Below are positions 1-64,000 of a DNA stretch of 64,000 bases, in pieces. Numbering within the stretch: position 1 is the stretch's first letter; the number at the start of each line of letters is the position of its first letter. Position numbers and translations under genes: made by a program. The notes under the pieces were generated by a model. The model was not told the DNA's origin and ran no database searches. It saw only the letters and a program-made list of their open reading frames with translations. Source of the DNA: an uncultured Eubacteriales bacterium (GTDB lineage: Bacteria; Bacillota; Clostridia; Peptostreptococcales; Anaerovoracaceae); NCBI GenBank assembly GCA_902786855.1, contig CADAEH010000007.1:1-64000 (forward strand). The letters run 5' to 3'.

Positions 1-20
1 TTATTCCCTTGCAATACAAA

Positions 21-56
21 ACACCAGGATTTGCACTATCATGCTTATCCTGATGT
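21..56 (+). terminator. possible terminator hairpin of an upstream gene
   Basis: Two 10-base arms (ACACCAGGAT and ATCCTGATGT) pair at 9 of 10 positions around a 16-base loop and are followed by a pyrimidine-rich stretch. This would suit the end of a gene lying to the left of the window. The loop is long and the U tract is interrupted, so the call is weak. Confidence 0.3.
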
Positions 57-268
57 TTCGTCTTCTCTTTCTGTCACCTTAACTTAATGACATTGTCCGG
101 ACGGGGAGCAATTCTTTTGACAAACGAGTTAGATAAGACTAACATATATAGAGAGGGATGAACATCACAGATCTTTTAAATAAGCTAACATGGAAACTGC
201 GTGCATGGCAGTCATTACCGCAGTGTTGGCAGGGATCATGGCTCTGATCCGGTAAATGGAGGGAAAAT

Positions 269-1213
269 ATGTCAAAAAAAGCATCACAGTTTCAAAAGAA
301 GGTAATGAGCCTGGGATATCGTGGCAAGGAGATATTCAAGCCGCTTAATACCGGGTGGATAGATGAGCATACGGCATGTATCCGTGAGTGGATAGCCAAC
401 ATATTCTTTTACACGAAAAATGGGACTACGATCATGATCGATGCCGGATACAACTATGACGGGCTCGCAGAAAAGATGCGCTGGCTGGATATCGACCCGT
501 CCTCTGTTCAGCATATACTCATTACTCATCAGGATACAGACCATGTCGGGGCGATAGAACGCGATTCAGACGGACTTTTCAGGCATGCAGCACTTTACCT
601 GAGCGAAGTCGAGAACAGATATATGACCGGAGAAGTCAGGCGGAAAGTTGTCTTTGGCACATACAAACTTCCGATGGTAGAGACAGATAATAAGAAGGTT
701 CTTCTGAAGGACGGAGAGGTCTTTCAGATCGGGGACATCCGTGTAGAGGCTATCCTGGTTCCCGGCCATACCTGGGGACACATGGTCTATCTGATCGACG
801 ACGCTTATCTGTTTACCGGTGATACGATCTGGTTTGGCCCTGATGGGGGATACAGTTTCATCAATTCTCTTGCGGAGGATAATGAACTTGCAAAACAGTC
901 TCTGGCGAAGCTGGAAAACCTGCTGAGAGAACGCGACCTGACTCCGAAAATAATCACGGGGCATACAGGGTGGTCGCAGGATCTGGATTTTTCTTTCGCG
1001 CATCGTGACCAGGTATGCAATAGTCTGAGGAGACAGACACCTCATGATCCGTCGGCGCCATATGACGGGTACGATGAGAGCGACGATACGGAAGAAGGCG
1101 CAAGAAATAATCCATTGGTTTCCGTGAATGATGTGGAAAAGCTTGAAGTCTGGAATAGTTTGCGAGAAATGATGCCGTCGTGGGACGAACTGCATAGAAA
1201 ATACGGGAACTAG
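269..1213 (+). CDS. MBL-fold metallo-hydrolase
   Basis: A 314-residue metallo-beta-lactamase-fold hydrolase, probably cytosolic because no signal peptide is visible. The metal-site loop reads THQDTDHVG (His87, Asp89, Asp91, His92), the HxDxDH variant of the usual HxHxDH. Further ligands are visible as PGHTWGH (His167), FTGD (Asp185) and TGHTG (His232). The family includes lactonases, glyoxalase II-like enzymes and many uncharacterised hydrolases, so the substrate cannot be named. GGAGGG five bases before the ATG fixes the start. It is first in a run with a membrane protein, an alpha/beta hydrolase and an isoprenylcysteine-methyltransferase-like protein. The C-terminal 70 residues are acidic and lie outside the fold. 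Confidence 0.85.
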   Translation: MSKKASQFQKKVMSLGYRGKEIFKPLNTGWIDEHTACIREWIANIFFYTKNGTTIMIDAGYNYDGLAEKMRWLDIDPSSVQHILITHQDTDHVGAIERDSDGLFRHAALYLSEVENRYMTGEVRRKVVFGTYKLPMVETDNKKVLLKDGEVFQIGDIRVEAILVPGHTWGHMVYLIDDAYLFTGDTIWFGPDGGYSFINSLAEDNELAKQSLAKLENLLRERDLTPKIITGHTGWSQDLDFSFAHRDQVCNSLRRQTPHDPSAPYDGYDESDDTEEGARNNPLVSVNDVEKLEVWNSLREMMPSWDELHRKYGN

Positions 1214-1238
1214 ATAATCAGTAGGAAGAGAGTATACG

Positions 1239-1676
1239 ATGAGACTTGAAAAATCGGCAACAGTGAACGAGGGGGCAGACTCAATATACAAAACCGATAT
1301 ATCTGATGCAAGATGGATCGCATACGACATCCTGGGAAATATAGGATGGATTACCTATCTTGCAATGCTGGCGAAAATGATCAGAGACAGAGAATATGGG
1401 AATGCTGCGGTCTCGACAGCTCCGGCGGCTCTTATGATCACAGGCGTTGCAGAACTGATCAGTGAGAGGATAGAAGGGCTTGACCGTGTGCTTCCTAAAG
1501 CTCGACTGTACAGAGGATTTGGGGTGCTGACTCTCGGAGGTATTACAGGCATCGCCGCATCAGCTGTGGCAGATTCAAGCAAAATGACTAAGTCCGCCAT
1601 GGGTGGTGGTGCGGTGCTGTGCGCAGTGTTTGCCGGACTGCTTCTTGGAAAATACAAAATCACCGATGACAAGTGA
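1239..1676 (+). CDS. small multi-pass membrane protein
   Basis: A 145-residue protein I do not recognise. After a polar N-terminus of about 25 residues come four hydrophobic stretches (about 30-45, 55-75, 90-110 and 115-138), the last two rich in glycine and alanine, so a four-helix membrane protein is likely. It starts 25 bases after the MBL-fold gene behind AGGAAGAG and ends 26 bases before the BAAT-like hydrolase, so the three are probably cotranscribed. No catalytic or binding motif stands out, and no function is proposed. Confidence 0.65.
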   Translation: MRLEKSATVNEGADSIYKTDISDARWIAYDILGNIGWITYLAMLAKMIRDREYGNAAVSTAPAALMITGVAELISERIEGLDRVLPKARLYRGFGVLTLGGITGIAASAVADSSKMTKSAMGGGAVLCAVFAGLLLGKYKITDDK

Positions 1677-1702
1677 AACCATAATGGGAAGGTATATTAC
1701 AA

Positions 1703-2620
1703 ATGAATAAACAGATCATTGTTCCGGAGATCGACGGATTCTACGGAGCATATTATCCGAATAAAAAGCCTTCAGATAAGGCGATGATAATTATGCTGGG
1801 AGACAGTTCTGACGACAGGCTTGCCGCCAGCGGTGCAAAATGGATCCATGAACTTGGCTGCCATGCTCTTGCCATGTCCCCAAGTAAGAAAGACTACGGT
1901 CATCATAATTATCCAATCGAAAGATTTGGATCCGCGATAACATTTCTTAAGGATCGAGGAATAAGAAAGATCGGTATTGCCGGCGCATCTACTACGGGAA
2001 TGTTGGCTCTGGTGGCAGCATCTTATTATCCTGAAATAACGCTGACCATAGCAATGTCTCCAAGTGATTTTGTAATGGAGGGTTTCTACCGGGATGGCAA
2101 AGACGGCATGACAGAACGCCCGGGAGATAATGAATCGACAGTAACATGGAAGGGCGAACCGCTTCCTTATCTGCCTTATGCATACAGACATCCTGAATAC
2201 TGGCAGAAGATACAGGAAGAGTCCAAAGCTGGCAGGGATATGGTGGCTTCGAGAAAGATGTTTGATGAGTCGGAACGGAGACATCCGCTTAAGGAAGAGG
2301 AAAGGATCAAAATTGAGAACATAAAAGGCCATATAGTCTTTGCCGGAGCTGAAGATGATGTCCTGTGGGACACTTGCAAGTATATACGCAGGATGGAGGA
2401 ACGACTTTCTGAAAAGCAGCATGATTGTACGTACCTTTCGCTGATATACGAGCATGGCACGCATTTCGTTTTCCCGGAGTCGCTGCTTAAGATCATGCTG
2501 CCAGTCGGCGCGGACCTGATGACGCTGATCTTCAAAGCGGGAAGAGAATATCCAAAAGAATGCAAAGCTGTCAGGGAAGACATAGATATCAAACTTAGGG
2601 AAATAATAACTGAGTGGTAG
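1703..2620 (+). CDS. alpha/beta hydrolase of the acyl-CoA thioesterase/BAAT type
   Basis: A 305-residue serine hydrolase resembling the C-terminal domain of acyl-CoA thioesterases and bile-acid-CoA:amino-acid N-acyltransferases (BAAT_C). The nucleophile elbow is GASTTG with Ser96. A likely acid is in AGAEDD (about 218-219) and the catalytic His is in EHGTH (251 or 254). The N-terminal accessory domain of the long eukaryotic enzymes is absent, as is usual in Clostridia. GGAAGG about ten bases upstream supports the ATG. It sits between two membrane-protein genes on one strand. The family suggests thioester or ester hydrolysis; the actual substrate is unknown. Confidence 0.75.
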   Translation: MNKQIIVPEIDGFYGAYYPNKKPSDKAMIIMLGDSSDDRLAASGAKWIHELGCHALAMSPSKKDYGHHNYPIERFGSAITFLKDRGIRKIGIAGASTTGMLALVAASYYPEITLTIAMSPSDFVMEGFYRDGKDGMTERPGDNESTVTWKGEPLPYLPYAYRHPEYWQKIQEESKAGRDMVASRKMFDESERRHPLKEEERIKIENIKGHIVFAGAEDDVLWDTCKYIRRMEERLSEKQHDCTYLSLIYEHGTHFVFPESLLKIMLPVGADLMTLIFKAGREYPKECKAVREDIDIKLREIITEW

Positions 2621-2676
2621 CTCCAAAGATTAGCAGAAGATAACAAATGAATATGAACAAAGGAGTCAGATCAATA

Positions 2677-3168
2677 ATGAACAACAATGAGCATCTTCCT
2701 GTATACGGACCGGGACCGGTGATCGGAGGAGTGATGGTAATTATCACGATCGCTGCATGCTTTATGAGAAATCTGCCGGGGCTTGAAACAGGCAGACTTG
2801 AAGGCAGTATAGGAGTGTTGTTTATAACAGCAGGTATTTTTCTCATTGCTGCCGGTATCGCTCTCTGGATATATGCTGTTCTGGTTTCCAAAATCGATGA
2901 CGGGATCCTGAACAATCATCTCGTTACAAACGGAGCATATGCGATCGTACGGAATCCTATATATTCCGCGATCATGATCGCCTGTACGGGAGTGCTGCTG
3001 ATAGTACGTAATCTGTGGTTCCTGATAATACCGCTGTTCTTCTGGTCTTTCATGACTGTCGTGCTGAAGAATACCGAAGAAAAGTGGCTTAAGGATCTCT
3101 ATGGAAATGAATATACGGAATACTGCAGAATGGTAAACCGCTGCTGGCCGTGGATCCCTAAGAAATAA
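2677..3168 (+). CDS. isoprenylcysteine carboxyl methyltransferase family protein
   Basis: An integral membrane methyltransferase-like protein of about 163 residues with four hydrophobic helices. The signature GAYAIVRNPIYSA near the middle, followed by a C-terminal region ending in EKWL..YGNEY..YC, matches the ICMT/PEMT family (S-adenosylmethionine-dependent methylation of lipids or lipidated cysteines). Bacterial members mostly lack known substrates. I chose the ATG at 2677 because AAAGGAG precedes it by 11 bases. An in-frame ATG at 2647 has only a poor ribosome site and would add ten polar residues. It closes the first small operon, and damaged genes follow immediately. Confidence 0.75.
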   Translation: MNNNEHLPVYGPGPVIGGVMVIITIAACFMRNLPGLETGRLEGSIGVLFITAGIFLIAAGIALWIYAVLVSKIDDGILNNHLVTNGAYAIVRNPIYSAIMIACTGVLLIVRNLWFLIIPLFFWSFMTVVLKNTEEKWLKDLYGNEYTEYCRMVNRCWPWIPKK

Positions 3169-3222
3169 GAGGGTCAATCTTTTGCAGGAATGGTGAAGAA
3201 CGTGCAGGCGAGGAGATATGAT

Positions 3223-3459
3223 ATGAAAGTCAGCCGTAGATACAGGGTCTTGAACACCATGTTCAGGGCAATCAAAGTGAACAGGATGCTGGATAAGCAG
3301 GGCGATGAACCTGAGGCAAAAGCGGTCAGGCAGGAGTATTTCAAGGCTATAGGCAATACGACCAAAGAGATATGTGTGCATGAATACGGAGACCCGTCTG
3401 ATCCGTTGATCGTACTGCTCGCTCCGATGCTGCTCTCAGTGGCATCTGTTTATCTCTGA
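3223..3459 (+). pseudogene. truncated alpha/beta hydrolase, N-terminal fragment
   Basis: The reading frame from ATG 3223 (AGGAG seven bases upstream) gives about 66 residues typical of the start of an alpha/beta hydrolase: a basic helical lead, then HEYGDPSDPLIVLLAPM, which looks like the first core beta strand before the oxyanion loop. The frame then runs into unrelated residues and a stop. No nucleophile, acid or histidine is present, so the product cannot be an enzyme. The junction near 3430-3440 coincides with another open frame (next feature), which points to a deletion or recombination that fused two genes. Whether a short peptide is still made is unknown. Confidence 0.6.
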
Positions 3460-3718
3460 GGACCATGAAGAAAAGGGACCGTACCTTTCGATATATGACA
3501 GTGCAGCGGGGAATCCCGGATTCGAGGGACGTATCATGTACCTGAAAGATGATATCGTGATCATAGAAATCGATCAGGATCTGTATGAGGGGATGCCGGC
3601 AGACTGGAGTGCAGAGGGAGATGGGAAGTATGCAATACTTAATATCTCAGCCGAAGACGATGGCATAGTACTTGGATATCGAGGCAGTGAAGTCCGTTTC
3701 AGAAAGACGCCGCAATGA
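3437..3718 (+). pseudogene. C-terminal fragment of an unrelated protein
   Basis: In the second frame, sequence from about 3437 reads WHLFISEDHEEKGPYLSIYD and continues through alternating hydrophobic and acidic strands to a stop at 3718. The composition and strand pattern look like the end of a secreted beta-rich, lipocalin-like domain. No start codon with a ribosome site lies ahead of it: the first ATG (3536) is inside the strand pattern. It abuts the broken hydrolase front end, so this is best read as the surviving 3-prime part of a second gene after a deletion. The family assignment is by impression only. Confidence 0.5.
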
Positions 3719-4072
3719 TACAGAATATGAGAAGAGCTGGTCTGAAGGACGCGGACCAGACGCTTCAAACGGAGTTTTTCGCTTTGAGAAGAGGCTGAGA
3801 TAGACTCTTTTGCACTGCCCGACAGCAGTAATAATTATCTTTAATATCAACATTTACGATATGGTGACTTTTGCTTTTTCTAGCGAAACTCGCCATATTT
3901 TAGTGTCCGGACCGAGATTGGAAAGAGCATCCGGTCAATCGAAATACATCATGGAAAAGGAAAACTTACAGAGCGTAATGCTCTACTCAGTCGTTCCATA
4001 TCTGAATAATATGGTATCCGCAATTATATATGTATTACAAATAGCTCTTCGCAAGAGCTATTGTTAGCATAT
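3719..4072. other. non-coding stretch packed with inverted repeats
   Basis: No gene is supportable here. The stretch holds a series of hairpins: CTGGTC/GACCAG near 3739-3761; a long imperfect one at about 3858-3899 (ATATGGTGA with TCGCCATAT, with inner pairing around GCTTTTTCTAGC); AGAGC/GCTCT at 3972-3986; CCATAT/ATATGG at about 3996-4014; and a perfect 10-base-pair stem AATAGCTCTT/AAGAGCTATT at about 4039-4062. It leads directly into the structured RNA candidate at 4073. It could be the left part of the same element, the remains of a small mobile element, or several separate sites. Confidence 0.5.
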
Positions 4073-4279
4073 AACACGCGCCGGATGTCCCCCGCCTCTA
4101 AGGCGGCGGGTTCCATTTTCGACCATCGGTGGTGGGTTACAATCCCCCACCGATGCTCTCAGGAGCTGAAGCTCCCGGCGCGTGTTGACGGCGTCGCTCG
4201 CTCCAATCAAGCGAGCTTGTTGGAGCTTCGCTCCTAGTTGAACATTTCAGTTCTCCCCGGCCGGGGGATGGGTATTGAA
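4073..4279 (+). ncRNA. structured RNA, HEARO / IscB omega-RNA-like, no nuclease gene
   Basis: A perfect 12-base-pair long-range stem (4073-4084 with 4175-4186, AACACGCGCCGG) encloses three hairpins: CCCCCGCC-TCTAA-GGCGGCGGG at 4089-4110, a 9-12 base-pair stem at 4124-4155 (CATCGGTGG/CCACCGATG), and GGAGC-TGAA-GCTCC at 4162-4175. Downstream follow GCTCGC/GCGAGC (4196-4216), GGAGC-TTC-GCTCC (4222-4234) and CCCC-GGCC-GGGG (4255-4266), the last inside a short TTCA/TGAA closing stem. The architecture and the position just before a start codon resemble HEARO RNAs, the guide RNAs of IscB nucleases, but dapF follows instead of iscB. An IS200/IS605 end on the other strand is the main alternative. The family name is from memory; the pairings are directly visible. 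Confidence 0.55.
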
Positions 4280-4289
4280 GAGGAACACC

Positions 4290-5159
4290 ATGAGATTCAC
4301 CAAGATGCAGGGTTGCGGCAATGATTATATATATGTCAATTGCTTTGAAGAGAAAATCGACGATCCGTCGGCTCTCGCTGTCAGACTGTCCGACAGGCAT
4401 TACGGGATCGGAAGCGACGGGCTTATTCTTATAGAGCCATCGGAAAAGGCAGATGCATATATGCACATGTTCAACGCTGACGGCTCGGAAGGAAGAATGT
4501 GCGGCAACGGGATCAGATGTGTAGCAAAATACATATATGATCATGCGCTGATCCATCCGGACAGAAGGCATGCTGTGATAGATACTTTGTCCGGACTGAA
4601 AGAGGTCCGCTTTGCTGTGTGTGATAAAAAGGCCACATCTGTAACGGTAGATATGGGCATTCCGCATCTGACCGGTTCGCATGCTGAGACTGTCTTTATA
4701 TGCGGAAAGGCTGTAAGATTCATTGGCGTCGATACCGGTAACCCGCACGCCGTTGTTTTTCTCGAGGACAATATTGTGCCGCTGAAGCTATTTGCGAAAG
4801 GCGAAGATACCTCAGCTGATCTGCGCCCATACCTTGCAGATCTGGATATAGAAGAACCCGGAACAGCCATGGAACAAAGTGAAAGATTCCCGGACGGCGT
4901 CAATACGGAGTTTATATGTTTTGTCAGCAGAAAAGAGATATGTATGAGAGTCTGGGAAAGAGGCTCAGGAGAGACGTTTGCATGCGGAACGGGGGCAACA
5001 GCGTCAGTATATGCAGGGATAATGACGGGCAGGCTTGAAAATGAGGTGCTTGTACACCTGAAGGGGGGCGATCTTGTCATAAGATATGACGAGCAGACCG
5101 GGAAATGCTATATGACAGGGCCTGCCGAAGAAGTGTTCACAGGGGATATACGAATTTAA
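4290..5159 (+). CDS. dapF: diaminopimelate epimerase
   Basis: A 289-residue cytosolic enzyme converting LL- to meso-diaminopimelate for lysine and peptidoglycan. It has the usual two-domain length and both catalytic cysteines: Cys71 in MCGNGIRC and Cys232 in FACGTGA. Substrate-binding signatures such as GNPHAV and GVNTEF are present. The ATG at 4290 is chosen because GAGGAA lies six bases upstream; a TTG at 4275 falls inside the structured RNA. It opens the dap-pur operon, ending 25 bases before dapH. Its leader is the omega-RNA-like element, so that structure must affect, or at least precede, its expression unless a promoter lies inside it. Confidence 0.96.
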   Translation: MRFTKMQGCGNDYIYVNCFEEKIDDPSALAVRLSDRHYGIGSDGLILIEPSEKADAYMHMFNADGSEGRMCGNGIRCVAKYIYDHALIHPDRRHAVIDTLSGLKEVRFAVCDKKATSVTVDMGIPHLTGSHAETVFICGKAVRFIGVDTGNPHAVVFLEDNIVPLKLFAKGEDTSADLRPYLADLDIEEPGTAMEQSERFPDGVNTEFICFVSRKEICMRVWERGSGETFACGTGATASVYAGIMTGRLENEVLVHLKGGDLVIRYDEQTGKCYMTGPAEEVFTGDIRI

Positions 5160-5184
5160 CAGATGTTGTTAAGAGAGGTGCAAC

Positions 5185-5877
5185 ATGAACGCTCAGGAAA
5201 TAATACAGTTCATCGGGAATGCAGAGAAGAAGACGCCCGTCAGAATGTTTGTAAAGGAAAATAATCCGATAGACTACGGCAGCGCAAGGGTCTTCGGAGC
5301 AGGAGATAAGATCGTGTTCGGAGACTGGAAGGAACTGTCCGGCATAGTCAGAGATAATGCCGACAGTATCGAAGATATAGTGATCGAGAACGACTGTCGG
5401 AACAGCGCGGTACATCTGCTTGATATCAAAGACCTGCATGCCAGGATAGAGCCCGGTGCATTCATAAGAGAGCATGTCGAGATCGGCAAAAACGCTGTTA
5501 TCATGATGGGCGCTGTTGTCAATATCGGGGCTGTGATAGGACCCGGGACCATGATAGATATGGGCTCCGTTATTGGCGGACGGGCAGAGGTCGGATGCAA
5601 CTGTCACATCGGAGCAGGTGCAGTACTTGCCGGAGTAGTAGAACCGGCTTCCGCTGTCCCCGTCATCATAGAGGATGAGGTACTCGTCGGAGCAAATGCT
5701 GTGATCATTGAAGGCGTCCATGTAGGAAGAGGCGCTGTCGTCGCTGCAGGCGCTATAGTAACCGAAGACGTGCCTGAGAATGTTGTTGTGGCTGGCTGTC
5801 CTGCTAAGGTCATCAAGCAGAAAGACGAGAAAACCACTATGAAGACAGCTCTGGAGTCCGCTCTGAGGAATCTGTAA
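5185..5877 (+). CDS. dapH: 2,3,4,5-tetrahydrodipicolinate N-acetyltransferase
   Basis: A 230-residue left-handed beta-helix acetyltransferase. An N-terminal alpha/beta domain (about 1-85) is followed by hexapeptide repeats (about 90-205; [37 protein letters not shown]) and the closing GCPAKVIK typical of the DapH family. It transfers acetyl from acetyl-CoA to tetrahydrodipicolinate, the branch point of the acetylase route. AGAGGTG precedes the ATG. The next two genes encode exactly the following two steps, which supports DapH rather than the succinyl-type DapD. Confidence 0.95.
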
Positions 5878-5915
5878 ACAGCCGCAGCAAATAAATAGGT
5901 AAAGTTGGTGATGAT

Positions 5916-7061
5916 ATGGCTATGAGAGACCATCTGAATGAAGCAGCTTACAGTCTCAGGAGAAGCGCAATAAGAGAGTTCTCCAGAATGGCAGCTGCAA
6001 GGGAGAACTGCGTAAGGCTTACTCTGGGTGAGCCTGATTTTGCAACGCCTGATGCTGTGTGTAATGCTGCAGCAGAATCATTGCAGGCAGGTGATACACA
6101 TTACATTGAAAACAACGGGGCAAGAGAACTTCGCATCAGGATAGCGGAATATGAGCGCGAAAAAAACGGTATGGACTATGATGCCGATGAGATCATAGTC
6201 ACATCAGGAGCTACTGAAGCGCTGTTTGTGTCACTTCTGGGGATCATCAATCCGGGAGATGAGGTTATAATACCTGTTCCGGCATTCGTTCTGTATGAAG
6301 AGATAGTGCTTCTTGCAAGAGGCGTTCCTGTATTTCTTGATACCGCAGAGGATGACTTTCAGATCAGGAGTGATGCAATAGACTCTCTTATTACTGACAG
6401 GACCAAGGCGGTAATACTTAATTCCCCGAATAATCCGACAGGCTGTGTGTACGATGACAAAAGCCTGCGGGCTGTGCGTGATGCGGTCAGCGGAAAGAGC
6501 ATATTCGTGATATGTGATGATGTATACAGGCAGCTTTGCTACACAGACAACTATCATAGCTTTGCGGAAAACCGTGACCTCAGGGAGCAGATCCTTGTTG
6601 TACAGAGTTTTTCAAAACCTTATGCCATGACCGGATGGCGTATGGGCTATCTGATGGCAGACAGCCAAGTTAAAGAAAGGCTGGAGCTTATCCATCAGTT
6701 CGATGTAGTCTCTACTCCATCCATGTTCCAGAAAGCGGGCATAGCTGCACTTCAGACAGACCCGTCTAAGATGGTCGTTGAGTATAAAAAGCGCAGAGAC
6801 TATGTGACCGGCAGACTCAGGGAGATAGGAATGAATCTGAAAATTCCTGACGGTGCTTTTTATGCATTCCCATCTATAGCAAATTATGGGACAGACTCAA
6901 TGTCTTTCGCAATACGCCTCCTGAATGAAGCAGGGGTCGCGGTGACCCCCGGTATAGCATTCGGTTCGGACAGATATATAAGAATATCTTACTGCTGCAG
7001 CATGGATGCCCTGAGAGAAGGCACTGACAGACTGGAAAAATTTCTGAAACAATATGAATAA
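5916..7061 (+). CDS. patA: class I/II aminotransferase, probable N-acetyl-LL-diaminopimelate aminotransferase
   Basis: A 381-residue PLP-dependent aminotransferase of fold type I. Visible are the SPNNPTG loop (170-176), the DDVY segment (about 201) and the PLP lysine Lys234 in SFSKPYAMTGWR. By itself it could be an aspartate/aromatic aminotransferase, but its place between dapH and the M20 deacetylase makes N-acetyl-2-amino-6-oxopimelate the likely substrate (PatA role). The stop overlaps the start of dapL by eight bases, implying translational coupling. The start lies after a GGTGATGAT-type site; a second in-frame ATG two codons later is equally possible. Confidence 0.88.
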   Translation: MAMRDHLNEAAYSLRRSAIREFSRMAAARENCVRLTLGEPDFATPDAVCNAAAESLQAGDTHYIENNGARELRIRIAEYEREKNGMDYDADEIIVTSGATEALFVSLLGIINPGDEVIIPVPAFVLYEEIVLLARGVPVFLDTAEDDFQIRSDAIDSLITDRTKAVILNSPNNPTGCVYDDKSLRAVRDAVSGKSIFVICDDVYRQLCYTDNYHSFAENRDLREQILVVQSFSKPYAMTGWRMGYLMADSQVKERLELIHQFDVVSTPSMFQKAGIAALQTDPSKMVVEYKKRRDYVTGRLREIGMNLKIPDGAFYAFPSIANYGTDSMSFAIRLLNEAGVAVTPGIAFGSDRYIRISYCCSMDALREGTDRLEKFLKQYE

Positions 7062-8217
7062 AGAAAAAAGGATAAAGGAACTGGCTTCTGAATACTCCGA
7101 AGAGATCATGGGCCTGAGGGAAACCATTCACAGACATCCTGAAATGGGTAATAAAGAATACAGGACTGCTGATCTGATAGAAAGTTATCTTATCAGTCTG
7201 GGGATCGAGACAGAGCGCTTCCTGGATACTGCGGTGAAAGGCGTACTGCATGGAAAAAGCGGAGGCCGGACTGTCGCGCTGAGAGCAGACATGGATGCTT
7301 TGCCGGTGGATGAGGCTACAGGCGCAGCTTTTGCCTCTGAGGTGCCCGGAGTAATGCATGCCTGCGGCCATGATGTGCATACAGCAGCTGCGCTCGGAGC
7401 TGCCAGGATACTCTCGGAAATAAAAGATGACATTGATGGGAATGTAGTATTCCTGTTTCAGCCTGATGAAGAAGGAAGAGGCGGGGCCGAAAGAATGATA
7501 ACAGAAGGCTGTATGGAAGGTGTAGATGCGATATTCGGAGCACACGTTTCGCCCGATATGCCCGCAGGTAACATCGGCGTCAGGTACGGAAAGTTTTACG
7601 CTGCTTCAGATATGTTCACTGTTGTTGTCACGGGCAGATCTTCTCATGGCGCTGTGCGCGAGAAGGGTATAGATGCATTGGGTGCAGCTGCTGAGATGGT
7701 AACGGCTCTTCTGAAGCTGCCACGGCAGATCACTGATGATAAGTGTGTGCTGACGATTGGCAGGATGAATTCCGGAACAGCCGGAAACATAATGCCGGGA
7801 TCAGCTGAGTTCGAAGGTATCATACGGACGCTCGGTCCGCAGACGCGCGCGGCGATGGAGAAATCTTTCCGAAGGACAACGCATGAGATCGCAGAGAGGA
7901 CAGGAACTGAAGTATCGATAGATTATATTCACAGCTATCCGGGGGTCGTTAATAACGAGGAAATGACTGCGCTTGCCGAACAGGCAGCGATCACTCAGTT
8001 CGGAAGAGACAGAGTATGCAGGATCGATGAACCGATTATGACCACTGAAGATTTCGGATGTTTTATGGATGAAGCACCGGGCGCTTTTTATCATATAGGA
8101 GCCGGTTGTGAAAAACCGCTGCACAGCGAAAGCTTCCTGCCTAAGGAAGATGTTGTGATAAAACTGGCAGAGATGCATGCAGCGGTGGTCACGGTATATC
8201 TTAAAAAGGGGGATTGA
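7054..8217 (+). CDS. dapL: N-acetyldiaminopimelate deacetylase, M20 amidohydrolase
   Basis: A 387-residue metal-dependent amidohydrolase of peptidase family M20D that removes acetate from N-acetyl-LL-diaminopimelate, giving the substrate of DapF. The metal site is visible as HACGHDVH (His102, Cys104, His106, His109), the acidic pair in FQPDEEGRGG (about 139-140), and a downstream His in HVSPDMPAG. A dimerisation domain interrupts the catalytic domain at about 185-300. Indole-acetyl-amino-acid and hippurate hydrolases are close relatives, so context decides the name. purA starts three bases after the stop. Confidence 0.9.
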   Translation: MNKEKRIKELASEYSEEIMGLRETIHRHPEMGNKEYRTADLIESYLISLGIETERFLDTAVKGVLHGKSGGRTVALRADMDALPVDEATGAAFASEVPGVMHACGHDVHTAAALGAARILSEIKDDIDGNVVFLFQPDEEGRGGAERMITEGCMEGVDAIFGAHVSPDMPAGNIGVRYGKFYAASDMFTVVVTGRSSHGAVREKGIDALGAAAEMVTALLKLPRQITDDKCVLTIGRMNSGTAGNIMPGSAEFEGIIRTLGPQTRAAMEKSFRRTTHEIAERTGTEVSIDYIHSYPGVVNNEEMTALAEQAAITQFGRDRVCRIDEPIMTTEDFGCFMDEAPGAFYHIGAGCEKPLHSESFLPKEDVVIKLAEMHAAVVTVYLKKGD

Positions 8218-8220
8218 GCT

Positions 8221-9495
8221 ATGGGGAGTTGTGCAGTAGTTGGGATCAACTGGGGCGATGAAGGCAAGGGCCGCATGGTCGACCTTCTGACAAATGATTA
8301 TGACGTAGTCGTGAGATATCAGGGCGGCGGCAATGCTGGACATACGGTCGTTAATGACAAGGGCAAATTCGCTCTCCATCTGTTGCCTTCAGGCGTGTTT
8401 AGAGACGATGTAGTGAATATCCTGGGCAGCGGAGTCGCGCTTGATCCGGAGAATCTGTGGAAAGAGATAGAGGATGTTTCTTCAAGATGTGTAAGCATAA
8501 CCCCGGACAATCTGAAGATCAGCGACAGGGCGTCGCTTCTGATGCCTTGGCACAGAGATCTGGACGAGCTTGAAGAAGTCCGTCTTGCGGACAAAAAATA
8601 TGGATCGACCAAGCAGGGCATAGCGCCTTTCTATTCAGACAAGTATCAGAAAAAGACTGTCATGGCTGGAGAGCTGTTCTATCCGGATAAGCTTCGCGAT
8701 CATCTCAAAGAACTGATGGACTGGAAAAACCTCATACTCACAGCCGTTTACGGGGCAGAGCCTTATACAATGGAGATGCTCGAGAAATGGCTTGAAGAAT
8801 ACTGCAGCAAAATCAAACCTTTTGTATGCGACACAGGTACTTATCTGAGAGAAGCTCAGAAAAACGGTAAGAGCATTCTGTTCGAAGCTCAGCTCGGAGC
8901 GCTCAGGGACCTGGATTACGGAATTTATCCTTATACGACTTCATCAACCACACTTGCATCTTTTGCCGGCACAGGTGCCGGTGCACCTTATATCAGACCG
9001 GACGAGGTGATAGGTGTAGTAAAAGCTTATTCTACATGCGTAGGCGAGGGCCCTTTTATCGGTGAGATGTCAGGAGAAGAAGCTGAACAGCTTAGGGAAG
9101 CAGGTGTTGAGTACGGAGCCAAGACCGGCCGTCCGCGCCGTGTGGGCCCGATCGATATCGTGGCGACTCGTTACGGAGTGGAAGTGCAGGGAGCGACGTG
9201 CATTGCCATAACCAAGCTTGATGTTCTGAGTTATATGGACGAGATCCCTGTATGCACAAATTACCGGATCAATGGTGAAATTACTGACAGATTTCCGTTC
9301 CCGGCTCTGCTTGAAAGTGCTGAACCTGTGATAGAATATGCCCGTGGCTGGAAATGCGACATAACCTCAGCGAGAAAATGGGAGGACCTTCCTGTGGCTG
9401 CACAGCAATACATAGAGATGATAGAACAGTCGGTAGGATGTCCAGCGAAATATATTTCCGTTGGAGCTGAGAGAGACAGCATTGTAATCAGATAG
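8221..9495 (+). CDS. purA: adenylosuccinate synthetase
   Basis: A 424-residue GTP-dependent enzyme joining IMP and aspartate, the first committed step to AMP. The N-terminal P-loop NWGDEGKGRMVDLL (about residues 10-23), GGGNAGHTVV, KQGIAPFYSDK, the catalytic-region GIYPYTTSSTT and GAKTGRPRRVGP are the standard landmarks. The length is normal. It begins three bases after dapL behind GGGGAT, so lysine and adenine genes share a transcript. purB follows 27 bases later and catalyses the next step. The first codon is taken as ATG 8221, giving a short N-terminus typical of the family. Confidence 0.97.
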   Translation: MGSCAVVGINWGDEGKGRMVDLLTNDYDVVVRYQGGGNAGHTVVNDKGKFALHLLPSGVFRDDVVNILGSGVALDPENLWKEIEDVSSRCVSITPDNLKISDRASLLMPWHRDLDELEEVRLADKKYGSTKQGIAPFYSDKYQKKTVMAGELFYPDKLRDHLKELMDWKNLILTAVYGAEPYTMEMLEKWLEEYCSKIKPFVCDTGTYLREAQKNGKSILFEAQLGALRDLDYGIYPYTTSSTTLASFAGTGAGAPYIRPDEVIGVVKAYSTCVGEGPFIGEMSGEEAEQLREAGVEYGAKTGRPRRVGPIDIVATRYGVEVQGATCIAITKLDVLSYMDEIPVCTNYRINGEITDRFPFPALLESAEPVIEYARGWKCDITSARKWEDLPVAAQQYIEMIEQSVGCPAKYISVGAERDSIVIR

Positions 9496-9522
9496 AAGGA
9501 AATTGAAAAGGAGAAACTATCA

Positions 9523-10938
9523 ATGACCGACAGATATGAATCCCCGCTGGCATCACGATATGCATCAGATTATATGCTGGGACTTTTCTCTGCAGATATG
9601 AGATACCGCACATGGAGAAAATTGTGGGTTTCTCTTGCTCGTGCCGAGATGAAACTGGGACTTCCGATCACCGAAGAGCAGGTTGCAGACCTTAAAAAGC
9701 ATGTAGAAGATATAGACTATGAATGTGTGCGCCTCAGGGAAAAAGAGGTACGTCACGATGTTATGGCACATGTGTATGCATACGGCAAAGTTGCTCCATC
9801 GGCAGCCGGTATTATTCATCTCGGTGCCACTAGCTGTTATGTTACGGACAATGCGGATCTGATTATCTACAGAGAAGCACTAAGGTATATAAGGAAAGAA
9901 CTGCTCAAGGTCATCGCTAATCTTGCAAAATTTGCAGAAGAATACAGATCTGTGCCGACACTCGGATATACGCATTATCAACCGGCACAGCTTGTCAGTG
10001 TGGGAAAGCGTGCGACCTTGTGGATGCAGGACTTTGTATCGGATATTGAGGAGATAGATTTTGTCATTGACAGTCTGAAATTCCTGGGATGCCGCGGAAC
10101 TACCGGAACAGAGGCAAGTTTTATGGAGCTCTTCGATGGCGATGAGGGAAAAATCGATGAGATGAACCGCATGATAGCGTCGGATTTCGGATTCGGTGAG
10201 TGTTATGATGTGTGCGGTCAGACCTATCCGCGCAAGACTGACAGCCGCATTTTGAATGTATTGTCCTCAATTGCCCAAAGCTGCTGCAGAATGGCGAATG
10301 ACATACGCCTGCTGCAGCACGATCGTCAGGTAGAAGAGCCCTTCGGGAAAAACCAGATCGGATCTTCTGCAATGGCCTACAAGCGCAATCCGATGAGATG
10401 CGAAAGGATATCCTCGCTTGCGAGATATCTGATGGCGGACGCTATGAATGCACCTATGACTGCTTCCTTGCAGTGGATGGAGCGGACACTGGATGATTCT
10501 GCAAACAGACGGATCTCAATGCCTGAGGGTTTCCTGTGCGCAGATGCAATCATACGGCTTGCACAGAATGTTACTGACGGGCTTAATGTGAATGAGAAGA
10601 TCATTGAAAAAGCAGTTGCCATATATCTTCCTTTTATGGCTACCGAGAAAATCATGATGGAAGCCGTTAAAAGGGGCGGTAACAGGCAGGAAATCCATGA
10701 GATCATCAGAAAGTGCTCCATGGAAGCGACCGCAAAAATGAAGAACGGAGAAGAGTGCGATCTGCTTGAAAGGTTGTCTGCTGAGAAGCAGCTGGGACTT
10801 ACGGAAAAAGATATGAGAGATATACTGCTGCCTGAACTGTATATCGGAAGATGCCCGCAGCAGGTTGAGGAGTATCTTGCAAAAGTTGCACCTTTGATAG
10901 AAGACGCAGAAGAAGAATCAGCAGAGATCGAGCTGTAG
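9523..10938 (+). CDS. purB: adenylosuccinate lyase
   Basis: A 471-residue member of the fumarase/aspartase superfamily that releases fumarate from adenylosuccinate and from SAICAR. It has the HLGATSCYVTDNADL segment with the conserved His, GYTHYQPAQ carrying the general-acid histidine, and the flexible signature loop GSSAMAYKRNP. At 471 residues it belongs to the longer subtype. AAAGGAG seven to ten bases upstream supports the ATG. It is the last gene of the dap-pur operon. No strong terminator is obvious behind it, and a damaged dehydrogenase gene follows 126 bases later. Confidence 0.96.
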   Translation: MTDRYESPLASRYASDYMLGLFSADMRYRTWRKLWVSLARAEMKLGLPITEEQVADLKKHVEDIDYECVRLREKEVRHDVMAHVYAYGKVAPSAAGIIHLGATSCYVTDNADLIIYREALRYIRKELLKVIANLAKFAEEYRSVPTLGYTHYQPAQLVSVGKRATLWMQDFVSDIEEIDFVIDSLKFLGCRGTTGTEASFMELFDGDEGKIDEMNRMIASDFGFGECYDVCGQTYPRKTDSRILNVLSSIAQSCCRMANDIRLLQHDRQVEEPFGKNQIGSSAMAYKRNPMRCERISSLARYLMADAMNAPMTASLQWMERTLDDSANRRISMPEGFLCADAIIRLAQNVTDGLNVNEKIIEKAVAIYLPFMATEKIMMEAVKRGGNRQEIHEIIRKCSMEATAKMKNGEECDLLERLSAEKQLGLTEKDMRDILLPELYIGRCPQQVEEYLAKVAPLIEDAEEESAEIEL

Positions 10939-11064
10939 GCAATAGATCTCCCTCGCCTCTGGATTTCATTGGTATAGTGGAATAGCAGAAATGTTAATAT
11001 ATGAATTTGAGATCAAAACCGAAGTGCTGAAAGAATAAGAGAGAAACGGAGAAGAGCTTTTAAT

Positions 11065-11325
11065 ATGAAAATGGGTATTATTGGTGCCGGTGGTATCGCC
11101 GGAGTAATGGCGGGCACGATCAGCAAAATGAACGATGTAGAGTGCACGGCGATAGCTGCGAGAGACATCGAGCGTGCGCAGACTTTCGCTAAGAGATATG
11201 GATTTGCCAGAGCGATAAAAGTCGGGCTGACCGAGTGCCCTGAGATGCCGCATGCACAGACACTTGAGATAATGCGACAGGTGGATATCATCAGAAAACA
11301 ATTCAACCTTACCTCACATCCGTAA
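11065..11325 (+). pseudogene. Gfo/Idh/MocA-family oxidoreductase with large in-frame internal deletion
   Basis: The 86-residue product begins with a perfect NAD(P)-binding start (MKMGIIGAGGIAGVMAGTI, then AIAARDIERAQTFAKRYGF) and, from about residue 50, ends with what looks like the extreme C-terminus of the same family (ECPEMPHAQTLEIMRQVDIIRKQF). About 240-280 residues expected between them, including the catalytic lysine motif, are missing although the frame stays open. The most economical reading is one in-frame deletion. The protein cannot bind substrate and is probably non-functional. The ribosome site is GGAGAAG. A bidirectional terminator follows directly. Confidence 0.75.
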
Positions 11326-11346
11326 GACACAATCTCTTTCAAAAAG

Positions 11347-11375
11347 AACGGAAGGAAAAAATCCTTCCGTTTCAT
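11347..11375. terminator. bidirectional terminator
   Basis: A perfect 10-base-pair stem (AACGGAAGGA at 11347-11356 with TCCTTCCGTT at 11362-11371) with an AAAAA loop. A T-rich run follows on the plus strand and an A-rich run precedes it, giving T residues on the minus strand. It serves both the deleted dehydrogenase and the convergent ArsB/NhaD-type permease. Confidence 0.85.
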
Positions 11376-11409
11376 TTATCTTGGCATATCAGACCGGAAA
11401 TGACAAGGG

Positions 11410-12678
11410 TTAACCCCATACAAACCAGAGATACAGGTATCCGACCAGAACTGCGGTCAGGGTATATGGTACACCTATACGCATGAAGTCTCCGAATGAT
11501 ACCTGATAACCTTCCTTTTCGAGCAGACCGACTGCCGTAATGTTTGCAGAGGCACCTACCGGTGTTATGTTTCCGCCCAGAGTTGCGCCTGTCAGCAGAC
11601 CAAAATACATAAGATACGGCTCAATACCCAGCGAAGTGGTTACTGCTGCCAGTACCGGCAGCATAGTAGCCACATATGGGATATTGTCAACGAAAGCGGA
11701 GATCAGAACGGAACCCCAGACTATGATCGTGAATAACAGAAATACGTTGTTTCCGCCTGCTTTCACGATCAGGCGGGCAATATCGTTGATAATGCCTACA
11801 TTGGTAAGACCGGCGATCACGACAAAAAGGCCGACAAGGAGTCCTAATGTTCCAAAATCGATGCTTTTCACGGATGCGACTGTATCTTCAAAGTTTCTGT
11901 CTCTGATCGTGTCAATGATGATGGTGATGAGAGCCAGCGTGCAGCATATGAGACCATTCGTGATCTCCGGAGTCCCCGGTATAAAAGAGGCAGTTATAAG
12001 TGCGACAACCATGAGTAGAAGCATTACAGTAGGTAAGTAGTCGCTGACCTCAGCTCTGTCCGCTGAAGGGACCGGGTCACGATAGTTTCTGAACAGAATC
12101 ATCATAATAGGAATCGTAGCAACAGCTCCGAGTTCTACAGCAAAGAAGATGCCTGGCCTGCCGTTCATCCAGAAGAAGTCCATGAAATCCATGCTTGCAA
12201 AGTTACCCAGCATGATAGAAGTAGTATCTCCGACAAGTGTAGCGGCTCCCTGGAGATTGGAGGATACTGAGATCGAAAGGATCATACCTACAGGATTCAT
12301 TTTCAGCTTCTTGCATATAGCCAGTCCTATCGGTGCCACGATCAGTACCGTCGATACATTATCAATAAATGCCGAGATCACACCGGCAAAAAGAGACATA
12401 CGTATCGTTACCCACATGGCATTTTTCGACGCTTCAAGCAGCATATCCGCCAGAAGTACCGGCATGAGAGAATCAATGAAATAATAAACGATGATCATCG
12501 TCCCTGCGATCATCATTAAAACATTCCAGTTAACAGCTGTCACCAGGTCGGCCGGCGGCAATATGCCTGCTGCCAGAAAGATCGCAGCCGCTGTAAGTGC
12601 GTAATACGGTCTGTATTTCGGCACGGCTATCATGAGTATGTACATCAGTATAAATAATACTAAAGCTGCTGTTTTCAT
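11410..12678 (-). CDS. ArsB/NhaD-family (SLC13-like) permease
   Basis: A 422-residue ion transporter with about 11-12 hydrophobic helices and the two-fold repeat of the ArsB/NhaD ion-transporter superfamily. The repeated half motifs are FIDNVSTVLIVAPIGLAI (first half) and FVDNIPYVATMLPVLAAV (second half). Members move arsenite, Na+/H+ or dicarboxylates, and the sequence alone does not separate these; no arsenic genes are nearby. I start it at the ATG at 12678 (MKTAALVLF), where the family normally begins. An ATG seven codons upstream has no ribosome site. It is monocistronic, convergent with the deleted dehydrogenase and divergent from the TIM-barrel gene. Confidence 0.85.
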   Translation of the reverse strand: MKTAALVLFILMYILMIAVPKYRPYYALTAAAIFLAAGILPPADLVTAVNWNVLMMIAGTMIIVYYFIDSLMPVLLADMLLEASKNAMWVTIRMSLFAGVISAFIDNVSTVLIVAPIGLAICKKLKMNPVGMILSISVSSNLQGAATLVGDTTSIMLGNFASMDFMDFFWMNGRPGIFFAVELGAVATIPIMMILFRNYRDPVPSADRAEVSDYLPTVMLLLMVVALITASFIPGTPEITNGLICCTLALITIIIDTIRDRNFEDTVASVKSIDFGTLGLLVGLFVVIAGLTNVGIINDIARLIVKAGGNNVFLLFTIIVWGSVLISAFVDNIPYVATMLPVLAAVTTSLGIEPYLMYFGLLTGATLGGNITPVGASANITAVGLLEKEGYQVSFGDFMRIGVPYTLTAVLVGYLYLWFVWG

Positions 12679-12799
12679 TACTTTGTAACTTCCCCCCATA
12701 TAAACTGATCTCGTGGCTATGATATCATTTTTGAAATGCTGCGTCAGTTAAATAACGGGAACAATGATGAAAGAATGGTGCATACACAACAATATTCCG

Positions 12800-12851
12800 T
12801 ATAATGATGACATGAGCAACATAGAAGAGCGCTTATAAATGGTATTATAAG
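12800..12851 (+). promoter_or_regulatory. putative promoter and operator-like inverted repeat
   Basis: A consensus -10 hexamer TATAAT is at 12800-12805, though no good -35 lies 17 bases before it. About 27 bases downstream is a perfect inverted repeat CTTATAA-ATGGTA-TTATAAG (12832-12851), the size and symmetry of a dimeric repressor site. It sits between the divergent permease and TIM-barrel isomerase genes and could control the latter. No regulator is adjacent, so this is inferred from pattern only. Confidence 0.3.
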
Positions 12852-12928
12852 TATGAATATGGGATGTCAGACTGAATTCCCGGCATGTATAAGAGCCAAC
12901 ACAGCATTTTTCACTAAGGAGCTTATTT

Positions 12929-13753
12929 ATGGCAGCTACACACAAAATAGGTATTAGTTCTTTCACATATTGTTTCGCTTGCGGCTCCAGATCATTCGAA
13001 AAACCGGAGCACGTTTTGACACCGCTCGAACTGATCGATAAGGCAGTCGCGATCGGAGCTGATGTTGTTCAGTTTGGTGATAATATGCCTCTTGAAATAT
13101 ATGATGATACGGAACTGGAGCAGATCCGTATCCATGCAGAGAAGTGCGGTATAGAACTTGAAGTCGGGATGCGTAAGGCGACAGCAGAAAGACTATCTGA
13201 ATATATTCGCATTACGCACAAAATAGGAGGTATTATTCTTCGCATTATCACAGACAAGGATGATTTCGCACCTGATCTGCCGGATCTCTGCCGGATATTG
13301 TCATCTGTGATCCCGCAGCTTGAGGAAAGCGGTGTTGTCCTGGGCATAGAAAACCATGACAGATTCAGCGCGAATGAATATGTACAGATGGTCGAAACGG
13401 TGGATCACCCGCAGGTCAGGCTGACAATAGATACGGTGAATTCTTTATCGCATGAGGAATATATTGATGAGGTCCTTAAATATATGGCTCCTTATTGTGT
13501 CTGCCTGCACATGAAAGATTATGTGATCAAACGATATAACGGCGGTGGCGGTCTCAAGATCACAGGAGCATGTCTGGGAACCGGCAGACTTGACATACGC
13601 AGATGTTATGATGAATGCCGGATGAGATCAGACAGAAACTTCAATATCATCCTCGAATCATGGATGGAACCGTGCGAGACACTTGAAGAGACTCTGAGAG
13701 CTGAAGATGAGTGGGCACGCGCCGGTGTGGCTTATCTGAGGACAATAATATGA
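12929..13753 (+). CDS. sugar phosphate isomerase/epimerase (xylose isomerase-like TIM barrel)
   Basis: A 274-residue protein of the AP-endonuclease-2/xylose-isomerase-like TIM barrel family. Acidic and histidine metal ligands occur at the expected strand ends: GIENHDRFS, TIDTVNS, HMKDY and ILESWMEP. Family members are sugar or inositol isomerases, epimerases and hydroxypyruvate isomerase-like enzymes; nothing nearby fixes the substrate. AAGGAG eight bases before the ATG supports the start. The N-terminus (GISSFTYCFACGS) begins directly with the first barrel strand. It stands alone, 45 bases ahead of the zinc-ribbon gene, and may be cotranscribed with it. Confidence 0.8.
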   Translation: MAATHKIGISSFTYCFACGSRSFEKPEHVLTPLELIDKAVAIGADVVQFGDNMPLEIYDDTELEQIRIHAEKCGIELEVGMRKATAERLSEYIRITHKIGGIILRIITDKDDFAPDLPDLCRILSSVIPQLEESGVVLGIENHDRFSANEYVQMVETVDHPQVRLTIDTVNSLSHEEYIDEVLKYMAPYCVCLHMKDYVIKRYNGGGGLKITGACLGTGRLDIRRCYDECRMRSDRNFNIILESWMEPCETLEETLRAEDEWARAGVAYLRTII

Positions 13754-13797
13754 CCAGTGAGTGGACAGGTCGTTACTGATACAAGGGGAGGTGCTGT

Positions 13798-14319
13798 ATG
13801 AGCGAGAAAGATAAAAGGATCAAGGGGTGTCCTGATCCCGGATGCGCAAGGCATAATGAACATTACAAGTATAAGCCGACTGACCAGTTCTGTACCCTGT
13901 GCGGATCACAGCTGGTCTATGTGTGCGCGAAATGTTTTAAGGAAATAGAAGATACTGAAGATCATCGCAGATACTGTGAAGACTGTAAACCAAAGCAGTC
14001 AAAGGACAGCACCGGAACACAAAAGCCTCCGAAAGAGAAGAAAAAGAAAGAGAAGAAAGAAGTTACCAAGGAGAAAAAACCTCCGAGAGAAAAGAAAGAG
14101 AAGAAAGCTCCGGGCAAAGGTAAAGAAGCAGTTGCCAAAAGCATTGCTGTTATAAAAGGTAACGCCCCTAAGATCAAGGATGAGGCGATCAGGATAGCAA
14201 AAGATCCAAAAGTACAGCGCGCAGCTCTTGAAGTAGCTGATATAGCCAAAGAGGGCATAAGACATAGAAAAACAAGAAGAGCTATAGGAGTACTGATCCA
14301 TGCAGCTAAGAAGAAATGA
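13798..14319 (+). CDS. zinc-ribbon protein with lysine-rich linker
   Basis: A 173-residue protein with paired cysteine motifs in its first 65 residues (CPDPGC, CTLCG, CAKC, CEDC), enough for two zinc sites, followed by an extremely basic lysine/proline/glutamate tract (about 70-115) and a basic helical C-terminus. The layout suggests a nucleic-acid or protein-binding adaptor, but no family is recognised. GGGAGG precedes the ATG. Its last 20 bases overlap the start of the DUF5714 gene, and the SPL-like radical SAM gene follows that, so the three are likely translated together. Confidence 0.7.
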   Translation: MSEKDKRIKGCPDPGCARHNEHYKYKPTDQFCTLCGSQLVYVCAKCFKEIEDTEDHRRYCEDCKPKQSKDSTGTQKPPKEKKKKEKKEVTKEKKPPREKKEKKAPGKGKEAVAKSIAVIKGNAPKIKDEAIRIAKDPKVQRAALEVADIAKEGIRHRKTRRAIGVLIHAAKKK

Positions 14320-15022
14320 TAATGCCTGTCTGGTCTGCGGAAAACCACTGGTATACTTTACAACACCGAAATTGATGGAGTGCCGGTTCTGCCATCAGAA
14401 ATTCATGAGTTATGCCTGCTGTGAAGACGGGCACTACATATGTGATGACTGCCATTCTAAAAAGGGGATCGAAGCGATCATCAACTTTTGTCTGGCGACC
14501 GATTCAGCAGATCCTATACAGATAGCACAGAGCATCATGGAGGATCCGTTTATTTATATGCACGGACCGGAGCATCATACTATGGTGGGAGCAGCTCTGC
14601 TGACAGCGTACAGAAATGCCGGAGGCGATATTGATCTTAAGGAATCTCTGGCAGAAATGCACGAACGCGGTAAGCAATATCCGGGCGGATCCTGCGGATT
14701 CTGGGGATGCTGCGGTGCCGCTGTGAGCGTTGGGATGTTTGTGAGCATCATTACAGATACGACACCGCTGTCATCTAAGACCTGGGGCTGGTCCAATGAG
14801 GCGACATCACATGCTCTTGCTAAGATAGCTTCGTACGGAGGGCCGAGATGCTGCAAACGGAATTCTTTTACAGCGATCCTGGCGGCAGCGGAATTTGTAT
14901 CAGAAAAAATGGGTGTAGAGATGAAAGTCCCGGAGAATATCGTGTGCACTTTCTCAGACGAAAACCATGAATGCTTAGGCAAGAGATGCCCGTATAACAA
15001 GTATAACAAAATGGGAAAATGA
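14300..15022 (+). CDS. DUF5714 family cysteine-rich protein
   Basis: A 240-residue cysteine-rich protein of the DUF5714 family. The N-terminal 60 residues carry CLVCGK, CRFC and CDDC pairs resembling zinc or iron-sulfur sites. The body contains conserved HGPEHHTMVGAALLTAY and GGSCGFWGCCGAAVSVG, and the end has CTFSDENHECLGKRCPYN. The function is unknown. The many Cys/His residues and the position four bases before a radical-SAM gene suggest a metal-dependent partner, by inference. AGGAG nine bases upstream of the ATG, inside the preceding gene, supports the start. Confidence 0.75.
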   Translation: MQLRRNDNACLVCGKPLVYFTTPKLMECRFCHQKFMSYACCEDGHYICDDCHSKKGIEAIINFCLATDSADPIQIAQSIMEDPFIYMHGPEHHTMVGAALLTAYRNAGGDIDLKESLAEMHERGKQYPGGSCGFWGCCGAAVSVGMFVSIITDTTPLSSKTWGWSNEATSHALAKIASYGGPRCCKRNSFTAILAAAEFVSEKMGVEMKVPENIVCTFSDENHECLGKRCPYNKYNKMGK

Positions 15023-15026
15023 GGAT

Positions 15027-15905
15027 ATGCATTTCGTAGACGCAAAAGGTATACTGACCGGAAACAGCGGATATTATGGAATGAATATATACCGTGGCTG
15101 CTCACACGGATGCATTTATTGTGACAGCAGGAGTAAATGTTATCAGTTCACACACGCTTTTGAGGATATCGAGGTAAAACAGAACGCACCGGAGTTGCTG
15201 GAGAAAGCGCTGAGATCTAAAAGAAAAAAGTGCATGATCGGAACCGGTGCGATGTCAGATCCTTATATGCATTGTGAAGAAGAGCTCCGTCTGACAAGGA
15301 AATGCCTCGAGATCATCCATAAATATGGTTTCGGCGCAGCGATACAGACGAAGTCTGACCGCATTCTCCGGGATATAGACTTGCTGGATGAGATCAACCG
15401 TTCGGCAAAGTGTGTCGTGCAGATCACTCTTACGACTTATGATGATGATCTGTGCAGTATCCTGGAACCCCATGTATGCAACACAAAGCGAAGGATAGAA
15501 GTGCTGGAGATAATGCGTGACCGAGGCATTCCGACAGTTGTCTGGCTGACACCGATCCTTCCGTTTATCAATGACACAGCAGAGAATATCACATCTATAA
15601 TGAATGAGTGTGTCAGAACAGGCGTGAAAGGGATCATTGACTTCGGGATGGGACTGACGCTCCGCGAGGGCGACAGGGAATACTATTATGCCGCGTTGGA
15701 TAAGCACTTCCCGGGAATGAAGCAAAGATACATCCGCAGGTATGGAAACTCATACGAACTTCCAAGTCCTGATGCAAAAGAACTGGCATCTATAGTTCAA
15801 AAGATATGTAAGGAAAACGGGATTCTGTTGACTCCGGAGGAGTGTTTCAGCTATATGAGGGAGATGCCCGAGAAGAACCCGCAGATAAGCATTTTCGACC
15901 TGTAA
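15027..15905 (+). CDS. SPL-family radical SAM protein
   Basis: A 292-residue radical S-adenosylmethionine enzyme of the spore-photoproduct-lyase-like (Rv2578c-type) family. The [4Fe-4S] motif is RGCSHGCIYCDS (Cys25, Cys29, Cys32) in the typical NIYRGCSHGC context, followed by GAMSDPYMHCEEELRLTRKCLE and TKSDRILRDIDLL, both usual in this family. It is shorter than true SplB, and no spore context is seen. It probably forms a unit with the overlapping DUF5714 and zinc-ribbon genes. The substrate is unknown. Confidence 0.85.
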   Translation: MHFVDAKGILTGNSGYYGMNIYRGCSHGCIYCDSRSKCYQFTHAFEDIEVKQNAPELLEKALRSKRKKCMIGTGAMSDPYMHCEEELRLTRKCLEIIHKYGFGAAIQTKSDRILRDIDLLDEINRSAKCVVQITLTTYDDDLCSILEPHVCNTKRRIEVLEIMRDRGIPTVVWLTPILPFINDTAENITSIMNECVRTGVKGIIDFGMGLTLREGDREYYYAALDKHFPGMKQRYIRRYGNSYELPSPDAKELASIVQKICKENGILLTPEECFSYMREMPEKNPQISIFDL

Positions 15906-15928
15906 ATATTACTTTCATAAAACAGACA

Positions 15929-16867
15929 GTGGATAAATCAAAAGAAAGAACATGTGACAAACGGAAAACCCCAGGTGACCAGGGAGAAGTAAACACCTCA
16001 CTGGTCATTGCTTTGGTGTGGTTCGCTGTTTTCAGTACTTCCACTGCCTCGATATTCACACGATACAGTACATGTCCATCGCTCGTCCTTGCGGCATATC
16101 GCAAATCATTCGTTACACTTATGATGCTTCCTGTCGTATTGGGCAAACCGTCATATCGCAGAGAACTGCAGCATATCAGCAAAAGGACAGGGCTGCTGTG
16201 TATTCTGAGCGGATTCTTTCTCGCTATACATTTCTGGACGTATTTTCTCTCAGTTCATCACACAACTATTGCAGCTTCACAAGTTCTTGTAGGACTTGAA
16301 GTCCTTTTCGTTGCCATCTTCATGTCAATGACAGGCAAGGAGACTTTCAGCAGATGGAGCAGGACCGGCATTATCGTTGCACTCGGGGGAAGCGTTCTCG
16401 TAGCATACAGCCAGGGAGGCCTGCACTCCGGTGGGATGCTTTTCGGAAACATCATAGGAATTGTCAGCGGTCTTATGCTCGCCTGCTACTCTGTTATCGG
16501 AACAAAGGTGAGGGGAGAAGGTCTTTCCAATAACGTTTATTCTCTGCTGGTATACGGCAGTTCTGCAATCATTCTTGATCTTATGGTCCTGGTATCCCCG
16601 TACCATTTTACAGGATACGGATCGATAAACTATGCTATGGCATTTCTTATGGCTGTATTCAACAGTCTGATGGGGCATAGCATATATAACTGGTCATTTA
16701 AATATGTCAGCCCGACTCTGGTAGCGATGATCAAAATATTTATGCCGGTATTCGCATCGATATGGGCTCTGATCCTGTTCAGAGAGATCCCGGCGTGGAA
16801 TCAGCTTGCAGGGGGAGCAGTCGTGATCATAGGGATCATAATGTACATAAAAAACAAGCATGAATAG
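15929..16867 (+). CDS. EamA/DMT-family transporter
   Basis: An integral membrane transporter of the drug/metabolite (EamA) family with about ten helices in two homologous five-helix halves. Typical are SQVLVGLEVLFVAIF at the end of the first EamA repeat and VSPTLVAMIKIFMPVFASIWALILF near the end. The start is uncertain. The frame is open back into the radical SAM gene, and the first start codon after that gene's stop is GTG 15929, without a clear ribosome site; hydrophobic sequence begins about 25 residues later. Family members export amino acids, nucleosides or other metabolites; this one cannot be assigned. Confidence 0.8.
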   Translation: MDKSKERTCDKRKTPGDQGEVNTSLVIALVWFAVFSTSTASIFTRYSTCPSLVLAAYRKSFVTLMMLPVVLGKPSYRRELQHISKRTGLLCILSGFFLAIHFWTYFLSVHHTTIAASQVLVGLEVLFVAIFMSMTGKETFSRWSRTGIIVALGGSVLVAYSQGGLHSGGMLFGNIIGIVSGLMLACYSVIGTKVRGEGLSNNVYSLLVYGSSAIILDLMVLVSPYHFTGYGSINYAMAFLMAVFNSLMGHSIYNWSFKYVSPTLVAMIKIFMPVFASIWALILFREIPAWNQLAGGAVVIIGIIMYIKNKHE

Positions 16868-16960
16868 ATAATGATCTGTCAGTTTCAGACTGTGTCTTGC
16901 TGAGATTATGATCAGTTCGGGAAGGTTTAACAGGTGACCTGAGGCAGAAACTGCGGAATT

Positions 16961-16989
16961 TTTACTGGCTTGTAGAACTCATATATAGT
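16961..16989 (+). promoter_or_regulatory. probable sigma-70 promoter of trkA-trkH
   Basis: TTTACT (16961-16966), a 17-base spacer and TATAGT (16984-16989) match the vegetative consensus well. Transcription would begin near 16996. The leader then contains an imperfect 9-base-pair hairpin, AGGTGCTCG with CGAGCATCT (about 17010-17040), of unknown meaning. A second small palindrome, CAGGTGACCTG, lies upstream at about 16931. Confidence 0.5.
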
Positions 16990-17072
16990 ATGCTTTATTC
17001 TAGGAGAGAAGGTGCTCGGATATGTATACCTCGAGCATCTAAGCTGATTCATTTGAGAGTGAGGCAAAAGAA

Positions 17073-18431
17073 GTGAAGATCATCGTGATTGGGACCGGAA
17101 AAGTCGGCAGTCTTCTTATAGAACAGCTGGCTCAGGAAGGGCATGAGATCGTAGCGATCGACCATAATGAAAAAAAGCTCACAGACCTGCAGAATGAACT
17201 CGATGTACTCTGTCTGGTCGGGAATGCAATAGACCGATCTGTGCTTATGGAAGCCGGTGTCGGTACGACTGACCTTGCTATCGCAGCAACAGACAGTGAT
17301 GAGGTCAACATGCTGTGCTGTCTTCTGGCGAAAAAGCTCGGAGCCTCTCATACCATTGCGCGTGTACGCAAGCATGAACTCGCAGACGAGATCGCTATGT
17401 TTTCTGAAGACATGGGATTATCCATGACCATCAATCCTGAACGCTATGCTGCTCAGGAGATCTTCCAGCTGCTGAGATTCACAGGATTGATGTCTGTAGA
17501 GAGTTTTGGACACGGTCTGTTCGAGATAATAGAATTCCGCCTGAAGGACGAAGGTCCTGCCACCTCAATGACACTCAGAGAACTTGCTATAAAGAATCGT
17601 TCAAAAGCACTGGTATGCGCAATCAGGAGAGACGGAGAGACGATCATTCCTGACGGCAATGCAACTCTAAGGGCAGGTGACATCATTTGTTTTGCTGCTC
17701 AGCCTAAGGAGGCTGAACAATTTCTCCAGATGTGCGGTATCAGAAGCCGCATGCCAAAGCATGTGATCATTATAGGTGCCAGTCGGACAACCTATTACCT
17801 TATCCGCATGATGCGCCGCATCGGTATGAATCCGGTGGTCATTGAGAAAAGCGCTGCGATGGCCGAGGCATTCAATCAGGAAAGTCCTGAAGCTCTCGTC
17901 ATCAATGCCGACGGGACCAACCGTGATACATTGGACGAAGAGGGGCTTGATGCAACAGACGCTTTTATCGCCCTTACAGGAACTGACGAGGTCAATCTGC
18001 TTATGGGAATGTACGCACATAGAAAAGGCGTTGCAAAGGTCGTAACAAAAATTTCAAAAAGTAACATGCTTGATCTTATAGATACTTCGCATACGGGAAG
18101 TGTCGTATGTCCGCGTGATATTGTGTCAGATCGTGTCATAAGTTTTGTGCGTGCAATGGACAATGCCGGAGGCAGCAATGTTGAGACGGTATACCGCATT
18201 GCAGGCGGTACTGCAGAGGCGCTTGAGTTCAAGGTTAGCGATGAAAACAAAGACCTGACGGGGATCCCTCTGAAAGACCTGAGGATCAGGGACGGTGTTC
18301 TGCTGTGCGCTATACTGAGAAACGGCATGGTAGTGATCCCCCGCGGTAATGACACTATCGAACAGGGTGACCGTGTAGTCATCGTGACGACCATAAAACA
18401 GCTGACAGATCTCTCTATGATCCTTCAATAA
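17073..18431 (+). CDS. trkA: Trk potassium uptake regulatory subunit TrkA
   Basis: A 452-residue peripheral membrane regulator that gates TrkH. It contains two RCK units, each a Rossmann NAD-binding domain plus a TrkA-C domain: VIGTGKVGSLLIEQLAQEG at residue 4 and VIIIGASRTTYYLIRMM at about 231, with the TrkA-C halves at about 140-220 and 370-450. Length and order are standard. It starts with GTG behind a GTGAGG-type site and ends four bases before trkH, so the channel and gate genes are coupled. Confidence 0.95.
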   Translation: MKIIVIGTGKVGSLLIEQLAQEGHEIVAIDHNEKKLTDLQNELDVLCLVGNAIDRSVLMEAGVGTTDLAIAATDSDEVNMLCCLLAKKLGASHTIARVRKHELADEIAMFSEDMGLSMTINPERYAAQEIFQLLRFTGLMSVESFGHGLFEIIEFRLKDEGPATSMTLRELAIKNRSKALVCAIRRDGETIIPDGNATLRAGDIICFAAQPKEAEQFLQMCGIRSRMPKHVIIIGASRTTYYLIRMMRRIGMNPVVIEKSAAMAEAFNQESPEALVINADGTNRDTLDEEGLDATDAFIALTGTDEVNLLMGMYAHRKGVAKVVTKISKSNMLDLIDTSHTGSVVCPRDIVSDRVISFVRAMDNAGGSNVETVYRIAGGTAEALEFKVSDENKDLTGIPLKDLRIRDGVLLCAILRNGMVVIPRGNDTIEQGDRVVIVTTIKQLTDLSMILQ

Positions 18432-18434
18432 TCA

Positions 18435-19877
18435 ATGAAAACAAAAGTAGTAATCCATACAGTCGGATCAATAATGCTTGTTGAAGCTTGCCTGCTGATC
18501 ATCCCTGCCATTGTGGGGCTGATCTACCACGAGCAGGAATCTTTTCGTGCGTTTCTGATCTCCGCATGTGCTGCTGCAGCTGCGGGCGGAGCTCTCATCC
18601 TTATCAAATCAGAAGGCAGCAATGTATATGCGCGTGAGGGATTTGCCATAGTCGGTCTGTCCTGGATAATGCTCAGTCTCTTCGGCTGTCTGCCTTTTGT
18701 AATAAGCAGGCAGATCCCGAACTTTGTGGACGCGTTCTTCGAGACTGTCTCAGGATTCACAACAACAGGCTCCAGCATCCTCACCGACATAGAAGTACTT
18801 GATAAATCCATACTGTTTTGGAGGAGCTTTACCCACTGGGTCGGCGGCATGGGAGTCCTCGTATTCAGCATGATCATAATACCGCTTGGCGGCAAAAGGA
18901 GCATGCATCTTCTCAGGGCAGAGTCACCGGGGCCTTCTTCAGGCAAGCTGGTGCCTAAGATGCGCAATACCGCTCAGATACTTTACGGAATATATATTGC
19001 ACTGTCAGTGATCCTTCTGATCTTCCTGCTCGCAGGAGGCATGTCGTTATTTGACAGTCTCATAAATGTATTCGGAACGGCAGGCACGGGTGGTTTTTCC
19101 AACTACGGAGCCAGCATAGCTTATTTTGACAGCGAATATGTTGATGTCGTTATAGGGATCTTTATGATCTTATTCGGTGTCAACTTCAATCTTTATTTCC
19201 TGATCTTTCTGAAAAGGGGAAAGGTGGCGCTCCGAAGTGAAGAACTTCACTGGTATCTCGGCATCATAGCATTTGCGGTGATCACGATCGCAATCAATAT
19301 AAACAGCATTTACGGATCCGTTCATCAGTCACTGCGCCATTCATTTTTCCAGGTCGCATCTGTGATCACTACTACAGGCTTTGCAACGATGGATTTTGAT
19401 CTGTGGCCTCAGTACTCGCGCCATCTTCTGGTGATGCTGATGTTCATAGGAGCCTGCGCCGGAAGTACGGGCGGCGGGCTTAAGGTGTCCAGAGTCATTC
19501 TGCTGCTTCGTACGGTCAAAAGGGGCATGCGCAGGATGATACATTCAAAATCCGTTGAGAAGGTCCGTTTCGAAGGGCATATGATCGAAGAAGAGACCAT
19601 AAACACATGTCTGGTATATCTTGCCATCTACTGCCTTACAGGGGTTATAAGCGTTGTGCTGCTCTCTCTCAATAATTTTACTTTCGAAACCAATGTGACA
19701 GCTGTTATATCGTGCATGAACAACATAGGCCCGGGTCTGGGGATGGTAGGACCTACAGGTAATTTTGCAGCCTTCTCCGCATTCTCTAAGCTACTCCTGT
19801 CGTTTGACATGCTTGCTGGCAGGCTTGAATTCCTGCCGATCCTGCTGCTGTTTTCAAGTACTACCTGGAAACGCTGA
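18435..19877 (+). CDS. trkH: Trk/Ktr potassium uptake channel protein TrkH
   Basis: A 480-residue integral membrane protein of the Trk/Ktr/HKT superfamily with four repeated membrane-pore-membrane units. The filter-type pore loops are visible as VSGFTTTGSSIL, GTAGTGGFSNYG, VITTTGFATMD and MNNIGPGLGMVG, each centred on the conserved filter glycine. GGMGVLVFSM and GACAGSTGGGLK are further landmarks. It imports K+ under control of TrkA encoded immediately upstream. A strong terminator follows 26 bases after the stop, so the operon is just trkA-trkH. Confidence 0.96.
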   Translation: MKTKVVIHTVGSIMLVEACLLIIPAIVGLIYHEQESFRAFLISACAAAAAGGALILIKSEGSNVYAREGFAIVGLSWIMLSLFGCLPFVISRQIPNFVDAFFETVSGFTTTGSSILTDIEVLDKSILFWRSFTHWVGGMGVLVFSMIIIPLGGKRSMHLLRAESPGPSSGKLVPKMRNTAQILYGIYIALSVILLIFLLAGGMSLFDSLINVFGTAGTGGFSNYGASIAYFDSEYVDVVIGIFMILFGVNFNLYFLIFLKRGKVALRSEELHWYLGIIAFAVITIAININSIYGSVHQSLRHSFFQVASVITTTGFATMDFDLWPQYSRHLLVMLMFIGACAGSTGGGLKVSRVILLLRTVKRGMRRMIHSKSVEKVRFEGHMIEEETINTCLVYLAIYCLTGVISVVLLSLNNFTFETNVTAVISCMNNIGPGLGMVGPTGNFAAFSAFSKLLLSFDMLAGRLEFLPILLLFSSTTWKR

Positions 19878-19902
19878 CAAGCGAATAAAATTCTGTTTTA
19901 TC

Positions 19903-19933
19903 CCGCCGTTCCGCTCTGTGGAACGGCGGTTTT
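19903..19933 (+). terminator. terminator of trkA-trkH
   Basis: A perfect 10-base-pair GC-rich stem (CCGCCGTTCC at 19903-19912 with GGAACGGCGG at 19920-19929), a seven-base loop and then TTTT. Confidence 0.9.
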
Positions 19934-20019
19934 GCTTGGTGGGATACGCAGGTTGTTTATATGACTGAATAGTATAGAGTAAAGTTATAGTTTCATATTG
20001 CTTCGAAGGGAGGTTAATC

Positions 20020-21183
20020 ATGTTTAAGACTAAAGTTGGTTACAGTCAGAATGCAGATGCTTGCCTGAATGGTGCTGAAAGTGCAGCTATGGCAAAGCTT
20101 GCAGATGCTAAAGTGGGTCTTCTGTTCACATCATGTGTTCTTGATCAGGCAGAGGTTGTAAAAGGTATCAGAAGTGTAGCAGGTACTCATGTCCTGGGAT
20201 GCACTTCATCTGCTGCTATCTGCGTCAAAGACGGTTATCTGAACAGCGAGAACGGATACTCCGGGATCATGAGCTTTGGCGGCGATGTAGAAGTCGGCGT
20301 TGCCGGAGCTGCAAAGCAGGACGGCGAATGTGCCAGAGAGATAGGCAGAAAACTGGCTTGTGAAGCGATGAGCCAGCTCGGTGGGCTTGAGCCTGACTAT
20401 TTCTTCATGACTGCAAGCCCTGCAGAAGAGGAGAAATACATAGCCGGCATCCAGGATGTGATCGGAGATGTTCCTGTATTCGGAGGCTCAGCTGCAGATA
20501 ATACTGTTGAAGGAAAATGGAGCATAATATGCGATGATAAGATCTTTGCTGACGGATGCGCGATCGCTCTCTTCGCATCCAAAGCGCCTATGGCAAATCT
20601 GTATACAGGCCAGTTCCGCGAGTCAGATAACTTCGGTGTTATGACCAAGGTCGTGGATGACAGATGTCTGGTTGAGATCGACGGTGCTCCTGCGCTTAAG
20701 AAATACTGTGAATGGACTGGAAAAGCTGAGGCAGACTGCATGGGCGGGAATCTTCTTGTCGAGACCATTTTCAAACCTCTCGGCGTTAAGGATATTACCG
20801 GCAGAGTGACAGCTATCCGTCATCCGATGGCTGCAAATGACGATTGCTCGATGAACATCGGAGCACAGCTGATCGAGAAGACTGCTGTTATCCAGATGGA
20901 GATGACTCCTGATGAGATGGTCGCAGCTAACCCTAAGACTGTATGTGAAGTTGACGCCAAGCTCGATGGCGGAGCAGACTCATACTTCCTCGTTCACTGC
21001 GGCGGCAGAAGACTCGGGCTCCAGCTGGAAGGAAAGGAAGCAGAGATATATCCTGCAGTCAAAGAAGTTACAGGAGACAAGGAGTTCCTGATGGTATTCA
21101 CTTTCGGTGAATATGGTACAGCTGAGCACTCTGCAAATACTGTAGGCGGACTTTCACTGTCATTTACGGGATTCAAGGGCTAG
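20020..21183 (+). CDS. FIST domain protein
   Basis: A 387-residue protein with the FIST N-terminal domain (about 1-190; VGLLFTSCVLDQAEVVKGIR, LGCTSSAAICVKDGY) and FIST C-terminal domain (about 200-385), normally a signal-sensing pair proposed to bind small ligands such as amino acids. No output domain is fused, so it would be a free-standing sensor. AGGGAGG seven bases before the ATG gives strong translation. The aldehyde dehydrogenase follows 28 bases later on the same strand and the pair ends in a terminator, so a joint role in the metabolism of one compound is plausible but inferred. Confidence 0.82.
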   Translation: MFKTKVGYSQNADACLNGAESAAMAKLADAKVGLLFTSCVLDQAEVVKGIRSVAGTHVLGCTSSAAICVKDGYLNSENGYSGIMSFGGDVEVGVAGAAKQDGECAREIGRKLACEAMSQLGGLEPDYFFMTASPAEEEKYIAGIQDVIGDVPVFGGSAADNTVEGKWSIICDDKIFADGCAIALFASKAPMANLYTGQFRESDNFGVMTKVVDDRCLVEIDGAPALKKYCEWTGKAEADCMGGNLLVETIFKPLGVKDITGRVTAIRHPMAANDDCSMNIGAQLIEKTAVIQMEMTPDEMVAANPKTVCEVDAKLDGGADSYFLVHCGGRRLGLQLEGKEAEIYPAVKEVTGDKEFLMVFTFGEYGTAEHSANTVGGLSLSFTGFKG

Positions 21184-21211
21184 CTGAAGAGAGATAATAA
21201 GGAGATTTGCC

Positions 21212-22645
21212 ATGAAAATGTTCATTAACGGCATCCCTTGTGATGCTTCTGACGGAGTAACTATAGATGTAATAAATCCTGCTACCGGTGCTGTGGTCGA
21301 TACTGTTCCGGCTGCGACCAAGGAAGACGTTGACAAAGCGGTTGCATGCGCTAAAGCAGCTCAGAAAGAGTGGGCAGCTGTTCCTGTATCTGAGAAAGTA
21401 GAGATCATGTACAGATTCCTTGATATAGTCGATGATAACAAGGAAAAACTCGCACAGGTCCTCTCCCAGGAAACCGGCAAGCCTATAGTCGAAGCAAGAG
21501 CAGAGATCGGTAATATCAGGATCGGTTTCAGTGGATTCTGTGAAAAGGCTAAACACCTCTACGGAAATACTTTCCCTGCAGGTCTTGAACCTGGCCAGGA
21601 TAAGCATGTACTGATCACCAAGAAAGAGCCTATCGGAGTGATCGCATGTGTCATCCCGTTCAACTTCCCTTGTGATCTCTTTGATCAGAAGGTAGCGCCG
21701 ACACTTCTGGCCGGCAACGCTGCTATCGTAAAACCTTCGACAGACAACCCTCTGACACTTTGCATGCTGACTGAGATGCTCGGTCAGGCAGGAGTACTCC
21801 CTGGTGCTGTTCAGATTGTCACCGGCAGAGGAAGCAAGACCGGATCATGGCTGTGCGAGAATCCTGATGTTCACGGAATCACTCTCACAGGTTCGACAGA
21901 GGTAGGCATTGAGACATATCAGAGAGGCGCTGCTCATCTTGCACACATTGCTCTGGAACTTGGAGGAAATGATGCGTTCATAGTTCTCGAGGATGGGGAT
22001 GTTGATCTGGCTGTGGAAGAGCTCATCTGGGGTCGTATGTACAACACAGGTCAGGTCTGCTGCGCATCCAAGCGTTTCCTTGTCCATAAGAACAGAGTCG
22101 CTGAATTTACAGAAAAAGCAGTTGCAAGGATAAGCCAACTCAAGCAGGGTCAGCCTTCTGATGAATCCACACAGATCGGGTGCCTCATCAGCGAAGCCGC
22201 TGCCATCAAGGTCAAGGATCAGATCGATCTTACAGTCAAGCAGGGAGGTAAGATAGTTCTTGGCGGAGAGAGAGAAGGCGCATTTATTACTCCGACTGTA
22301 ATCGCCGGAGTTCCTAAGACTGCAGATGTTGCCATCGATATGGAGATATTCGGACCTGTAGTTCCGATAATAGAGTTTGAGACAGTTGAGGAAGCTGTTG
22401 AGATAGCCAACGGTTCAAAGTTCGGTCTCTGCGGATGTGTCTTTACCAGTGATATGAAGACTGCTGTCAAAGTCTGCAATGCTCTCGAATGCGGAGGTAC
22501 CATAATAAACGGGGCCAGCTTCTTCAGAAGCTTTGAGATGCCGTTTGGCGGATATAAGTATTCCGGCGTAGGTACTGAAGGCGTGATGTCCACATTTGAC
22601 GAAGTTACCAGAACCAAAACTATAGTTCTGAAGAACATTATTTAG
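21212..22645 (+). CDS. NAD(P)+-dependent aldehyde dehydrogenase
   Basis: A 477-residue classical aldehyde dehydrogenase. Key sites are GVIACVIPFNFPCDLF (cofactor cleft), ITLTGSTEVG, LELGGNDAFIVLEDGD with the general-base Glu, and GQVCCASKRFLVHKN with the catalytic Cys (one of the CC pair). It resembles succinate-semialdehyde and lactaldehyde dehydrogenases, but the substrate cannot be read from sequence. AAGGAG precedes the ATG. It follows the FIST gene and is convergent with an IclR regulator that could control it. Confidence 0.92.
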   Translation: MKMFINGIPCDASDGVTIDVINPATGAVVDTVPAATKEDVDKAVACAKAAQKEWAAVPVSEKVEIMYRFLDIVDDNKEKLAQVLSQETGKPIVEARAEIGNIRIGFSGFCEKAKHLYGNTFPAGLEPGQDKHVLITKKEPIGVIACVIPFNFPCDLFDQKVAPTLLAGNAAIVKPSTDNPLTLCMLTEMLGQAGVLPGAVQIVTGRGSKTGSWLCENPDVHGITLTGSTEVGIETYQRGAAHLAHIALELGGNDAFIVLEDGDVDLAVEELIWGRMYNTGQVCCASKRFLVHKNRVAEFTEKAVARISQLKQGQPSDESTQIGCLISEAAAIKVKDQIDLTVKQGGKIVLGGEREGAFITPTVIAGVPKTADVAIDMEIFGPVVPIIEFETVEEAVEIANGSKFGLCGCVFTSDMKTAVKVCNALECGGTIINGASFFRSFEMPFGGYKYSGVGTEGVMSTFDEVTRTKTIVLKNII

Positions 22646-22674
22646 AAATTGGATATGTCGATCATATAATAGAT

Positions 22675-22725
22675 AAGGGGTCTGCCATCACTGTATTATA
22701 CAGCGAAGGGCAGGCCCTTTATTTC
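22675..22725 (+). terminator. terminator of the FIST-aldehyde dehydrogenase unit
   Basis: A 12-base-pair stem with two G-U pairs (AAGGGGTCTGCC with GGGCAGGCCCTT) encloses a second small hairpin (CTGTA/TACAG), followed by TTTATTT. It lies between two convergent genes and fits best as a stop for the plus-strand transcript. Confidence 0.8.
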
Positions 22726-22750
22726 GTATGTTTCCTTGATTCAGCTGCCG

Positions 22751-23509
22751 TTACTCCATATAGCCGATACGCCTGGATAGCTGTGATGCCCATAGTTTGA
22801 CCTTATTTACAGTATCCTCCAGCCGGTCATCGGTTAGAACACTTACTGATCCGCTTGCACTTATTGCAGCTATCGGCAGACCACGATAATCATAGACCGC
22901 ACAGCCGATACATCTGTGACCTTGTTCATATTCTTCATCATCCATAGCCCAGCCCTGGAGACGCACCTGCCTCAGGTGACTGATGAATTCCCGGCGGTCG
23001 GTTATTGTATTAACGGTGTATTTCCTGAAGTCACACTTATCCAGAACATCTCCGAGTTCCTCCCTCGACATTCCGGCCATAAGGCACTTGCCTATTGAAG
23101 AGCAGAATCCAGGTGATCTGTGACCGATCTGTGTATAGAGCTGTGAGTTAGGATGGCCGTCCAGCTTCTCGATGTAGACTACATCCGCTCCGTCAAGTAT
23201 CCCAAGGTGAGCAGTCAGATCGAGTTCGCGTGTTATCTTGCTGAGGAATGGAGCTGCTTCAGTAAGCAGTTCAAGGTTGTTGATATGTGTGCCGGCGATC
23301 TCTACGAGCTTGAAACCGATGGTATAGGTGCCGGAGTCAGTTTTATGTACATAGGATCTGTCATGGAGAGCCCCGAGTATCCTATGAGCTGTACTCTTGC
23401 TGAGTCCGGTAGCGGCGGCGATCTCTGACAGAGTCATGGGAACACTTGCAGCAGAAAGAGCTTCCAGAATGTCAAATGCTCTTCCGAGAACGCGAATCTT
23501 GTCTTCCAT
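22751..23509 (-). CDS. IclR-family transcriptional regulator
   Basis: A 252-residue regulator with an N-terminal winged helix (about 5-65; MTLSEIAAATGLSKSTAHRILGAL) and the IclR effector domain (about 80-250; SIGKCLMAGMSREELGDVL, DDEEYEQGHRCIGCAVYDYRG). Members respond to small carboxylates and aromatic or sugar-derived acids. The ATG at 23509 is chosen because GGAGGGG lies six bases upstream; an ATG nine codons earlier lacks a site. It converges on the aldehyde dehydrogenase and is followed upstream by DUF6506 on the same strand, either of which may be a target. Confidence 0.9.
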   Translation of the reverse strand: MEDKIRVLGRAFDILEALSAASVPMTLSEIAAATGLSKSTAHRILGALHDRSYVHKTDSGTYTIGFKLVEIAGTHINNLELLTEAAPFLSKITRELDLTAHLGILDGADVVYIEKLDGHPNSQLYTQIGHRSPGFCSSIGKCLMAGMSREELGDVLDKCDFRKYTVNTITDRREFISHLRQVRLQGWAMDDEEYEQGHRCIGCAVYDYRGLPIAAISASGSVSVLTDDRLEDTVNKVKLWASQLSRRIGYME

Positions 23510-23682
23510 AGCAGCCCCTCCATGCTTAATATGCATCTGATTTATCCAATTATTTTACCAAATCACAACTTGAAGTGCCAGTGATTATATTTGTTGTCGC
23601 CTGCTGCCGCGAGCATAACACGAATGTGATGTTTTTATCCAAAATTATTAAGAATGAAGGTGTATAACAGATAAGCAAAAGC

Positions 23683-23715
23683 AAAACAGATGGAGATAAA
23701 TTCTCCATCTGTTTT
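23683..23715. terminator. terminator of the DUF6506 gene
   Basis: A perfect 14-base-pair inverted repeat (AAAACAGATGGAGA at 23683-23696 with TCTCCATCTGTTTT at 23702-23715) around TAAAT. It lies 20 bases beyond the stop of the minus-strand gene, whose transcript would end in a U run. The symmetry allows action in both directions. Confidence 0.88.
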
Positions 23716-23735
23716 CAACTTCGACAAAATGATTT

Positions 23736-24038
23736 TTATTTGAAAATTTCATCACCGCTCTTGTTGTCCAGTCCAGGGTGGATATCGAAGCGGACAGAGC
23801 CTACTCTTGCACGGCCATGGACAGCCTGATCTACCATATATGTACCGCGTATGCCGAATCCCCCGCACAACTCGATCGCTGTGCATCCCTTGTCTACCAT
23901 TTCAACTGCGGCTGCCGCAGCTTGCTCAAGTGTTGAAACACCGATGGTCGTGAGATTGATTTCCGGTGTATTTATTGTGGAGCGGTGTACAGACGGATCC
24001 GCCTCAGGAGCGAGAAAAATAAAAGCAGCATTCAACAT
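23736..24038 (-). CDS. DUF6506 family protein
   Basis: A 100-residue protein of the small DUF6506 family. It has a compact alpha/beta pattern with conserved AAFIFLAPEADP at the start and GCTAIELCGGFG in the middle. No catalytic role is known. AAGGAGG seven bases before the ATG and a strong terminator after it make it an independent gene. The IclR gene lies further on in the same direction beyond that terminator. A role as a small ligand-binding or stress protein would be a guess, so none is assigned. Confidence 0.78.
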   Translation of the reverse strand: MLNAAFIFLAPEADPSVHRSTINTPEINLTTIGVSTLEQAAAAAVEMVDKGCTAIELCGGFGIRGTYMVDQAVHGRARVGSVRFDIHPGLDNKSGDEIFK

Positions 24039-24170
24039 AGCATGACCTCCTTGTCCTTTTATATCTTTAATATCAAATATTATAACATGTACTTATACAT
24101 TTAGTATTTTTTTGGGATAATTTACAAATTAATGCTCATTGACAATCGCTCCCGCATATCATATATTTAA

Positions 24171-24294
24171 GCTGGTGAAAAAGGGAGTAGCTTGCGCATA
24201 GATGCGTGACATATTTCGTCAGTACGGGCATAGGCTCCGGGATATGTTGGAAGTAGCGAGACTTTTACCATAGTTTTGGTAAAGGTCTCTTTTT
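24171..24294 (+). promoter_or_regulatory. yybP-ykoY-like (Mn2+) riboswitch with terminator
   Basis: The leader carries the hallmarks of the yybP-ykoY aptamer: AAGGGAGTAGC near its 5-prime end (about 24181-24191), a CGTCAGTA segment (about 24218), a GGGC...CTCCGG hairpin, and AAGTAGCGAGACTTTTACC closing it. The last strand can pair either with GGTGAAAA at 24174 (aptamer stem) or with TGGTAAAGGTCTC (terminator), so ligand binding would favour read-through. Known yybP-ykoY RNAs sense Mn2+ and act as ON switches. The downstream Na/Pi cotransporter is an uncommon partner. Identification is by remembered consensus. Confidence 0.72.
24258..24294 (+). terminator. riboswitch-controlled intrinsic terminator
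   Basis: GAGACTTTTACCA (24258-24270) pairs over 13 positions with TGGTAAAGGTCTC (24277-24289), with one G-U pair, followed by TTTTT. Its 5-prime arm is shared with the closing stem of the aptamer upstream, which makes it conditional rather than constitutive. It ends 43 bases before the Na/Pi cotransporter ATG. Confidence 0.88.
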
Positions 24295-24337
24295 GGATAA
24301 TAAGCAAATCGTGTAATAAGAAAAGAGGATAAATATT

Positions 24338-26131
24338 ATGGATGCGGGAAACATCATATCGCTTCTTGGCGGAGTCGCGATGTTTTTGTTCGGAATGTCT
24401 GTAATGGGAGATTCGCTCAAAAAAGTCGCCGGAAGCAAAATGGAAATGGTGCTGTATAAGCTTGCCGGGAATACTCCTAAGGGCATACTGCTTGGTGCCG
24501 GAGTGACGGCTGTTATTCAGTCATCTTCTGCTACATCAGTAATGGTCGTCGGTTTCGTAAACTCCGGAATGATGACCGTAAAACAGGCCATTGGAATAGT
24601 GCTTGGCGCTATCCTCGGTACGAGCATAACAGGATGGATATTGTGTCTTAACAGCATCGGCGGTTCCGGAGCAAACGTGGCTGCGGTATTCAGTACAGAA
24701 ATACTGACAGGTGTGGTGGCACTGATAGGAATCGTGCTCTGGATGTTCTCCAAGAAAAATTCCACTAAGAATATTGGTGGTATCATGCTTGGCTTTGCGG
24801 TACTGATGTATGGAATGAGCATGATGTCCGGATCTATCGCGCCGCTCAGAGAAGATGAGCACTTCATACATATGCTGACAAGCTTTACTAATCCTGTTCT
24901 CGGCGTTCTGGCCGGTGTTCTGATCACAGCCGTTATTCAGAGCGCGAGCGCAGCTGTCGGTATCCTGCAGGCTCTTGCGATGACGGGCGCTGTTGAATTT
25001 GACATGGCATTTCCGATCCTTATGGGTATCGGAATAGGTGCATCCGTGCCGGTAATGCTGAGTGCACTCGGGGCGAGCACCAACGGTAAGAGAACAGCTT
25101 TTGTATACCTTATAATAGACATACTCGGAGCCGTTCTGTGCGGAACGATATTTTATGCTCTGAACGCAGTGATCGGTTTCAGCTTCATGACCAAAACGAT
25201 GAATATGGTATCAGTCGCATTGGTCAATACTTTATACAGACTGGCTACTGTCATCCTGCTGTCTCCTTGCACGGGCATTCTGGAGAGAATAGTATGTGCG
25301 ATCTTCCCGGAGGGAGAGGAAGCGGCTGCAGAGCAGGCGGATATGGACAGACTGGAAGTCAGATTCCTTGAGCACCCTACGCTCGCTCTTGCACAGACCA
25401 AGACAGTAATGGATTCGATGGCAGAAAAAGCTCTGGAAAGCGTCAATGCTGCTGTTGCCGCAAGGAGACAGTACAGTAAGGATGAGGTCAAAAAGGTGTT
25501 TGCTCTTGAGGGAACCCTTGACAGATATGAGGACAAGCTCGGCAGCTATCTGATCAAGATAACACAGAATCATCCGAATGAATCGCAGGCCAATGAGGTC
25601 AATAAATACCTCAGGGTACTGTCGGATTATGAGCGTATGTCCGATCACGCGAGGAATATAGGTGAAGCGGTAGAGGAGATCATTGAAAAAAAGATCAAGT
25701 TCTCAGTGCCTGCAGACAAAGGCCTCAGGATCCTGGAAAATGCCATATATGATATCGCGTATGTCACGATACAGGCATTTATAAATACTGATACTGAAAA
25801 GGCCCTGCTTGTAGATCCGCTTGAAGAGGTAATAGATGATCTTTGCGACGAGCTTAAGGCGGGACATATAGAGCGGACCGGAAGAGGTGAATGTACACTC
25901 GAGAATGGATTCGTTTATAACGATATACTGACAGACTACGAGAGAATAGCTGATCACTGCAGCAATGTAGCGCTGGACCTGCTGGAGGCAGAAAAAGAAG
26001 AATTCAGATCTCATGAGTATCACAAGAGCCTTGAATACAGACAGAACGATCAGTATAAGAGCTACTTCAATTATTACAAGGGGAAATACTCACTGAACGA
26101 TTCAGAATGGAGTAAGAGTGAGCTCTGGTAG
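24338..26131 (+). CDS. Na+/phosphate cotransporter family protein with PhoU-like tail
   Basis: A 597-residue membrane protein. Two NptA/Na-Pi repeats carry the paired motifs QSSSATSVMVVGFVNSG (about 66) and QSASAAVGILQALAMTG (about 205), within eight to nine hydrophobic helices up to about residue 320. The C-terminal 250 residues are a helical PhoU-like domain (repeated EYERMSDHARNIGE / DYERIADHCSNVA pattern). The usual role is sodium-driven phosphate uptake or efflux, or regulation of it. It is preceded by a riboswitch-like leader and followed 14 bases later by an acyltransferase gene. Confidence 0.92.
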   Translation: MDAGNIISLLGGVAMFLFGMSVMGDSLKKVAGSKMEMVLYKLAGNTPKGILLGAGVTAVIQSSSATSVMVVGFVNSGMMTVKQAIGIVLGAILGTSITGWILCLNSIGGSGANVAAVFSTEILTGVVALIGIVLWMFSKKNSTKNIGGIMLGFAVLMYGMSMMSGSIAPLREDEHFIHMLTSFTNPVLGVLAGVLITAVIQSASAAVGILQALAMTGAVEFDMAFPILMGIGIGASVPVMLSALGASTNGKRTAFVYLIIDILGAVLCGTIFYALNAVIGFSFMTKTMNMVSVALVNTLYRLATVILLSPCTGILERIVCAIFPEGEEAAAEQADMDRLEVRFLEHPTLALAQTKTVMDSMAEKALESVNAAVAARRQYSKDEVKKVFALEGTLDRYEDKLGSYLIKITQNHPNESQANEVNKYLRVLSDYERMSDHARNIGEAVEEIIEKKIKFSVPADKGLRILENAIYDIAYVTIQAFINTDTEKALLVDPLEEVIDDLCDELKAGHIERTGRGECTLENGFVYNDILTDYERIADHCSNVALDLLEAEKEEFRSHEYHKSLEYRQNDQYKSYFNYYKGKYSLNDSEWSKSELW

Positions 26132-26145
26132 CGATATCATATATC

Positions 26146-26898
26146 ATGGCTAAAAAGATCTCATACCGCATGTACAGAATAATACGATGGTTCGTGTGGC
26201 TGTTTTACCCTGAAATAGAGATCGTCGGGAGAGAAAATCTGCCTGATGAGCCATGCATAGTAGTTGGTAATCATGCCCAGATGAATGGACCTATCGCAGC
26301 TGAGTTGTATTTTCCTGTCGAGCGATACACCTGGTGCGCGGGAGAGATGATGCATCTCAAAGAGGTGCCGGCATATGCATTCAAAGACTTCTGGAGCATA
26401 AAACCGCTGTACAACAGATGGTTTTACTATCTGCTGTCATACGCCGTTGCTCCGATATCTGTGTGTATATTCAATAATGCTAACTGTATAGGCGTGTATC
26501 ACGACATGCGGATCCTGTCAACTTTTCGCAGTTCCGTTGAAAAGCTGATTGAAGGAAAGAGCCTTGTGATCCTTCCCGAATTTGAAAAGCCATACAACAA
26601 CATAATCAATGAATTCCGTGACAGATACATAGAAGTTGCGCGTATGTATCATAAGAAGACCGGTAAGGAAGTCTGTTTTACACCGATGTATCTGGCTCCG
26701 AGCCTGAAAAGAATGTATCTTGGGAAACCTGTCAGATATGACAGTTCTGCGCCTAAAGGGGCTGAGAGAAAAAGGATCAGTGAATATCTGATGGGCCAGG
26801 TGACCGATATAGCAAGGGCTCTGCCGGAACACAAGGTAGTACCTTATCTGAATATTTCTAAGAAACTGTACCCGTCGAACAAGCAGTATCAACAGTGA
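26146..26898 (+). CDS. PlsC-like acyltransferase with altered active-site motif
   Basis: A 250-residue membrane-associated protein of the lysophospholipid acyltransferase fold. Motif I of the family, NHX4D, appears at GNHAQMNGPI: His43 is kept but the aspartate position is Gly48. Later segments (ILPEFEKPYNN, a counterpart of the FPEG motif; CFTPMYLAPSLKRMYLGKPVRYD) fit the family. Loss of Asp usually abolishes acyl transfer, so it may be inactive, act on another substrate, or belong to a divergent subfamily. It starts 14 bases after the Na/Pi gene with no strong ribosome site and ends directly against the convergent EcsC gene. Confidence 0.7.
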   Translation: MAKKISYRMYRIIRWFVWLFYPEIEIVGRENLPDEPCIVVGNHAQMNGPIAAELYFPVERYTWCAGEMMHLKEVPAYAFKDFWSIKPLYNRWFYYLLSYAVAPISVCIFNNANCIGVYHDMRILSTFRSSVEKLIEGKSLVILPEFEKPYNNIINEFRDRYIEVARMYHKKTGKEVCFTPMYLAPSLKRMYLGKPVRYDSSAPKGAERKRISEYLMGQVTDIARALPEHKVVPYLNISKKLYPSNKQYQQ

Positions 26899-27687
26899 TC
26901 ATTTCCGGCCGCTTCTGAGTTGATCTATCAGGAACCTTCTCTGATATTTCAGTACAGCGTAGTCGCTGATCCGCTCCATATAGATAAAATCAGATGCCCC
27001 GCCGATAACGCCGACAACGGGTATCTTCTGAAGAAACTTCATGAGAAGCAGTGCGTGCGCAAGAGCCACGGCTGCTTCATTTATTTTTTCATCAACAGTA
27101 CTTTCATCTGTGAAAAGTCCCGCTCTGATCAGTTTATTGATCTCCTTGTCAGCTCGTATCATTTCCTCGCCATCCTTCATGGCAGCTGCGATCACCATGA
27201 GGATGAACTTTTTCTCCTCATCAGTATCAAAAGAGTATCCGTATTTCATGGATATTTTATAAATGTTTCTGAGAAGAAGGGTAATGAAGAGGACGATGTC
27301 CGGAATAGTCCCGCCGATGAACCCGAGTGCAGCACCTGATACAGCTGAAAAAACGGTATGGGCAGTACCGGTAGCAGAAGCGCGACGCTTGAATCTGCGC
27401 ATCTGCCTGCCGCCGCCGAGTTCTTCGAGATCAGCTGTATCTGCCTCAAACTCTGATATCAGTTTGTCAGTAGAGAAGGTCTTGCTTATTATCGAAGATC
27501 CTTTGGAGAAAATAAGATGAAAAGCCTTGGAGAAAGCCGCATCAAGAGTGGCCTCAAGTTTCTCCGGGACCTTTTCTTCGAGGAGCATGTCAAGCCTGGT
27601 CGGTTCTCTGTTCAGCTGTTTTCTGAGAAACCGCTTCTCAGCTTTCCGCAGTCCGTCTATTTCTCTCTGCAATACAGTTTTTGCCAT
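26899..27687 (-). CDS. EcsC family protein
   Basis: A 262-residue protein of the EcsC family. After a charged lead (about 1-35) come amphipathic helices, then a glycine-rich hydrophobic stretch around FSAVSGAALGFIGGTIPDIVLFITLLL (about 115-140), a signature of the family, and a second near the end (VVGVIGGASDFIYM). EcsC sits with an ABC transporter in Bacillus, but its biochemical activity is unclear; here it stands alone. AGAGGA before the ATG supports the start. Its stop touches the stop of the opposite-strand acyltransferase gene. Confidence 0.82.
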   Translation of the reverse strand: MAKTVLQREIDGLRKAEKRFLRKQLNREPTRLDMLLEEKVPEKLEATLDAAFSKAFHLIFSKGSSIISKTFSTDKLISEFEADTADLEELGGGRQMRRFKRRASATGTAHTVFSAVSGAALGFIGGTIPDIVLFITLLLRNIYKISMKYGYSFDTDEEKKFILMVIAAAMKDGEEMIRADKEINKLIRAGLFTDESTVDEKINEAAVALAHALLLMKFLQKIPVVGVIGGASDFIYMERISDYAVLKYQRRFLIDQLRSGRK

Positions 27688-27904
27688 ATCATTCCTCTGA
27701 CTAAAGTAGATGGAATAATAATAACAGGAAATGCTTCATAAAGAAATGAAGCAGAAAGATCGACCCTTGGGTAAACCTGAACAGGATAGCGCCGCATTCC
27801 CGCATAAACTTGATCGGATTTGTGTCAAAAGAACAGTGCCGGTGTGATATGATAATTCAGGATACAATAAACAAAAAGAATAGATTCAAGGATAAGATAA
27901 AAAG

Positions 27905-28918
27905 ATGAAGATTCTGGATGAAACAGGAAGATCAAGACCAAACGGTTATCTTGAGAGCATAAGAAAAGGCACCGAGGGGGTGCGCGTGTTCCGCGGTATT
28001 TATTACGGCAGCGGAGATAAAGAGGCAGAGACAGCCAGACTGAAAAATGAGATCGATACAGCAGATGCTATAGTCGTCGGGGCGGGGGCAGGACTGTCCA
28101 CTTCGGCAGGTTTCACATACAGCGGGGAACGTTTTAACAGATATTTCTTCGACTTCGCAAAGAAGTTCGGAATATCGGACATGTATTCCGGCGGATTTTA
28201 CCCGTTTCCGGATGCCGGGACACGCTGGGCCTGGTGGGCGCGCCATATATATTTCAACAGATATATCGATGCACCGAAGCCGGTATACAACCGGCTGCTT
28301 GAGATCCTTAAGGATAAGGATTATTTTGTTATCACTACCAATGTGGATCATCAATTCCAGAGAGCGGGCTTTGATAAGAATCGACTGTTCTATACACAAG
28401 GGGATTACGGTCTGTTCCAGAGTGTAAGATCATCCAATCGAAAGACTTATGACAACGAAGAGTGGGTAATGAAGGCGATGGAGGCACAAGGATTCCTCAG
28501 AGACGAGAATGGAGTGTTCTGCGTTCCTGATGATGGAAGGCTCCTGATGAGGATCCCGTCTGAACTCATCCCGGTATGTCCGGATGACGGAAGTGCTGTG
28601 ACAATGAACCTGAGGGCGGATGACAGTTTTGTTGAAGATGATGGCTGGCATGAAGCATCTGCGAATTATGCGCATTTCCTGAGAAAGCATGAGACCGGAC
28701 ATGTGCTGTATCTGGAACTGGGAGTTGGAAGCAATACCCCTGTTATCATCAAATTTCCGTTCTGGGCTATGACTTATGATAATCCTGAGGCGGTCTATGC
28801 ATGTCTTAACTACAATGAATCATTTGCACCAAAACAGATCGCAACGCAGTCTATCTGCCTGGATGGAGATATAGGTGAAGTGCTGGACGCACACATAAAT
28901 AATACAGAAAGAGTGTAG
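27905..28918 (+). CDS. class M-like sirtuin (Sir2-family NAD+-dependent enzyme)
   Basis: A 337-residue Sir2-fold protein resembling the class M sirtuins (SirTM), which carry out ADP-ribosylation in some Firmicutes. The NAD-binding loop is VVGAGAGLSTSAGFTYSGERF (about 57-77), followed by GGFYPFPDAGTRWAWWARHIY. The usual TQNID is TTNVDHQ (144-150) and the HG after it is replaced by TQGDYG. Only two cysteines are visible where a zinc module has four. SirTM genes usually adjoin a macrodomain and GcvH-like/LplA genes, but none are here; an MFS transporter follows after five bases. The ribosome site is weak. Confidence 0.75.
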   Translation: MKILDETGRSRPNGYLESIRKGTEGVRVFRGIYYGSGDKEAETARLKNEIDTADAIVVGAGAGLSTSAGFTYSGERFNRYFFDFAKKFGISDMYSGGFYPFPDAGTRWAWWARHIYFNRYIDAPKPVYNRLLEILKDKDYFVITTNVDHQFQRAGFDKNRLFYTQGDYGLFQSVRSSNRKTYDNEEWVMKAMEAQGFLRDENGVFCVPDDGRLLMRIPSELIPVCPDDGSAVTMNLRADDSFVEDDGWHEASANYAHFLRKHETGHVLYLELGVGSNTPVIIKFPFWAMTYDNPEAVYACLNYNESFAPKQIATQSICLDGDIGEVLDAHINNTERV

Positions 28919-28923
28919 ACATA

Positions 28924-30129
28924 ATGATCGCAAAACTAAGAGATGCATTCAGACCGGAATCCAGTTACCGGGCCTTCTTCATTTCGATCCTGACATTTGC
29001 ACTTGCTTACGGTCTGTACAAAGGAATAATCGACAATTACCTCGCCGAGGTGGCAGGCATGTCTGAATTCGACAAAGGGGTATCGGAGTTCTTCAGGGAA
29101 CTGCCCGGGCTCGCTCTGATATTTGTATTGGCGGCATTATATGAGTTGTCTGCTGAGAGGATCTATCAGGTAGGAGCTCTCATCATGCTTGCCGGAATGG
29201 CGATGCAGTCATTTATCCCTTCGACCAAGGTTCTGGTCATAATCGCCATATTCATATATTCACTGGGTGAGCATATACAGCTTGGGATGCGTAACACTCT
29301 GACCCTTGAATATGCAAAGGAAGGGAAGAGCGGCGTAGCCCTCGGCAGGCAGAGTGCCATGTATCAGATCGGGATGCTGGCGGGTTATTTTGTCGTCATA
29401 GCATTATTCGCAGTGCTTGGAAACAGGCAGTCACTTTACAAGCCTGTTTTCCTGATGAGTGCATCTATCATATTTCTCGGATTCCTTTCTTCACTGAGAA
29501 TAAAAGGCAACAGCAAGCCGGACCCGTCCAGGCGAAGATTTTATTTCCATAAGAAATACACCAAGTACTATATGCTGGAACTGTTCTACGGTGCCAGAAA
29601 GCAGATTTTCTTCACTTTCGGCCCATATGTTCTGGTCCTGTTTTACGGCGCAAGTGCTATGAATATAAGCGTCCTGTTTGCTGTATCTTCAATATGCTCG
29701 TATTTTGCATCACCTCTCGTGGGCAGAATAATTGACCGTTTCGGATATAAGATCGTGATGATAGCTGACACACTGATACTCGTGATCGTCTGCTTCTTTT
29801 ACGGGTTTGCACACCATCTGTTCCCGATGCATATTGCGTTCCTGATATGCTGCGCCAATTATGTGCTCGACTCAGTCATATCACTTGCATCCATGGCATC
29901 GAATGTGTACGTGCAGGATCTTGCAGATAACCCGGATGAGGTAAGGGCGACCATATCTACAGGAGTATCCGTGAACCATTTCATCACCATACTGGTGGCA
30001 CTGTTCGGCGGATGGATCTGGAAAACGCTTGGCATTGAAACACTGTTCATACTGTCTGCTATACTCGGACTGTGCAACAGCGCATATGCAGCAACCATCA
30101 AGACCGGAGAGCAGCTTAAAAATGCATGA
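28924..30129 (+). CDS. MFS transporter
   Basis: A 401-residue major facilitator superfamily transporter with about 12 hydrophobic helices and a cytoplasmic basic loop in the middle (about 190-220, GNSKPDPSRRRFYFHKKYTKY). The loop after helix 8 (GRIIDRFGYKIVM) is the motif A-like segment of the second half. No substrate can be deduced. It starts five bases after the sirtuin stop, so the two are probably coupled; a link between export of a small molecule and ADP-ribosylation or deacylation is only a thought. A VOC-family gene follows 45 bases later. Confidence 0.85.
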   Translation: MIAKLRDAFRPESSYRAFFISILTFALAYGLYKGIIDNYLAEVAGMSEFDKGVSEFFRELPGLALIFVLAALYELSAERIYQVGALIMLAGMAMQSFIPSTKVLVIIAIFIYSLGEHIQLGMRNTLTLEYAKEGKSGVALGRQSAMYQIGMLAGYFVVIALFAVLGNRQSLYKPVFLMSASIIFLGFLSSLRIKGNSKPDPSRRRFYFHKKYTKYYMLELFYGARKQIFFTFGPYVLVLFYGASAMNISVLFAVSSICSYFASPLVGRIIDRFGYKIVMIADTLILVIVCFFYGFAHHLFPMHIAFLICCANYVLDSVISLASMASNVYVQDLADNPDEVRATISTGVSVNHFITILVALFGGWIWKTLGIETLFILSAILGLCNSAYAATIKTGEQLKNA

Positions 30130-30174
30130 TGTTATCAACCTGCAGTTGTAAAAATACAGAAAGGATATTGAATC

Positions 30175-30537
30175 ATGAAACTGAAAAACTTTCTGATAGT
30201 AGTGAAGGATATAGAGAGAGCCAGACAGTTTTATCATGACCTGTTCGGACTCAATGTTCTGGTGGATTTTGACGGTAATATGATACTTACTGACGGACTG
30301 GTGCTTCAGGAAGAGAAATACTGGAAAGAATTTCTCGGGAAGAGCGTCATTCCCGAGAACAATTCAAGTGAACTGTACTTCGAAGAAAGCGACATTGAAG
30401 CATTCGTAGAAAAACTGGAGTCACTCTACCCGGATGTCAAATATGTCAATAGACTGATGACGCATTCCTGGGGACAAAAGGTGGTCCGCTTCTATGATCC
30501 CGACGGAAACCTGATAGAAGTCGGGACCCCGGTGTAA
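30175..30537 (+). CDS. VOC family protein (glyoxalase/bleomycin-resistance fold)
   Basis: A 120-residue cytosolic protein with the two beta-alpha-beta-beta-beta units of the vicinal oxygen chelate fold. Typical starts and ends are visible: FLIVVKDIERARQFYHDLFGL and VVRFYDPDGNLIEVGTP, with the metal-ligand Glu in the last strand. Members include glyoxalases, dioxygenases and resistance proteins; nothing nearby defines the substrate. AAAGGA precedes the ATG. Its stop codon lies in the loop of a hairpin that probably terminates the sirtuin-MFS-VOC transcript. Confidence 0.85.
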   Translation: MKLKNFLIVVKDIERARQFYHDLFGLNVLVDFDGNMILTDGLVLQEEKYWKEFLGKSVIPENNSSELYFEESDIEAFVEKLESLYPDVKYVNRLMTHSWGQKVVRFYDPDGNLIEVGTPV

Positions 30538-30559
30538 ACCACCGGGGCCTGACCGTTTT
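30527..30559 (+). terminator. probable terminator overlapping the VOC stop codon
   Basis: A perfect 8-base-pair stem CCCCGGTG (30527-30534) / CACCGGGG (30540-30547) with loop TAAAC that contains the TAA stop. A TTTT run comes nine bases later, a longer gap than usual, so strength is uncertain. Confidence 0.5.
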
Positions 30560-30571
30560 GGCTGACTTTTG

Positions 30572-31138
30572 CTACAGCAGCGCTTTGCCGACCTCAAATG
30601 CCTGACCGGCCTTCTCGCCGATCGTGTAATAGCCGAGACGATAATTGTCGAACATCAGGACGTTAAGTTTCATCACATCGACATTACCATCCTCAGCAAG
30701 TACGGATTCATCGGCTTTGACATTGATGATCCTGCCGACTACACCATGGATGTACTCGGTATCAAGTTCCTCAAGGAACTCACACTCGATGGCTACCGGG
30801 AACTCGTCTATGATCGGAGCATGGACCTTGTCACTTTTAACGGCTGTGTAACCTGTTCTCTCGAACTTGTCGTCCATGGTATTGCCTGATGCCAGACCGT
30901 AGAAATCTGCTGCCTGCATGTGAGCTTTGTCTGCAAGTGACACTGTGAACGCTTTGCTCTTCAGTATGTTGGAAAGAGTCTTCTTACCTTTTCCGATGCA
31001 CAGATAGATCCTGTCTGAGCCACAGATCTGACCCCATGCAACGTTCATCACGTTCACTTTTTCATTCTCATCGTAAGCTGCGACCATCAGTACAGGCATT
31101 GGGAAAACCGCCTGCTGTACTCCGATATCTTTTTTCAT
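30572..31138 (-). CDS. flavin reductase family protein
   Basis: A 188-residue FMN-binding split-barrel protein of the flavin reductase-like family. The N-terminal half has FPMPVLMVAAYDENEKVNVMNVAWGQICGSDRIYLCIG and NILKSKAFTVSLAD, the standard flavin-binding pattern; the second half reads AIECEFLEELDTEYIHGVVGRI. It probably reduces FMN with NAD(P)H or acts as a flavoprotein oxidoreductase. AAGGAGG nine bases upstream fixes the ATG at 31138; an in-frame ATG 12 codons earlier has none. It is monocistronic and convergent with the VOC gene. Confidence 0.9.
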   Translation of the reverse strand: MKKDIGVQQAVFPMPVLMVAAYDENEKVNVMNVAWGQICGSDRIYLCIGKGKKTLSNILKSKAFTVSLADKAHMQAADFYGLASGNTMDDKFERTGYTAVKSDKVHAPIIDEFPVAIECEFLEELDTEYIHGVVGRIINVKADESVLAEDGNVDVMKLNVLMFDNYRLGYYTIGEKAGQAFEVGKALL

Positions 31139-31299
31139 TATCAATATCCTCCTTAAGAATTTTGCCTCCACCAATCATACACCCTGACATTGATGAAAGC
31201 CAGTACGATAAGATGTACGTAATTTGATATTGAAGGTAACTGACATTTCTGATAAAACAAAAATAATCAAAGCATCGTTAACAGAGGGGAGATGTGGCA

Positions 31300-31449
31300 A
31301 TGAAGAAACTGAACGAAGAATACTTCAGGGACTGGAATTACAAGAAGCATGCGAAATTCTGCACACTGGTGTATGCAGGACTCTATGCATTTGACATGAC
31401 AGTCTCATACTTTATCATCAAAAAACTGTTTAAAAAATGGAATATATGA
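31300..31449 (+). CDS. small single-span membrane protein
   Basis: A 49-residue frame from ATG 31300 to TGA 31449, preceded by AGAGGGGAG about nine bases upstream. A basic N-terminus (MKKLNEEYFRDWNYKKHAKF) is followed by one hydrophobic segment (about 21-40) and a KKLFKKW tail, a pattern expected of a small membrane peptide. Its end overlaps the start of the leucine-rich protein by 13 bases, so it would be the first gene of cassette 1. I do not recognise it. A membrane anchor for the cassette would be an inference. Confidence 0.5.
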   Translation: MKKLNEEYFRDWNYKKHAKFCTLVYAGLYAFDMTVSYFIIKKLFKKWNI

Positions 31450-32744
31450 CGGATATATCTGACATCATGGAACATGAGGATACCGGTAACGGTTCTTATG
31501 TCGTGATTCCTGAATATGTGACTGAGATAGAAGACGGAGCATTCGCAAAAGACAAGAGCCTGAAAAAGATAGATCTTAATAATGTGAGACGTATCGGAGC
31601 TCACGCTTTTCAGGAATGCACTGATCTTGAATCAGTCATCATGAGTAATGTCACCGAGATCGGACCGGGAGCGTTTGAATTCTGCCGTTCACTTCGCAGT
31701 ATAACGTTTGAAAATATCACATCTGTAGGAGATGAAGCATTCATGAACTGCAGTATGCTTGATATTCCGGAAATGCCCTGCTCCCTGACACAAGTCGGGG
31801 CCGGCGCTTTTTCACATACTGCTATACGCTCCGTCGATCTGCACTGGCTTGATGAGATACCCGCATCACTGCTCAGCTACTGCACATCGCTTACAGACGC
31901 GGATATAGTAGGCGCGAAGGTGATCGGAAACGATGCTTTTGCCGGATGCAGAGCACTGTCAGAAGTGAGACTCGGCGAGCTGGAAAAGATCGGTAAAGGT
32001 GCTTTCCAGAAGTGCGACGCTTTTGAGCTTGTGCGTCTGCCTGATACACTCAGGTATATTGGAGATGACGCTTTCAGTGTTATTCGTGGCGGTCTTATCA
32101 TACCGGGAAGTGTCAGCTGCATAGGAAAGGACTGTCTTGGACCGGTCGACAGGAAGAAGGAGATCAGGATATACAGATCATCTCTGTATGAATTCCGGAA
32201 TTACTTCAGAGATGATCGGGCAGATCCTTTTGATGAAGACGAGCACTTTTATCTGTGGGAGAGTTCTATCGATGTCACTGTTCTGGATGAACAGACGGGC
32301 GAGACAATAGGGTTTCTGCCACTGTACTCTGACCTCGAGCGTCAGCTGCGAAAAGAGCTGACAGAAGCTTTCCGTCCGGATAACACATTTGATTATTCGT
32401 TCCTTGATGAGGTGCTGTTCTCAGGGCTTAAATGGAACCAGAGGTGCAAGGACCGACATGCGGTCATGCGCCTCAGTCATCCTTTTGAACTGACGCGATC
32501 TGCGCGTGAGGAGTATATCGCTTATCTGGAAAAACACCTTAAGCGGATAGTCCGGCGTGCTGTCCATAACAGAGATGTCGATATGCTCATATTTTTGTGT
32601 GATGTCGGACTGATAGGAAAAGAAAACATCACAGATGTGATCGATCACTCTATCTCGATGTCAGCATCTGAATGCACAGCTTTTCTGCTTGAACGCCAGT
32701 CGGAACTTGGCTGCAGCAGTGATCCGCTGCTCGATGAACTATGA
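31437..32744 (+). CDS. leucine-rich repeat (BspA-type) protein of cassette 1
   Basis: A 435-residue protein without signal peptide, hence probably cytosolic. Residues about 15-235 form LRR_5/BspA-type repeats (pattern IGAHAFQECTDLESV, IGKGAFQKCDAFELV, with GAF/AF-C cores). The C-terminal 150 residues are a separate helical domain that ends like the C-terminus of the shorter LRR protein at 45487-46173. Its stop overlaps the VWA gene (ATGA), so it is part of that complex by context. A start at 31446 (second Met) is possible. LRR blocks usually mediate protein-protein contacts. Confidence 0.85.
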   Translation: MEYMTDISDIMEHEDTGNGSYVVIPEYVTEIEDGAFAKDKSLKKIDLNNVRRIGAHAFQECTDLESVIMSNVTEIGPGAFEFCRSLRSITFENITSVGDEAFMNCSMLDIPEMPCSLTQVGAGAFSHTAIRSVDLHWLDEIPASLLSYCTSLTDADIVGAKVIGNDAFAGCRALSEVRLGELEKIGKGAFQKCDAFELVRLPDTLRYIGDDAFSVIRGGLIIPGSVSCIGKDCLGPVDRKKEIRIYRSSLYEFRNYFRDDRADPFDEDEHFYLWESSIDVTVLDEQTGETIGFLPLYSDLERQLRKELTEAFRPDNTFDYSFLDEVLFSGLKWNQRCKDRHAVMRLSHPFELTRSAREEYIAYLEKHLKRIVRRAVHNRDVDMLIFLCDVGLIGKENITDVIDHSISMSASECTAFLLERQSELGCSSDPLLDEL

Positions 32745-34159
32745 CAGAAAAAGAAGAACTAGACATACTTATCAATAAAGCTGCATTGGATGTGCTTACG
32801 CTTGCGCGCAATACGCTGCTCGTCAAGTTCCGTTTTCTCGATGCGGCACTTAACAGGCTGCAGCCGGCTGCTTCCGAAGACGCAACATTCTCAACTGACG
32901 GTGTACATCTTACTTACGGGCCAAAACATGTGCTGAAGCGATTCAAAAGTGACCGTGATGAGCCGGCGTGTGATTTTCTTCATATAGTGCTCCACTGTAT
33001 ATTCAGCCACATGTTCATAGGAGACTCGATCGACCGGGAGCTGTGGGACCTTGCATGTGACGTAGCAACAGAGAACATAATAAATGATCTCGGTCTGCGG
33101 GATCCGAGGTCTGCGAGGTATGTAGCCCAGATGGCGGAAACAGACAGGCTCAGGGAAGAGATAAGAACACTTACTGCAGAGAAGATATACCGCTTTTACA
33201 GGGAAGCGGGAATTCCCGGCTACGAGATAGAGCGGCTCGGCAGACTGTTTCATACAGATGATCACTCAGGATGGTATGGATCAAAACCTGACCACCGTGA
33301 TTTCAATGAAGATGCTGACCATGGCAAAGACAGAGAACCCGAACATGCAGCTGAACCATATGAACAGGCAGGTGACGACAACCGTGAAGCGGATGACAAA
33401 CGAAGCATGCCGATGGACGATATAGAAGAAGAGTGGAAAAAGATCGCCGAAATGATACAGGAAGATCTGGAGACATTCTCAAGAGAACAGGGCGATAATG
33501 CAGGCGGGCTGATCCAGAATCTGAATGCGGTCACTCGCGACAGATATGATTATACGAATTTTCTTAAGAAGTTTGCCGTGCAGGGAGAGACCTTGTGCGT
33601 CAATGACGAGGAGTTTGACTACATTTTCTATACATATGGTTTGAAGCTGTATGGAAACATGCCTCTCGTGGAGCCTCTTGAATACAAAGAGGTCCGGCGG
33701 ATCAGAGAATTCGTGATCGCGGTCGACACATCGGGAAGCACATCGGGCGATCTGGTGCAGGCATTCCTGCGAAAGACTTATAACATTCTCAAATCGACTG
33801 AGAGTTACTTTTCTCATGTCAACGTTCATATAATACAGTGTGATGCTGCCATACAGGAACATGTCAGAATAAGTTCGGAAGAGGAATTCGACAGCTACAT
33901 CAGCACTATGAGTATTCGTGGCCTGGGCGGCACCGACTTCCGACCGGTATTCGACCTTGTAGACAGCCTGATAGAAGACGGTGAATTCACAGACCTCAGA
34001 GGCTTGCTTTATTTCACGGACGGACGAGGTACATATCCGGCACGCAGGCCGGGGTACGAAACAGCATTCGTATTCCTTGACAATGAGTACAACCAGCCGG
34101 AAGTGCCTCCATGGGCAATCAGACTCGTTTTACAGGACGAAGACATATACAGATCATAA
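32741..34159 (+). CDS. VWA-like/DUF2201 protein of cassette 1
   Basis: A 472-residue protein with an N-terminal DUF2201 region and a C-terminal von Willebrand A domain. In the first part, FLHIVLHCIFSH places histidines at 81, 85 and 90, like the putative metallopeptidase helix of this family but with Ile where HExxH has Glu. DLACDVATENIINDL follows. A charged insert lies at about 183-225. The VWA domain has the MIDAS motif DTSGS (329-333) and GLGGTDFRPVF. MoxR ATPases and VWA proteins work as pairs, and the ATPase is encoded 37 bases downstream. It probably acts in the cytosol with that ATPase. Confidence 0.85.
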   Translation: MTEKEELDILINKAALDVLTLARNTLLVKFRFLDAALNRLQPAASEDATFSTDGVHLTYGPKHVLKRFKSDRDEPACDFLHIVLHCIFSHMFIGDSIDRELWDLACDVATENIINDLGLRDPRSARYVAQMAETDRLREEIRTLTAEKIYRFYREAGIPGYEIERLGRLFHTDDHSGWYGSKPDHRDFNEDADHGKDREPEHAAEPYEQAGDDNREADDKRSMPMDDIEEEWKKIAEMIQEDLETFSREQGDNAGGLIQNLNAVTRDRYDYTNFLKKFAVQGETLCVNDEEFDYIFYTYGLKLYGNMPLVEPLEYKEVRRIREFVIAVDTSGSTSGDLVQAFLRKTYNILKSTESYFSHVNVHIIQCDAAIQEHVRISSEEEFDSYISTMSIRGLGGTDFRPVFDLVDSLIEDGEFTDLRGLLYFTDGRGTYPARRPGYETAFVFLDNEYNQPEVPPWAIRLVLQDEDIYRS

Positions 34160-34196
34160 AGCCATTAAGCAGCACGATTCGAAGGAGAGAACCGAC

Positions 34197-35708
34197 GTGA
34201 ATATCAAAGACGCAAAGGAACAGATCAGGAACGCGATCATAGCATACTTTACAAGGGACGAGTATGGGGAATATCGGATCGCCATAGAGGACCAGAGACC
34301 TGTCTTTCTTATGGGCCCTCCGGGCATCGGCAAGACAGCTATCATGCAGCAGATAGCATCCGAGCTCGGTGTCGGACTGGTATCATATTCCATGACACAT
34401 CATACCCGGCAGTCTGCACTCGGCCTGCCGTATATTAAGACCAAAAATTACGGAGGCAAAGAATACAGCGTTTCCGAGTATACCATGTCGGAGATCATAG
34501 CATCGGTCTATGACATGATGGAAGAGACCGGAGTCCGTGAGGGCATATTGTTCCTTGACGAGATAAACTGTGTATCCGAGACTCTCACACCATCGATGCT
34601 GCAGTTCCTTCAGTTCAAGACTTTTGGCAGACATCGTGTCCCGGATGGCTGGATAGTCGTCACTGCAGGTAATCCCCCGGAATATAACAGTTCCGTACGT
34701 GAATTCGATACTGTAACATGGGACCGTCTTAAACGCATAGACATCGAGCCTGATTATGCGATATGGAAAGAGTACGCTCTTGACCGCGGTGTGCATCCTT
34801 CTGTCTCGACGTATCTGGATATCAAGAGCAATGATTTTTACAGAGTGGAAACAACTGTAGACGGAAAGACCATCGTGACGGCAAGGGCATGGCTGAACCT
34901 TTCAGACATGATCAGCCTCTACGAACAGAACGATATCGCTGTCGATGAAAAGATGATAGGACAGTATCTTCAGGATCCTAAGGTCGCGAAGTCTTTTGCC
35001 AACTACTATGACCTGTTCAACAAATACAGATCAGACTATCAGATCGATGATATCCTGAGCGGTAAGGCCGGTGAAGATATAATCAGACGGGCTAGGGATG
35101 CGAAGTATGACGAGAGACTGTCCCTTCTCGGTCTGATCCTTGACAGGGTCGGCAGCGATCTCAAAAAGATATGGCACGAAGAGCAGGTCCTCACAGAAGA
35201 GATGGAACTGTTTAAATCAATAAGGGGCAAGCTTGAGAACGGCCCGGCATCCGTTTCTGAGCTGCTTGACGAAGCAGCTGCGTTGAAGCGCAGCGAGCTT
35301 GATAACCTTAAGAAGTCAAGATCTCTGTCTGATGACAGGAGAAAAACTCTGCATGGGATCATAAAGGATCTTGAGTCCGATGCAAAAGAGCTTGCACTTG
35401 CAGGTGATCTGGCGGGGGATGAAGCATTCGGTATCATAAGAAAGAACTTCAACAGCAGAAGAGCTGCTTACAGGAAACACATTGAAGAAACTGACGCGGA
35501 ACTCGAGAATATGTTCATCTTCGCGGAAAAGGCTTTCTCTGATTCTCAGGAGATGCTTATAATCGTGACGGAACTGACCAAGGGCTTTTACTCCGCGCAT
35601 TACATAAGCAGACATGGATGCAGGAAGTATTTTGAGCACAACAGAGAATTGCTGTTTTACGAAAGACAGAACGAGATCCTTCAGAGGATAGAAGACATCG
35701 ATCTGTGA
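34197..35708 (+). CDS. MoxR-type AAA+ ATPase of cassette 1
   Basis: A 503-residue AAA+ ATPase. Walker A is GPPGIGKT (40-47), Walker B ILFLDEI (117-123), the sensor segment VVTAGNPPEYN and the arginine-bearing WDRLKRIDIEPD. About 240 residues of mostly helical, coiled sequence follow the ATPase core, absent from simple MoxR proteins. The GTG at 34197 is chosen because GAAGGAGAG lies eight bases upstream and the N-terminus (MNIKDAKEQI) then matches the paralogue at 46170 (MNIAEAKEQL). With the VWA protein it should form a chelatase- or remodelling-type machine; the target is unknown. Confidence 0.9.
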   Translation: MNIKDAKEQIRNAIIAYFTRDEYGEYRIAIEDQRPVFLMGPPGIGKTAIMQQIASELGVGLVSYSMTHHTRQSALGLPYIKTKNYGGKEYSVSEYTMSEIIASVYDMMEETGVREGILFLDEINCVSETLTPSMLQFLQFKTFGRHRVPDGWIVVTAGNPPEYNSSVREFDTVTWDRLKRIDIEPDYAIWKEYALDRGVHPSVSTYLDIKSNDFYRVETTVDGKTIVTARAWLNLSDMISLYEQNDIAVDEKMIGQYLQDPKVAKSFANYYDLFNKYRSDYQIDDILSGKAGEDIIRRARDAKYDERLSLLGLILDRVGSDLKKIWHEEQVLTEEMELFKSIRGKLENGPASVSELLDEAAALKRSELDNLKKSRSLSDDRRKTLHGIIKDLESDAKELALAGDLAGDEAFGIIRKNFNSRRAAYRKHIEETDAELENMFIFAEKAFSDSQEMLIIVTELTKGFYSAHYISRHGCRKYFEHNRELLFYERQNEILQRIEDIDL

Positions 35709-35742
35709 TCAAAAAACAATCAATAAAGAGGTGGAGAATAAT

Positions 35743-36480
35743 ATGAAGATCATTATTTGCGGTAAAGGGGGCTGCGGTAAAAGTACTACAGCGGCTTTGC
35801 TGGCAAAAGCTTATCAGAGGGAAGGGCGGAATGTACTTGTGGTCGATTCCGACGAGTCAAATTACGGTCTCTACAGACAGCTGGGACTGGACCTTCCTGA
35901 GGATTTCACACATTACTTCGGTGGAAAGAAGGGCGCATATCGCGTATTTGACGACAAAGGCTATGTGTTTGATGAAAAGTGGAATATCTCTGATATACCC
36001 CGGGAATTCCTTACGGGAGACGGGAACCTGCATCTTATGGCCATCGGCAAGATCGCCGAGGCGGAAGAAGGATGCGCCTGCGGCATGGGCTTCACCGCAA
36101 AGATGCTCCTCGATAATCTTGAGACAGGAGAAAATGATGTTGTTATAGTTGACACAGAAGCCGGTGTCGAGCACTTCGGAAGAGGACTCGACAGGTTTGC
36201 AGATGTTATCCTGATGGTGATAGACCCGTCATACGAGTCCATACGCCTTTCTGAGAAAGTATATGATATGGCACAGGCTCTTGATAAGCCTGTATACTTC
36301 ATACTGAACAAAGCTGATGCAGAGCAGGCCGAAATAACAAAAGCGGCCCTGAGGGATAAAGAAGCAGTAGTTGCGGTAGTACCTGCTGATCAGCAGATAA
36401 TGATGGCGGGACTCAGGGGCGAAGCCCTGGATATTGAGATACCGGCGATAAATGCTGTTATGGACAGGATAAAAAAATGA
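35743..36480 (+). CDS. CooC/NifH-like P-loop ATPase
   Basis: A 245-residue ATPase of the SIMIBI (MinD/NifH/CooC) class. The deviant Walker A GKGGCGKST (7-15) opens it. The switch region VDTEAGVEHFGRG matches CooC, and a CAC motif (Cys111, Cys113) in EEGCACGMG lies where CooC dimers bind metal. CooC inserts nickel into carbon monoxide dehydrogenase. No CODH gene is in the window, so the client is unknown. The ATG at 35743 follows AGGTGGAG; a GTG four codons earlier lies in that site. It comes 34 bases after the MoxR gene and overlaps the glycosylase gene by four bases. Confidence 0.85.
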   Translation: MKIIICGKGGCGKSTTAALLAKAYQREGRNVLVVDSDESNYGLYRQLGLDLPEDFTHYFGGKKGAYRVFDDKGYVFDEKWNISDIPREFLTGDGNLHLMAIGKIAEAEEGCACGMGFTAKMLLDNLETGENDVVIVDTEAGVEHFGRGLDRFADVILMVIDPSYESIRLSEKVYDMAQALDKPVYFILNKADAEQAEITKAALRDKEAVVAVVPADQQIMMAGLRGEALDIEIPAINAVMDRIKK

Positions 36481-36968
36481 ATACAGTCTTATACCATCCG
36501 TTCGGACCGTTATATAATAAAAAGAGCCGGGTGCTTATCCTCGGTTCATTTCCGTCCGTGAAATCAAGAGAACAGAACTTTTTCTACGGACATCCTCAGA
36601 ACAGGTTCTGGAAAGTGATCGCGGCTGTATATGAGCAGCCTCTGCCGCAGACCATAGAAGAGAAAAAGCAGCTTATACTGGATAACGGACTTGCCCTGTG
36701 GGATTCGATCGCAAGCTGCGAGATAACAGGTTCTTCTGACTCCAGCATAAAGAATGCACGTGCGAATGATATCACAGTGATTCTGGACAGCTGCAATATA
36801 GAGAGGATCTACTGCAATGGGCGGAAGTCACATGAACTATATCGTAAATACATAGAGCCGGCGACAGGACGTACGGCTGTATGTCTGCCATCGACCAGCC
36901 CTGCCAACGCTCAGTGGTCACTTGAAAAACTGATCGGAGCATGGGCAGAGATCAGAGCAGACATATGA
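36477..36968 (+). CDS. DNA-deoxyinosine glycosylase (uracil-DNA glycosylase superfamily)
   Basis: A 163-residue base-excision repair enzyme of the uracil-DNA glycosylase superfamily, DNA-deoxyinosine glycosylase group. The active-site strand reads RVLILGSFPSVKSREQNFFYGHPQNRFW, with the usual GSFPS and FYGHPQNRFW, and the C-terminal motif is CLPSTSPANAQW (SPAN box). It would remove hypoxanthine arising from adenine deamination. ATGA overlap with the CooC-like gene couples their translation, though a functional link is not evident. Confidence 0.9.
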   Translation: MNTVLYHPFGPLYNKKSRVLILGSFPSVKSREQNFFYGHPQNRFWKVIAAVYEQPLPQTIEEKKQLILDNGLALWDSIASCEITGSSDSSIKNARANDITVILDSCNIERIYCNGRKSHELYRKYIEPATGRTAVCLPSTSPANAQWSLEKLIGAWAEIRADI

Positions 36969-37002
36969 TCAATCAGCACAAAGAAAGGATGAGGTGAACA
37001 AA

Positions 37003-37344
37003 ATGGTAAGAAAAGAAACAGCACAGGAACGTCATGAAGTACAGGGCGGCGTGGGCACAATCATGAGCTATCACGTGATCACAAAGGAAGAATTTCTGGG
37101 ACACGGAAGGCTATATTCCCGCTTTGTACTGCCTCCGGGGACATCGATCGGATGGCATGTCCACACAGGCGAGACCGAGCCATACTACATCCTTGCAGGC
37201 GAAGGCACTTTTACCGACAGTGACGGCAGTGTTCATCTGGTACACAAAGGTGACTGCTGCATAATCGAACCGGGAACAGGTCATTCCATCGCCAACAACG
37301 GAGATGAGGATCTTGAGTTCATGGCACTCATTTATAACGCATAG
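37003..37344 (+). CDS. single-domain cupin protein
   Basis: A 113-residue cupin. The first motif is WHVHTGETEPYYILAGEGTFTD, with metal ligands His, His and Glu, and the second GDCCIIEPGTGHSIANNGDEDLEF contributes the last His. Single-domain cupins are dioxygenases, isomerases or sugar/metabolite-binding proteins; no assignment is possible. AGGTG six bases ahead supports ATG 37003 over a GTG three codons upstream. It lies 34 bases after the glycosylase and probably ends the cassette 1 transcript, given a small hairpin with TTTT at 37412-37431. Confidence 0.85.
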   Translation: MVRKETAQERHEVQGGVGTIMSYHVITKEEFLGHGRLYSRFVLPPGTSIGWHVHTGETEPYYILAGEGTFTDSDGSVHLVHKGDCCIIEPGTGHSIANNGDEDLEFMALIYNA

Positions 37345-37411
37345 TAGTGCAGAGCCGTTATGCCGTTGCAATGAAACAGGTCATAATGGATAATATAGAC
37401 AAATAAAATAC

Positions 37412-37431
37412 CTGATCAGATGATCAGTTTT
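37412..37431 (+). terminator. weak terminator-like hairpin
   Basis: CTGATC/GATCAG around AGAT followed by TTTT, between the cupin and lipoprotein genes and just before the latter's AGGAG. A six-base AT-containing stem is marginal for termination. Confidence 0.3.
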
Positions 37432-37444
37432 CAGGAGCAGATCG

Positions 37445-38311
37445 ATGAAAATGAATAAGACGTACAACAGAGCAATGCGCATTGCAGTCCTTGTGATGCT
37501 TTCCGTTTTACTGATTGCGATGACTTCATGCAGCAAGCCAGAGTTCAAGATGAGTGAGAACACAGGAAAGCTGATGGTAGTTGAAGCTAAGAATGCCGCC
37601 GTTGACTCAATGTTTATGGTAGGCAGTCTGGAGGTAGATACAGGAGAGCAGGTCGTATTGACTTCAAACCTTGAAAAAGGTTCTGTAAAAATAGAACTGT
37701 TCGGCACACCTGAAGAGCAGTCTGCAGATGAGGTACCGGAACTGGATGGCGAACCGGATGTTATGTTCAATGCAGGGCCAGATGATATGCAGGCGCATAC
37801 TCTTACACCCGGAACCTATATGCTCAAGGCAACTGTTATAGAGAAGGCTACCGGATCAGTGACTGTAGAAGTGAAGCAGGCAGATCCTGAGCAGTGGAAT
37901 ACAGCGGAGTCGCCTGACGATGCCGGGGAAAAAGCCGGAATCGGTCTTTTCCTTATAGATCCGAGCGGGCTTAGCCTCGGACCTGTTACTAATGCAGATT
38001 TCCAATATATGGAGGGTGTTGCAGAGGCTCATTTCGGAGTTGCTGCTGTTGACATTTATGTACGTAAAGGCCTTTCGGATATCGACGAAGGAGATATATC
38101 TTTCGATAACAACGAATACAAATACAACTGGACAGTGGATATTGACGGAACCGAAGTAAAGTGCAGCGGAAACCGTGAAGGAGAAGCTACCAAGTCTGTC
38201 TGGAGCGCAAACGATTACAGCTATGCTGTACTTGCATACGGCGCGGGCGGGGACGATGATTTCGGCCTCAGCGAGGAAGACCTCACTTCATTGTTCAGGA
38301 ATATCCAGTAA
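37445..38311 (+). CDS. putative lipoprotein
   Basis: A 288-residue protein with a lipoprotein signal peptide: a basic start, hydrophobic core and AMTSC with the lipidation cysteine at about residue 29. The mature part has no cysteine cluster or catalytic motif that I recognise. It contains beta-strand-like repeats, an acidic linker around 150-165 and a C-terminal domain with GGDDDFGLSEED. It is expected to be anchored outside the cytoplasmic membrane. AGGAG seven bases before the ATG supports the start. The MmcQ-MGMT fusion gene follows 21 bases later. Confidence 0.75.
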   Translation: MKMNKTYNRAMRIAVLVMLSVLLIAMTSCSKPEFKMSENTGKLMVVEAKNAAVDSMFMVGSLEVDTGEQVVLTSNLEKGSVKIELFGTPEEQSADEVPELDGEPDVMFNAGPDDMQAHTLTPGTYMLKATVIEKATGSVTVEVKQADPEQWNTAESPDDAGEKAGIGLFLIDPSGLSLGPVTNADFQYMEGVAEAHFGVAAVDIYVRKGLSDIDEGDISFDNNEYKYNWTVDIDGTEVKCSGNREGEATKSVWSANDYSYAVLAYGAGGDDDFGLSEEDLTSLFRNIQ

Positions 38312-38332
38312 TATACAGACATAATATCAACT

Positions 38333-39328
38333 GTGACGATCGAGCAGAAAGTATTCAGTCGTAAACGCTTCAATACCGGCAGCATGGAAGACTATGGGTT
38401 TGAAAACAAAGGTTCCTGCCGTGTATTGTCGCGCGAATTCATGGGCGGTGACTTAACTGCAGAGATCAGAGTGTATGAAAACGGATCTGTGCAGGGCAGG
38501 GTACTTGATAACATGAGCGGCGAAGAGTATGTCCTTCTGAGGCTGCCGAATGCTTCCGGAGCTTATGTCGGAGCGGTGAGGGAGGCATATGAGGAACTTC
38601 TTAAGGATATAGCCCGCAGCTGCTGCACTGATGTCTCATTCGTTTCAGATCAGAGCAACCGTATAGCCGCATCTATCCTTGACAGGTATTCCGTGGAGCC
38701 GGATTTCCCATGGAACGAAGGAAAGTACAGTCCGGCAGGAGTGTTCAGGCACGGTGCCGGCGGTAAGTGGTTCGGGCTCATCATGAACATAGACAGACGC
38801 CTTCTTGATAAAAGTGCCGCTGAAGAAATGGTCGATGTCCTGAATCTCAAGGCTGATGAAAACAAGACTGCTTTACTGCATAAAATAAGAGGGATATATC
38901 CTGCTTATCATATGAATCACAGTAAGTGGATCTCGGTCGTGCTCGACGATACGCTCTATGATGAAGATGTCATGGGGCTCGTTGATGAAAGCTTTCGTCT
39001 GACATCTAAATCTGCAGGGGTACTGAATGAGAAGCTCATCAGGCAGGTATTTGCCGTAGCTGACAGTATCCCTCCCGGTCTGGTCATGTCATACGGGCAG
39101 ATAGCTGAGCTGCTCGGACGTCCCGGCAACTCGCGCCTCGTGGGCAGGATAATGAGCATGGCTGACAGATATGGTGACCATCCATGTCACAGAGTGGTCA
39201 ATCACGCCGGGCGGACTGTACCGGGGTGGACAGAACAGCGACAGCTTCTGGAAGCAGAGGGAGTTGAGTTCAAGTCCAACGGGAACGTAGATATGAGCAG
39301 ATTCCGATACGATCCCGGAAGATATTAG
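38333..39328 (+). CDS. MmcQ/YjbR - alkylguanine alkyltransferase fusion
   Basis: A 331-residue fusion. Residues about 1-220 match the MmcQ/YjbR family (start VFSRKRFNTGSMEDYGF, NGSVQGRVLDNMSGEEYVLLRLP, then SNRIAASILDRY and PDFPW, and KWFGLIMNIDR). Residues about 232-325 are a methylated-DNA cysteine methyltransferase domain (QVFAVADSIPPGLVMSYGQIAELLGRPGNSRLVG) with the acceptor cysteine intact in HPCHRVV (Cys285). MmcQ/YjbR proteins have a DNA-binding-like (CyaY-like) fold. The fusion suggests a DNA repair or alkyl-damage role. It starts at a GTG without a clear ribosome site, so the exact start is uncertain. Confidence 0.85.
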   Translation: MTIEQKVFSRKRFNTGSMEDYGFENKGSCRVLSREFMGGDLTAEIRVYENGSVQGRVLDNMSGEEYVLLRLPNASGAYVGAVREAYEELLKDIARSCCTDVSFVSDQSNRIAASILDRYSVEPDFPWNEGKYSPAGVFRHGAGGKWFGLIMNIDRRLLDKSAAEEMVDVLNLKADENKTALLHKIRGIYPAYHMNHSKWISVVLDDTLYDEDVMGLVDESFRLTSKSAGVLNEKLIRQVFAVADSIPPGLVMSYGQIAELLGRPGNSRLVGRIMSMADRYGDHPCHRVVNHAGRTVPGWTEQRQLLEAEGVEFKSNGNVDMSRFRYDPGRY

Positions 39329-39365
39329 CAGCGTTTCATACGGCTTTACGAATAGATCGATACTT

Positions 39366-40013
39366 ATGATGAAATATATCTCGCTGATACTGTTTTTCAT
39401 AGTGACGGGCATACACCTTTATGCATCGTTAAAAAAGGACAAGCAGCTTAGAAATTACACAAAGCCGTTTATCCTCATTACGTTGCTCGCATTTTATTGT
39501 TTCAGCACTGAACACATAGAATTGACCATAGTTCTGGCGCTATTCTTTTCATGGGTCGGTGATGTGCTGCTGATCCCAAAAGGAGTAAAATGGTTTACGG
39601 CTGGCGGGATATCTTTCATGGTCAGTCATTTCTTCTTCATACTGACATATGCAGGGCTGACTGATTTTACTGAGCTCAGCATGCCGGTGATGGTCGTCCT
39701 TCCTGTATGCTTCTTTATTTCATCAGCTGTGATTTTTCATTATCTGCGGCCGCATCTGCCTAAGGCTCTGTTTTACCCTATGTTGCTCTATCTGCTGATC
39801 AACGGAGGTATGAACTGCTTTGCATGGTTCCGCTCCTTCAGTACGACCGGTCCGGCTGCGGTAATAACCGCCGCAGGCGCTCTGTTGTTTTACATATCTG
39901 ATACGTCACTCTTCTTCGTGCGGTTCAATAAAGACAGCAGGCTGAAGACCCATTTTCTTGTTATGCTGACTTACTCATTAGGAGAGTTTCTCATAGTCCT
40001 CGGACTGATATAA
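39366..40013 (+). CDS. YhhN family membrane protein (lysoplasmalogenase-like)
   Basis: A 215-residue membrane protein with about eight hydrophobic helices of the YhhN/TMEM86 family. Family signatures are FFSWVGDVLLIPKGVKWFTAGGISFMVSHFFFI in the first half and LLFYISDTSLFFVRFN in the second, carrying the conserved aspartates. TMEM86B hydrolyses lysoplasmalogens, and many clostridia make plasmalogens, so the activity is plausible here. The ribosome site is weak; a second Met is one codon in. It precedes a lipid kinase gene by 17 bases, which supports a lipid role. Confidence 0.85.
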   Translation: MMKYISLILFFIVTGIHLYASLKKDKQLRNYTKPFILITLLAFYCFSTEHIELTIVLALFFSWVGDVLLIPKGVKWFTAGGISFMVSHFFFILTYAGLTDFTELSMPVMVVLPVCFFISSAVIFHYLRPHLPKALFYPMLLYLLINGGMNCFAWFRSFSTTGPAAVITAAGALLFYISDTSLFFVRFNKDSRLKTHFLVMLTYSLGEFLIVLGLI

Positions 40014-40030
40014 CCAAAAGGAGGCGTTCG

Positions 40031-40840
40031 ATGAAATACTACCTGAACAATCCGCTGTCGAACAATGGCATCAGTCAGAATATCCCGGGTGTTGACGTGA
40101 TAGACGCAACGAAACTGGATTATCCTGAATTCTTCGCGGAACTGAAAGAAGATGATGAAGTGGTGCTGATCGGAGGAGACGGTACGATCAATTATCTTAT
40201 CAACCATGTCGATGTATCCGGGATCAAAAATAACATCTATATCTATGGGAACGGTACCGGGAATGATTTTCTGAACGACATCAACGAGAAACCGGGAAAG
40301 GAGATCCAGCTCAATCCGTATCTCACCAATCTTCCTACGGCATGGGTAAATGGGAAAGCATATAAATACATCAACAATATGAGCTTCGGTATCGACGGAT
40401 ACTGCTGTGAGGAAGCAGACAGGATAAAGGCAAAGAAACCGAATAAGAAAATCAACTATACCGCGATCGCGATCAAAGGTCTCCTTTTCGATTTCAAGCC
40501 GCGTCATGCATGGATAGAAGTCGATGGAAAGGAATATGAATTCGACAATGTATGGCTTGCTCCTGCGATGAAAGGAAGATACTGCGGAGGCGGTATGATG
40601 CTTGCCCCGGGGCAGGATCGCATGGGTGATCATCTGACGGTGATCGTTTACTCGTGTCCTTCAAAACTGAAATCACTCAAGAATTTTCCGCGGATATTTG
40701 AGGGGACCCATGTCGAACTTACAGACATGACAAAGGTGATCACCGGAAACAAGATCCACGTCAGATTCTCCAGGCCGTGTGCCGTTCAGATCGATGGAGA
40801 GACGATACTGAATGTTACAGAATACAGTGCAGAGCTGTAG
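40031..40840 (+). CDS. diacylglycerol kinase-type lipid kinase
   Basis: A 269-residue cytosolic or membrane-associated kinase of the DAGK catalytic family. The nucleotide-binding GGDGTINYLINH is at about residues 44-55, followed by GNGTGNDFLND. NMSFGIDGYCCEEADR and GGGMMLAPGQDRMGD in the C-terminal beta-sandwich also fit. Relatives phosphorylate diacylglycerol, sphingoid bases or undecaprenol. AGGAGG nine bases upstream fixes the ATG. It follows the YhhN gene and ends at a bidirectional terminator. Confidence 0.88.
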   Translation: MKYYLNNPLSNNGISQNIPGVDVIDATKLDYPEFFAELKEDDEVVLIGGDGTINYLINHVDVSGIKNNIYIYGNGTGNDFLNDINEKPGKEIQLNPYLTNLPTAWVNGKAYKYINNMSFGIDGYCCEEADRIKAKKPNKKINYTAIAIKGLLFDFKPRHAWIEVDGKEYEFDNVWLAPAMKGRYCGGGMMLAPGQDRMGDHLTVIVYSCPSKLKSLKNFPRIFEGTHVELTDMTKVITGNKIHVRFSRPCAVQIDGETILNVTEYSAEL

Positions 40841-40862
40841 TACAGATTTCAGAAAAAAAGAT

Positions 40863-40895
40863 TGCGGGCTGTCATTACTGATGCCCGCAGTTTTA
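40863..40895. terminator. bidirectional terminator
   Basis: TGCGGGC (40863-40869) pairs with GCCCGCA (40883-40889), flanked by AAAAAAA on the left and TTTTAAGTTT on the right. It separates the lipid kinase gene from the convergent membrane-protein gene and works for both. Confidence 0.85.
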
Positions 40896-40898
40896 AGT

Positions 40899-41498
40899 TT
40901 AGCTTGGATCTTCGTCGTACAGATAGCTGTCATAGGCTTTTGCTATCGGCAGGTCCCGGAACGCCCGTACAGCAAGAATAGTTATAGCTATAGCCATTAT
41001 GGCAAGGATGATTGAGATAAGGAACATCCAGAGCAGGAAATCGGAACCGGCACCGGCACTGAATGATAAAATCATAAGGAAAAGTGCGGCAGCCCACAGC
41101 GTTAAGGCAAGAATGCCATATGCTATAAGCTGGGATCTGACGTTTTTGAGGGTAGGATGGACCAGATCGCGCAGCTGCAATATTTCTTCAGGATAATCAT
41201 CCGGTATGTCAAAAGCAGGATCGTCAATGGCGGCGCGGATCTGATCTGCTGCTTGAGATATATCCGCAGCTGCCGCCTCGTAATATCTCTTTGCGGCAAT
41301 GAATCCCAATGACCACAGCGCTACAATGATGGACTTTACGATAGATTTGCTGAGTATGAGCCCGAGAATACCCATAACGACGCACGCTATAGCCAGAACG
41401 ACATAGAGTTTTGCACATTTTGCGTGCATATCTCCATAACGCTCTACCTGCTCGAGAACGAAACGTTCATATTTATCGTCAGTTTTCTTATCTGTCAT
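40899..41498 (-). CDS. hypothetical membrane protein with two helix pairs
   Basis: A 199-residue protein I do not recognise. The charged N-terminus (MTDKKTDDKYERFVLEQVERYGDMH) leads to two hydrophobic helices (about 28-50 and 53-70), then an amphipathic stretch (about 70-115), then two more helices (about 120-145 and 150-175), ending in an acidic tail. It is probably a four-span cytoplasmic membrane protein. GGGGA before the ATG is a modest ribosome site. A small frame with a strong ribosome site lies just upstream. Confidence 0.65.
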   Translation of the reverse strand: MTDKKTDDKYERFVLEQVERYGDMHAKCAKLYVVLAIACVVMGILGLILSKSIVKSIIVALWSLGFIAAKRYYEAAAADISQAADQIRAAIDDPAFDIPDDYPEEILQLRDLVHPTLKNVRSQLIAYGILALTLWAAALFLMILSFSAGAGSDFLLWMFLISIILAIMAIAITILAVRAFRDLPIAKAYDSYLYDEDPS

Positions 41499-41515
41499 AT
41501 ATTATTCCCCGACTG

Positions 41516-41602
41516 CTAAAGCAGTTTTATTATTCGGTCTGCTGCTTCTTTCATGTGTTCATCTGAAAGACCGAAGTCAATCTCCCGGATCTGTAAGGTC
41601 AA
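41516..41602 (-). CDS. possible small peptide ahead of the membrane-protein gene
   Basis: A 28-residue frame with TTG start at 41602, a perfect AGGAGG ten bases upstream and stop at 41516, 17 bases before the next minus-strand gene. The product is an amphipathic helix-like peptide (IREIDFGLSDEHMKEAADRI, then IKLL). The frame is open a further 14 codons upstream without a start, so it could also be the last part of a decayed larger gene. Evidence is limited to the ribosome site and composition. Confidence 0.3.
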   Translation of the reverse strand: MTLQIREIDFGLSDEHMKEAADRIIKLL

Positions 41603-41729
41603 TGACCCGTATCCTCCTGTTTTCTCCGGAACAAAGCATCAATTAATTATATTCCTGCAAGTCCCCTATGTCACGCTTTCAAGATATATGGTAAAATCTT
41701 AAAGAAATGATAACAGAAGGGGGATCAAT

Positions 41730-43043
41730 ATGGAAAGCAAAGGAATGAACAACCACATAAAAGTTGGGATGCTGGGTATAGGAAACGTCGGAAGAGGTAC
41801 ATACCAGGCGCTCGAAATGAATCACGACAGGATACTTGAGACAACGGGATTCGATATAGAGATCACCCGCATACTCAACCGTCATCCGGATAAAGACCGC
41901 GGTATAGATATACCTAAGGAAAAATACACAGCAGATGTCAATGACATCTTTAACGATCCTGAGATCAGCATCGTAGTGGAGCTGATCGGAGGCATCGAGC
42001 CTGCTACAGAATATATGGCTGAAGCGATCAGGCACGGCAAGAGTGTCGTAACTGCAAACAAGGCAGCTCTGGCTGTTAACGGCAAGTATCTTGCCGAGCT
42101 GGCTCAGGAGCATCATGTTCTGCTCAGATTCGAGGCAGCAGTAGCGGGAGGCATCCCTATCCTGACATCACTTACGACTGCTCTTCTGTCGAACAGCTTT
42201 ACTGATGTACAGGGCATACTGAACGGCACTACGAATTACATACTCACTCAGATGAGCGAATACGGCAAGGATTATGCAGAGGTGCTTAAGGATGCACAGG
42301 CAAAGGGCTTCGCAGAGGCTGACCCTACAGCTGATGTCGAGGGCTTTGATGCTGCAAACAAGCTATCCATCCTGATTTCACTTGTGTTCGGTCTCGGAGT
42401 AGCTCCTGACAAGATCCCGACACAGGGCATCACAGCTATCGGCAGCGAGGACATCGCTTACGCCAAGGAGTCGGGATACAATATCAAACTGATCGCAAGC
42501 GCAAGGGAGAGAAACGGCAAAATGAACTGCAGCGTCAGCCCTGTGATGATGCCGCTGTCACATCCGCTCGCTTCTGTCAGCAATGAGTTCAATGCGGTAT
42601 TTGTTACCGGTAATGCTGTAGACAGCCTGATGTTCTACGGCAGAGGCGCCGGTCCGCTTCCTACCGGAAGTGCTGTGCTCGGTGATATCATCGGCATCGC
42701 GCGCAAGCAGGGTAAGGACTCAGCATACGATTTAGTACCTCAGCTCAGATATGACTCAGGTCTTGAGTATTCAGAAGAGAGCACGAGCAAGTTCTATGTG
42801 CGCATGACCGTGACTGAAAAGCCTGGCGTACTCGGCAAGATAACAACGATCTTCGGCAACGCCGGCATCAGTGTGGAAGCTATCCAGCAGAAGCCGCCTT
42901 ATGACAAGAACGGAGAGAGACTTGCAACTCTGATCTTCATACTGTTTGAGGTAGAGAGGATGCAGCTGATGAATGCTCTCGATGAAGTGCTCAAACTTGA
43001 TGTCACCAAATCGATAGATAACGTGATAAAAGTCGAAGAATAA
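41730..43043 (+). CDS. hom: homoserine dehydrogenase
   Basis: A 437-residue NAD(P)-dependent enzyme reducing aspartate semialdehyde to homoserine for threonine and methionine. Domains in order: Rossmann fold (GMLGIGNVGRGTYQAL, about 14), catalytic/dimer domain with LNGTTNYILTQM and AKGFAEADPTADVEGFDAANKL (catalytic Lys/Glu/Asp region), and a C-terminal ACT domain (about 355-430; VTEKPGVLGKITTIFGNAGIS) that usually mediates threonine feedback. AGAAGGGGGA fixes the ATG. It is monocistronic. No T-box or attenuator fits in the short upstream gap. Confidence 0.96.
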   Translation: MESKGMNNHIKVGMLGIGNVGRGTYQALEMNHDRILETTGFDIEITRILNRHPDKDRGIDIPKEKYTADVNDIFNDPEISIVVELIGGIEPATEYMAEAIRHGKSVVTANKAALAVNGKYLAELAQEHHVLLRFEAAVAGGIPILTSLTTALLSNSFTDVQGILNGTTNYILTQMSEYGKDYAEVLKDAQAKGFAEADPTADVEGFDAANKLSILISLVFGLGVAPDKIPTQGITAIGSEDIAYAKESGYNIKLIASARERNGKMNCSVSPVMMPLSHPLASVSNEFNAVFVTGNAVDSLMFYGRGAGPLPTGSAVLGDIIGIARKQGKDSAYDLVPQLRYDSGLEYSEESTSKFYVRMTVTEKPGVLGKITTIFGNAGISVEAIQQKPPYDKNGERLATLIFILFEVERMQLMNALDEVLKLDVTKSIDNVIKVEE

Positions 43044-43177
43044 CAAAAAAACCATTCTGCAACCACCGGTTGACAGATTGAAAAGCCTGATTGATAGAGT
43101 GCAACCGCCTGAAAGGGTAGATTAAGGGTGCAAAACAAAACAGACGCGGAAGCATTCACGATCAGGGAGGTAATAAA

Positions 43178-44173
43178 ATGATCTTAGCAGACAAGATAAT
43201 AGAGAACAGAAAGAAAAACGGCTGGTCACAGGAAGAGCTCGCTGACAAGCTCGGAGTATCCAGGCAGTCAGTATCAAAATGGGAAGGCGCTCAGGCAGTG
43301 CCTGATATGAAAAAGATAATCCAGATGTCCGAGATATTCGGAGTCAGCACAGACTACCTTCTTAAAGATGAGATAACGGTACCTGCACCAACCGAGTCTC
43401 TTCCGGTAGATCCGGGTACGACAGAAGACGAGGCAGTAAAAGTATCACTTGAGGAAGCAAGCGAGTTCCTTGAGTTCAATGAAAAGGCAGCGGGAACGGT
43501 ATCTACAGGAGTAATGCTCTGCATACTCTCACCGATAATCACGACCACCCTCGGCGGACTTGCGGATGCCGGAAAAGCACCTGTAAGTGAATACACAGCA
43601 GGGATCGGCGGAGTGATCATATTGATCCTTATGGTCGCTGCAGCCGTCGGTATGTTCCTGTATATTGGATTCAATGGTAAAAAATACGAATACCTTGAGA
43701 CTTCTAATATCGACACAGAGTATGGTGTGTCGGGCATGGTAAGAGAGCGTAAGGATGCATATGCATCTATCCACAGCAGATGGATGATCATCGGTATCAT
43801 GCTCTGCATCATTGCGGCTGTGCCACTGCTTATGATCGAGCTTCTCAGATGGGGACATGACGATGGATCTCTTGTCGCTGTCGGCACGGGTGTTATGCTC
43901 GCTGTTATTGCCGTCGGTGTCAAAATGATCGTAAAAACAAGCATACTCTGGGGAGGTATGGATAAGCTCCTCGAGGAAGGCGACTACACCCGACTCAACA
44001 AGAAAGCATCAAGGTATGACGGGATCTACTGGGCCATCGCTACTGCTGTATATCTCGGATGGAGTTTTATGAGCAACAGATGGGATATCACATGGCTCGT
44101 ATGGCCGGTCGCAGGAGTCCTGTTCGTGGCTTACCATGAGATCATGAGAGCCATATTCAGATCCAGACATTAA
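43178..44173 (+). CDS. XRE-family regulator with membrane domain
   Basis: A 331-residue protein. Residues 1-65 form a helix-turn-helix of the XRE/Cro type (WSQEELADKLGVSRQSVSKWEGAQAVPDM, then LSEIFGVSTDYLLKDE). A linker (about 66-110) follows, then about five hydrophobic helices (about 112-130, 142-165, 208-225, 235-255, 290-325). This is a common clostridial layout for a membrane-anchored repressor that may sense envelope stress or a ligand. TTGACA at about 43070 with GATAGA 17 bases on is a possible promoter. GGGAGG fixes the ATG. Cassette 2 begins 12 bases after its stop, so it may control it. Confidence 0.85.
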   Translation: MILADKIIENRKKNGWSQEELADKLGVSRQSVSKWEGAQAVPDMKKIIQMSEIFGVSTDYLLKDEITVPAPTESLPVDPGTTEDEAVKVSLEEASEFLEFNEKAAGTVSTGVMLCILSPIITTTLGGLADAGKAPVSEYTAGIGGVIILILMVAAAVGMFLYIGFNGKKYEYLETSNIDTEYGVSGMVRERKDAYASIHSRWMIIGIMLCIIAAVPLLMIELLRWGHDDGSLVAVGTGVMLAVIAVGVKMIVKTSILWGGMDKLLEEGDYTRLNKKASRYDGIYWAIATAVYLGWSFMSNRWDITWLVWPVAGVLFVAYHEIMRAIFRSRH

Positions 44174-44185
44174 AAATTATTGGCA

Positions 44186-45490
44186 ATGAACAATCTATCT
44201 GAGCGTGACAGACAAGCGGAAGAACTATCCCGGCAAATAATAACACTTGCATGCAACTCCATACTGGTGCATCTGAGGTTCATGGACCGTGCAGTCGGAA
44301 ATTTCAGTATCACTGCTGATATGAACTTCAGATTCGCCGGCGCAGCCGGACACCTTTATTACAGTCCCTGGAGCCTGATAAGCATGTACAGGGATGACCA
44401 GGATCTTGTCACCCGCAATCTTATGCACTGCATCCTGCACAGCATTTTCAGACACAGCATCGTAGGAAAAGGTATCGATCAGCTCAGATGGGATCTGGCA
44501 TGTGACATAGCAGTTGAAAACAGCATAAACGAACTGGAACAGGATTTTCTCAGGACGAAACGTGAGGCAGAGCAGGCTGAAGTGATCGATCATATCAAAA
44601 AACAGCTGCCCTGCCTTACTGCTGAGAGGATATACAGTTTCCTCATCAGCGATGAAGTCACATATGTTCAATGCTATGAATGGAGCGAACTTTTTAAGGG
44701 CGATGACCATGACCTGTGGTATGGCATCGAAAACGCAGAGTATACCATTCCGGTCGATGCTGATCTCGGGCAGCTATGGAAGGATATAGCCAAGAGGATG
44801 CAGACCGAGCTCGAGCTCTTCAGAAATGATGAGGGAGCTCTCACACAGAACCTCAGAGAGATCAACAGAGTAAGATACAATTATACGGAATTCCTCAAGC
44901 GATTCAGCATCCGCGCAGAGACCATGAGGCTGTCGGAAGAGGAATTTGATAACATATACTATTCATATGGTCTGGAGCTGTACGGAGACATCCCTCTGGT
45001 CGAACCTCTCGAGTACAGGGACAGCAGAAAGATCAGAGATTTTGTCATAGCCATAGATACATCCGGCAGCGTAGAAGGTGAGATCGTGCAGAAATTCGTG
45101 CAGCACACTCACGACATCCTCGCCGGGCAAAACAGTTTTGATACAAGAACTAATTTATATATACTGCAGTGCGATGACGATGTCAGGGATGCAGCACTTA
45201 TCACCTGCAGAGAAGATTTTGAAAACTACCTCAGCGGTATGGAAATAAAGGGACTCGGCCGTACGGATTTCCGGCCGGTGTTTGATTATGTGCAAAAATT
45301 GATAGATGACCACAAGCTCGATGAAATGCGCGGACTTTTGTATTTCACAGATGGTAAGGGGACGTTCCCTGCAGCAGCACCGGGTTATGACACGGCTTTC
45401 ATAATCCATAATGACAGTCTGATGGATGTATGGGTACCTGACTGGGCTATGAAGGTCGAGATGCCGTCAGGCGAGATAATGAACTTATGA
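44186..45490 (+). CDS. VWA-like/DUF2201 protein of cassette 2
   Basis: A 434-residue paralogue of the protein at 32741. The histidines in LMHCILHSIFRH again fall at 81, 85 and 90, again without the glutamate of HExxH. DLACDIAVENSINEL follows. The VWA MIDAS motif is DTSGS (291-295), with GLGRTDFRPVFDYV further on. It lacks the charged insert of cassette 1. No strong ribosome site precedes the ATG at 44186; a TTG two codons earlier is no better. The stop overlaps the next start (ATGA). By analogy with MoxR/VWA pairs it should work with the ATPase at 46170. Confidence 0.85.
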   Translation: MNNLSERDRQAEELSRQIITLACNSILVHLRFMDRAVGNFSITADMNFRFAGAAGHLYYSPWSLISMYRDDQDLVTRNLMHCILHSIFRHSIVGKGIDQLRWDLACDIAVENSINELEQDFLRTKREAEQAEVIDHIKKQLPCLTAERIYSFLISDEVTYVQCYEWSELFKGDDHDLWYGIENAEYTIPVDADLGQLWKDIAKRMQTELELFRNDEGALTQNLREINRVRYNYTEFLKRFSIRAETMRLSEEEFDNIYYSYGLELYGDIPLVEPLEYRDSRKIRDFVIAIDTSGSVEGEIVQKFVQHTHDILAGQNSFDTRTNLYILQCDDDVRDAALITCREDFENYLSGMEIKGLGRTDFRPVFDYVQKLIDDHKLDEMRGLLYFTDGKGTFPAAAPGYDTAFIIHNDSLMDVWVPDWAMKVEMPSGEIMNL

Positions 45491-46173
45491 GTGTATTGAC
45501 GATAGATCCGGCCAGGATACGGGACGGGCGTCTGATCGAAGGCGCGTATGCAGAGGATGAAAGCATCACCTCGGTCATCATTCCCGAAGGGGTGACTGAC
45601 ATAGGAGAGGTAGCTTTCTATGGTTGCAGAAATCTCAGGGAAGTCACTTTTCCTGCAGGTCTGAAATATATACGCGAAGAGGCATTCGGTGATTCTGCAG
45701 TCAGAGAAGTCATCCTGCACCCGGGTATGGCCCTGATAGAGGAAAAAGCATTCTTCAGCTGTGAGAGTCTGAAGAAGTTAGAGATACCGGACAGGAAAAC
45801 TGCTGTAGGCAGCGATGCTTTCGGCTGCTGCTATGATCTTTTCGAGGGGTATGTTGCGTGCGGGTTCCCTGAGAACGCAAAGCACCATGAAGAGCTGCAG
45901 TACACCCTGCTGTGGTGCTCGTGCCCGGAGAGACATGATGAAAAGACTTCGGCACGTGCCGCTGCATTCATCCGGGCTAATGAACAGCTGATAATGGAAT
46001 GGGTGATAGGCCGCGGCAATATACCGGCTATGAGCGGGATCGCGAGATATCAGCTGCTTGAAGGAAATATCGATGTATATATACAGCAGGCTAATCTCGC
46101 CGGCAGAAGCGAGATAACAGCTCTGCTTATGTCCATGGCCCGCCACAATGCGGAAGGAGAGTTTGATCTATGA
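45487..46173 (+). CDS. short leucine-rich repeat protein of cassette 2
   Basis: A 228-residue cytosolic protein. Residues about 18-115 are BspA-type leucine-rich repeats (VTDIGEVAFYGCRNLREVTFP, IEEKAFFSCESLKKLEIP). Residues about 130-228 form a helical domain that parallels the end of the larger LRR protein of cassette 1 (a cysteine-containing helix, then a D-x-x-I-x-x-A and TA-LL pattern). ATGA overlaps tie it to the VWA gene upstream and the MoxR gene downstream, so all three should be made in fixed ratio. The repeats probably recruit or cap the complex. Confidence 0.82.
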   Translation: MSVLTIDPARIRDGRLIEGAYAEDESITSVIIPEGVTDIGEVAFYGCRNLREVTFPAGLKYIREEAFGDSAVREVILHPGMALIEEKAFFSCESLKKLEIPDRKTAVGSDAFGCCYDLFEGYVACGFPENAKHHEELQYTLLWCSCPERHDEKTSARAAAFIRANEQLIMEWVIGRGNIPAMSGIARYQLLEGNIDVYIQQANLAGRSEITALLMSMARHNAEGEFDL

Positions 46174-47636
46174 ATATCGCTGAAGCTAAGGAGCAGCTAA
46201 CCAATACGATCAAGGCCTATTCGATGAAGGACCGATTCAGGAATTATGTGATGCCTGTACGTGACCAGCGCCCGCTTTTTCTGATGGGTCCTCCGGGAAT
46301 AGGCAAGACAGAGATAGTCATGCAGGTAGCAGAGGAGCTCGGTCTGGGTCTTGTAAGTTATTCTATTACCCATCATACCAGGCAGTCAGCGCTCGGCTTA
46401 CCCAAAATAGTACACAGGACATACGGTGACAGGGAGTACGATGTTTCCGAATATACCATGAGCGAGATCATTGCTTCCGTATATGATGTCATGGCAGATA
46501 CAGGCCTTAGAGAGGGGATCCTGTTCCTCGACGAGGTCAACTGTGTCTCAGAGACACTGACCCCGACAATGCTGCAGTTTCTCCAGTTCAAGACATTCGG
46601 AAAGCACAGGGTCCCTGACGGATGGATAATAGTCACAGCGGGAAATCCGGTTGAGTACAACCGCAACGCCAAGGAGTTCGATATCGTGACATGGGACAGG
46701 CTCAAGAGAGTCGATATCGAGCCTGACTATGAAGCATGGAAAGCATACGCATATCTTACAGGGGTCCATGCAAGTATACTGACTTACCTCGAGGCAAGGA
46801 GGGGCAGCTTTTATAAAGTAGAGGAAAGTGTCGACGGCAAAAAGTTCGTGACCGCAAGAGGATGGTCAGACCTGAGCGCCATCATAAGGATGTATGAAGA
46901 TCTGGACATCAAGGTCGACAGGAAACTGATCGGGCAGTATCTGCAGGATCCTGAGACCGCTGATGATTTTGCAGCATACTATGATCTTTTCAGAAAATAC
47001 AGATCAGACTATAAGCTTGAGGACATACTTTACGGTGCGGAGAGCGAAGATATCAGAGAGCGCGCTGCTGCGGCTCCATTTGATGAGAGACTCTCTCTTC
47101 TCGGACTGCTGCTGGGGATCATCAGAGAAGAGATCTCGGATGTGGTCAGGACGGAAGATATCGCTGCTGAGCTTGTCAAACTACTCAGGCAGGTCAAAGG
47201 CGGCGCGGATATAAATGAGGTCGCGGAACGGGAGGAAGAACTATATCATCGTTTCCTCAGGATGGGAGTTCTTTCGAAAGACGCCAGGAACAGATATGAG
47301 ACCGTTTTGGAATTCTTAAGAGGACATGCCGGGAGTGCGGATTTTGCCACGATCAAGTCCGACTACGATCAGATAGTATCGGAAATGAAAGCTTCTGCTG
47401 AAAAAGTGAGCAGGAGACTGGACAACCTGTTTGCTTTCGCAGAAAAAGTGTGGGGACAGGGCCAGGAGATGGTCATACTGGTCACCGAGCTGACGATAGG
47501 TTTCTACTCATCGAGATTCATAGCAAGATATGGATGCGATGCTTACTATAGAAATAATGAATCACTTAAGCTGTATGAGAGAAAACTTGAGATCCTGAAG
47601 AAAGGAGAGGAATTATGGCAGCAAAATACGATGTAG
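46170..47636 (+). CDS. MoxR-type AAA+ ATPase of cassette 2
   Basis: A 488-residue AAA+ ATPase closely similar to the one at 34197 over the first 230 residues: GPPGIGKT (40-47), a shared THHTRQSALGLP segment, EGILFLDEVNCVSETLTP (Walker B), VTAGNPVEYN and WDRLKRVDIEPD. The helical C-terminal half is more diverged but keeps the ending EMVILVTELTIGFYS. It starts by ATGA overlap with the LRR gene. Its last 22 bases overlap the flavoprotein gene, whose AAAGGAGAGG lies inside the ATPase coding sequence. Confidence 0.9.
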   Translation: MNIAEAKEQLTNTIKAYSMKDRFRNYVMPVRDQRPLFLMGPPGIGKTEIVMQVAEELGLGLVSYSITHHTRQSALGLPKIVHRTYGDREYDVSEYTMSEIIASVYDVMADTGLREGILFLDEVNCVSETLTPTMLQFLQFKTFGKHRVPDGWIIVTAGNPVEYNRNAKEFDIVTWDRLKRVDIEPDYEAWKAYAYLTGVHASILTYLEARRGSFYKVEESVDGKKFVTARGWSDLSAIIRMYEDLDIKVDRKLIGQYLQDPETADDFAAYYDLFRKYRSDYKLEDILYGAESEDIRERAAAAPFDERLSLLGLLLGIIREEISDVVRTEDIAAELVKLLRQVKGGADINEVAEREEELYHRFLRMGVLSKDARNRYETVLEFLRGHAGSADFATIKSDYDQIVSEMKASAEKVSRRLDNLFAFAEKVWGQGQEMVILVTELTIGFYSSRFIARYGCDAYYRNNESLKLYERKLEILKKGEELWQQNTM

Positions 47637-49153
47637 TAGTTGTCGGAGCCGGCAATGCGGGACTCAGTGCGGCTGTAAAGTGTGTGGTCGAAGGAAAGAA
47701 GACCCTTCTGATCGACCAGCATAATCTGCCGGGCGGATGCGCGTCGAGCTTCAGGAGGGGACGGTTCGAGTTTGACCCGAGTGTCCATGAGATCTGTGAT
47801 TTCGGCCCGGATGACAATAAGGGCCATGTCAGGCTTCTCATGGAGAGAAACGGTGTCAATGTCGACTGGATCACGGTTCCTGAATGCTACAGGTGCATAT
47901 CCACTTACTCTGACGGAACACCGATGGATGTCACAATGCCTTGCGGGCGCGAGGAGTACATAGCAGCTATGGAGAAATATGTTCCCGGCTCAAGAGAGTC
48001 CATGGAGAAATTCTTCGATCTGCTCCTAGAGATAAGGGCGGCCAAGGTGTATATGAATGACGGTACGCCTAATGACGCCAAGTACATGCAGAAGCACTTC
48101 CCTAACACTTTGAGGTCATGCGGATACGATGCACTCAAGGTAATGAAAGCTCTGAAGATCCCACAGAAAGCTATCGATATCATCGGAGTATACTGGCCGT
48201 ATCTGGGTGTACCTCTTGATACGATCAATTTCTTCCACTTCGGTAATATGATCGACATGTACGTCATCAGACAGGCGGTCATCCCTCATCACACATCGCA
48301 TGAGATATCGATGACATTCATGAACAGATTCTATGAACTCGGCGGTGAGGCATGGTTCAACTGCAGGGCTGAAGAGTTCCTCTTTGACGGAGACAGACTG
48401 TGCGGAGTCAGGACGAGTCTCGGAGATGTCGAATGTGAGCAGGTACTTGCCAATATCAACCCTGACATAATCGATGCCAGAATGATACCTAAAGAACTTG
48501 TTCCTGAAAGAGACAAAAAGCTCTCAGCCGCAAGAGGAAAGAAGTTCAGCACGAAGTTCTGCATGATCTATATGGCGCTCAACAGATCTGTTGAGGAAAT
48601 GGGATTCAAAGATTACTGCGTATTCTTTGCTGAGACAGCAGACTCGCGCAAGGAATATGAGTACATGAAGAGCATCGATAATGACTACAATATACTGATC
48701 AGCTACAACAACCTGATACCTGACTTTTCACCTGAAGGGACCTGCGTGATCAGCTTCACCAAGCTCTTCAGCGAATCCGACGACTGGGCAAAGCTCACAC
48801 CGGAAGAGTACTACAAGGTCAAGGACAAGATGATTGCTAAGTGCATCGACGATGTGAAGAAGAATCTCGGCATCGACGTCACTCCGTATATCGAAGAGGT
48901 CGAGGTAGCTACGCCGATGACATTCGCAAGATATCTCGGAACACCGGACGGCACTCCTTACGGATTCGAAGTCAATGAATGGGACGGGATAATCGCGAGG
49001 ATGATGAACATCGAGGCTGACTTTACCATCAAGGGACTTCGTCACATCGGTGCCGGTTCATTCATGGCTGATGGCTATTCATCCACATGGATCAACGGAG
49101 ACCTGACCGCTGCACTTGCCTGCAGGGAGATGAAGGAAGGAGGTAACAAGTAA
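47615..49153 (+). CDS. phytoene desaturase-like FAD-dependent oxidoreductase
   Basis: A 512-residue flavoprotein of the carotenoid desaturase/isomerase and amine-oxidase-like group. The FAD dinucleotide motif is VVVGAGNAGLSAAVKCVVEGK (about 8-28), with the second signature NLPGGCASSF soon after and a C-terminal FAD-closing segment GLRHIGAGSFMADGYSS. No other carotenoid genes are present, so carotenoid chemistry is doubtful; related clostridial proteins are unassigned redox enzymes. It overlaps the MoxR gene and shares TAATG with the ferredoxin-reductase gene, making a translationally linked ATPase-flavoprotein-reductase chain. Confidence 0.82.
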   Translation: MAAKYDVVVVGAGNAGLSAAVKCVVEGKKTLLIDQHNLPGGCASSFRRGRFEFDPSVHEICDFGPDDNKGHVRLLMERNGVNVDWITVPECYRCISTYSDGTPMDVTMPCGREEYIAAMEKYVPGSRESMEKFFDLLLEIRAAKVYMNDGTPNDAKYMQKHFPNTLRSCGYDALKVMKALKIPQKAIDIIGVYWPYLGVPLDTINFFHFGNMIDMYVIRQAVIPHHTSHEISMTFMNRFYELGGEAWFNCRAEEFLFDGDRLCGVRTSLGDVECEQVLANINPDIIDARMIPKELVPERDKKLSAARGKKFSTKFCMIYMALNRSVEEMGFKDYCVFFAETADSRKEYEYMKSIDNDYNILISYNNLIPDFSPEGTCVISFTKLFSESDDWAKLTPEEYYKVKDKMIAKCIDDVKKNLGIDVTPYIEEVEVATPMTFARYLGTPDGTPYGFEVNEWDGIIARMMNIEADFTIKGLRHIGAGSFMADGYSSTWINGDLTAALACREMKEGGNK

Positions 49154-50361
49154 TGTCACTTAATTTCAAAGTGGGTCTTATCGGACTCCTCGACATGCTC
49201 AAATTTGCCAACCTCGCCAAGGACAGAGAGAAGATCATCGCGGCGGCTCCGGCAGAAGAGATAAAAGCAGACTATCCTGTCAACAATTTTGCCAAAGCAA
49301 TGCATCCTGACTTCCAGCAGTTCGTGATCGACGGGATCATCGACCATAAAGCTGCCGGCGCTAAAACTTTTGTACTGAAAAGAGCAGACGGCAAACCAGC
49401 TTCGTATTTCAGAGCAGGCCAGTATATCTCGTTAAAGCTCCCTATAGGAGACAGCTTTGTCACGCGTCCTTACTCAATATCCTCATCACCTAAATGGGCT
49501 CTCGACGGTAAAGTCTGTGTCACGGTCAGAGCAAATCCGGGCGGGTTCGCTGCTGACTGGATGCTCGACAACTTCAAAGCCGGTGATGAAGTGAAGGGAT
49601 CTGAAGGACTCGGATCATTCTATTATCAGAAATACAGAGACGCTGACCATGTCATAGCTCTTGCGGGAGGTTCCGGCATCACACCGTTCCTTTCGATGGC
49701 ATACGCTATCAGAGATGGGATAGAGGATTTTAAGCTAACTATCCTGTTCGGCAGCAGGACAGAAGAGTCGATCCTGTTCAGAAAAGAGCTTGACGACATC
49801 GCTGCCCAGACTGACAAGGTCAAAGTCGTTCATGTCCTCTCCGATGAGAGCAAGGACGGATTTGAGAACGGATTTATCACCGCTGATCTTATTAAGAAAT
49901 ATGCGGGAGATGAGCCATACAGCGTATTCATCTGCGGCCCTGAGGCCATGTATCGTTTTGTCGATAAGGAAGTAGAAAAACTCGGCCTGGATAAGAAGTT
50001 CGTCCGTCAGGAGTTCCTCGGCGCAACCAAGACCGTATGGGAGAAGCCTGGCTATCCTCAGGACAAAAAGGATAAAGTGTTCAAACTGACAGTAAAGCAG
50101 GGACCTGATGAGTATGTCTGCGATTGTTCAGCGAATGAGCCGATCCTCGTTGCGATCGAGCGTGCAGGCATCAAAGCTCCGTCAAAATGCCGTTCCGGTG
50201 ACTGCGGATGGTGCCGCTCAAGAGTCACATCAGGTGAAGTGTTCATACCTGAAGAGACCGACGGCAGAAGATGGGCAGACAAGCAGTGCGGGGAGATCCA
50301 TCCATGCACCAGTTTTGCGCTTTCGGATATAACCATTATCGTACCGGGCGAATACTACTGA
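49153..50361 (+). CDS. FAD/NAD(P)-binding reductase with C-terminal 2Fe-2S ferredoxin domain
   Basis: A 402-residue reductase of the ferredoxin-NADP reductase/phthalate dioxygenase reductase type. After a 65-residue lead comes the FAD-binding barrel with RPYSISSSP (about 109-117), the NAD-binding domain (LAGGSGITPFLSMAYA, about 170; FICGPEAMYRFV) and a plant-type [2Fe-2S] domain with CRSGDCGWCRSRV and a final Cys near IHPCTSF. It would pass electrons from NAD(P)H to the flavoprotein encoded just upstream, with which it shares TAATG. The lead region has no recognised fold. Confidence 0.9.
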   Translation: MSLNFKVGLIGLLDMLKFANLAKDREKIIAAAPAEEIKADYPVNNFAKAMHPDFQQFVIDGIIDHKAAGAKTFVLKRADGKPASYFRAGQYISLKLPIGDSFVTRPYSISSSPKWALDGKVCVTVRANPGGFAADWMLDNFKAGDEVKGSEGLGSFYYQKYRDADHVIALAGGSGITPFLSMAYAIRDGIEDFKLTILFGSRTEESILFRKELDDIAAQTDKVKVVHVLSDESKDGFENGFITADLIKKYAGDEPYSVFICGPEAMYRFVDKEVEKLGLDKKFVRQEFLGATKTVWEKPGYPQDKKDKVFKLTVKQGPDEYVCDCSANEPILVAIERAGIKAPSKCRSGDCGWCRSRVTSGEVFIPEETDGRRWADKQCGEIHPCTSFALSDITIIVPGEYY

Positions 50362-50404
50362 TGACATGCTGACCGGAGTAATGGGATAAATAAGGAGAGT
50401 AATT

Positions 50405-50686
50405 ATGAAACACTATATTATTGTTAAATGGAAAGATCCCGCTGCAATGGCAGGCAAAGCAGGGGAGATCCAGGAACTGTTCAACGATACACTCAGCATC
50501 GAGGGAATAAACGCTGTAACGGTGCATCCTTCATGCTCTGACAGGTCCAACAGGCACGATCTGATGATAGAGATGGATATGGACCCTGCAGCGCTGCCGG
50601 TATATGATGCCTGCACGCCGCATAAGGAATGGAAAAAGAATTACGGCGAATTCATACTTCAGAAGACCATCTTCGACTGCGAGTAA
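50405..50686 (+). CDS. Dabb-family (stress-responsive alpha/beta barrel) protein
   Basis: A 93-residue protein with the dimeric alpha/beta-barrel (Dabb) pattern: an opening strand MKHYIIVKWK, a helix AGEIQELFNDTL, strands INAVTVHPSC and RHDLMIEMDMD, and a final helix/strand. These small proteins bind or process hydrophobic small molecules, or are of unknown use. AAGGAGAG six bases before the ATG is strong. It follows the reductase by 43 bases and is probably the last gene of the cassette 2 transcript. Confidence 0.78.
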   Translation: MKHYIIVKWKDPAAMAGKAGEIQELFNDTLSIEGINAVTVHPSCSDRSNRHDLMIEMDMDPAALPVYDACTPHKEWKKNYGEFILQKTIFDCE

Positions 50687-50825
50687 TTCAGTAAACGATT
50701 GATATAGGTAATAGTCTCGCTGCAAAGTATTGAAAGAGTCAATTTGTTATTATTCCTGCCAGAACATAGAATTTTCATGTTAGAGACAGATCGGTTTCAA
50801 AATTTAAATAGGGGAGGAACTAATA

Positions 50826-51239
50826 ATGTCAATTGAACTGGAATATGCATTAGAACATAAGAATGACCCTGCTGTACTTTGCTGCAGAATGGAGCCGGGT
50901 GAGATCTCTCACCACAATCTTGAAGATCCGGCTATTTTCCCTGATCTTATCGATACAGGACTGCTCAACATCGATGGTTGTATCACGATCGGACAGGCTA
51001 TCGGAGCAACACTCAAGGAGACATCTGATTCCCTGACACCGCTCACACCTGCTATCGTTGACAATATTCAGGATCCGGATGCCGGAGAGGGCGGCGATGC
51101 CGCTCCTGAAGAAGCACCTGCTGAGGCAGCAGCTGCTGCTGTAGCAGTTCCTGCAGGCACACAGGTACAGTTCTCAGGCGGATATGTCAAGCTCTACATC
51201 GCAGAGGGCAAGGATATTTCGATCGAGTTTCCGGTATAA
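50826..51239 (+). CDS. PrdA N-terminus-like small protein
   Basis: A 137-residue protein. The first 75 residues (EYALEHKNDPAVLCCRMEPG, then LEDPAIFPDLIDTGLL and TIGQAIGATLKETSDSLTPL) resemble, from memory, the N-terminal part of the D-proline reductase proprotein PrdA. An Ala/Glu/Pro-rich linker (about 87-110) and a short beta-rich end follow, as in a carrier-type domain. The pyruvoyl-generating and selenocysteine parts of proline reductase are absent, so it is not that enzyme. GGGGAGG gives strong initiation and a perfect terminator follows, so it is an independent, probably well-expressed gene. Family assignment is tentative. Confidence 0.6.
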   Translation: MSIELEYALEHKNDPAVLCCRMEPGEISHHNLEDPAIFPDLIDTGLLNIDGCITIGQAIGATLKETSDSLTPLTPAIVDNIQDPDAGEGGDAAPEEAPAEAAAAAVAVPAGTQVQFSGGYVKLYIAEGKDISIEFPV

Positions 51240-51272
51240 TCAATAATTAAATAACCGAATAACAAATCCAGG

Positions 51273-51303
51273 AGCAGCTGCATATCATATGCAGCTGCTT
51301 TTG
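51273..51303 (+). terminator. terminator of the PrdA-like gene
   Basis: A perfect 12-base-pair stem (AGCAGCTGCATA at 51273-51284 with TATGCAGCTGCT at 51288-51299), a three-base loop and TTTT. Confidence 0.88.
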
Positions 51304-51364
51304 TCATATGTGTTATTATATGTTCAGGAATCAATATTCATATTAGGAGAATGAGAGGATTGCT

Positions 51365-53188
51365 ATGAACGAAGTTAAAAGACCGCAGAAATCGCTGATA
51401 TATTTTTATGTGATCATGCTGATGCTGATGCTCGTGTTCAACTCCCTGATAGCCCCTATGCTCTCAAAACAGGAGATCAAGGAAGTCGACTACGGCACAT
51501 TCATGACAATGACAGAAAATAAGCAGATCAAATCCGTGCAGATACAGGAGAACCAGATCCTGTTTACAAGCAAGGACGGAGATACGATATACCGGACAGG
51601 CATCATGAATGACCCGGACCTTGTCAACAGGCTGCATGAATCCGGCGCTGAATTCACAAGCAAGATCGTTGAACAGATGTCACCGCTTGCAAGCTTCCTG
51701 CTCAGCTGGGTGCTTCCGATCGTTATATTCATTGTTCTGGGCCAGTATCTGAGCAAAAAGATGATGGACAAGGCAGGCGGCGGACCGGGTTCCATGATAT
51801 TCAACATGGGCAAGAGCAACGCAAGAGTGTATGTGAAGTCCTCTGACGGTATCAGCTTTGCAGACGTTGAAGGTGTCGATGAAGCTGAGGAAAATCTGCA
51901 GGAGATAGTAGATTATCTGCACGATCCTTCAAAATATCAGGAGATCGGTGCATCAATGCCTAAGGGCGTGCTGCTCGTGGGGCCTCCGGGAACAGGTAAG
52001 ACCATGCTTGCAAAAGCCGTGGCAGGCGAAGCTAACGTGCCGTTTTTCTCCATGTCAGGTTCTGAATTCGTCGAGATGTTCGTAGGTATGGGCGCATCCA
52101 AGGTCCGTGACCTGTTCAGTCAGGCCAAGGAAAAGGCTCCGTGTATAGTGTTCATAGATGAGATAGACGCGATAGGTCAGAAGAGGAACAGCGGCAATAT
52201 CGGCGGCAATGATGAGAGAGAACAGACACTCAATCAGCTGCTGACAGAGATGGATGGATTCGAAGGCAACAGCGGAGTAATAATCCTTGCCGCGACCAAC
52301 AGACCGGAATCACTCGATCCGGCGCTGACACGTCCGGGACGTTTTGACCGGAGAGTACCTGTAGAGCTGCCTGACATCAAGGGCAGAGAGGCTATACTCA
52401 GGGTGCATGCTAAAAAAATAAAAGTAGAAGATAATATCGACTATTATGCTATTGCAAAGATGGCATCAGGAGCATCCGGTGCGGAGCTTGCCAATATAGT
52501 AAATGAAGCAGCCCTGAGAGCAGTGCGTGACGGTCGTAAAGCTGCAAGCCAGACAGACTTTGAAGAGAGTATCGAAGTAGTCATAGCAGGATATCAGAAG
52601 AAGAATTCTATCCTCAGGGATGATGAGAAGAAGAAAGTCGCATACCATGAGATCGGACATGCTCTCGTAGCGGCAAAGCAGACTGATTCAGCTCCTGTCC
52701 AGAAGATAACCATCATACCGCGCACATCCGGCGCTCTCGGATACACTCTGCAGGTGGACGATGGTGACCGCTATCTGATGAGCAAGGAAGAACTTGAAAA
52801 CAAGATCGCGACACTCGCCGGCGGCAGAGCTGCTGAGGAGATCGTGTTCGGTTCAGTTTCTACCGGAGCATCCAACGATATCGAGCAGGCTACCAGACTT
52901 GCCCGTGCCATGGTCACCCGCTACGGCATGAGCGATGATTTTGACATGGTTGCGCTGGAAACAGTCCAGAACCAGTACCTCGGCGGAGACACATCTCTTG
53001 CATGCTCTGCTGAGACTCAGGCAAAAGTAGACGAGAAGGTAATTGAGATCGTCAAAGCACAGCATGAGAAAGCCCTGAAGATCCTTACGGAAAACAGGGA
53101 CAAGCTGGATGAACTGGCACAGCATCTGTATGAAAAAGAAAATATCACAGGCGAAGAGTTCATGGAGATATTAAATGGTGAAAAATAG
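51365..53188 (+). CDS. ftsH: ATP-dependent zinc metalloprotease FtsH
   Basis: A 607-residue membrane-bound AAA+ protease. Two N-terminal helices (about 11-33 and 100-125) flank an extracytoplasmic domain. Then come Walker A GPPGTGKT (about 206), Walker [13 protein letters not shown], the second region of homology [19 protein letters not shown] and the zinc site HEIGH (about 426-430). It degrades misfolded membrane proteins and regulators. It is slightly shorter than the E. coli protein at the C-terminus. The AGGAG-type site is a little far from the ATG at 51365. Its last 14 bases overlap the SEC-C gene. Confidence 0.96.
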
Positions 53189-54185
53189 TTTTGACAGAGA
53201 GATACTTCAGCCGGAAGTTCTCGAAGAGAAGCTGACTGCACTCGGCGAGAGCGAGATGGACCTGTTTCGCATGATGCTTGACCGGCCGGCAGGAGCGATC
53301 CTTACTGTAGATACCGATATCATGCTGGCAGAGCTGCTCGCGTCTGATGATCTCATGATGCTCATGCCTGACAACAAAGTGATCATCCCGTCAGATATCC
53401 GTGAGGCATACAGAAGGATCTGGTCTGATGAGCTGATCCTAAAGTGGCGGAAACGCAACTGGATGTATAAGTGCCTGGAAACAGGCAGATATCTCTATGG
53501 TGTCATGTCATGGGATGTGCTGAAAGATCTGTTCGCACTGAGGTATCCTCACGCTGATACGGCTGAGGTCAGAGAGCTGTTCAAAACCACACCGGTATAT
53601 TATCAGTGGTTTACTGAAAGGGACGGAAAGCTGGTGCTGAACGGATATGAAAAAGACAACTACTATAAATATCTGGAGCAGCGGATACAAGGAGATATCC
53701 CGTTCTATATTCCTTCAAAAGAGGAAGTAGAGGAACTGTACGAAAAGGGCAGTCTGCTGAGCAGGGAATCTCATGCTGAGCTGCAGAAATTCATTCAAGA
53801 TACATATGGCTGCGATGCTGACACAGCAGGTCTTAAGGTGCATGAGCTTTATGAAGCTGTAAACAACAGAGTCAGGCTCAATGATGCGGCTGAAGCTTTT
53901 GCCACGGGCGGTACTTCCGGCACTCCGGACTTTGCTTTCCCATCGGACGAAGCTCATGTCAGATTCATAGAGCTTTACATGGAAATGAGCAGGGAGTGCA
54001 GGGTCAGAGACAACCGGGGTCACGACTCTTTTGAGATGGTCTCTTTTATGGCAGAGAAAAACAAAGCAGCTGACGCATCTGAAAGCAAGGCAAATGCCCC
54101 GGTCAGACGCGTCAAGACAGGCAGGAATGATCCATGTCCTTGCGGCAGCGGAAAGAAATACAAGAACTGCTGCGGCAGGAACTGA
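53175..54185 (+). CDS. SEC-C metal-binding motif protein
   Basis: A 336-residue cytosolic protein whose C-terminus is the zinc-binding SEC-C motif ([18 protein letters not shown]), as at the end of SecA, where it contacts SecB and ribosomes. The other 310 residues are mainly helical and acidic, without a family that I recognise. GGAG inside the end of ftsH precedes the ATG, and a 14-base overlap suggests coupled translation. A role as an accessory of protein quality control with FtsH is inferred from position only. It converges on the DUF5688 gene. Confidence 0.8.
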
Positions 54186-54200
54186 ACTCCCGGATGGCAG

Positions 54201-55136
54201 TCAGGCCGCTTCCGGTACAGCTATGCTGAGCTGTTGCTCAGACGGACTGTAGTGGAATACCTTGTCAGACAGGACATCCTCTTCATCAACGATCTCGCGG
54301 TTGCCCTGAAGCAGCATGCTCTGAAGCTGCAGAACATCCGGACAGCTCAGATCGGGTACTATAAGCATTTCATGAATAGATATCGGAAGGACATAGTAGC
54401 CCCCTCTGAACAGATCAGATATCCTTTCCATTATGCCGGGATAAAAGAGCACTGCAGCACCTTTTACCTGGCTTGTATTAGTAAGGATGAAAGGGCCTGT
54501 ATAGCTGCCGTTATGAGCCGAAGATGTGTCCAGAAAGTTATCTGCTATACCTGTTGTGAGATACTCCGGCAGGTCCATCAGCAGAGGAGGCTCGAGCATG
54601 ATGGTGTTCTCCATGGCGGCAGTGAGCAGCTCCTCGCGTGAGCATCCTATCGACTCAAGTACATCTTCGGTAACAGCTACCTTCCATTCACTTGTGATGC
54701 TCTTATCACAGTTGATGTCTACGGCCATCGCAAGTCCGTTGCCTGCATCTATATAAGGCCTCTCAGCCATATAACTCATGTTGCGCCGGACATCAAGAAG
54801 TCTGAGCGTGAGACGGGTCCGGATGTTCTCAAGGCTGAGATCATCAAGCACCTCTATCGGCGGGAGCGGACACTCAAGGGCGTATCTGCATCTGTATTCG
54901 ATCTCGCGCATAAGCGCGTCCATGGTTTCTCCTGCTTCATGGCGTTCAAAGAAATCGTCGAGATAGATATTTGCTCCTGCCAGACTTCCCTTGCGTCTGA
55001 GTATAAAGCCATGCATGATCGTATCGTTGGCTTTTACTATATCCTTTTCTTCTATCATTACATCTGCATCACCGCAGCGATCGAGATACGCGCGGACATC
55101 TTTTTTTGCTGCTGTTATAAAATCCTGGATCGTCAT
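54201..55136 (-). CDS. DUF5688 family protein
   Basis: A 311-residue protein of the DUF5688 family, common in Lachnospiraceae and related clostridia and often present in several copies. Visible are IYLDDFFERHEAGETMDALMREI near residue 55, LRLLDVRRNMSYMAERPYI near 110, and the C-terminal ILTNTSQVKGAAVLFYPGIMERIS with YYVLPISIHEMLIVP. The function is unknown. No signal peptide or membrane helix is present. AAAGGAG eight bases before the ATG fixes the start. It is monocistronic. Confidence 0.82.
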   Translation of the reverse strand: MTIQDFITAAKKDVRAYLDRCGDADVMIEEKDIVKANDTIMHGFILRRKGSLAGANIYLDDFFERHEAGETMDALMREIEYRCRYALECPLPPIEVLDDLSLENIRTRLTLRLLDVRRNMSYMAERPYIDAGNGLAMAVDINCDKSITSEWKVAVTEDVLESIGCSREELLTAAMENTIMLEPPLLMDLPEYLTTGIADNFLDTSSAHNGSYTGPFILTNTSQVKGAAVLFYPGIMERISDLFRGGYYVLPISIHEMLIVPDLSCPDVLQLQSMLLQGNREIVDEEDVLSDKVFHYSPSEQQLSIAVPEAA

Positions 55137-55376
55137 TTTTAAGTCTCCTTTCTCTCTGCGTTAAATCCTGTACGGACATAATGCAGCTATGCCGGAGAGC
55201 TTTCAATAGGCATGTCGGATATAACGATTCTATTGCAGGAATTAGGGAAAAATAATATTACGCGTCAATCTGATATAACGTAAAATGATAGCGCATGGCT
55301 ACACCCGGCTGTATAATCTGTATATACACAAAGCACTGCAGCAGGTGCGGCAGGATAAAACTTAACAGGAGGAACC

Positions 55377-56480
55377 ATGCCTAATATCTTTGATTATCTG
55401 GAATGGCGTGCAGACTTGCCTCTCAAGGCAGATCCTTTCAATGATGTGGACAATCTTATACTGGCAGAACTCGCATATACCGAGTTTGACGGACTTGTGC
55501 CGGAAGACGGAACAAAGGTGCCTCTTGAGAGCGTCAGAGACGGTTACTTTGCTTCCCATTCAAAAGCGGAAGCCATGGGGAGCGATAACCACATTTTGCG
55601 CGCACCGGTCCTGATGGACGGGATGCTGGAAGGGGACAGATTCCGCGGGCTGATGCTGTCAGATTACATAAACATAATTGATACTGACAGTGACCTGCAG
55701 ATCTCGGCGGTGACATACAACCTCAGTGATGGAAGCAGATATATCGCATTCAGAGGCACAGATAATACTGTTGTCGGCTGGAAGGAAGATTTCAATATGA
55801 GTTATCTTCCTGAAACGGGCGGCCAGAGGAAAGCGATAGAGTATCTGAATCGTGTCGGTTCGGAAAAAGCAGGAAAGCTTCTTGTCGGCGGACATTCCAA
55901 AGGCGGCAATTTTGCTGTATACGCTGCTGCATTCGCAGACCCGCAAGTACGCCGGAAGATCAGAAGAGTCTACACCAATGACGGTCCGGGATTCAGACCG
56001 GAAGTCATGAGATCCAGAGGATATAAAAAGTTACTGCCAAAAGTTACGAGTGTTGTCCCGGATACATCCATAATAGGGATGCTTCTGACAAGCCAGGTCA
56101 GTCATAAAGTGGTAATGAGCTCTGAAAAAGGGCTTGCGCAGCATGATGCGCTTACATGGCAGGTAAAAGGTAACGATTTCGTTCTGGCAGAGCCTTCAGA
56201 GCTCGGTGTTTTCATCAGAGAGACCCAGAGAGACTGGCTCAGCAAGCTTGATGACAAGACAAGACAACTTTTTGTTGATACCCTGTTCTCTCTCTTCGAG
56301 GCTACAGGCCATGAAACATTCGGAGAAATAAAAGAAGGGAAACTGAAGAGCGTAGAGAAAATAATCTCGACCGCTCAGGATCTGTCGCGCGAAAGACAGA
56401 AGGAGCTGGCGAGGATCGTGAAGGAATTCCTTCAGAGCGGCGGTCAGAATGTGAAAGAATGGTACGACCGTAAACATTAA
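55377..56480 (+). CDS. Mbeg1-like alpha/beta hydrolase (DUF2974)
   Basis: A 367-residue protein of the DUF2974/Mbeg1-like lipase-type family. The conserved start NIFDYLEWRADLPLKADPFNDVDNLILAEL and the nucleophile elbow GGHSKGGNFAVYAA (serine at about 172) are clear, with RYIAFRGTD ahead of it. The C-terminal 80 residues are helical. Members are thought to be cytosolic lipases or esterases, but activity has seldom been shown. AGGAGG before the ATG gives a secure start. It is flanked by promoters for other genes, so it is monocistronic. Confidence 0.86.
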   Translation: MPNIFDYLEWRADLPLKADPFNDVDNLILAELAYTEFDGLVPEDGTKVPLESVRDGYFASHSKAEAMGSDNHILRAPVLMDGMLEGDRFRGLMLSDYINIIDTDSDLQISAVTYNLSDGSRYIAFRGTDNTVVGWKEDFNMSYLPETGGQRKAIEYLNRVGSEKAGKLLVGGHSKGGNFAVYAAAFADPQVRRKIRRVYTNDGPGFRPEVMRSRGYKKLLPKVTSVVPDTSIIGMLLTSQVSHKVVMSSEKGLAQHDALTWQVKGNDFVLAEPSELGVFIRETQRDWLSKLDDKTRQLFVDTLFSLFEATGHETFGEIKEGKLKSVEKIISTAQDLSRERQKELARIVKEFLQSGGQNVKEWYDRKH

Positions 56481-56536
56481 TGCGCACCGGAGACTGAAAC
56501 AGTTAACATATTGAACAAAGAAAAACAATACAGAAC

Positions 56537-56565
56537 TTGTTGTATTTCCCATTGGACTATATAAT
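56537..56565 (+). promoter_or_regulatory. strong promoter of the NifU-like/GGGtGRT operon
   Basis: TTGTTG (56537-56542), a 17-base spacer and a perfect TATAAT (56560-56565). The start would be near 56572, leaving a leader of about 70 bases that contains the hairpin at 56584-56612. Confidence 0.7.
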
Positions 56566-56583
56566 GAATATGTATGGACAGAT

Positions 56584-56612
56584 CGCTCCTGCTCTTTACG
56601 GCGGAGCGTTTT
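56584..56612 (+). promoter_or_regulatory. leader hairpin, possible attenuator
   Basis: CGCTCC (56584-56589) pairs with GGAGCG (56603-56608), with extra GC pairing around a bulged T, and TTTT follows directly. It lies between the promoter and the first gene, so it may be a leaky terminator or a transcript-stabilising stem. No ligand-binding domain is evident in the short leader. Confidence 0.45.
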
Positions 56613-56641
56613 ATATCACATATTAACAGGAGGTTAGTATT

Positions 56642-57334
56642 ATGATTTATTCAGCAGAAGTGAAAGGCATGTGCCCGGTTCACCAGGGAGTACACCACGG
56701 CTCTGCACCGATTCCTGAAGAAGGAAAATGGGTCAAGCCTCAGCAGATATCCGACATTTCCGGATACACTCATGGTGTTGGCTGGTGTGCACCTCAGCAG
56801 GGTGCCTGCAAGCTTTCACTCAATGTTAAGGATGGCATCATCCAGGAAGCTCTTGTTGAGACCCTCGGCTGCTCCGGAATGACACATTCCGCAGCTATGG
56901 CCGCAGAGATCCTTCCGGGTCTTACGATACTTGAAGCTCTCAACACAGACCTCGTATGCGACGCTATCAACACAGCAATGAGAGAGATCTTCCTGCAGAT
57001 CGTTTACGGACGTTCACAGAGTGCTTTCTCAGAGGGAGGTCTCCAGATCGGTGCAGGTCTTGAAGACCTTGGTAAGGGCACAAGATCCATGGTCGGAACA
57101 ACATACGGCACTCTTGAAAAGGGTCCGAGATATCTCGACCTTACAGAAGGTTATATCACACAGCTCGCTCTTGACGAGGATGACGAGATCATCGGCTACA
57201 AGTACCTTAACTTCGGCAAGATGATGGACTTCCTCAAGGCAGGCGATGATCCGGCAAAAGCTATCGAGAAGGCATCCGGCCAGTACGGACGCGTAGCTGA
57301 CGCTGCAAAGCTGATCGATCCGCGCAAAGAATAA
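56642..57334 (+). CDS. NifU/IscU-like iron-sulfur scaffold-type protein
   Basis: A 230-residue protein related to the N-terminal domain of NifU/IscU. GVGWCAPQQGACKLSLNVKDGIIQEALVETLGCSGMTHSAAMAAEIL holds cysteines in the spacing of a scaffold protein, with Cys in GWCAP and LGCSG. It is longer than IscU, with a C-terminal extension (about 125-230) found in clostridial relatives paired with GGGtGRT proteins. AGGAGG precedes the ATG and a strong promoter lies upstream. A role in Fe-S or other metal handling is likely by homology; the client is unknown. Confidence 0.78.
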   Translation: MIYSAEVKGMCPVHQGVHHGSAPIPEEGKWVKPQQISDISGYTHGVGWCAPQQGACKLSLNVKDGIIQEALVETLGCSGMTHSAAMAAEILPGLTILEALNTDLVCDAINTAMREIFLQIVYGRSQSAFSEGGLQIGAGLEDLGKGTRSMVGTTYGTLEKGPRYLDLTEGYITQLALDEDDEIIGYKYLNFGKMMDFLKAGDDPAKAIEKASGQYGRVADAAKLIDPRKE

Positions 57335-57352
57335 TACAGGGAGGAAAGAGAC

Positions 57353-58372
57353 ATGATTACATTTGAATCTTACGAAAGAAGAGAAAAGCAGATCCTTTCC
57401 AAGCTGGCTGAGTACGGTATCGGATCTATAGAAGAAGCAGAAAAGATCACCAAGGATGCAGGCCTCGACGTTTATCACATGATCGAGAACATCCAGCCTA
57501 TCTGCTTTGAGAACGCAAAGTGGGCTTACACAGTAGGTGCTGCTATCGCTATCAAAAAGAACTGCCGCAAGGCTGCTGACGCAGCAGCTGCTATCGGTGA
57601 AGGTCTGCAGGCATTCTGCATTCCTGGTTCCGTAGCTGACCGCCGCAAGGTAGGTCTCGGACACGGCAATCTCGGCAAGATGCTCCTTGAAGAGGACACT
57701 GAGTGCTTCGCATTCCTCGCAGGACACGAGTCATTCGCAGCTGCTGAAGGAGCTATCGGTATCGCTTCCAAGGCCAACAAGGTCCGTCAGAAACCTCTCA
57801 GAGTTATCCTCAACGGTCTCGGAAAGGACGCAGCTCAGATCATCTCAAGGATCAACGGATTCACATATGTTGAGACTGAGTATGACTACTTCACAGGCGA
57901 GCTCAAGGAAGTGTTCAGAAAGTGCTACTCCAAGGACCCTGAGAGCCCAAGAGCAAAGGTCAACTGCTACGGTGCTAACGACGTACAGGAAGGCGTAGCC
58001 ATTCTGTGGAAGGAGAACGTCGATGTTTCCATCACAGGAAACTCCACAAATCCGACAAGATTCCAGCATCCTGTTGCAGGAACATACAAGAAGGAAAGAC
58101 TTGAAGCAGGCAAGAAGTATTTCTCAGTAGCATCCGGCGGCGGCACAGGCCGTACACTGCATCCTGACAACATGGCAGCAGGTCCTGCTTCCTACGGCAT
58201 GACAGATACCATGGGACGTATGCACTCCGACGCACAGTTCGCAGGATCCTCATCAGTACCTGCACACGTAGAGATGATGGGCCTCATCGGAGCAGGCAAC
58301 AACCCGATGGTTGGTATGACTGTATCCGTAGCAGTATCCGTAGAGGAAGCTGCAACAGCAGGGAAGTTCTAA
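57353..58372 (+). CDS. GGGtGRT family protein
   Basis: A 339-residue protein of the GGGtGRT family, named after the loop seen here as SVASGGGTGRTLHPDN near residue 260. Other conserved stretches are PGSVADRRKVGLGHGNLGKMLL, AFLAGHESFAAAEGAIGIA and ITGNSTNPTRFQHPVAGTYKKERL. The family has no established activity. It starts 18 bases after the NifU-like gene behind GGGAGG and ends at a perfect terminator, so the two form a dedicated pair. Codon choice (frequent CTC, ATC, GTC) suggests high expression. Confidence 0.88.
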   Translation: MITFESYERREKQILSKLAEYGIGSIEEAEKITKDAGLDVYHMIENIQPICFENAKWAYTVGAAIAIKKNCRKAADAAAAIGEGLQAFCIPGSVADRRKVGLGHGNLGKMLLEEDTECFAFLAGHESFAAAEGAIGIASKANKVRQKPLRVILNGLGKDAAQIISRINGFTYVETEYDYFTGELKEVFRKCYSKDPESPRAKVNCYGANDVQEGVAILWKENVDVSITGNSTNPTRFQHPVAGTYKKERLEAGKKYFSVASGGGTGRTLHPDNMAAGPASYGMTDTMGRMHSDAQFAGSSSVPAHVEMMGLIGAGNNPMVGMTVSVAVSVEEAATAGKF

Positions 58373-58402
58373 GCGGACAACTTCATAGTACACGTAATAA
58401 GA

Positions 58403-58434
58403 GAAACCGGCAGTCGACTGCCGGTTTCATTTTG
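58403..58434 (+). terminator. terminator of the NifU-like/GGGtGRT operon
   Basis: A perfect 11-base-pair inverted repeat (GAAACCGGCAG at 58403-58413 with CTGCCGGTTTC at 58418-58428), loop TCGA, then a T-rich run. Confidence 0.92.
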
Positions 58435-58466
58435 TTCTGTATTTGTCTCAGCGATTGCCGGTTCTG

Positions 58467-58475
58467 TGTTATAAT
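58467..58475 (+). promoter_or_regulatory. extended -10 promoter of the thioesterase gene
   Basis: TG-T-TATAAT at 58467-58475 is a perfect extended -10 element. No good -35 is seen, as is common for this promoter type. The start would be near 58482, about 33 bases before the thioesterase ATG. Confidence 0.55.
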
Positions 58476-58514
58476 AACTATGTATGAAATAAAATAGGGA
58501 GAATATAGAGACAA

Positions 58515-58931
58515 ATGTCAGATAACAATAAGAAACTGGAAATCGGCATCTCCGGAGTAACTGAGGATGTCGTAACAGCTGAAAATGCTGCATCGGGAAT
58601 GTCGAGCGGCGGACTGCCTGTATACGCTACACCGAGAATGATCGGTATGATGGAGTATACGGCATGGGCGAGCGTAGAGCCTTACATGGAAGAAGGCAAA
58701 GGGACAGTAGGCACTCACCTGGATGTTTCGCATGTCAGCGCAAGTCCGATCGGAGCACACATCAGGATCGAGAGCGAGTTGACTGAGATAGACAGGCGCA
58801 GACTCGTATTCCGTGTCAGTGCTTTTGACGATGCGGGACTCATCGGTGAAGGGACACACGAGAGATTTATTGTAGATAATGAAAAATTCATGGAAAGGAC
58901 AGCATCCAAGCTGGGAGCAATAAATGAGTAA
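58515..58931 (+). CDS. hot-dog-fold thioesterase (FlK-like)
   Basis: A 138-residue thioesterase of the fluoroacetyl-CoA thioesterase-like group. The pattern TPRMIGMMEYTAWASVEPYMEEGKGTVGTHLDVSHVSASPIG is typical, with candidate catalytic Thr, Glu and a His in EGTHERF. The real substrate is probably a short acyl-CoA; fluoroacetate resistance need not be implied. It ends eight bases inside the start of the pyrophosphatase gene. The ribosome site (AGGGAG) is rather far from the ATG. Confidence 0.85.
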   Translation: MSDNNKKLEIGISGVTEDVVTAENAASGMSSGGLPVYATPRMIGMMEYTAWASVEPYMEEGKGTVGTHLDVSHVSASPIGAHIRIESELTEIDRRRLVFRVSAFDDAGLIGEGTHERFIVDNEKFMERTASKLGAINE

Positions 58932-60540
58932 AGTATATATAACCGGACACAGAAACCCTGATCTTGACAGCCTGTGCGGGGCTCTTGCCTACGCAAGACT
59001 CAAAAATCTCACAGATCCTGGTAATGAATATATCCCTGTCCACTGCAGCCCTGTCTCAGACAGCGTCAGGCAGCAGATGGAAGCGATGGAACTTGAGATC
59101 CCTCAGTACATGAAGGATGTCCGTCCTAAAGTAAGAGACGTCATGCTCACTTCTTCGGGACGCCTGCAGACTAAGGCGCCTATCTTTGATCTGATCAAGA
59201 CATACAGCACAGATAAACCGTCAGTCGTACCGATCTATGAAGGTGATAAGTTCAAAGGACTTCTCAGTGTCGACGATATCACAGGATGGTTCCTTAACGA
59301 CAATCAGGAAGAGACCCCTGTCTATGAATTCGTCATAGACAATATCCTCAAGGTCATCCCATCCAGGCTCATCAAGAAGGGCAAGGATGATGTGATAAAA
59401 GGTTCGCTTGCTGTCGGCGCTGCTTCCTTTGAGACATTTACATGCTTTATCGACGACATAGAGGAATGCATACTCGTTACAGGAGCCAGAAAGGAACACA
59501 TCGAGTATGCTATGAGCAAGCAGATACCTGCGATCATCATCACTGCGGCAGAAGAAGAACCTGATATCGATTTCAGCGATTATGAAGGCACAGTCATCAT
59601 GACTACCATCGGAACGGCTGAGACCATCAGAAGGGTCAGGATGGCAGAAGCTGTCGAGCTTATGATGCAGCAAAAGACCGAGACGATAGGTATCGATGAC
59701 CTGTTTGCAGACGGCAGATCCATATTCATCAACTCGCATACCCGCGGACTTGCAGTCATGGACGGGAATGAATTTGCCGGCTTCGTTACGAGAAGATGCT
59801 TCCTTATGCAGCCTGAGTACAATGTGATCATGGTCGACCATAATGAACCTGCGCAGAGCATAGACGGCATTGAGACAGCCAATGTTCTTGAGATAATCGA
59901 TCATCACCGGCTCGACTCAGTATCGACTAAGATGCCGATCTTCATAGATGCAGAACCTCTCGGCAGCACATGTACGATCATATATCAGCAGTATCTGAGG
60001 CATGGCATAATGCCTGATCCATATGCGGCAAAGATCATGCTGACAGGTATCATAGCTGATACACTCATCCTGAGGAGCCCTACTACGACTGCTACAGATA
60101 TAAGCACTGTAGAGATGCTTGCAAGGCTGGCGAAGGTAACAAGTATAGAAGAATTCGGAGAGAAGCTCTTCAGCATAACCGATAACCTCGAGATACAGGA
60201 CCCTGAAGAGATGATCCTCTCTGATTTCAAGAAATATGAGTCAGGCGGAGTGCGCATGGGTATAGGTCAGTGCGAGGTCACCACTCTCAGCAATGTCGGC
60301 GAATACGCAAATAAGTATCTTGAAGCTCTGGAGACAGTCAGGAACAGAGAGGGTCTTGACTGGGCTCTCCTGATGATCACCGATGTACTGAGGGAAAAGA
60401 GCGTGCTGCTTGCTACGGACCACAGAGCAAACAGAGAACTCCCTTACAAGATGAGCAAAAGGCAGATCTACAGGATGCCGGGCGTAATGAGCCGTAAGAA
60501 GCAGCTGCTTCCGGCCCTGATAGCCATTACTGCAAAGTAA
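58924..60540 (+). CDS. manganese-dependent inorganic pyrophosphatase with regulatory CBS/DRTGG insert
   Basis: A 538-residue family II pyrophosphatase. DHH-type catalytic motifs are GHRNPDLDSLCGALAYA at the N-terminus and DHHRLDSV near residue 322; the C-terminal DHHA2 domain holds the arginine/lysine residues that bind phosphate (TDHRANRELPY, KMSKR). The catalytic domain is interrupted by CBS, DRTGG and CBS segments (about 65-305), the arrangement in which adenine nucleotides regulate activity. It hydrolyses pyrophosphate in the cytosol and needs Mn2+ or Co2+. The start overlaps the thioesterase gene. Confidence 0.93.
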   Translation: MSKVYITGHRNPDLDSLCGALAYARLKNLTDPGNEYIPVHCSPVSDSVRQQMEAMELEIPQYMKDVRPKVRDVMLTSSGRLQTKAPIFDLIKTYSTDKPSVVPIYEGDKFKGLLSVDDITGWFLNDNQEETPVYEFVIDNILKVIPSRLIKKGKDDVIKGSLAVGAASFETFTCFIDDIEECILVTGARKEHIEYAMSKQIPAIIITAAEEEPDIDFSDYEGTVIMTTIGTAETIRRVRMAEAVELMMQQKTETIGIDDLFADGRSIFINSHTRGLAVMDGNEFAGFVTRRCFLMQPEYNVIMVDHNEPAQSIDGIETANVLEIIDHHRLDSVSTKMPIFIDAEPLGSTCTIIYQQYLRHGIMPDPYAAKIMLTGIIADTLILRSPTTTATDISTVEMLARLAKVTSIEEFGEKLFSITDNLEIQDPEEMILSDFKKYESGGVRMGIGQCEVTTLSNVGEYANKYLEALETVRNREGLDWALLMITDVLREKSVLLATDHRANRELPYKMSKRQIYRMPGVMSRKKQLLPALIAITAK

Positions 60541-60578
60541 CAGACACCTTATTATTTTCAGCAAAACGGAGCATTGAT

Positions 60579-62264
60579 ATGAAGACGAACTGGTACAAGG
60601 AAGCTGTCATATATCAGATATATCCTTTCAGCTTCATGGACGCGAACAATGACGGGATGGGCGATATACCCGGCATTATCTCCAGGCTGGACTATATAAA
60701 GGATCTCGGTGCGACTGCGATATGGTTCTCGCCTCTCTATGTATCGCCATGCAAGGATTACGGATATGATGTGGCTGACTACAAGGCTATAGATCCTAAG
60801 TTCGGGACAATGGAAGATTTTGATCTCCTTATGGATGAGTGCCGCAAGAGAGGTCTCCGCATCATCATGGATATGGTGCTGAATCACACCAGCGACCAGC
60901 ATCCCTGGTTCAAGGCGGCACTTGCAGACCCAAATTCTCCATACAGAGATTACTACATCATAAGAAACGGGAAACACAAAAAAGGAAAGCTACTGCCTCC
61001 GACCAACTGGACATCGTCATTCACCGGCCCGGCATGGCAGCAGATCGGTGATACGGAGGAGTTTTATCTGCATCTCTTTGCGCCTGAGCAGCCCGATCTG
61101 AACTGGGAGAATCCCGCTGTCAGAGATGAGATCATCGACATTCTTACATTCTGGCTTGAAAAGGGCGTCAGCGGATTCAGGTTCGATGTGTTCAATATGT
61201 ATTCCAAAGTCTACCCGCTCAGGGATGACCGGTCACCGTTCAGATTCCAGAAGGGTACCCCTTATTTTGTCGACGGTCCGAGGATGCATGAATTCCTGCA
61301 GGAGATGAATGACAGGGCGCTGTCACTTTATGATACATATACAGTCGGTGAATCATACATACCTGATGAAGAGGATGCTCACAGATATATACATGAGGAG
61401 TCGGGTGAGCTTGATTCCATATTCGATTTTGAGCACCTGACCTCAGACAATGCTCTGAAATTCTTCCCTGAGCCTTTTGACCTTAAGCGGTTCAAAAGAG
61501 GCCTTCTTGGTCCACAGCTCAGATATCACGGCTCGGGATGGAATACGCTGGTGCTCGAGAATCACGACAACGGCAGGAGCATCTGCCGGTTCGGGATAAA
61601 TACGAAGCGCTGGCGCTATGAAGCGGCGACATTCCTGGCCATGGTCACATTCCTGGGCTGGGGTACACCGTTCATATATCAGGGAGAAGAGATCGGCATG
61701 ACCAATTCTGCTTTCTGCAGCATGGATGAACTGAAAGATCCTGTGTCGCATTTCGTCTATGATATGATGACAGAAAAGCTGCACATACCTGCACGCACAG
61801 CCTTTGCCATGATCCTTCGCGGTGCGAGAGACCATGCGAGGACACCGATGCAGTGGAACACTTCTGTCAATGCCGGATTCAATGCCGGAGCAGAGCCGTG
61901 GCAGTGTGTTAACCCGGCATATATGAGGATCAATGCTGATGCAGACATGGCATCAGACAGATCCATATACAAGTTCTACCAGAAACTGCTGGCTCTCAGG
62001 AGTTCTGAACAGATACTGCTGCACGGAGAGACCATCGAATACGATCCTGATGACAAGAACATCATTGCATATTCGAGGACACTTGAAGGCAGGCGTATGC
62101 TGATAGTCGGAAATTTCTCCGGCCGCGCGCATAATTACAACATACCTGCGGATTTTGAGACTGGAGAATTAAGTATTGCTTTATCAAATTATAACGGTCA
62201 GACCGTGGGAAGAAAAATGAAGCTCCGGCCGTATGAGGCGATACTTTTCAGAGAGGAAAGATAA
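60579..62264 (+). CDS. GH13 alpha-glucosidase (oligo-1,6-glucosidase type)
   Basis: A 561-residue cytosolic glycoside hydrolase of family 13. Landmarks: YKEAVIYQIYPFSFMDANNDGMGDIPGI at the start, DMVLNHTSDQHPWF, the nucleophile in GFRFDVFN, the acid/base Glu in TVGESYIP, LENHDNGRS with the third Asp, then TPFIYQGEEIGM and a C-terminal beta domain. Length and motifs fit oligo-1,6-glucosidase or trehalose-6-phosphate hydrolase; no PTS gene nearby favours the latter. It has no signal peptide. CGGAG precedes the ATG. Confidence 0.92.
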   Translation: MKTNWYKEAVIYQIYPFSFMDANNDGMGDIPGIISRLDYIKDLGATAIWFSPLYVSPCKDYGYDVADYKAIDPKFGTMEDFDLLMDECRKRGLRIIMDMVLNHTSDQHPWFKAALADPNSPYRDYYIIRNGKHKKGKLLPPTNWTSSFTGPAWQQIGDTEEFYLHLFAPEQPDLNWENPAVRDEIIDILTFWLEKGVSGFRFDVFNMYSKVYPLRDDRSPFRFQKGTPYFVDGPRMHEFLQEMNDRALSLYDTYTVGESYIPDEEDAHRYIHEESGELDSIFDFEHLTSDNALKFFPEPFDLKRFKRGLLGPQLRYHGSGWNTLVLENHDNGRSICRFGINTKRWRYEAATFLAMVTFLGWGTPFIYQGEEIGMTNSAFCSMDELKDPVSHFVYDMMTEKLHIPARTAFAMILRGARDHARTPMQWNTSVNAGFNAGAEPWQCVNPAYMRINADADMASDRSIYKFYQKLLALRSSEQILLHGETIEYDPDDKNIIAYSRTLEGRRMLIVGNFSGRAHNYNIPADFETGELSIALSNYNGQTVGRKMKLRPYEAILFREER

Positions 62265-62322
62265 CAGCCACGCTTCAGGCTGCATCATATTTTCAATAAT
62301 TACATGAAAGGCGGTAACAGTA

Positions 62323-63495
62323 ATGTCAATAGGATTTTATGCTCCAACCAATGTTACATTCGGCGCAGGTGCTGAAGACAAAGTCGCGGAAGTGCTTAAA
62401 GGATACGGAGCTGAAAAAGTGCTCGTGCATTTCGGAGGCGGCTCAGTAAAGCGTTCAGGACTGCTGGATAAAGTAGAAAAAAGCCTGACGTCTGCCGGCA
62501 TCGGATTCATCGAACTCGGCGGGGTCGTTCCTAATCCGAGAGTGAGCCTGGTTCGCAAAGGGATCGAACTCGTGAATAACGAGGGTATCGATTTTATACT
62601 TGCAGTCGGCGGCGGCTCAGTGCTTGACAGCGCCAAGGCAATCGGTTACGGCGCATACGGCGGCGGTGATGTATGGGACTTCTACTGCGGAAAGAGAAAG
62701 GTCGAGGGCACAGTTCCTGTGGGATGTATCCTCACACTTTCAGCAACAGGCTCCGAGATGAGTGATTCATCTGTTATCACTAATGACGAGACTGATCCTG
62801 TATACAAGAGGGGAGTCAGCACAGATTTCGGCAGAGTCAAATTCTCTCTGCTTGATCCTGAATTGACATACACTGTTTCAAAATATCAGACAGCATCAGG
62901 TTCAGTCGATATCATGATGCATACTCTTGAGAGATACTTCCATCAGGGTTATGCACTGGACTTTACTGATGAGCTTTCATTCACCTTGCTTCGCGAAGTC
63001 ATTAAGAACACACCGATCGCACTCGAGCATCCTGATGATTATGATGCGAGAGCCAACCTGATGTGGTGCGGTTCTCTTTCACACAATGGTCTCATGGCAG
63101 TCGGTAACTCAAACAAGGGTGACTGGGCATGCCACCAGATAGAGCACGAGCTCTCCGCAGAATATGATGTTGCACACGGTGCAGGTCTCGCTGCTGTATG
63201 GGGATCATGGGCGAGATACGTTCTGGATACAGATCCTGACAGATTCGTCAAGCTCGGTAAGGGAGTATTCGGCGAGAGCGATCCTGTCAAGACAATAGAG
63301 AAGTTCGAGGAATTCTTCAGATCAATAGATATGCCTACAGATATCAAGGGCCTTGGACTTGAGTTTGATGAAGCGGCCTGCCGCAAAGCGGCTCTCGGAG
63401 TCACTTTCCAGGATGCCCGTACTATAGGCAACTTCAAGGTGCTCAAAACAGAGGACATCTTCAACATCTACATGATGGCTTCAGGCCTGAAATAG
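62323..63495 (+). CDS. iron-containing alcohol dehydrogenase (BdhA/YqdH type)
   Basis: A 390-residue group III alcohol dehydrogenase, NAD(P)H-dependent butanol-dehydrogenase type. The nucleotide site is AVGGGSVLDSAKAIGYGA (about 93-110), followed by LTLSATGSEMS. Metal ligands lie in the SGSVDIMMHTLERYF region and in ACHQIEHELSAEYDVAHGAGLA. It interconverts aldehydes and alcohols in fermentation and redox balance. AAAGGCGG before the ATG supports the start. The next gene, 68 bases on, encodes a sirtuin. Confidence 0.93.
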   Translation: MSIGFYAPTNVTFGAGAEDKVAEVLKGYGAEKVLVHFGGGSVKRSGLLDKVEKSLTSAGIGFIELGGVVPNPRVSLVRKGIELVNNEGIDFILAVGGGSVLDSAKAIGYGAYGGGDVWDFYCGKRKVEGTVPVGCILTLSATGSEMSDSSVITNDETDPVYKRGVSTDFGRVKFSLLDPELTYTVSKYQTASGSVDIMMHTLERYFHQGYALDFTDELSFTLLREVIKNTPIALEHPDDYDARANLMWCGSLSHNGLMAVGNSNKGDWACHQIEHELSAEYDVAHGAGLAAVWGSWARYVLDTDPDRFVKLGKGVFGESDPVKTIEKFEEFFRSIDMPTDIKGLGLEFDEAACRKAALGVTFQDARTIGNFKVLKTEDIFNIYMMASGLK

Positions 63496-63563
63496 AAAAC
63501 ATATATCGTACATAAAAAGATAAGTATCCATCAGCATCATTTCAGGAAGAAAAGGAGAGGGCT

Positions 63564-64000
63564 ATGAAACCGGAAATTGAAAAGTTTAAGAAGATCATAG
63601 ACGAGAGCAACAATATCGTATTCTTCGGCGGTGCCGGCGTTTCTACTGAAAGTGGCATTCCTGATTTCAGAAGCGCGAACGGTATCTACAATATGGACCT
63701 CGGCAGAGAAGTATCTCCGGAGGAGATGATCTCTCATACATTTTATGTAAGACACACGAAAGATTTCTATGATTTCTACAAGGATAAGCTGATCTACAAG
63801 GATGCTCAGCCTAACGCATGCCATAAGGCTCTTGCAGAGCTCGAAAAGCAGGGCAAGGTCAAAGCTGTAGTCACTCAGAATATCGACGGACTGCATCAGC
63901 TTGCCGGAAGCAAAACAGTGTTCGAGCTGCACGGGTCTGTATTACGCAATTATTGCGAGAGATGCCATGCTTTCTATGGTGTCGACAAGGTCCTCGAGAG
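63564..64000 (+). CDS. NAD+-dependent protein deacylase, sirtuin (incomplete at window end)
   Basis: The first 145 residues of a classical bacterial sirtuin, running off the right edge. NIVFFGGAGVSTESGIPDFRSANGIYN (about 17-43) is the NAD-binding loop, TQNIDGLHQLAGS (about 113-125) the catalytic region, ELHGSVLRNYCERC the catalytic His and the first zinc cysteine pair. It should remove acyl groups from lysines in the cytosol. AAAGGAGAGG eight bases before the ATG fixes the start. Unlike the sirtuin at 27905 it keeps all standard motifs. Confidence 0.93.
   Translation, partial: MKPEIEKFKKIIDESNNIVFFGGAGVSTESGIPDFRSANGIYNMDLGREVSPEEMISHTFYVRHTKDFYDFYKDKLIYKDAQPNACHKALAELEKQGKVKAVVTQNIDGLHQLAGSKTVFELHGSVLRNYCERCHAFYGVDKVLE

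Follow-up and report, generated by a model that had tools for sequence, protein, structure and literature searches.

An LRR protein with a conserved tail domain as a regular third component of MoxR–VWA cassettes

Introduction

MoxR–VWA pairs are widespread, and few have a known client. The DNA analyzed here, a stretch of 64,000 nucleotides from an uncultured Eubacteriales bacterium (the window), carries two such pairs, each accompanied by an LRR gene, raising the question of whether the LRR protein belongs to the system and, if so, what the three proteins do together. NorQD and CoxDE, as described in the portions of the reports available to us, are MoxR/VWA precedents (PMC13036017, PMC9976466, PMC3471820). 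We give a probability of about one half to the reading that both cassettes encode a ternary MoxR–VWA client-remodelling machine, probably for cofactor loading or reactivation, with the LRR–tail protein as its adaptor.

Results

Two paralogous cassettes differ in gene order

All six open reading frames listed in the original prediction were found at their positions (Table 1), and the change in gene order that it described, LRR-VWA-ATPase in cassette 1 and VWA-LRR-ATPase in cassette 2, was confirmed in the window. Its statement that overlaps tie each cassette together held for cassette 2, in which two 4-nt overlaps join the three genes, but not for cassette 1, in which the LRR and VWA genes overlap by 4 nt and the VWA and ATPase genes are separated by 37 nt containing a ribosome-binding-like stretch. 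As had been proposed, the ATPases and the VWA proteins are paralogous (55% and 42% identity between cassettes, respectively); the LRR proteins are 33% identical. The ATPases align without gaps to about residue 347 with their motifs at identical residue positions, and the same correspondence, also claimed at the outset, extends over residues 1 to 180 of the VWA proteins but fails at the MIDAS, which is shifted between the cassette 1 and cassette 2 proteins (VWA1 and VWA2) because most of the linker is missing in VWA2.

Table 1. Genes of the two cassettes and adjoining genes in the window
Feature	Position	Strand	Product and matches
Cassette 1 LRR protein	31437-32744	+	435 aa; BspA-type LRR_5, LRR_5 E 1.2e-50
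Cassette 1 VWA protein	32741-34159	+	472 aa; DUF2201_N and DUF2201 above Pfam cut-off
Cassette 1 MoxR-like AAA+ ATPase	34197-35708	+	503 aa, GTG start; AAA_5 and AAA above cut-off
MinD/NUBPL-like P-loop ATPase, 3' of cassette 1	35731-36480	+	CbiA, ParA/NUBPL matches
DNA-deoxyinosine glycosylase near cassette 1	36477-36968	+	TIGR04274 137 bits vs cut-off 80; UDG
Cassette 2 VWA protein	44186-45490	+	434 aa; DUF2201 and DUF2201_N above cut-off
Cassette 2 LRR protein	45487-46173	+	228 aa; LRR_5 E 1.6e-21
Cassette 2 MoxR-like AAA+ ATPase	46170-47636	+	488 aa; AAA_5 and AAA above cut-off
CrtI-like NAD(P)/FAD oxidoreductase, candidate client of cassette 2	47615-49153	+	NAD_binding_8, FAD_oxidored
Flavin/NAD reductase with C-terminal 2Fe-2S ferredoxin domain, candidate client of cassette 2	49153-50361	+	FAD_binding_6, NAD_binding_1, Fer2

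Motif conservation in the ATPase and VWA proteins

The ATPases contain an AAA+ core with Walker A, Walker B DE, a sensor-1 Asn and a putative arginine finger, which by its pattern would be Arg177. Among 34 chosen alignment rows, GxPGxGKT, Glu122, Asn159 and Arg177 are kept in every one and Asp121 in 33. The two window ATPases score 33.8 and 32 bits against Pfam AAA_5 (cut-off 22), 13.5 and 11.8 bits against PF07726 (AAA_3), short of its cut-off of 27, and 26.1 and 20.1 bits against bpMoxR, also below a cut-off of 27; the label “MoxR-like” rests on the AAA_5 match together with the sub-threshold bpMoxR match. The MoxR clade is defined by an insert in helix 2 (PMC7159879).

VWA1 is composed of a zincin-like N-domain, a charged linker, a predicted finger-like hairpin and a VWA domain with a full MIDAS. 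The AF2 model of this protein (pLDDT 83.8) places the hairpin immediately before VWA strand 1 (strand 280-287, helix 294-304, strand 313-320), at a low-confidence pLDDT of about 63-70. Across 40 chosen alignment rows, the MIDAS residues DxSxS...T...D are complete in every protein. Three His of the N-domain are likewise kept in all 40, and the motif columns of the DUF2201_N catalytic HExxH hold the His pair in 40 of 40 and the Glu in none, which speaks against a metallopeptidase; judged by these columns, the N-domain is zincin-like and has lost its catalytic glutamate. The invariance of His 81, 85 and 90, Asp 107 and Glu 111 in all 40 proteins despite this loss would suit a chelatase-like or metallochaperone role, with the N-domain itself carrying a metal for delivery to the client, as would the location of cassette 3 (described below) at the end of corrin/tetrapyrrole genes. 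We nevertheless regard such a role as unlikely, as the FAD oxidoreductase beside cassette 2 requires no inserted metal and none of the neighbors scanned or read was recognized as a large chelatase subunit.

The LRR protein carries a conserved C-terminal tail domain

The LRR proteins share a conserved C-terminal domain of 110 residues that is helical and weakly ankyrin-like. This tail domain spans residues 329-434 of the cassette 1 protein (tail HMM E 3e-29), which ends in ...LLDEL, and residues 129-228 of the cassette 2 protein (E 9e-24), which ends in ...GEFDL. Its best PDB profile match is an ankyrin (1n11, E 9e-5 over just 22 residues), and no Pfam ankyrin family is among the matches of the scanned third components, 28 of 29 of which match LRR_5. 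The cassette 1 LRR protein is modelled by AF2 at a pLDDT of 87.9. The C-terminus is F/Y/D-D/E/A-L in 56 of 65 third components, with Ala as the penultimate residue in 11 of the 65; the acid is therefore not invariant, weakening a simple reading of the tail as a MIDAS ligand.

LRR_5 genes are common in the bacterium's own genome (33 matched stretches, about 14 LRR_5 reading frames), and an unrelated BspA surface protein could be encoded beside a MoxR/VWA pair by chance. The proteins here share LRR_5 repeats with BspA-like surface proteins, but not the N-terminal export stretch: by hydropathy only, on mechanically assigned starts, none of 65 LRR proteins has a 19-residue window above 1.6 in its first 60 residues, and the third component is apparently cytosolic. 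The common tail domain, the close co-occurrence and the repeated reordering with the trio kept together also contradict a chance association, which we consider exceedingly improbable. The own genome contains three tail domains, every one inside one of three cassettes.

The trio is conserved through changes in gene order

A tabulation of gene neighborhoods, set beforehand as the test on which the idea of the LRR gene as a regular third component could fail, found the tail domain adjoining 65 of 80 homologous VWA genes, and the idea stands. Of 89 loci with both a VWA and an ATPase gene, 79 have the LRR partner and 8 lack it; at the other 2, contig ends leave its presence undecided. These counts agree with the original view of a chaperone-like MoxR/VWA pair joined by an LRR protein, and the third component is nearly, not strictly, obligate. 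In the order sample, 14 genomes have the ATPase or VWA protein and 13 of these have the tail domain, versus 0 of 184 genomes lacking both partners (Fisher p 2e-19); in the family sample the figures are 15 of 17 versus 0 of 82; its restriction to genomes with these partners applies to the sampled genomes at the cut-offs used. Gene order has changed at least seven times across the tree with the trio kept together. The system is seen mainly in Clostridia and is patchy in the family (17 of 99 genomes). The three-gene system itself, its conservation and its co-occurrence are well supported.

Paralogous cassettes lie beside different enzymes

The original prediction took two diverged copies to suggest two clients. 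In the tree, cassettes 1 and 2 fall into separate groups, each with its own relatives, and the genome contains a third full cassette (cassette 3) outside the window; the argument from two copies is not supported in its original form.

A corrin/tetrapyrrole gene run ends with cassette 3, and RACo and corrinoid genes are located inside the gene run of this cassette; the single RACo match in the genome falls between its ATPase and LRR genes. Cassettes of this type follow tetrapyrrole genes in both of the two long contigs. In another genome (G046) the sole RACo abuts the VWA gene, and in a further one (G105) a RACo is far from the cassette, in an adjacency test that was picked after the case had been seen. 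Beside cassette 2, the ATPase gene overlaps the oxidoreductase gene that starts at 47615 by 22 nt, and the FAD oxidoreductase and flavin/2Fe-2S reductase genes adjoin cassettes of this type in five of five genomes examined. NCBIfam carotenoid-desaturase-type models score far below cut-off on the CrtI-like protein. Some neighbors of cassettes 2 and 3 could be clients.

Over all loci, Pfam matches near some cassettes include RACo, a B12-binding protein, URO-D methyltransferases and tetrapyrrole/corrin genes, as well as a Mo-hydroxylase, sulfite reductase, and FAD and 2Fe-2S oxidoreductases. Counted over 107 loci plus the window, these comprise RACo at 3, a corrinoid protein at 3, a Mo subunit at 2 and sulfite reductase at 1. 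Most copies, including a large Oscillibacter-type group, have no common cofactor-enzyme neighbor, which burdens the cofactor-client reading and would fit a general chaperone of large complexes, similar to RavA–ViaA, with no dedicated cofactor role and with incidental neighbors. The mixture of redox, corrin and DNA-repair contexts points the same way. Incidental neighbors would not, however, readily account for the same two oxidoreductases beside every cassette-2 type examined, for the tetrapyrrole genes preceding the cassette-3 type in both long contigs, or for the RACo and corrinoid genes within the own-genome run, and we judge a general chaperone rather unlikely.

Cassette 1 is near DNA-repair genes, and no client enzyme could be named among its neighbors. 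The MinD/NUBPL-like ATPase gene downstream has no homologue at the 107 other loci (E 1e-10) and, not being seen in relatives, is probably not part of the system; the deoxyinosine glycosylase gene overlaps it by 4 nt. DNA-base-repair neighbors recur: AlkD-type DNA_alkylation genes adjoin five cassettes from three tree lineages (L005, L006, L007, L077 and L150), Ogt-type genes are found in the window and at four loci (an Ogt/YjbR gene near cassette 1 and in L005-L007, and an Ogt-like match in L012), and a deoxyinosine glycosylase gene is present in the window and has a homologue in L157 that follows the LRR gene there at a distance of 16 nt. These genes slightly lower our confidence in the cofactor-client reading and raise the alternative that cassette 1 and some relatives act on an alkylation-repair protein, a glycosylase or a DNA-bound complex. 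They belong to three different families, none of them found at most loci (raw counts of 5, 5 and 2 records among the 107 loci plus the window), and a DNA base repair machine would require a separate explanation for the corrin and redox operon link; it is, in our estimation, very unlikely.

Discussion

Under the ternary remodelling reading, the MoxR-like AAA+ ring would be the motor and the VWA protein would couple it to the target. The LRR solenoid of the third component would bind the client, and its constant tail domain, ending x-L-COOH, would dock on the VWA–AAA pair. By analogy with NorQD, CbbQO and CoxDE, ATP hydrolysis would then remodel the client so that its bound cofactor is inserted, loaded or reactivated. 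Each paralogue would have enzymes of its own, the corrinoid methyltransferase/RACo set for cassette 3 and the adjoining FAD and flavin/2Fe-2S oxidoreductases for cassette 2. The absence of the third gene at 8 of the 89 VWA-plus-ATPase loci burdens the ternary part of this reading. A bolder version, which we hold only tentatively and think somewhat improbable, is that the cassettes are plug-in activators, mainly of Clostridia, in which a constant motor pair, an AAA+ protein with a catalytically inactive zincin–VWA protein, accepts exchangeable LRR client readers through the x-L-COOH handle, and that one paralogue represents an unrecognised ATP-driven loading or reactivation of corrinoid methyltransferases beside RACo.

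A client-reading third protein, if real, would explain the specificity of MoxR–VWA pairs. It would also supply, in its tail domain, a sequence handle by which members of the system can be recognized, and would open client identity to pull-down tests. The contexts suggest an activation step in each case, in B12-dependent methyl transfer for cassette 3 and in a flavin/2Fe-2S enzyme pair for cassette 2.

The trio looks like a new, little described variant of MoxR–VWA systems to which an LRR–tail protein has been added. We know of no LRR partner of CoxD–CoxE. That pair, which matures Mo/Cu CO dehydrogenase, resembles the cassettes of L145 and L024 in that AAA+ and VWA genes accompany a Mo-hydroxylase, which adjoins both of these cassettes; unlike CoxD–CoxE, the machine type described here is also found beside corrinoid, flavin and siroheme-type enzymes. 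NorQ–NorD and CbbQ–CbbO likewise combine a MoxR-like AAA+ protein with a VWA protein containing a MIDAS, according to the available sections of PMC13036017 and PMC9976466, and the predicted VWA1 hairpin recalls the NorD finger, a hairpin that enters the AAA+ pore, in directly preceding the VWA core and in its similar spacing to the MIDAS Thr. They differ in that an LRR–tail protein is also encoded here and in that the VWA N-domain is DUF2201_N-like.

The plan of MoxR, vWA and a conserved, system-specific third gene is also that of the ternary conflict systems of Kaur et al. (2020), whose third components, in the accessible text, include VMAP, iSTAND, FtsH, beta-propeller, iSTAND2 and TERNS3 proteins (PMC7159879, PMC8195603); effector domains are a further mark of these systems. 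An anti-phage or cell-death role, in which the LRR protein would sense the invader, would be compatible with this shared plan, with the sub-threshold bpMoxR matches and with the patchy presence in the family. The third protein here is, however, of the LRR–tail type. The families above Pfam cut-off in the trio are LRR, DUF2201 and AAA alone, with no effector domain matched on the window VWA proteins, and the matches returned by PADLOC cover just part of the AAA region, the best being to IetA (E 1e-6, about 57 residues). Several contexts are metabolic and most occurrences are in Clostridia, whereas the part of PMC7159879 available to us links the described systems mainly to multicellular lineages and names no LRR third component. 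We consider a conflict system quite unlikely.

A DUF2201-type VWA gene adjoining an AAA+ ATPase gene is also found outside the trio, in the own genome (G000:C1, L110). No LRR or tail match lies near the L110 pair in a 15-kb stretch; its VWA protein differs from those of the trio in keeping HEIMH, and its ATPase in matching PF07726.

The LRR gene is a regular partner of the VWA and ATPase genes

Both three-gene cassettes of the original prediction were recovered in the window at the same coordinates (Table). Its claim that overlaps tie the genes together holds for the LRR and VWA genes of cassette 1 and for both junctions of cassette 2 (4 nt each), but the cassette 1 VWA and ATPase genes are separated by a gap of 37 nt. 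Between the cassettes, the ATPases are 55% identical, the VWA proteins 42% and the LRR proteins 33%. In the Pfam scan, both window ATPases missed the PF07726 threshold, and the bpMoxR match lay under its cut-off. A 49-aa ORF with a hydrophobic stretch, which overlaps the start of the cassette 1 LRR gene (LRR1) by 13 nt, has no homologue among the other loci compared.

Table. Coordinates of cassette genes and neighbouring features; L-numbers are individual loci.
Feature	Location	Coordinates	Pfam family (above cut-off)
Cassette 1 LRR gene	window	31437-32744	LRR_5
Cassette 1 VWA gene	window	32741-34159	DUF2201_N + DUF2201
Cassette 1 ATPase gene (GTG start)	window	34197-35708	AAA_5/AAA
Cassette 2 VWA gene	window	44186-45490	DUF2201_N + DUF2201
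Cassette 2 LRR gene	window	45487-46173	LRR_5
Cassette 2 ATPase gene	window	46170-47636	AAA_5/AAA
49-aa ORF	window	31300-31449	
Cassette 3 (minus strand)	L109 (G000:C5:128000-146000)	1396-9934	
AAA_3/DUF2201 pair	L110 (G000:C1:330000-345000)	4966-7361	
LRR-VWA-LRR-ATPase	L148 (G016:C12)	6913-11847	
Small gene 5' of VWA	L029	1665-2066	
Small gene 5' of VWA	L038	5454-5954	
DNA_alkylation gene	L005	2985-3665	
DNA_alkylation gene	L006	9606-10463	
DNA_alkylation gene	L007	8926-9603	
DNA_alkylation gene	L077	12354-12935	
DNA_alkylation gene	L150	5998-6696	
Ogt/YjbR gene	window	38333-39328	
DNA-deoxyinosine glycosylase	window	36477-36968	
DNA-deoxyinosine glycosylase	L157	12241-12723	

Genome contigs were scanned with both window VWA proteins, and the best 80 of 114 confirmed relatives gave 80 loci, which include Mogibacterium, Oscillospiraceae, Lachnospiraceae, Peptococcaceae and one Eggerthellaceae record. 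A C-terminal domain of ~110 residues (the tail) is common to the LRR partners; its profile was made by iteration on these loci, with partners counted at E < 1e-5. A wider set of 102 inputs consisted of the 80 loci, both cassettes of the window and 20 stretches taken from genomes; 18 stretches were picked because they contain this VWA gene, the other two because of the ATPase, and L013 and L156 represent one locus. The VWA gene was found in 100 inputs and VWA plus ATPase in 89. The original prediction would have considered the trio accidental if LRR genes were absent next to most homologous MoxR/VWA pairs; instead, a tail-bearing partner adjoins the VWA gene in 65 of the best 80 loci, and 77 of the 89 VWA+ATPase loci have one no more than 9 kb away, or 79 with L064 and L081, where ORF selection had masked it. 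The order is LRR-VWA-ATPase in 59 of the 65 (four of these with no ATPase within reach), VWA-LRR-ATPase in five and VWA-ATPase-LRR in one. LRR_5 was matched by 28 of 29 partner proteins scanned, and a C-terminal ending of F/Y/D-D/E/A-L occurs in 56/65 partners versus 5/1499 other mechanical ORFs (≥150 aa).

The 15 loci without an adjacent tail partner are L005, L008-L011, L016, L017, L021, L022, L026, L028, L030, L032, L038 and L077. L005 and L021 are contig ends, the latter also holding another copy, in opposite orientation, that does have the tail; in L008-L011 the VWA gene is followed by LRR genes without the full tail; in L022 and L026 the ATPase adjoins an LRR gene elsewhere on the contig (tail match weak in one, not significant in the other); and in L030 the partner is ~5 kb upstream. 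Among the 89 VWA+ATPase loci, eight (L016, L017, L028, L032, L038, L077, L149 and L159) have no partner, and the two contig ends are counted neither with nor without one. LRR genes without the full tail follow VWA or ATPase genes in L008-L011 and L115, with several per locus in L010, L011 and L115. L148 has one VWA gene between two tail-bearing LRR genes. Small genes lie directly 5' of the VWA gene in L029 and L038; that of L029, a DUF3783 gene, is placed between LRR and VWA.

Co-occurrence and history

In a family sample of 99 genomes, VWA was found in 17 (E up to 1e-60) and the tail in 15 (E up to 1e-5), all within those 17 and in 0/82 of the remainder; of the two exceptions, G074 has an adjoining LRR with a weak tail, and G022 has none in the stretch examined. 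In an order sample of 198 genomes, all 13 with the tail fall within the 14 with the ATPase (E up to 1e-80; 0/184 elsewhere), G074 again being the exception, and the ATPase lies 0-2.5 kb from the nearest tail, or 5.5 kb in cassette 3, a third trio elsewhere in the window's own genome. Fisher values of 6e-16 (family) and 2e-19 (order) are a guide only, coming from overlapping samples of related genomes. A phylum sample of 299 genomes, which shares this overlap, had VWA in five (E up to 1e-40) and the tail in three of those five; of the exceptions, G409 has a weak-tail LRR adjoining the ATPase and G316 none in the stretch examined. The window's own genome (87% complete) has the tail three times, every one in a cassette, versus ~14 LRR_5 frames by our own count from 33 matched stretches.

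A tree built on the joined sequences of 89 VWA+ATPase pairs, by a quick method with SH-aLRT support only and with several long branches and joins flagged, places cassette 1 with L004-L007 (support 100), cassette 2 with L019, L031 and L015 (support 100), and both inside one 13-row set (support 96) that excludes cassette 3. The three clear gene orders require at least seven changes on this tree, and the seven relatives searched had one to three matches each, on separate contigs. Cassettes 1 and 2 are not a recent tandem duplication; they may be old paralogues or transferred copies.

A candidate ternary client-remodelling machine

Across 40 selected VWA proteins there is no variation in the MIDAS residues or in His 81, 85 and 90, Cys 106, Asp 107 and Glu 111, and the position that follows the first HExxH histidine is Glu in none. 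The own genome also encodes a separate AAA_3/DUF2201 pair without an LRR partner (L110), whose VWA protein, unlike those of the cassettes, has an intact HEIMH. In the AF2 model of the cassette 1 VWA protein (pLDDT 83.8), the N-domain is mostly helical, a charged linker (~181-224) is of low confidence, and a strand-helix-strand hairpin (280-320, pLDDT ~63-70) immediately precedes the VWA core. This predicted hairpin lies 78-118 residues ahead of MIDAS Thr398, a spacing resembling that of the NorD finger (403-448), which is 86-131 residues ahead of MIDAS Thr534 in the available portions of PMC13036017 and PMC9976466. In NorQD, the finger of the VWA protein inserts into the pore of the AAA+ ring, and rotation driven by ATP has been proposed as the means of remodelling the target (PMC13036017).

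By analogy with NorQD, the ATPase would be the motor, the VWA protein the coupler and the LRR–tail protein the adaptor of a machine that remodels client enzymes, a reading we hold at about even odds. The adaptor role is suggested because a variable front part is joined to a constant tail; full-length LRR–tail proteins range from 228 to 1,177 residues. In the LRR1 model (pLDDT 87.9), the solenoid extends to ~246 and is followed by a mixed region and by helices at 302-434; the best match of the tail to PDB profiles was to an ankyrin, with 22 residues aligned. The MIDAS ligand could be the tail's C-terminal carboxylate or penultimate acid (the penultimate residue is Ala in 11/65 partners); alternatively, the tail could be a grip for the AAA+ ring. 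The MoxR–VWA–third-component plan is already known from VMAP, iSTAND, FtsH, beta-propeller, iSTAND2 and TERNS3 systems (available portions of PMC7159879 and PMC8195603); the LRR–tail third component appears to be a further version of this plan, no described LRR–tail member having been found in the literature collection searched. The VWA proteins of L160, L161 and L162 are ~780-800 aa, with ~300 residues separating the N-domain from the VWA domain.

Neighbouring genes and candidate clients

DNA_alkylation (AlkD-type) genes stand beside cassettes in three lineages, a YjbR domain fused to a methylguanine-methyltransferase DNA-binding domain (Ogt/YjbR) occurs in the window and near the cassette 1 type in L005-L007, L012 has an Ogt-like match, and DNA-deoxyinosine glycosylase genes lie near cassette 1 and directly 3' of the LRR gene in L157. 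This recurrence, seen in raw counts, might fit a machine acting in DNA base repair, which we consider improbable; it lowers our probability for the client-remodelling machine with an LRR–tail adaptor from about 0.55 to 0.5, and makes slightly less likely a plug-in client activator with exchangeable LRR client readers on a common tail, itself doubtful.

Cofactor enzymes are the candidate clients of the remodelling machine. Cassette 3 follows genes for ALAD, a fused porphobilinogen deaminase/TP-methylase/HemD, a TP-methylase, ABC-type proteins (by eye) and NAD_binding_7, and continues with VWA, ATPase, URO-D, B12-binding protein, RACo, URO-D and LRR–tail. In L165, which comes from a relative, the genes ahead of VWA and ATPase are those for ALAD, porphobilinogen deaminase, HemD/TP-methylase, TP-methylase and NAD_binding_7, and a CobB/CobQ-type gene stands farther along; this contig stops after the ATPase. 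L139 reads VWA, ATPase, LRR–tail, DUF1638, URO-D, B12-binding protein, URO-D (the second by similarity) and RACo, and in L142 RACo is immediately 5' of the VWA gene. Of eight genomes searched for RACo, the own genome and G046 have one match each, both in the cassette neighbourhood, G090 has two, one near a cassette, G105 has one away from its cassette and the other four have none; the joint chance of the first three placements is ~8e-6 by our own post hoc estimate. Elsewhere, VWA, ATPase and LRR–tail precede a sulfite-reductase-type set (L140), three Mo-hydroxylase subunits lie immediately ahead of VWA, LRR–tail and ATPase (L145), and a Mo-hydroxylase subunit adjoins the ATPase on the opposite strand (L024). 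The overall counts weigh against such clients: among 107 loci plus the window (some records overlap), RACo occurs in three, a related corrinoid protein in three, a Mo subunit in two, sulfite reductase in one, and the cassette 2 oxidoreductases in seven records from five genomes. Among 35 recurring neighbour clusters (three being cassette genes, the rest partly annotated), no enzyme shared across the large Oscillibacter-type group was seen. Cassette 2 is followed by an FAD oxidoreductase and a flavin/2Fe-2S reductase in all five genomes examined (window, L019/L169, L031/L168, L167 and L015), and L167 and L168 carry a second, divergent copy of this pair on the other side.
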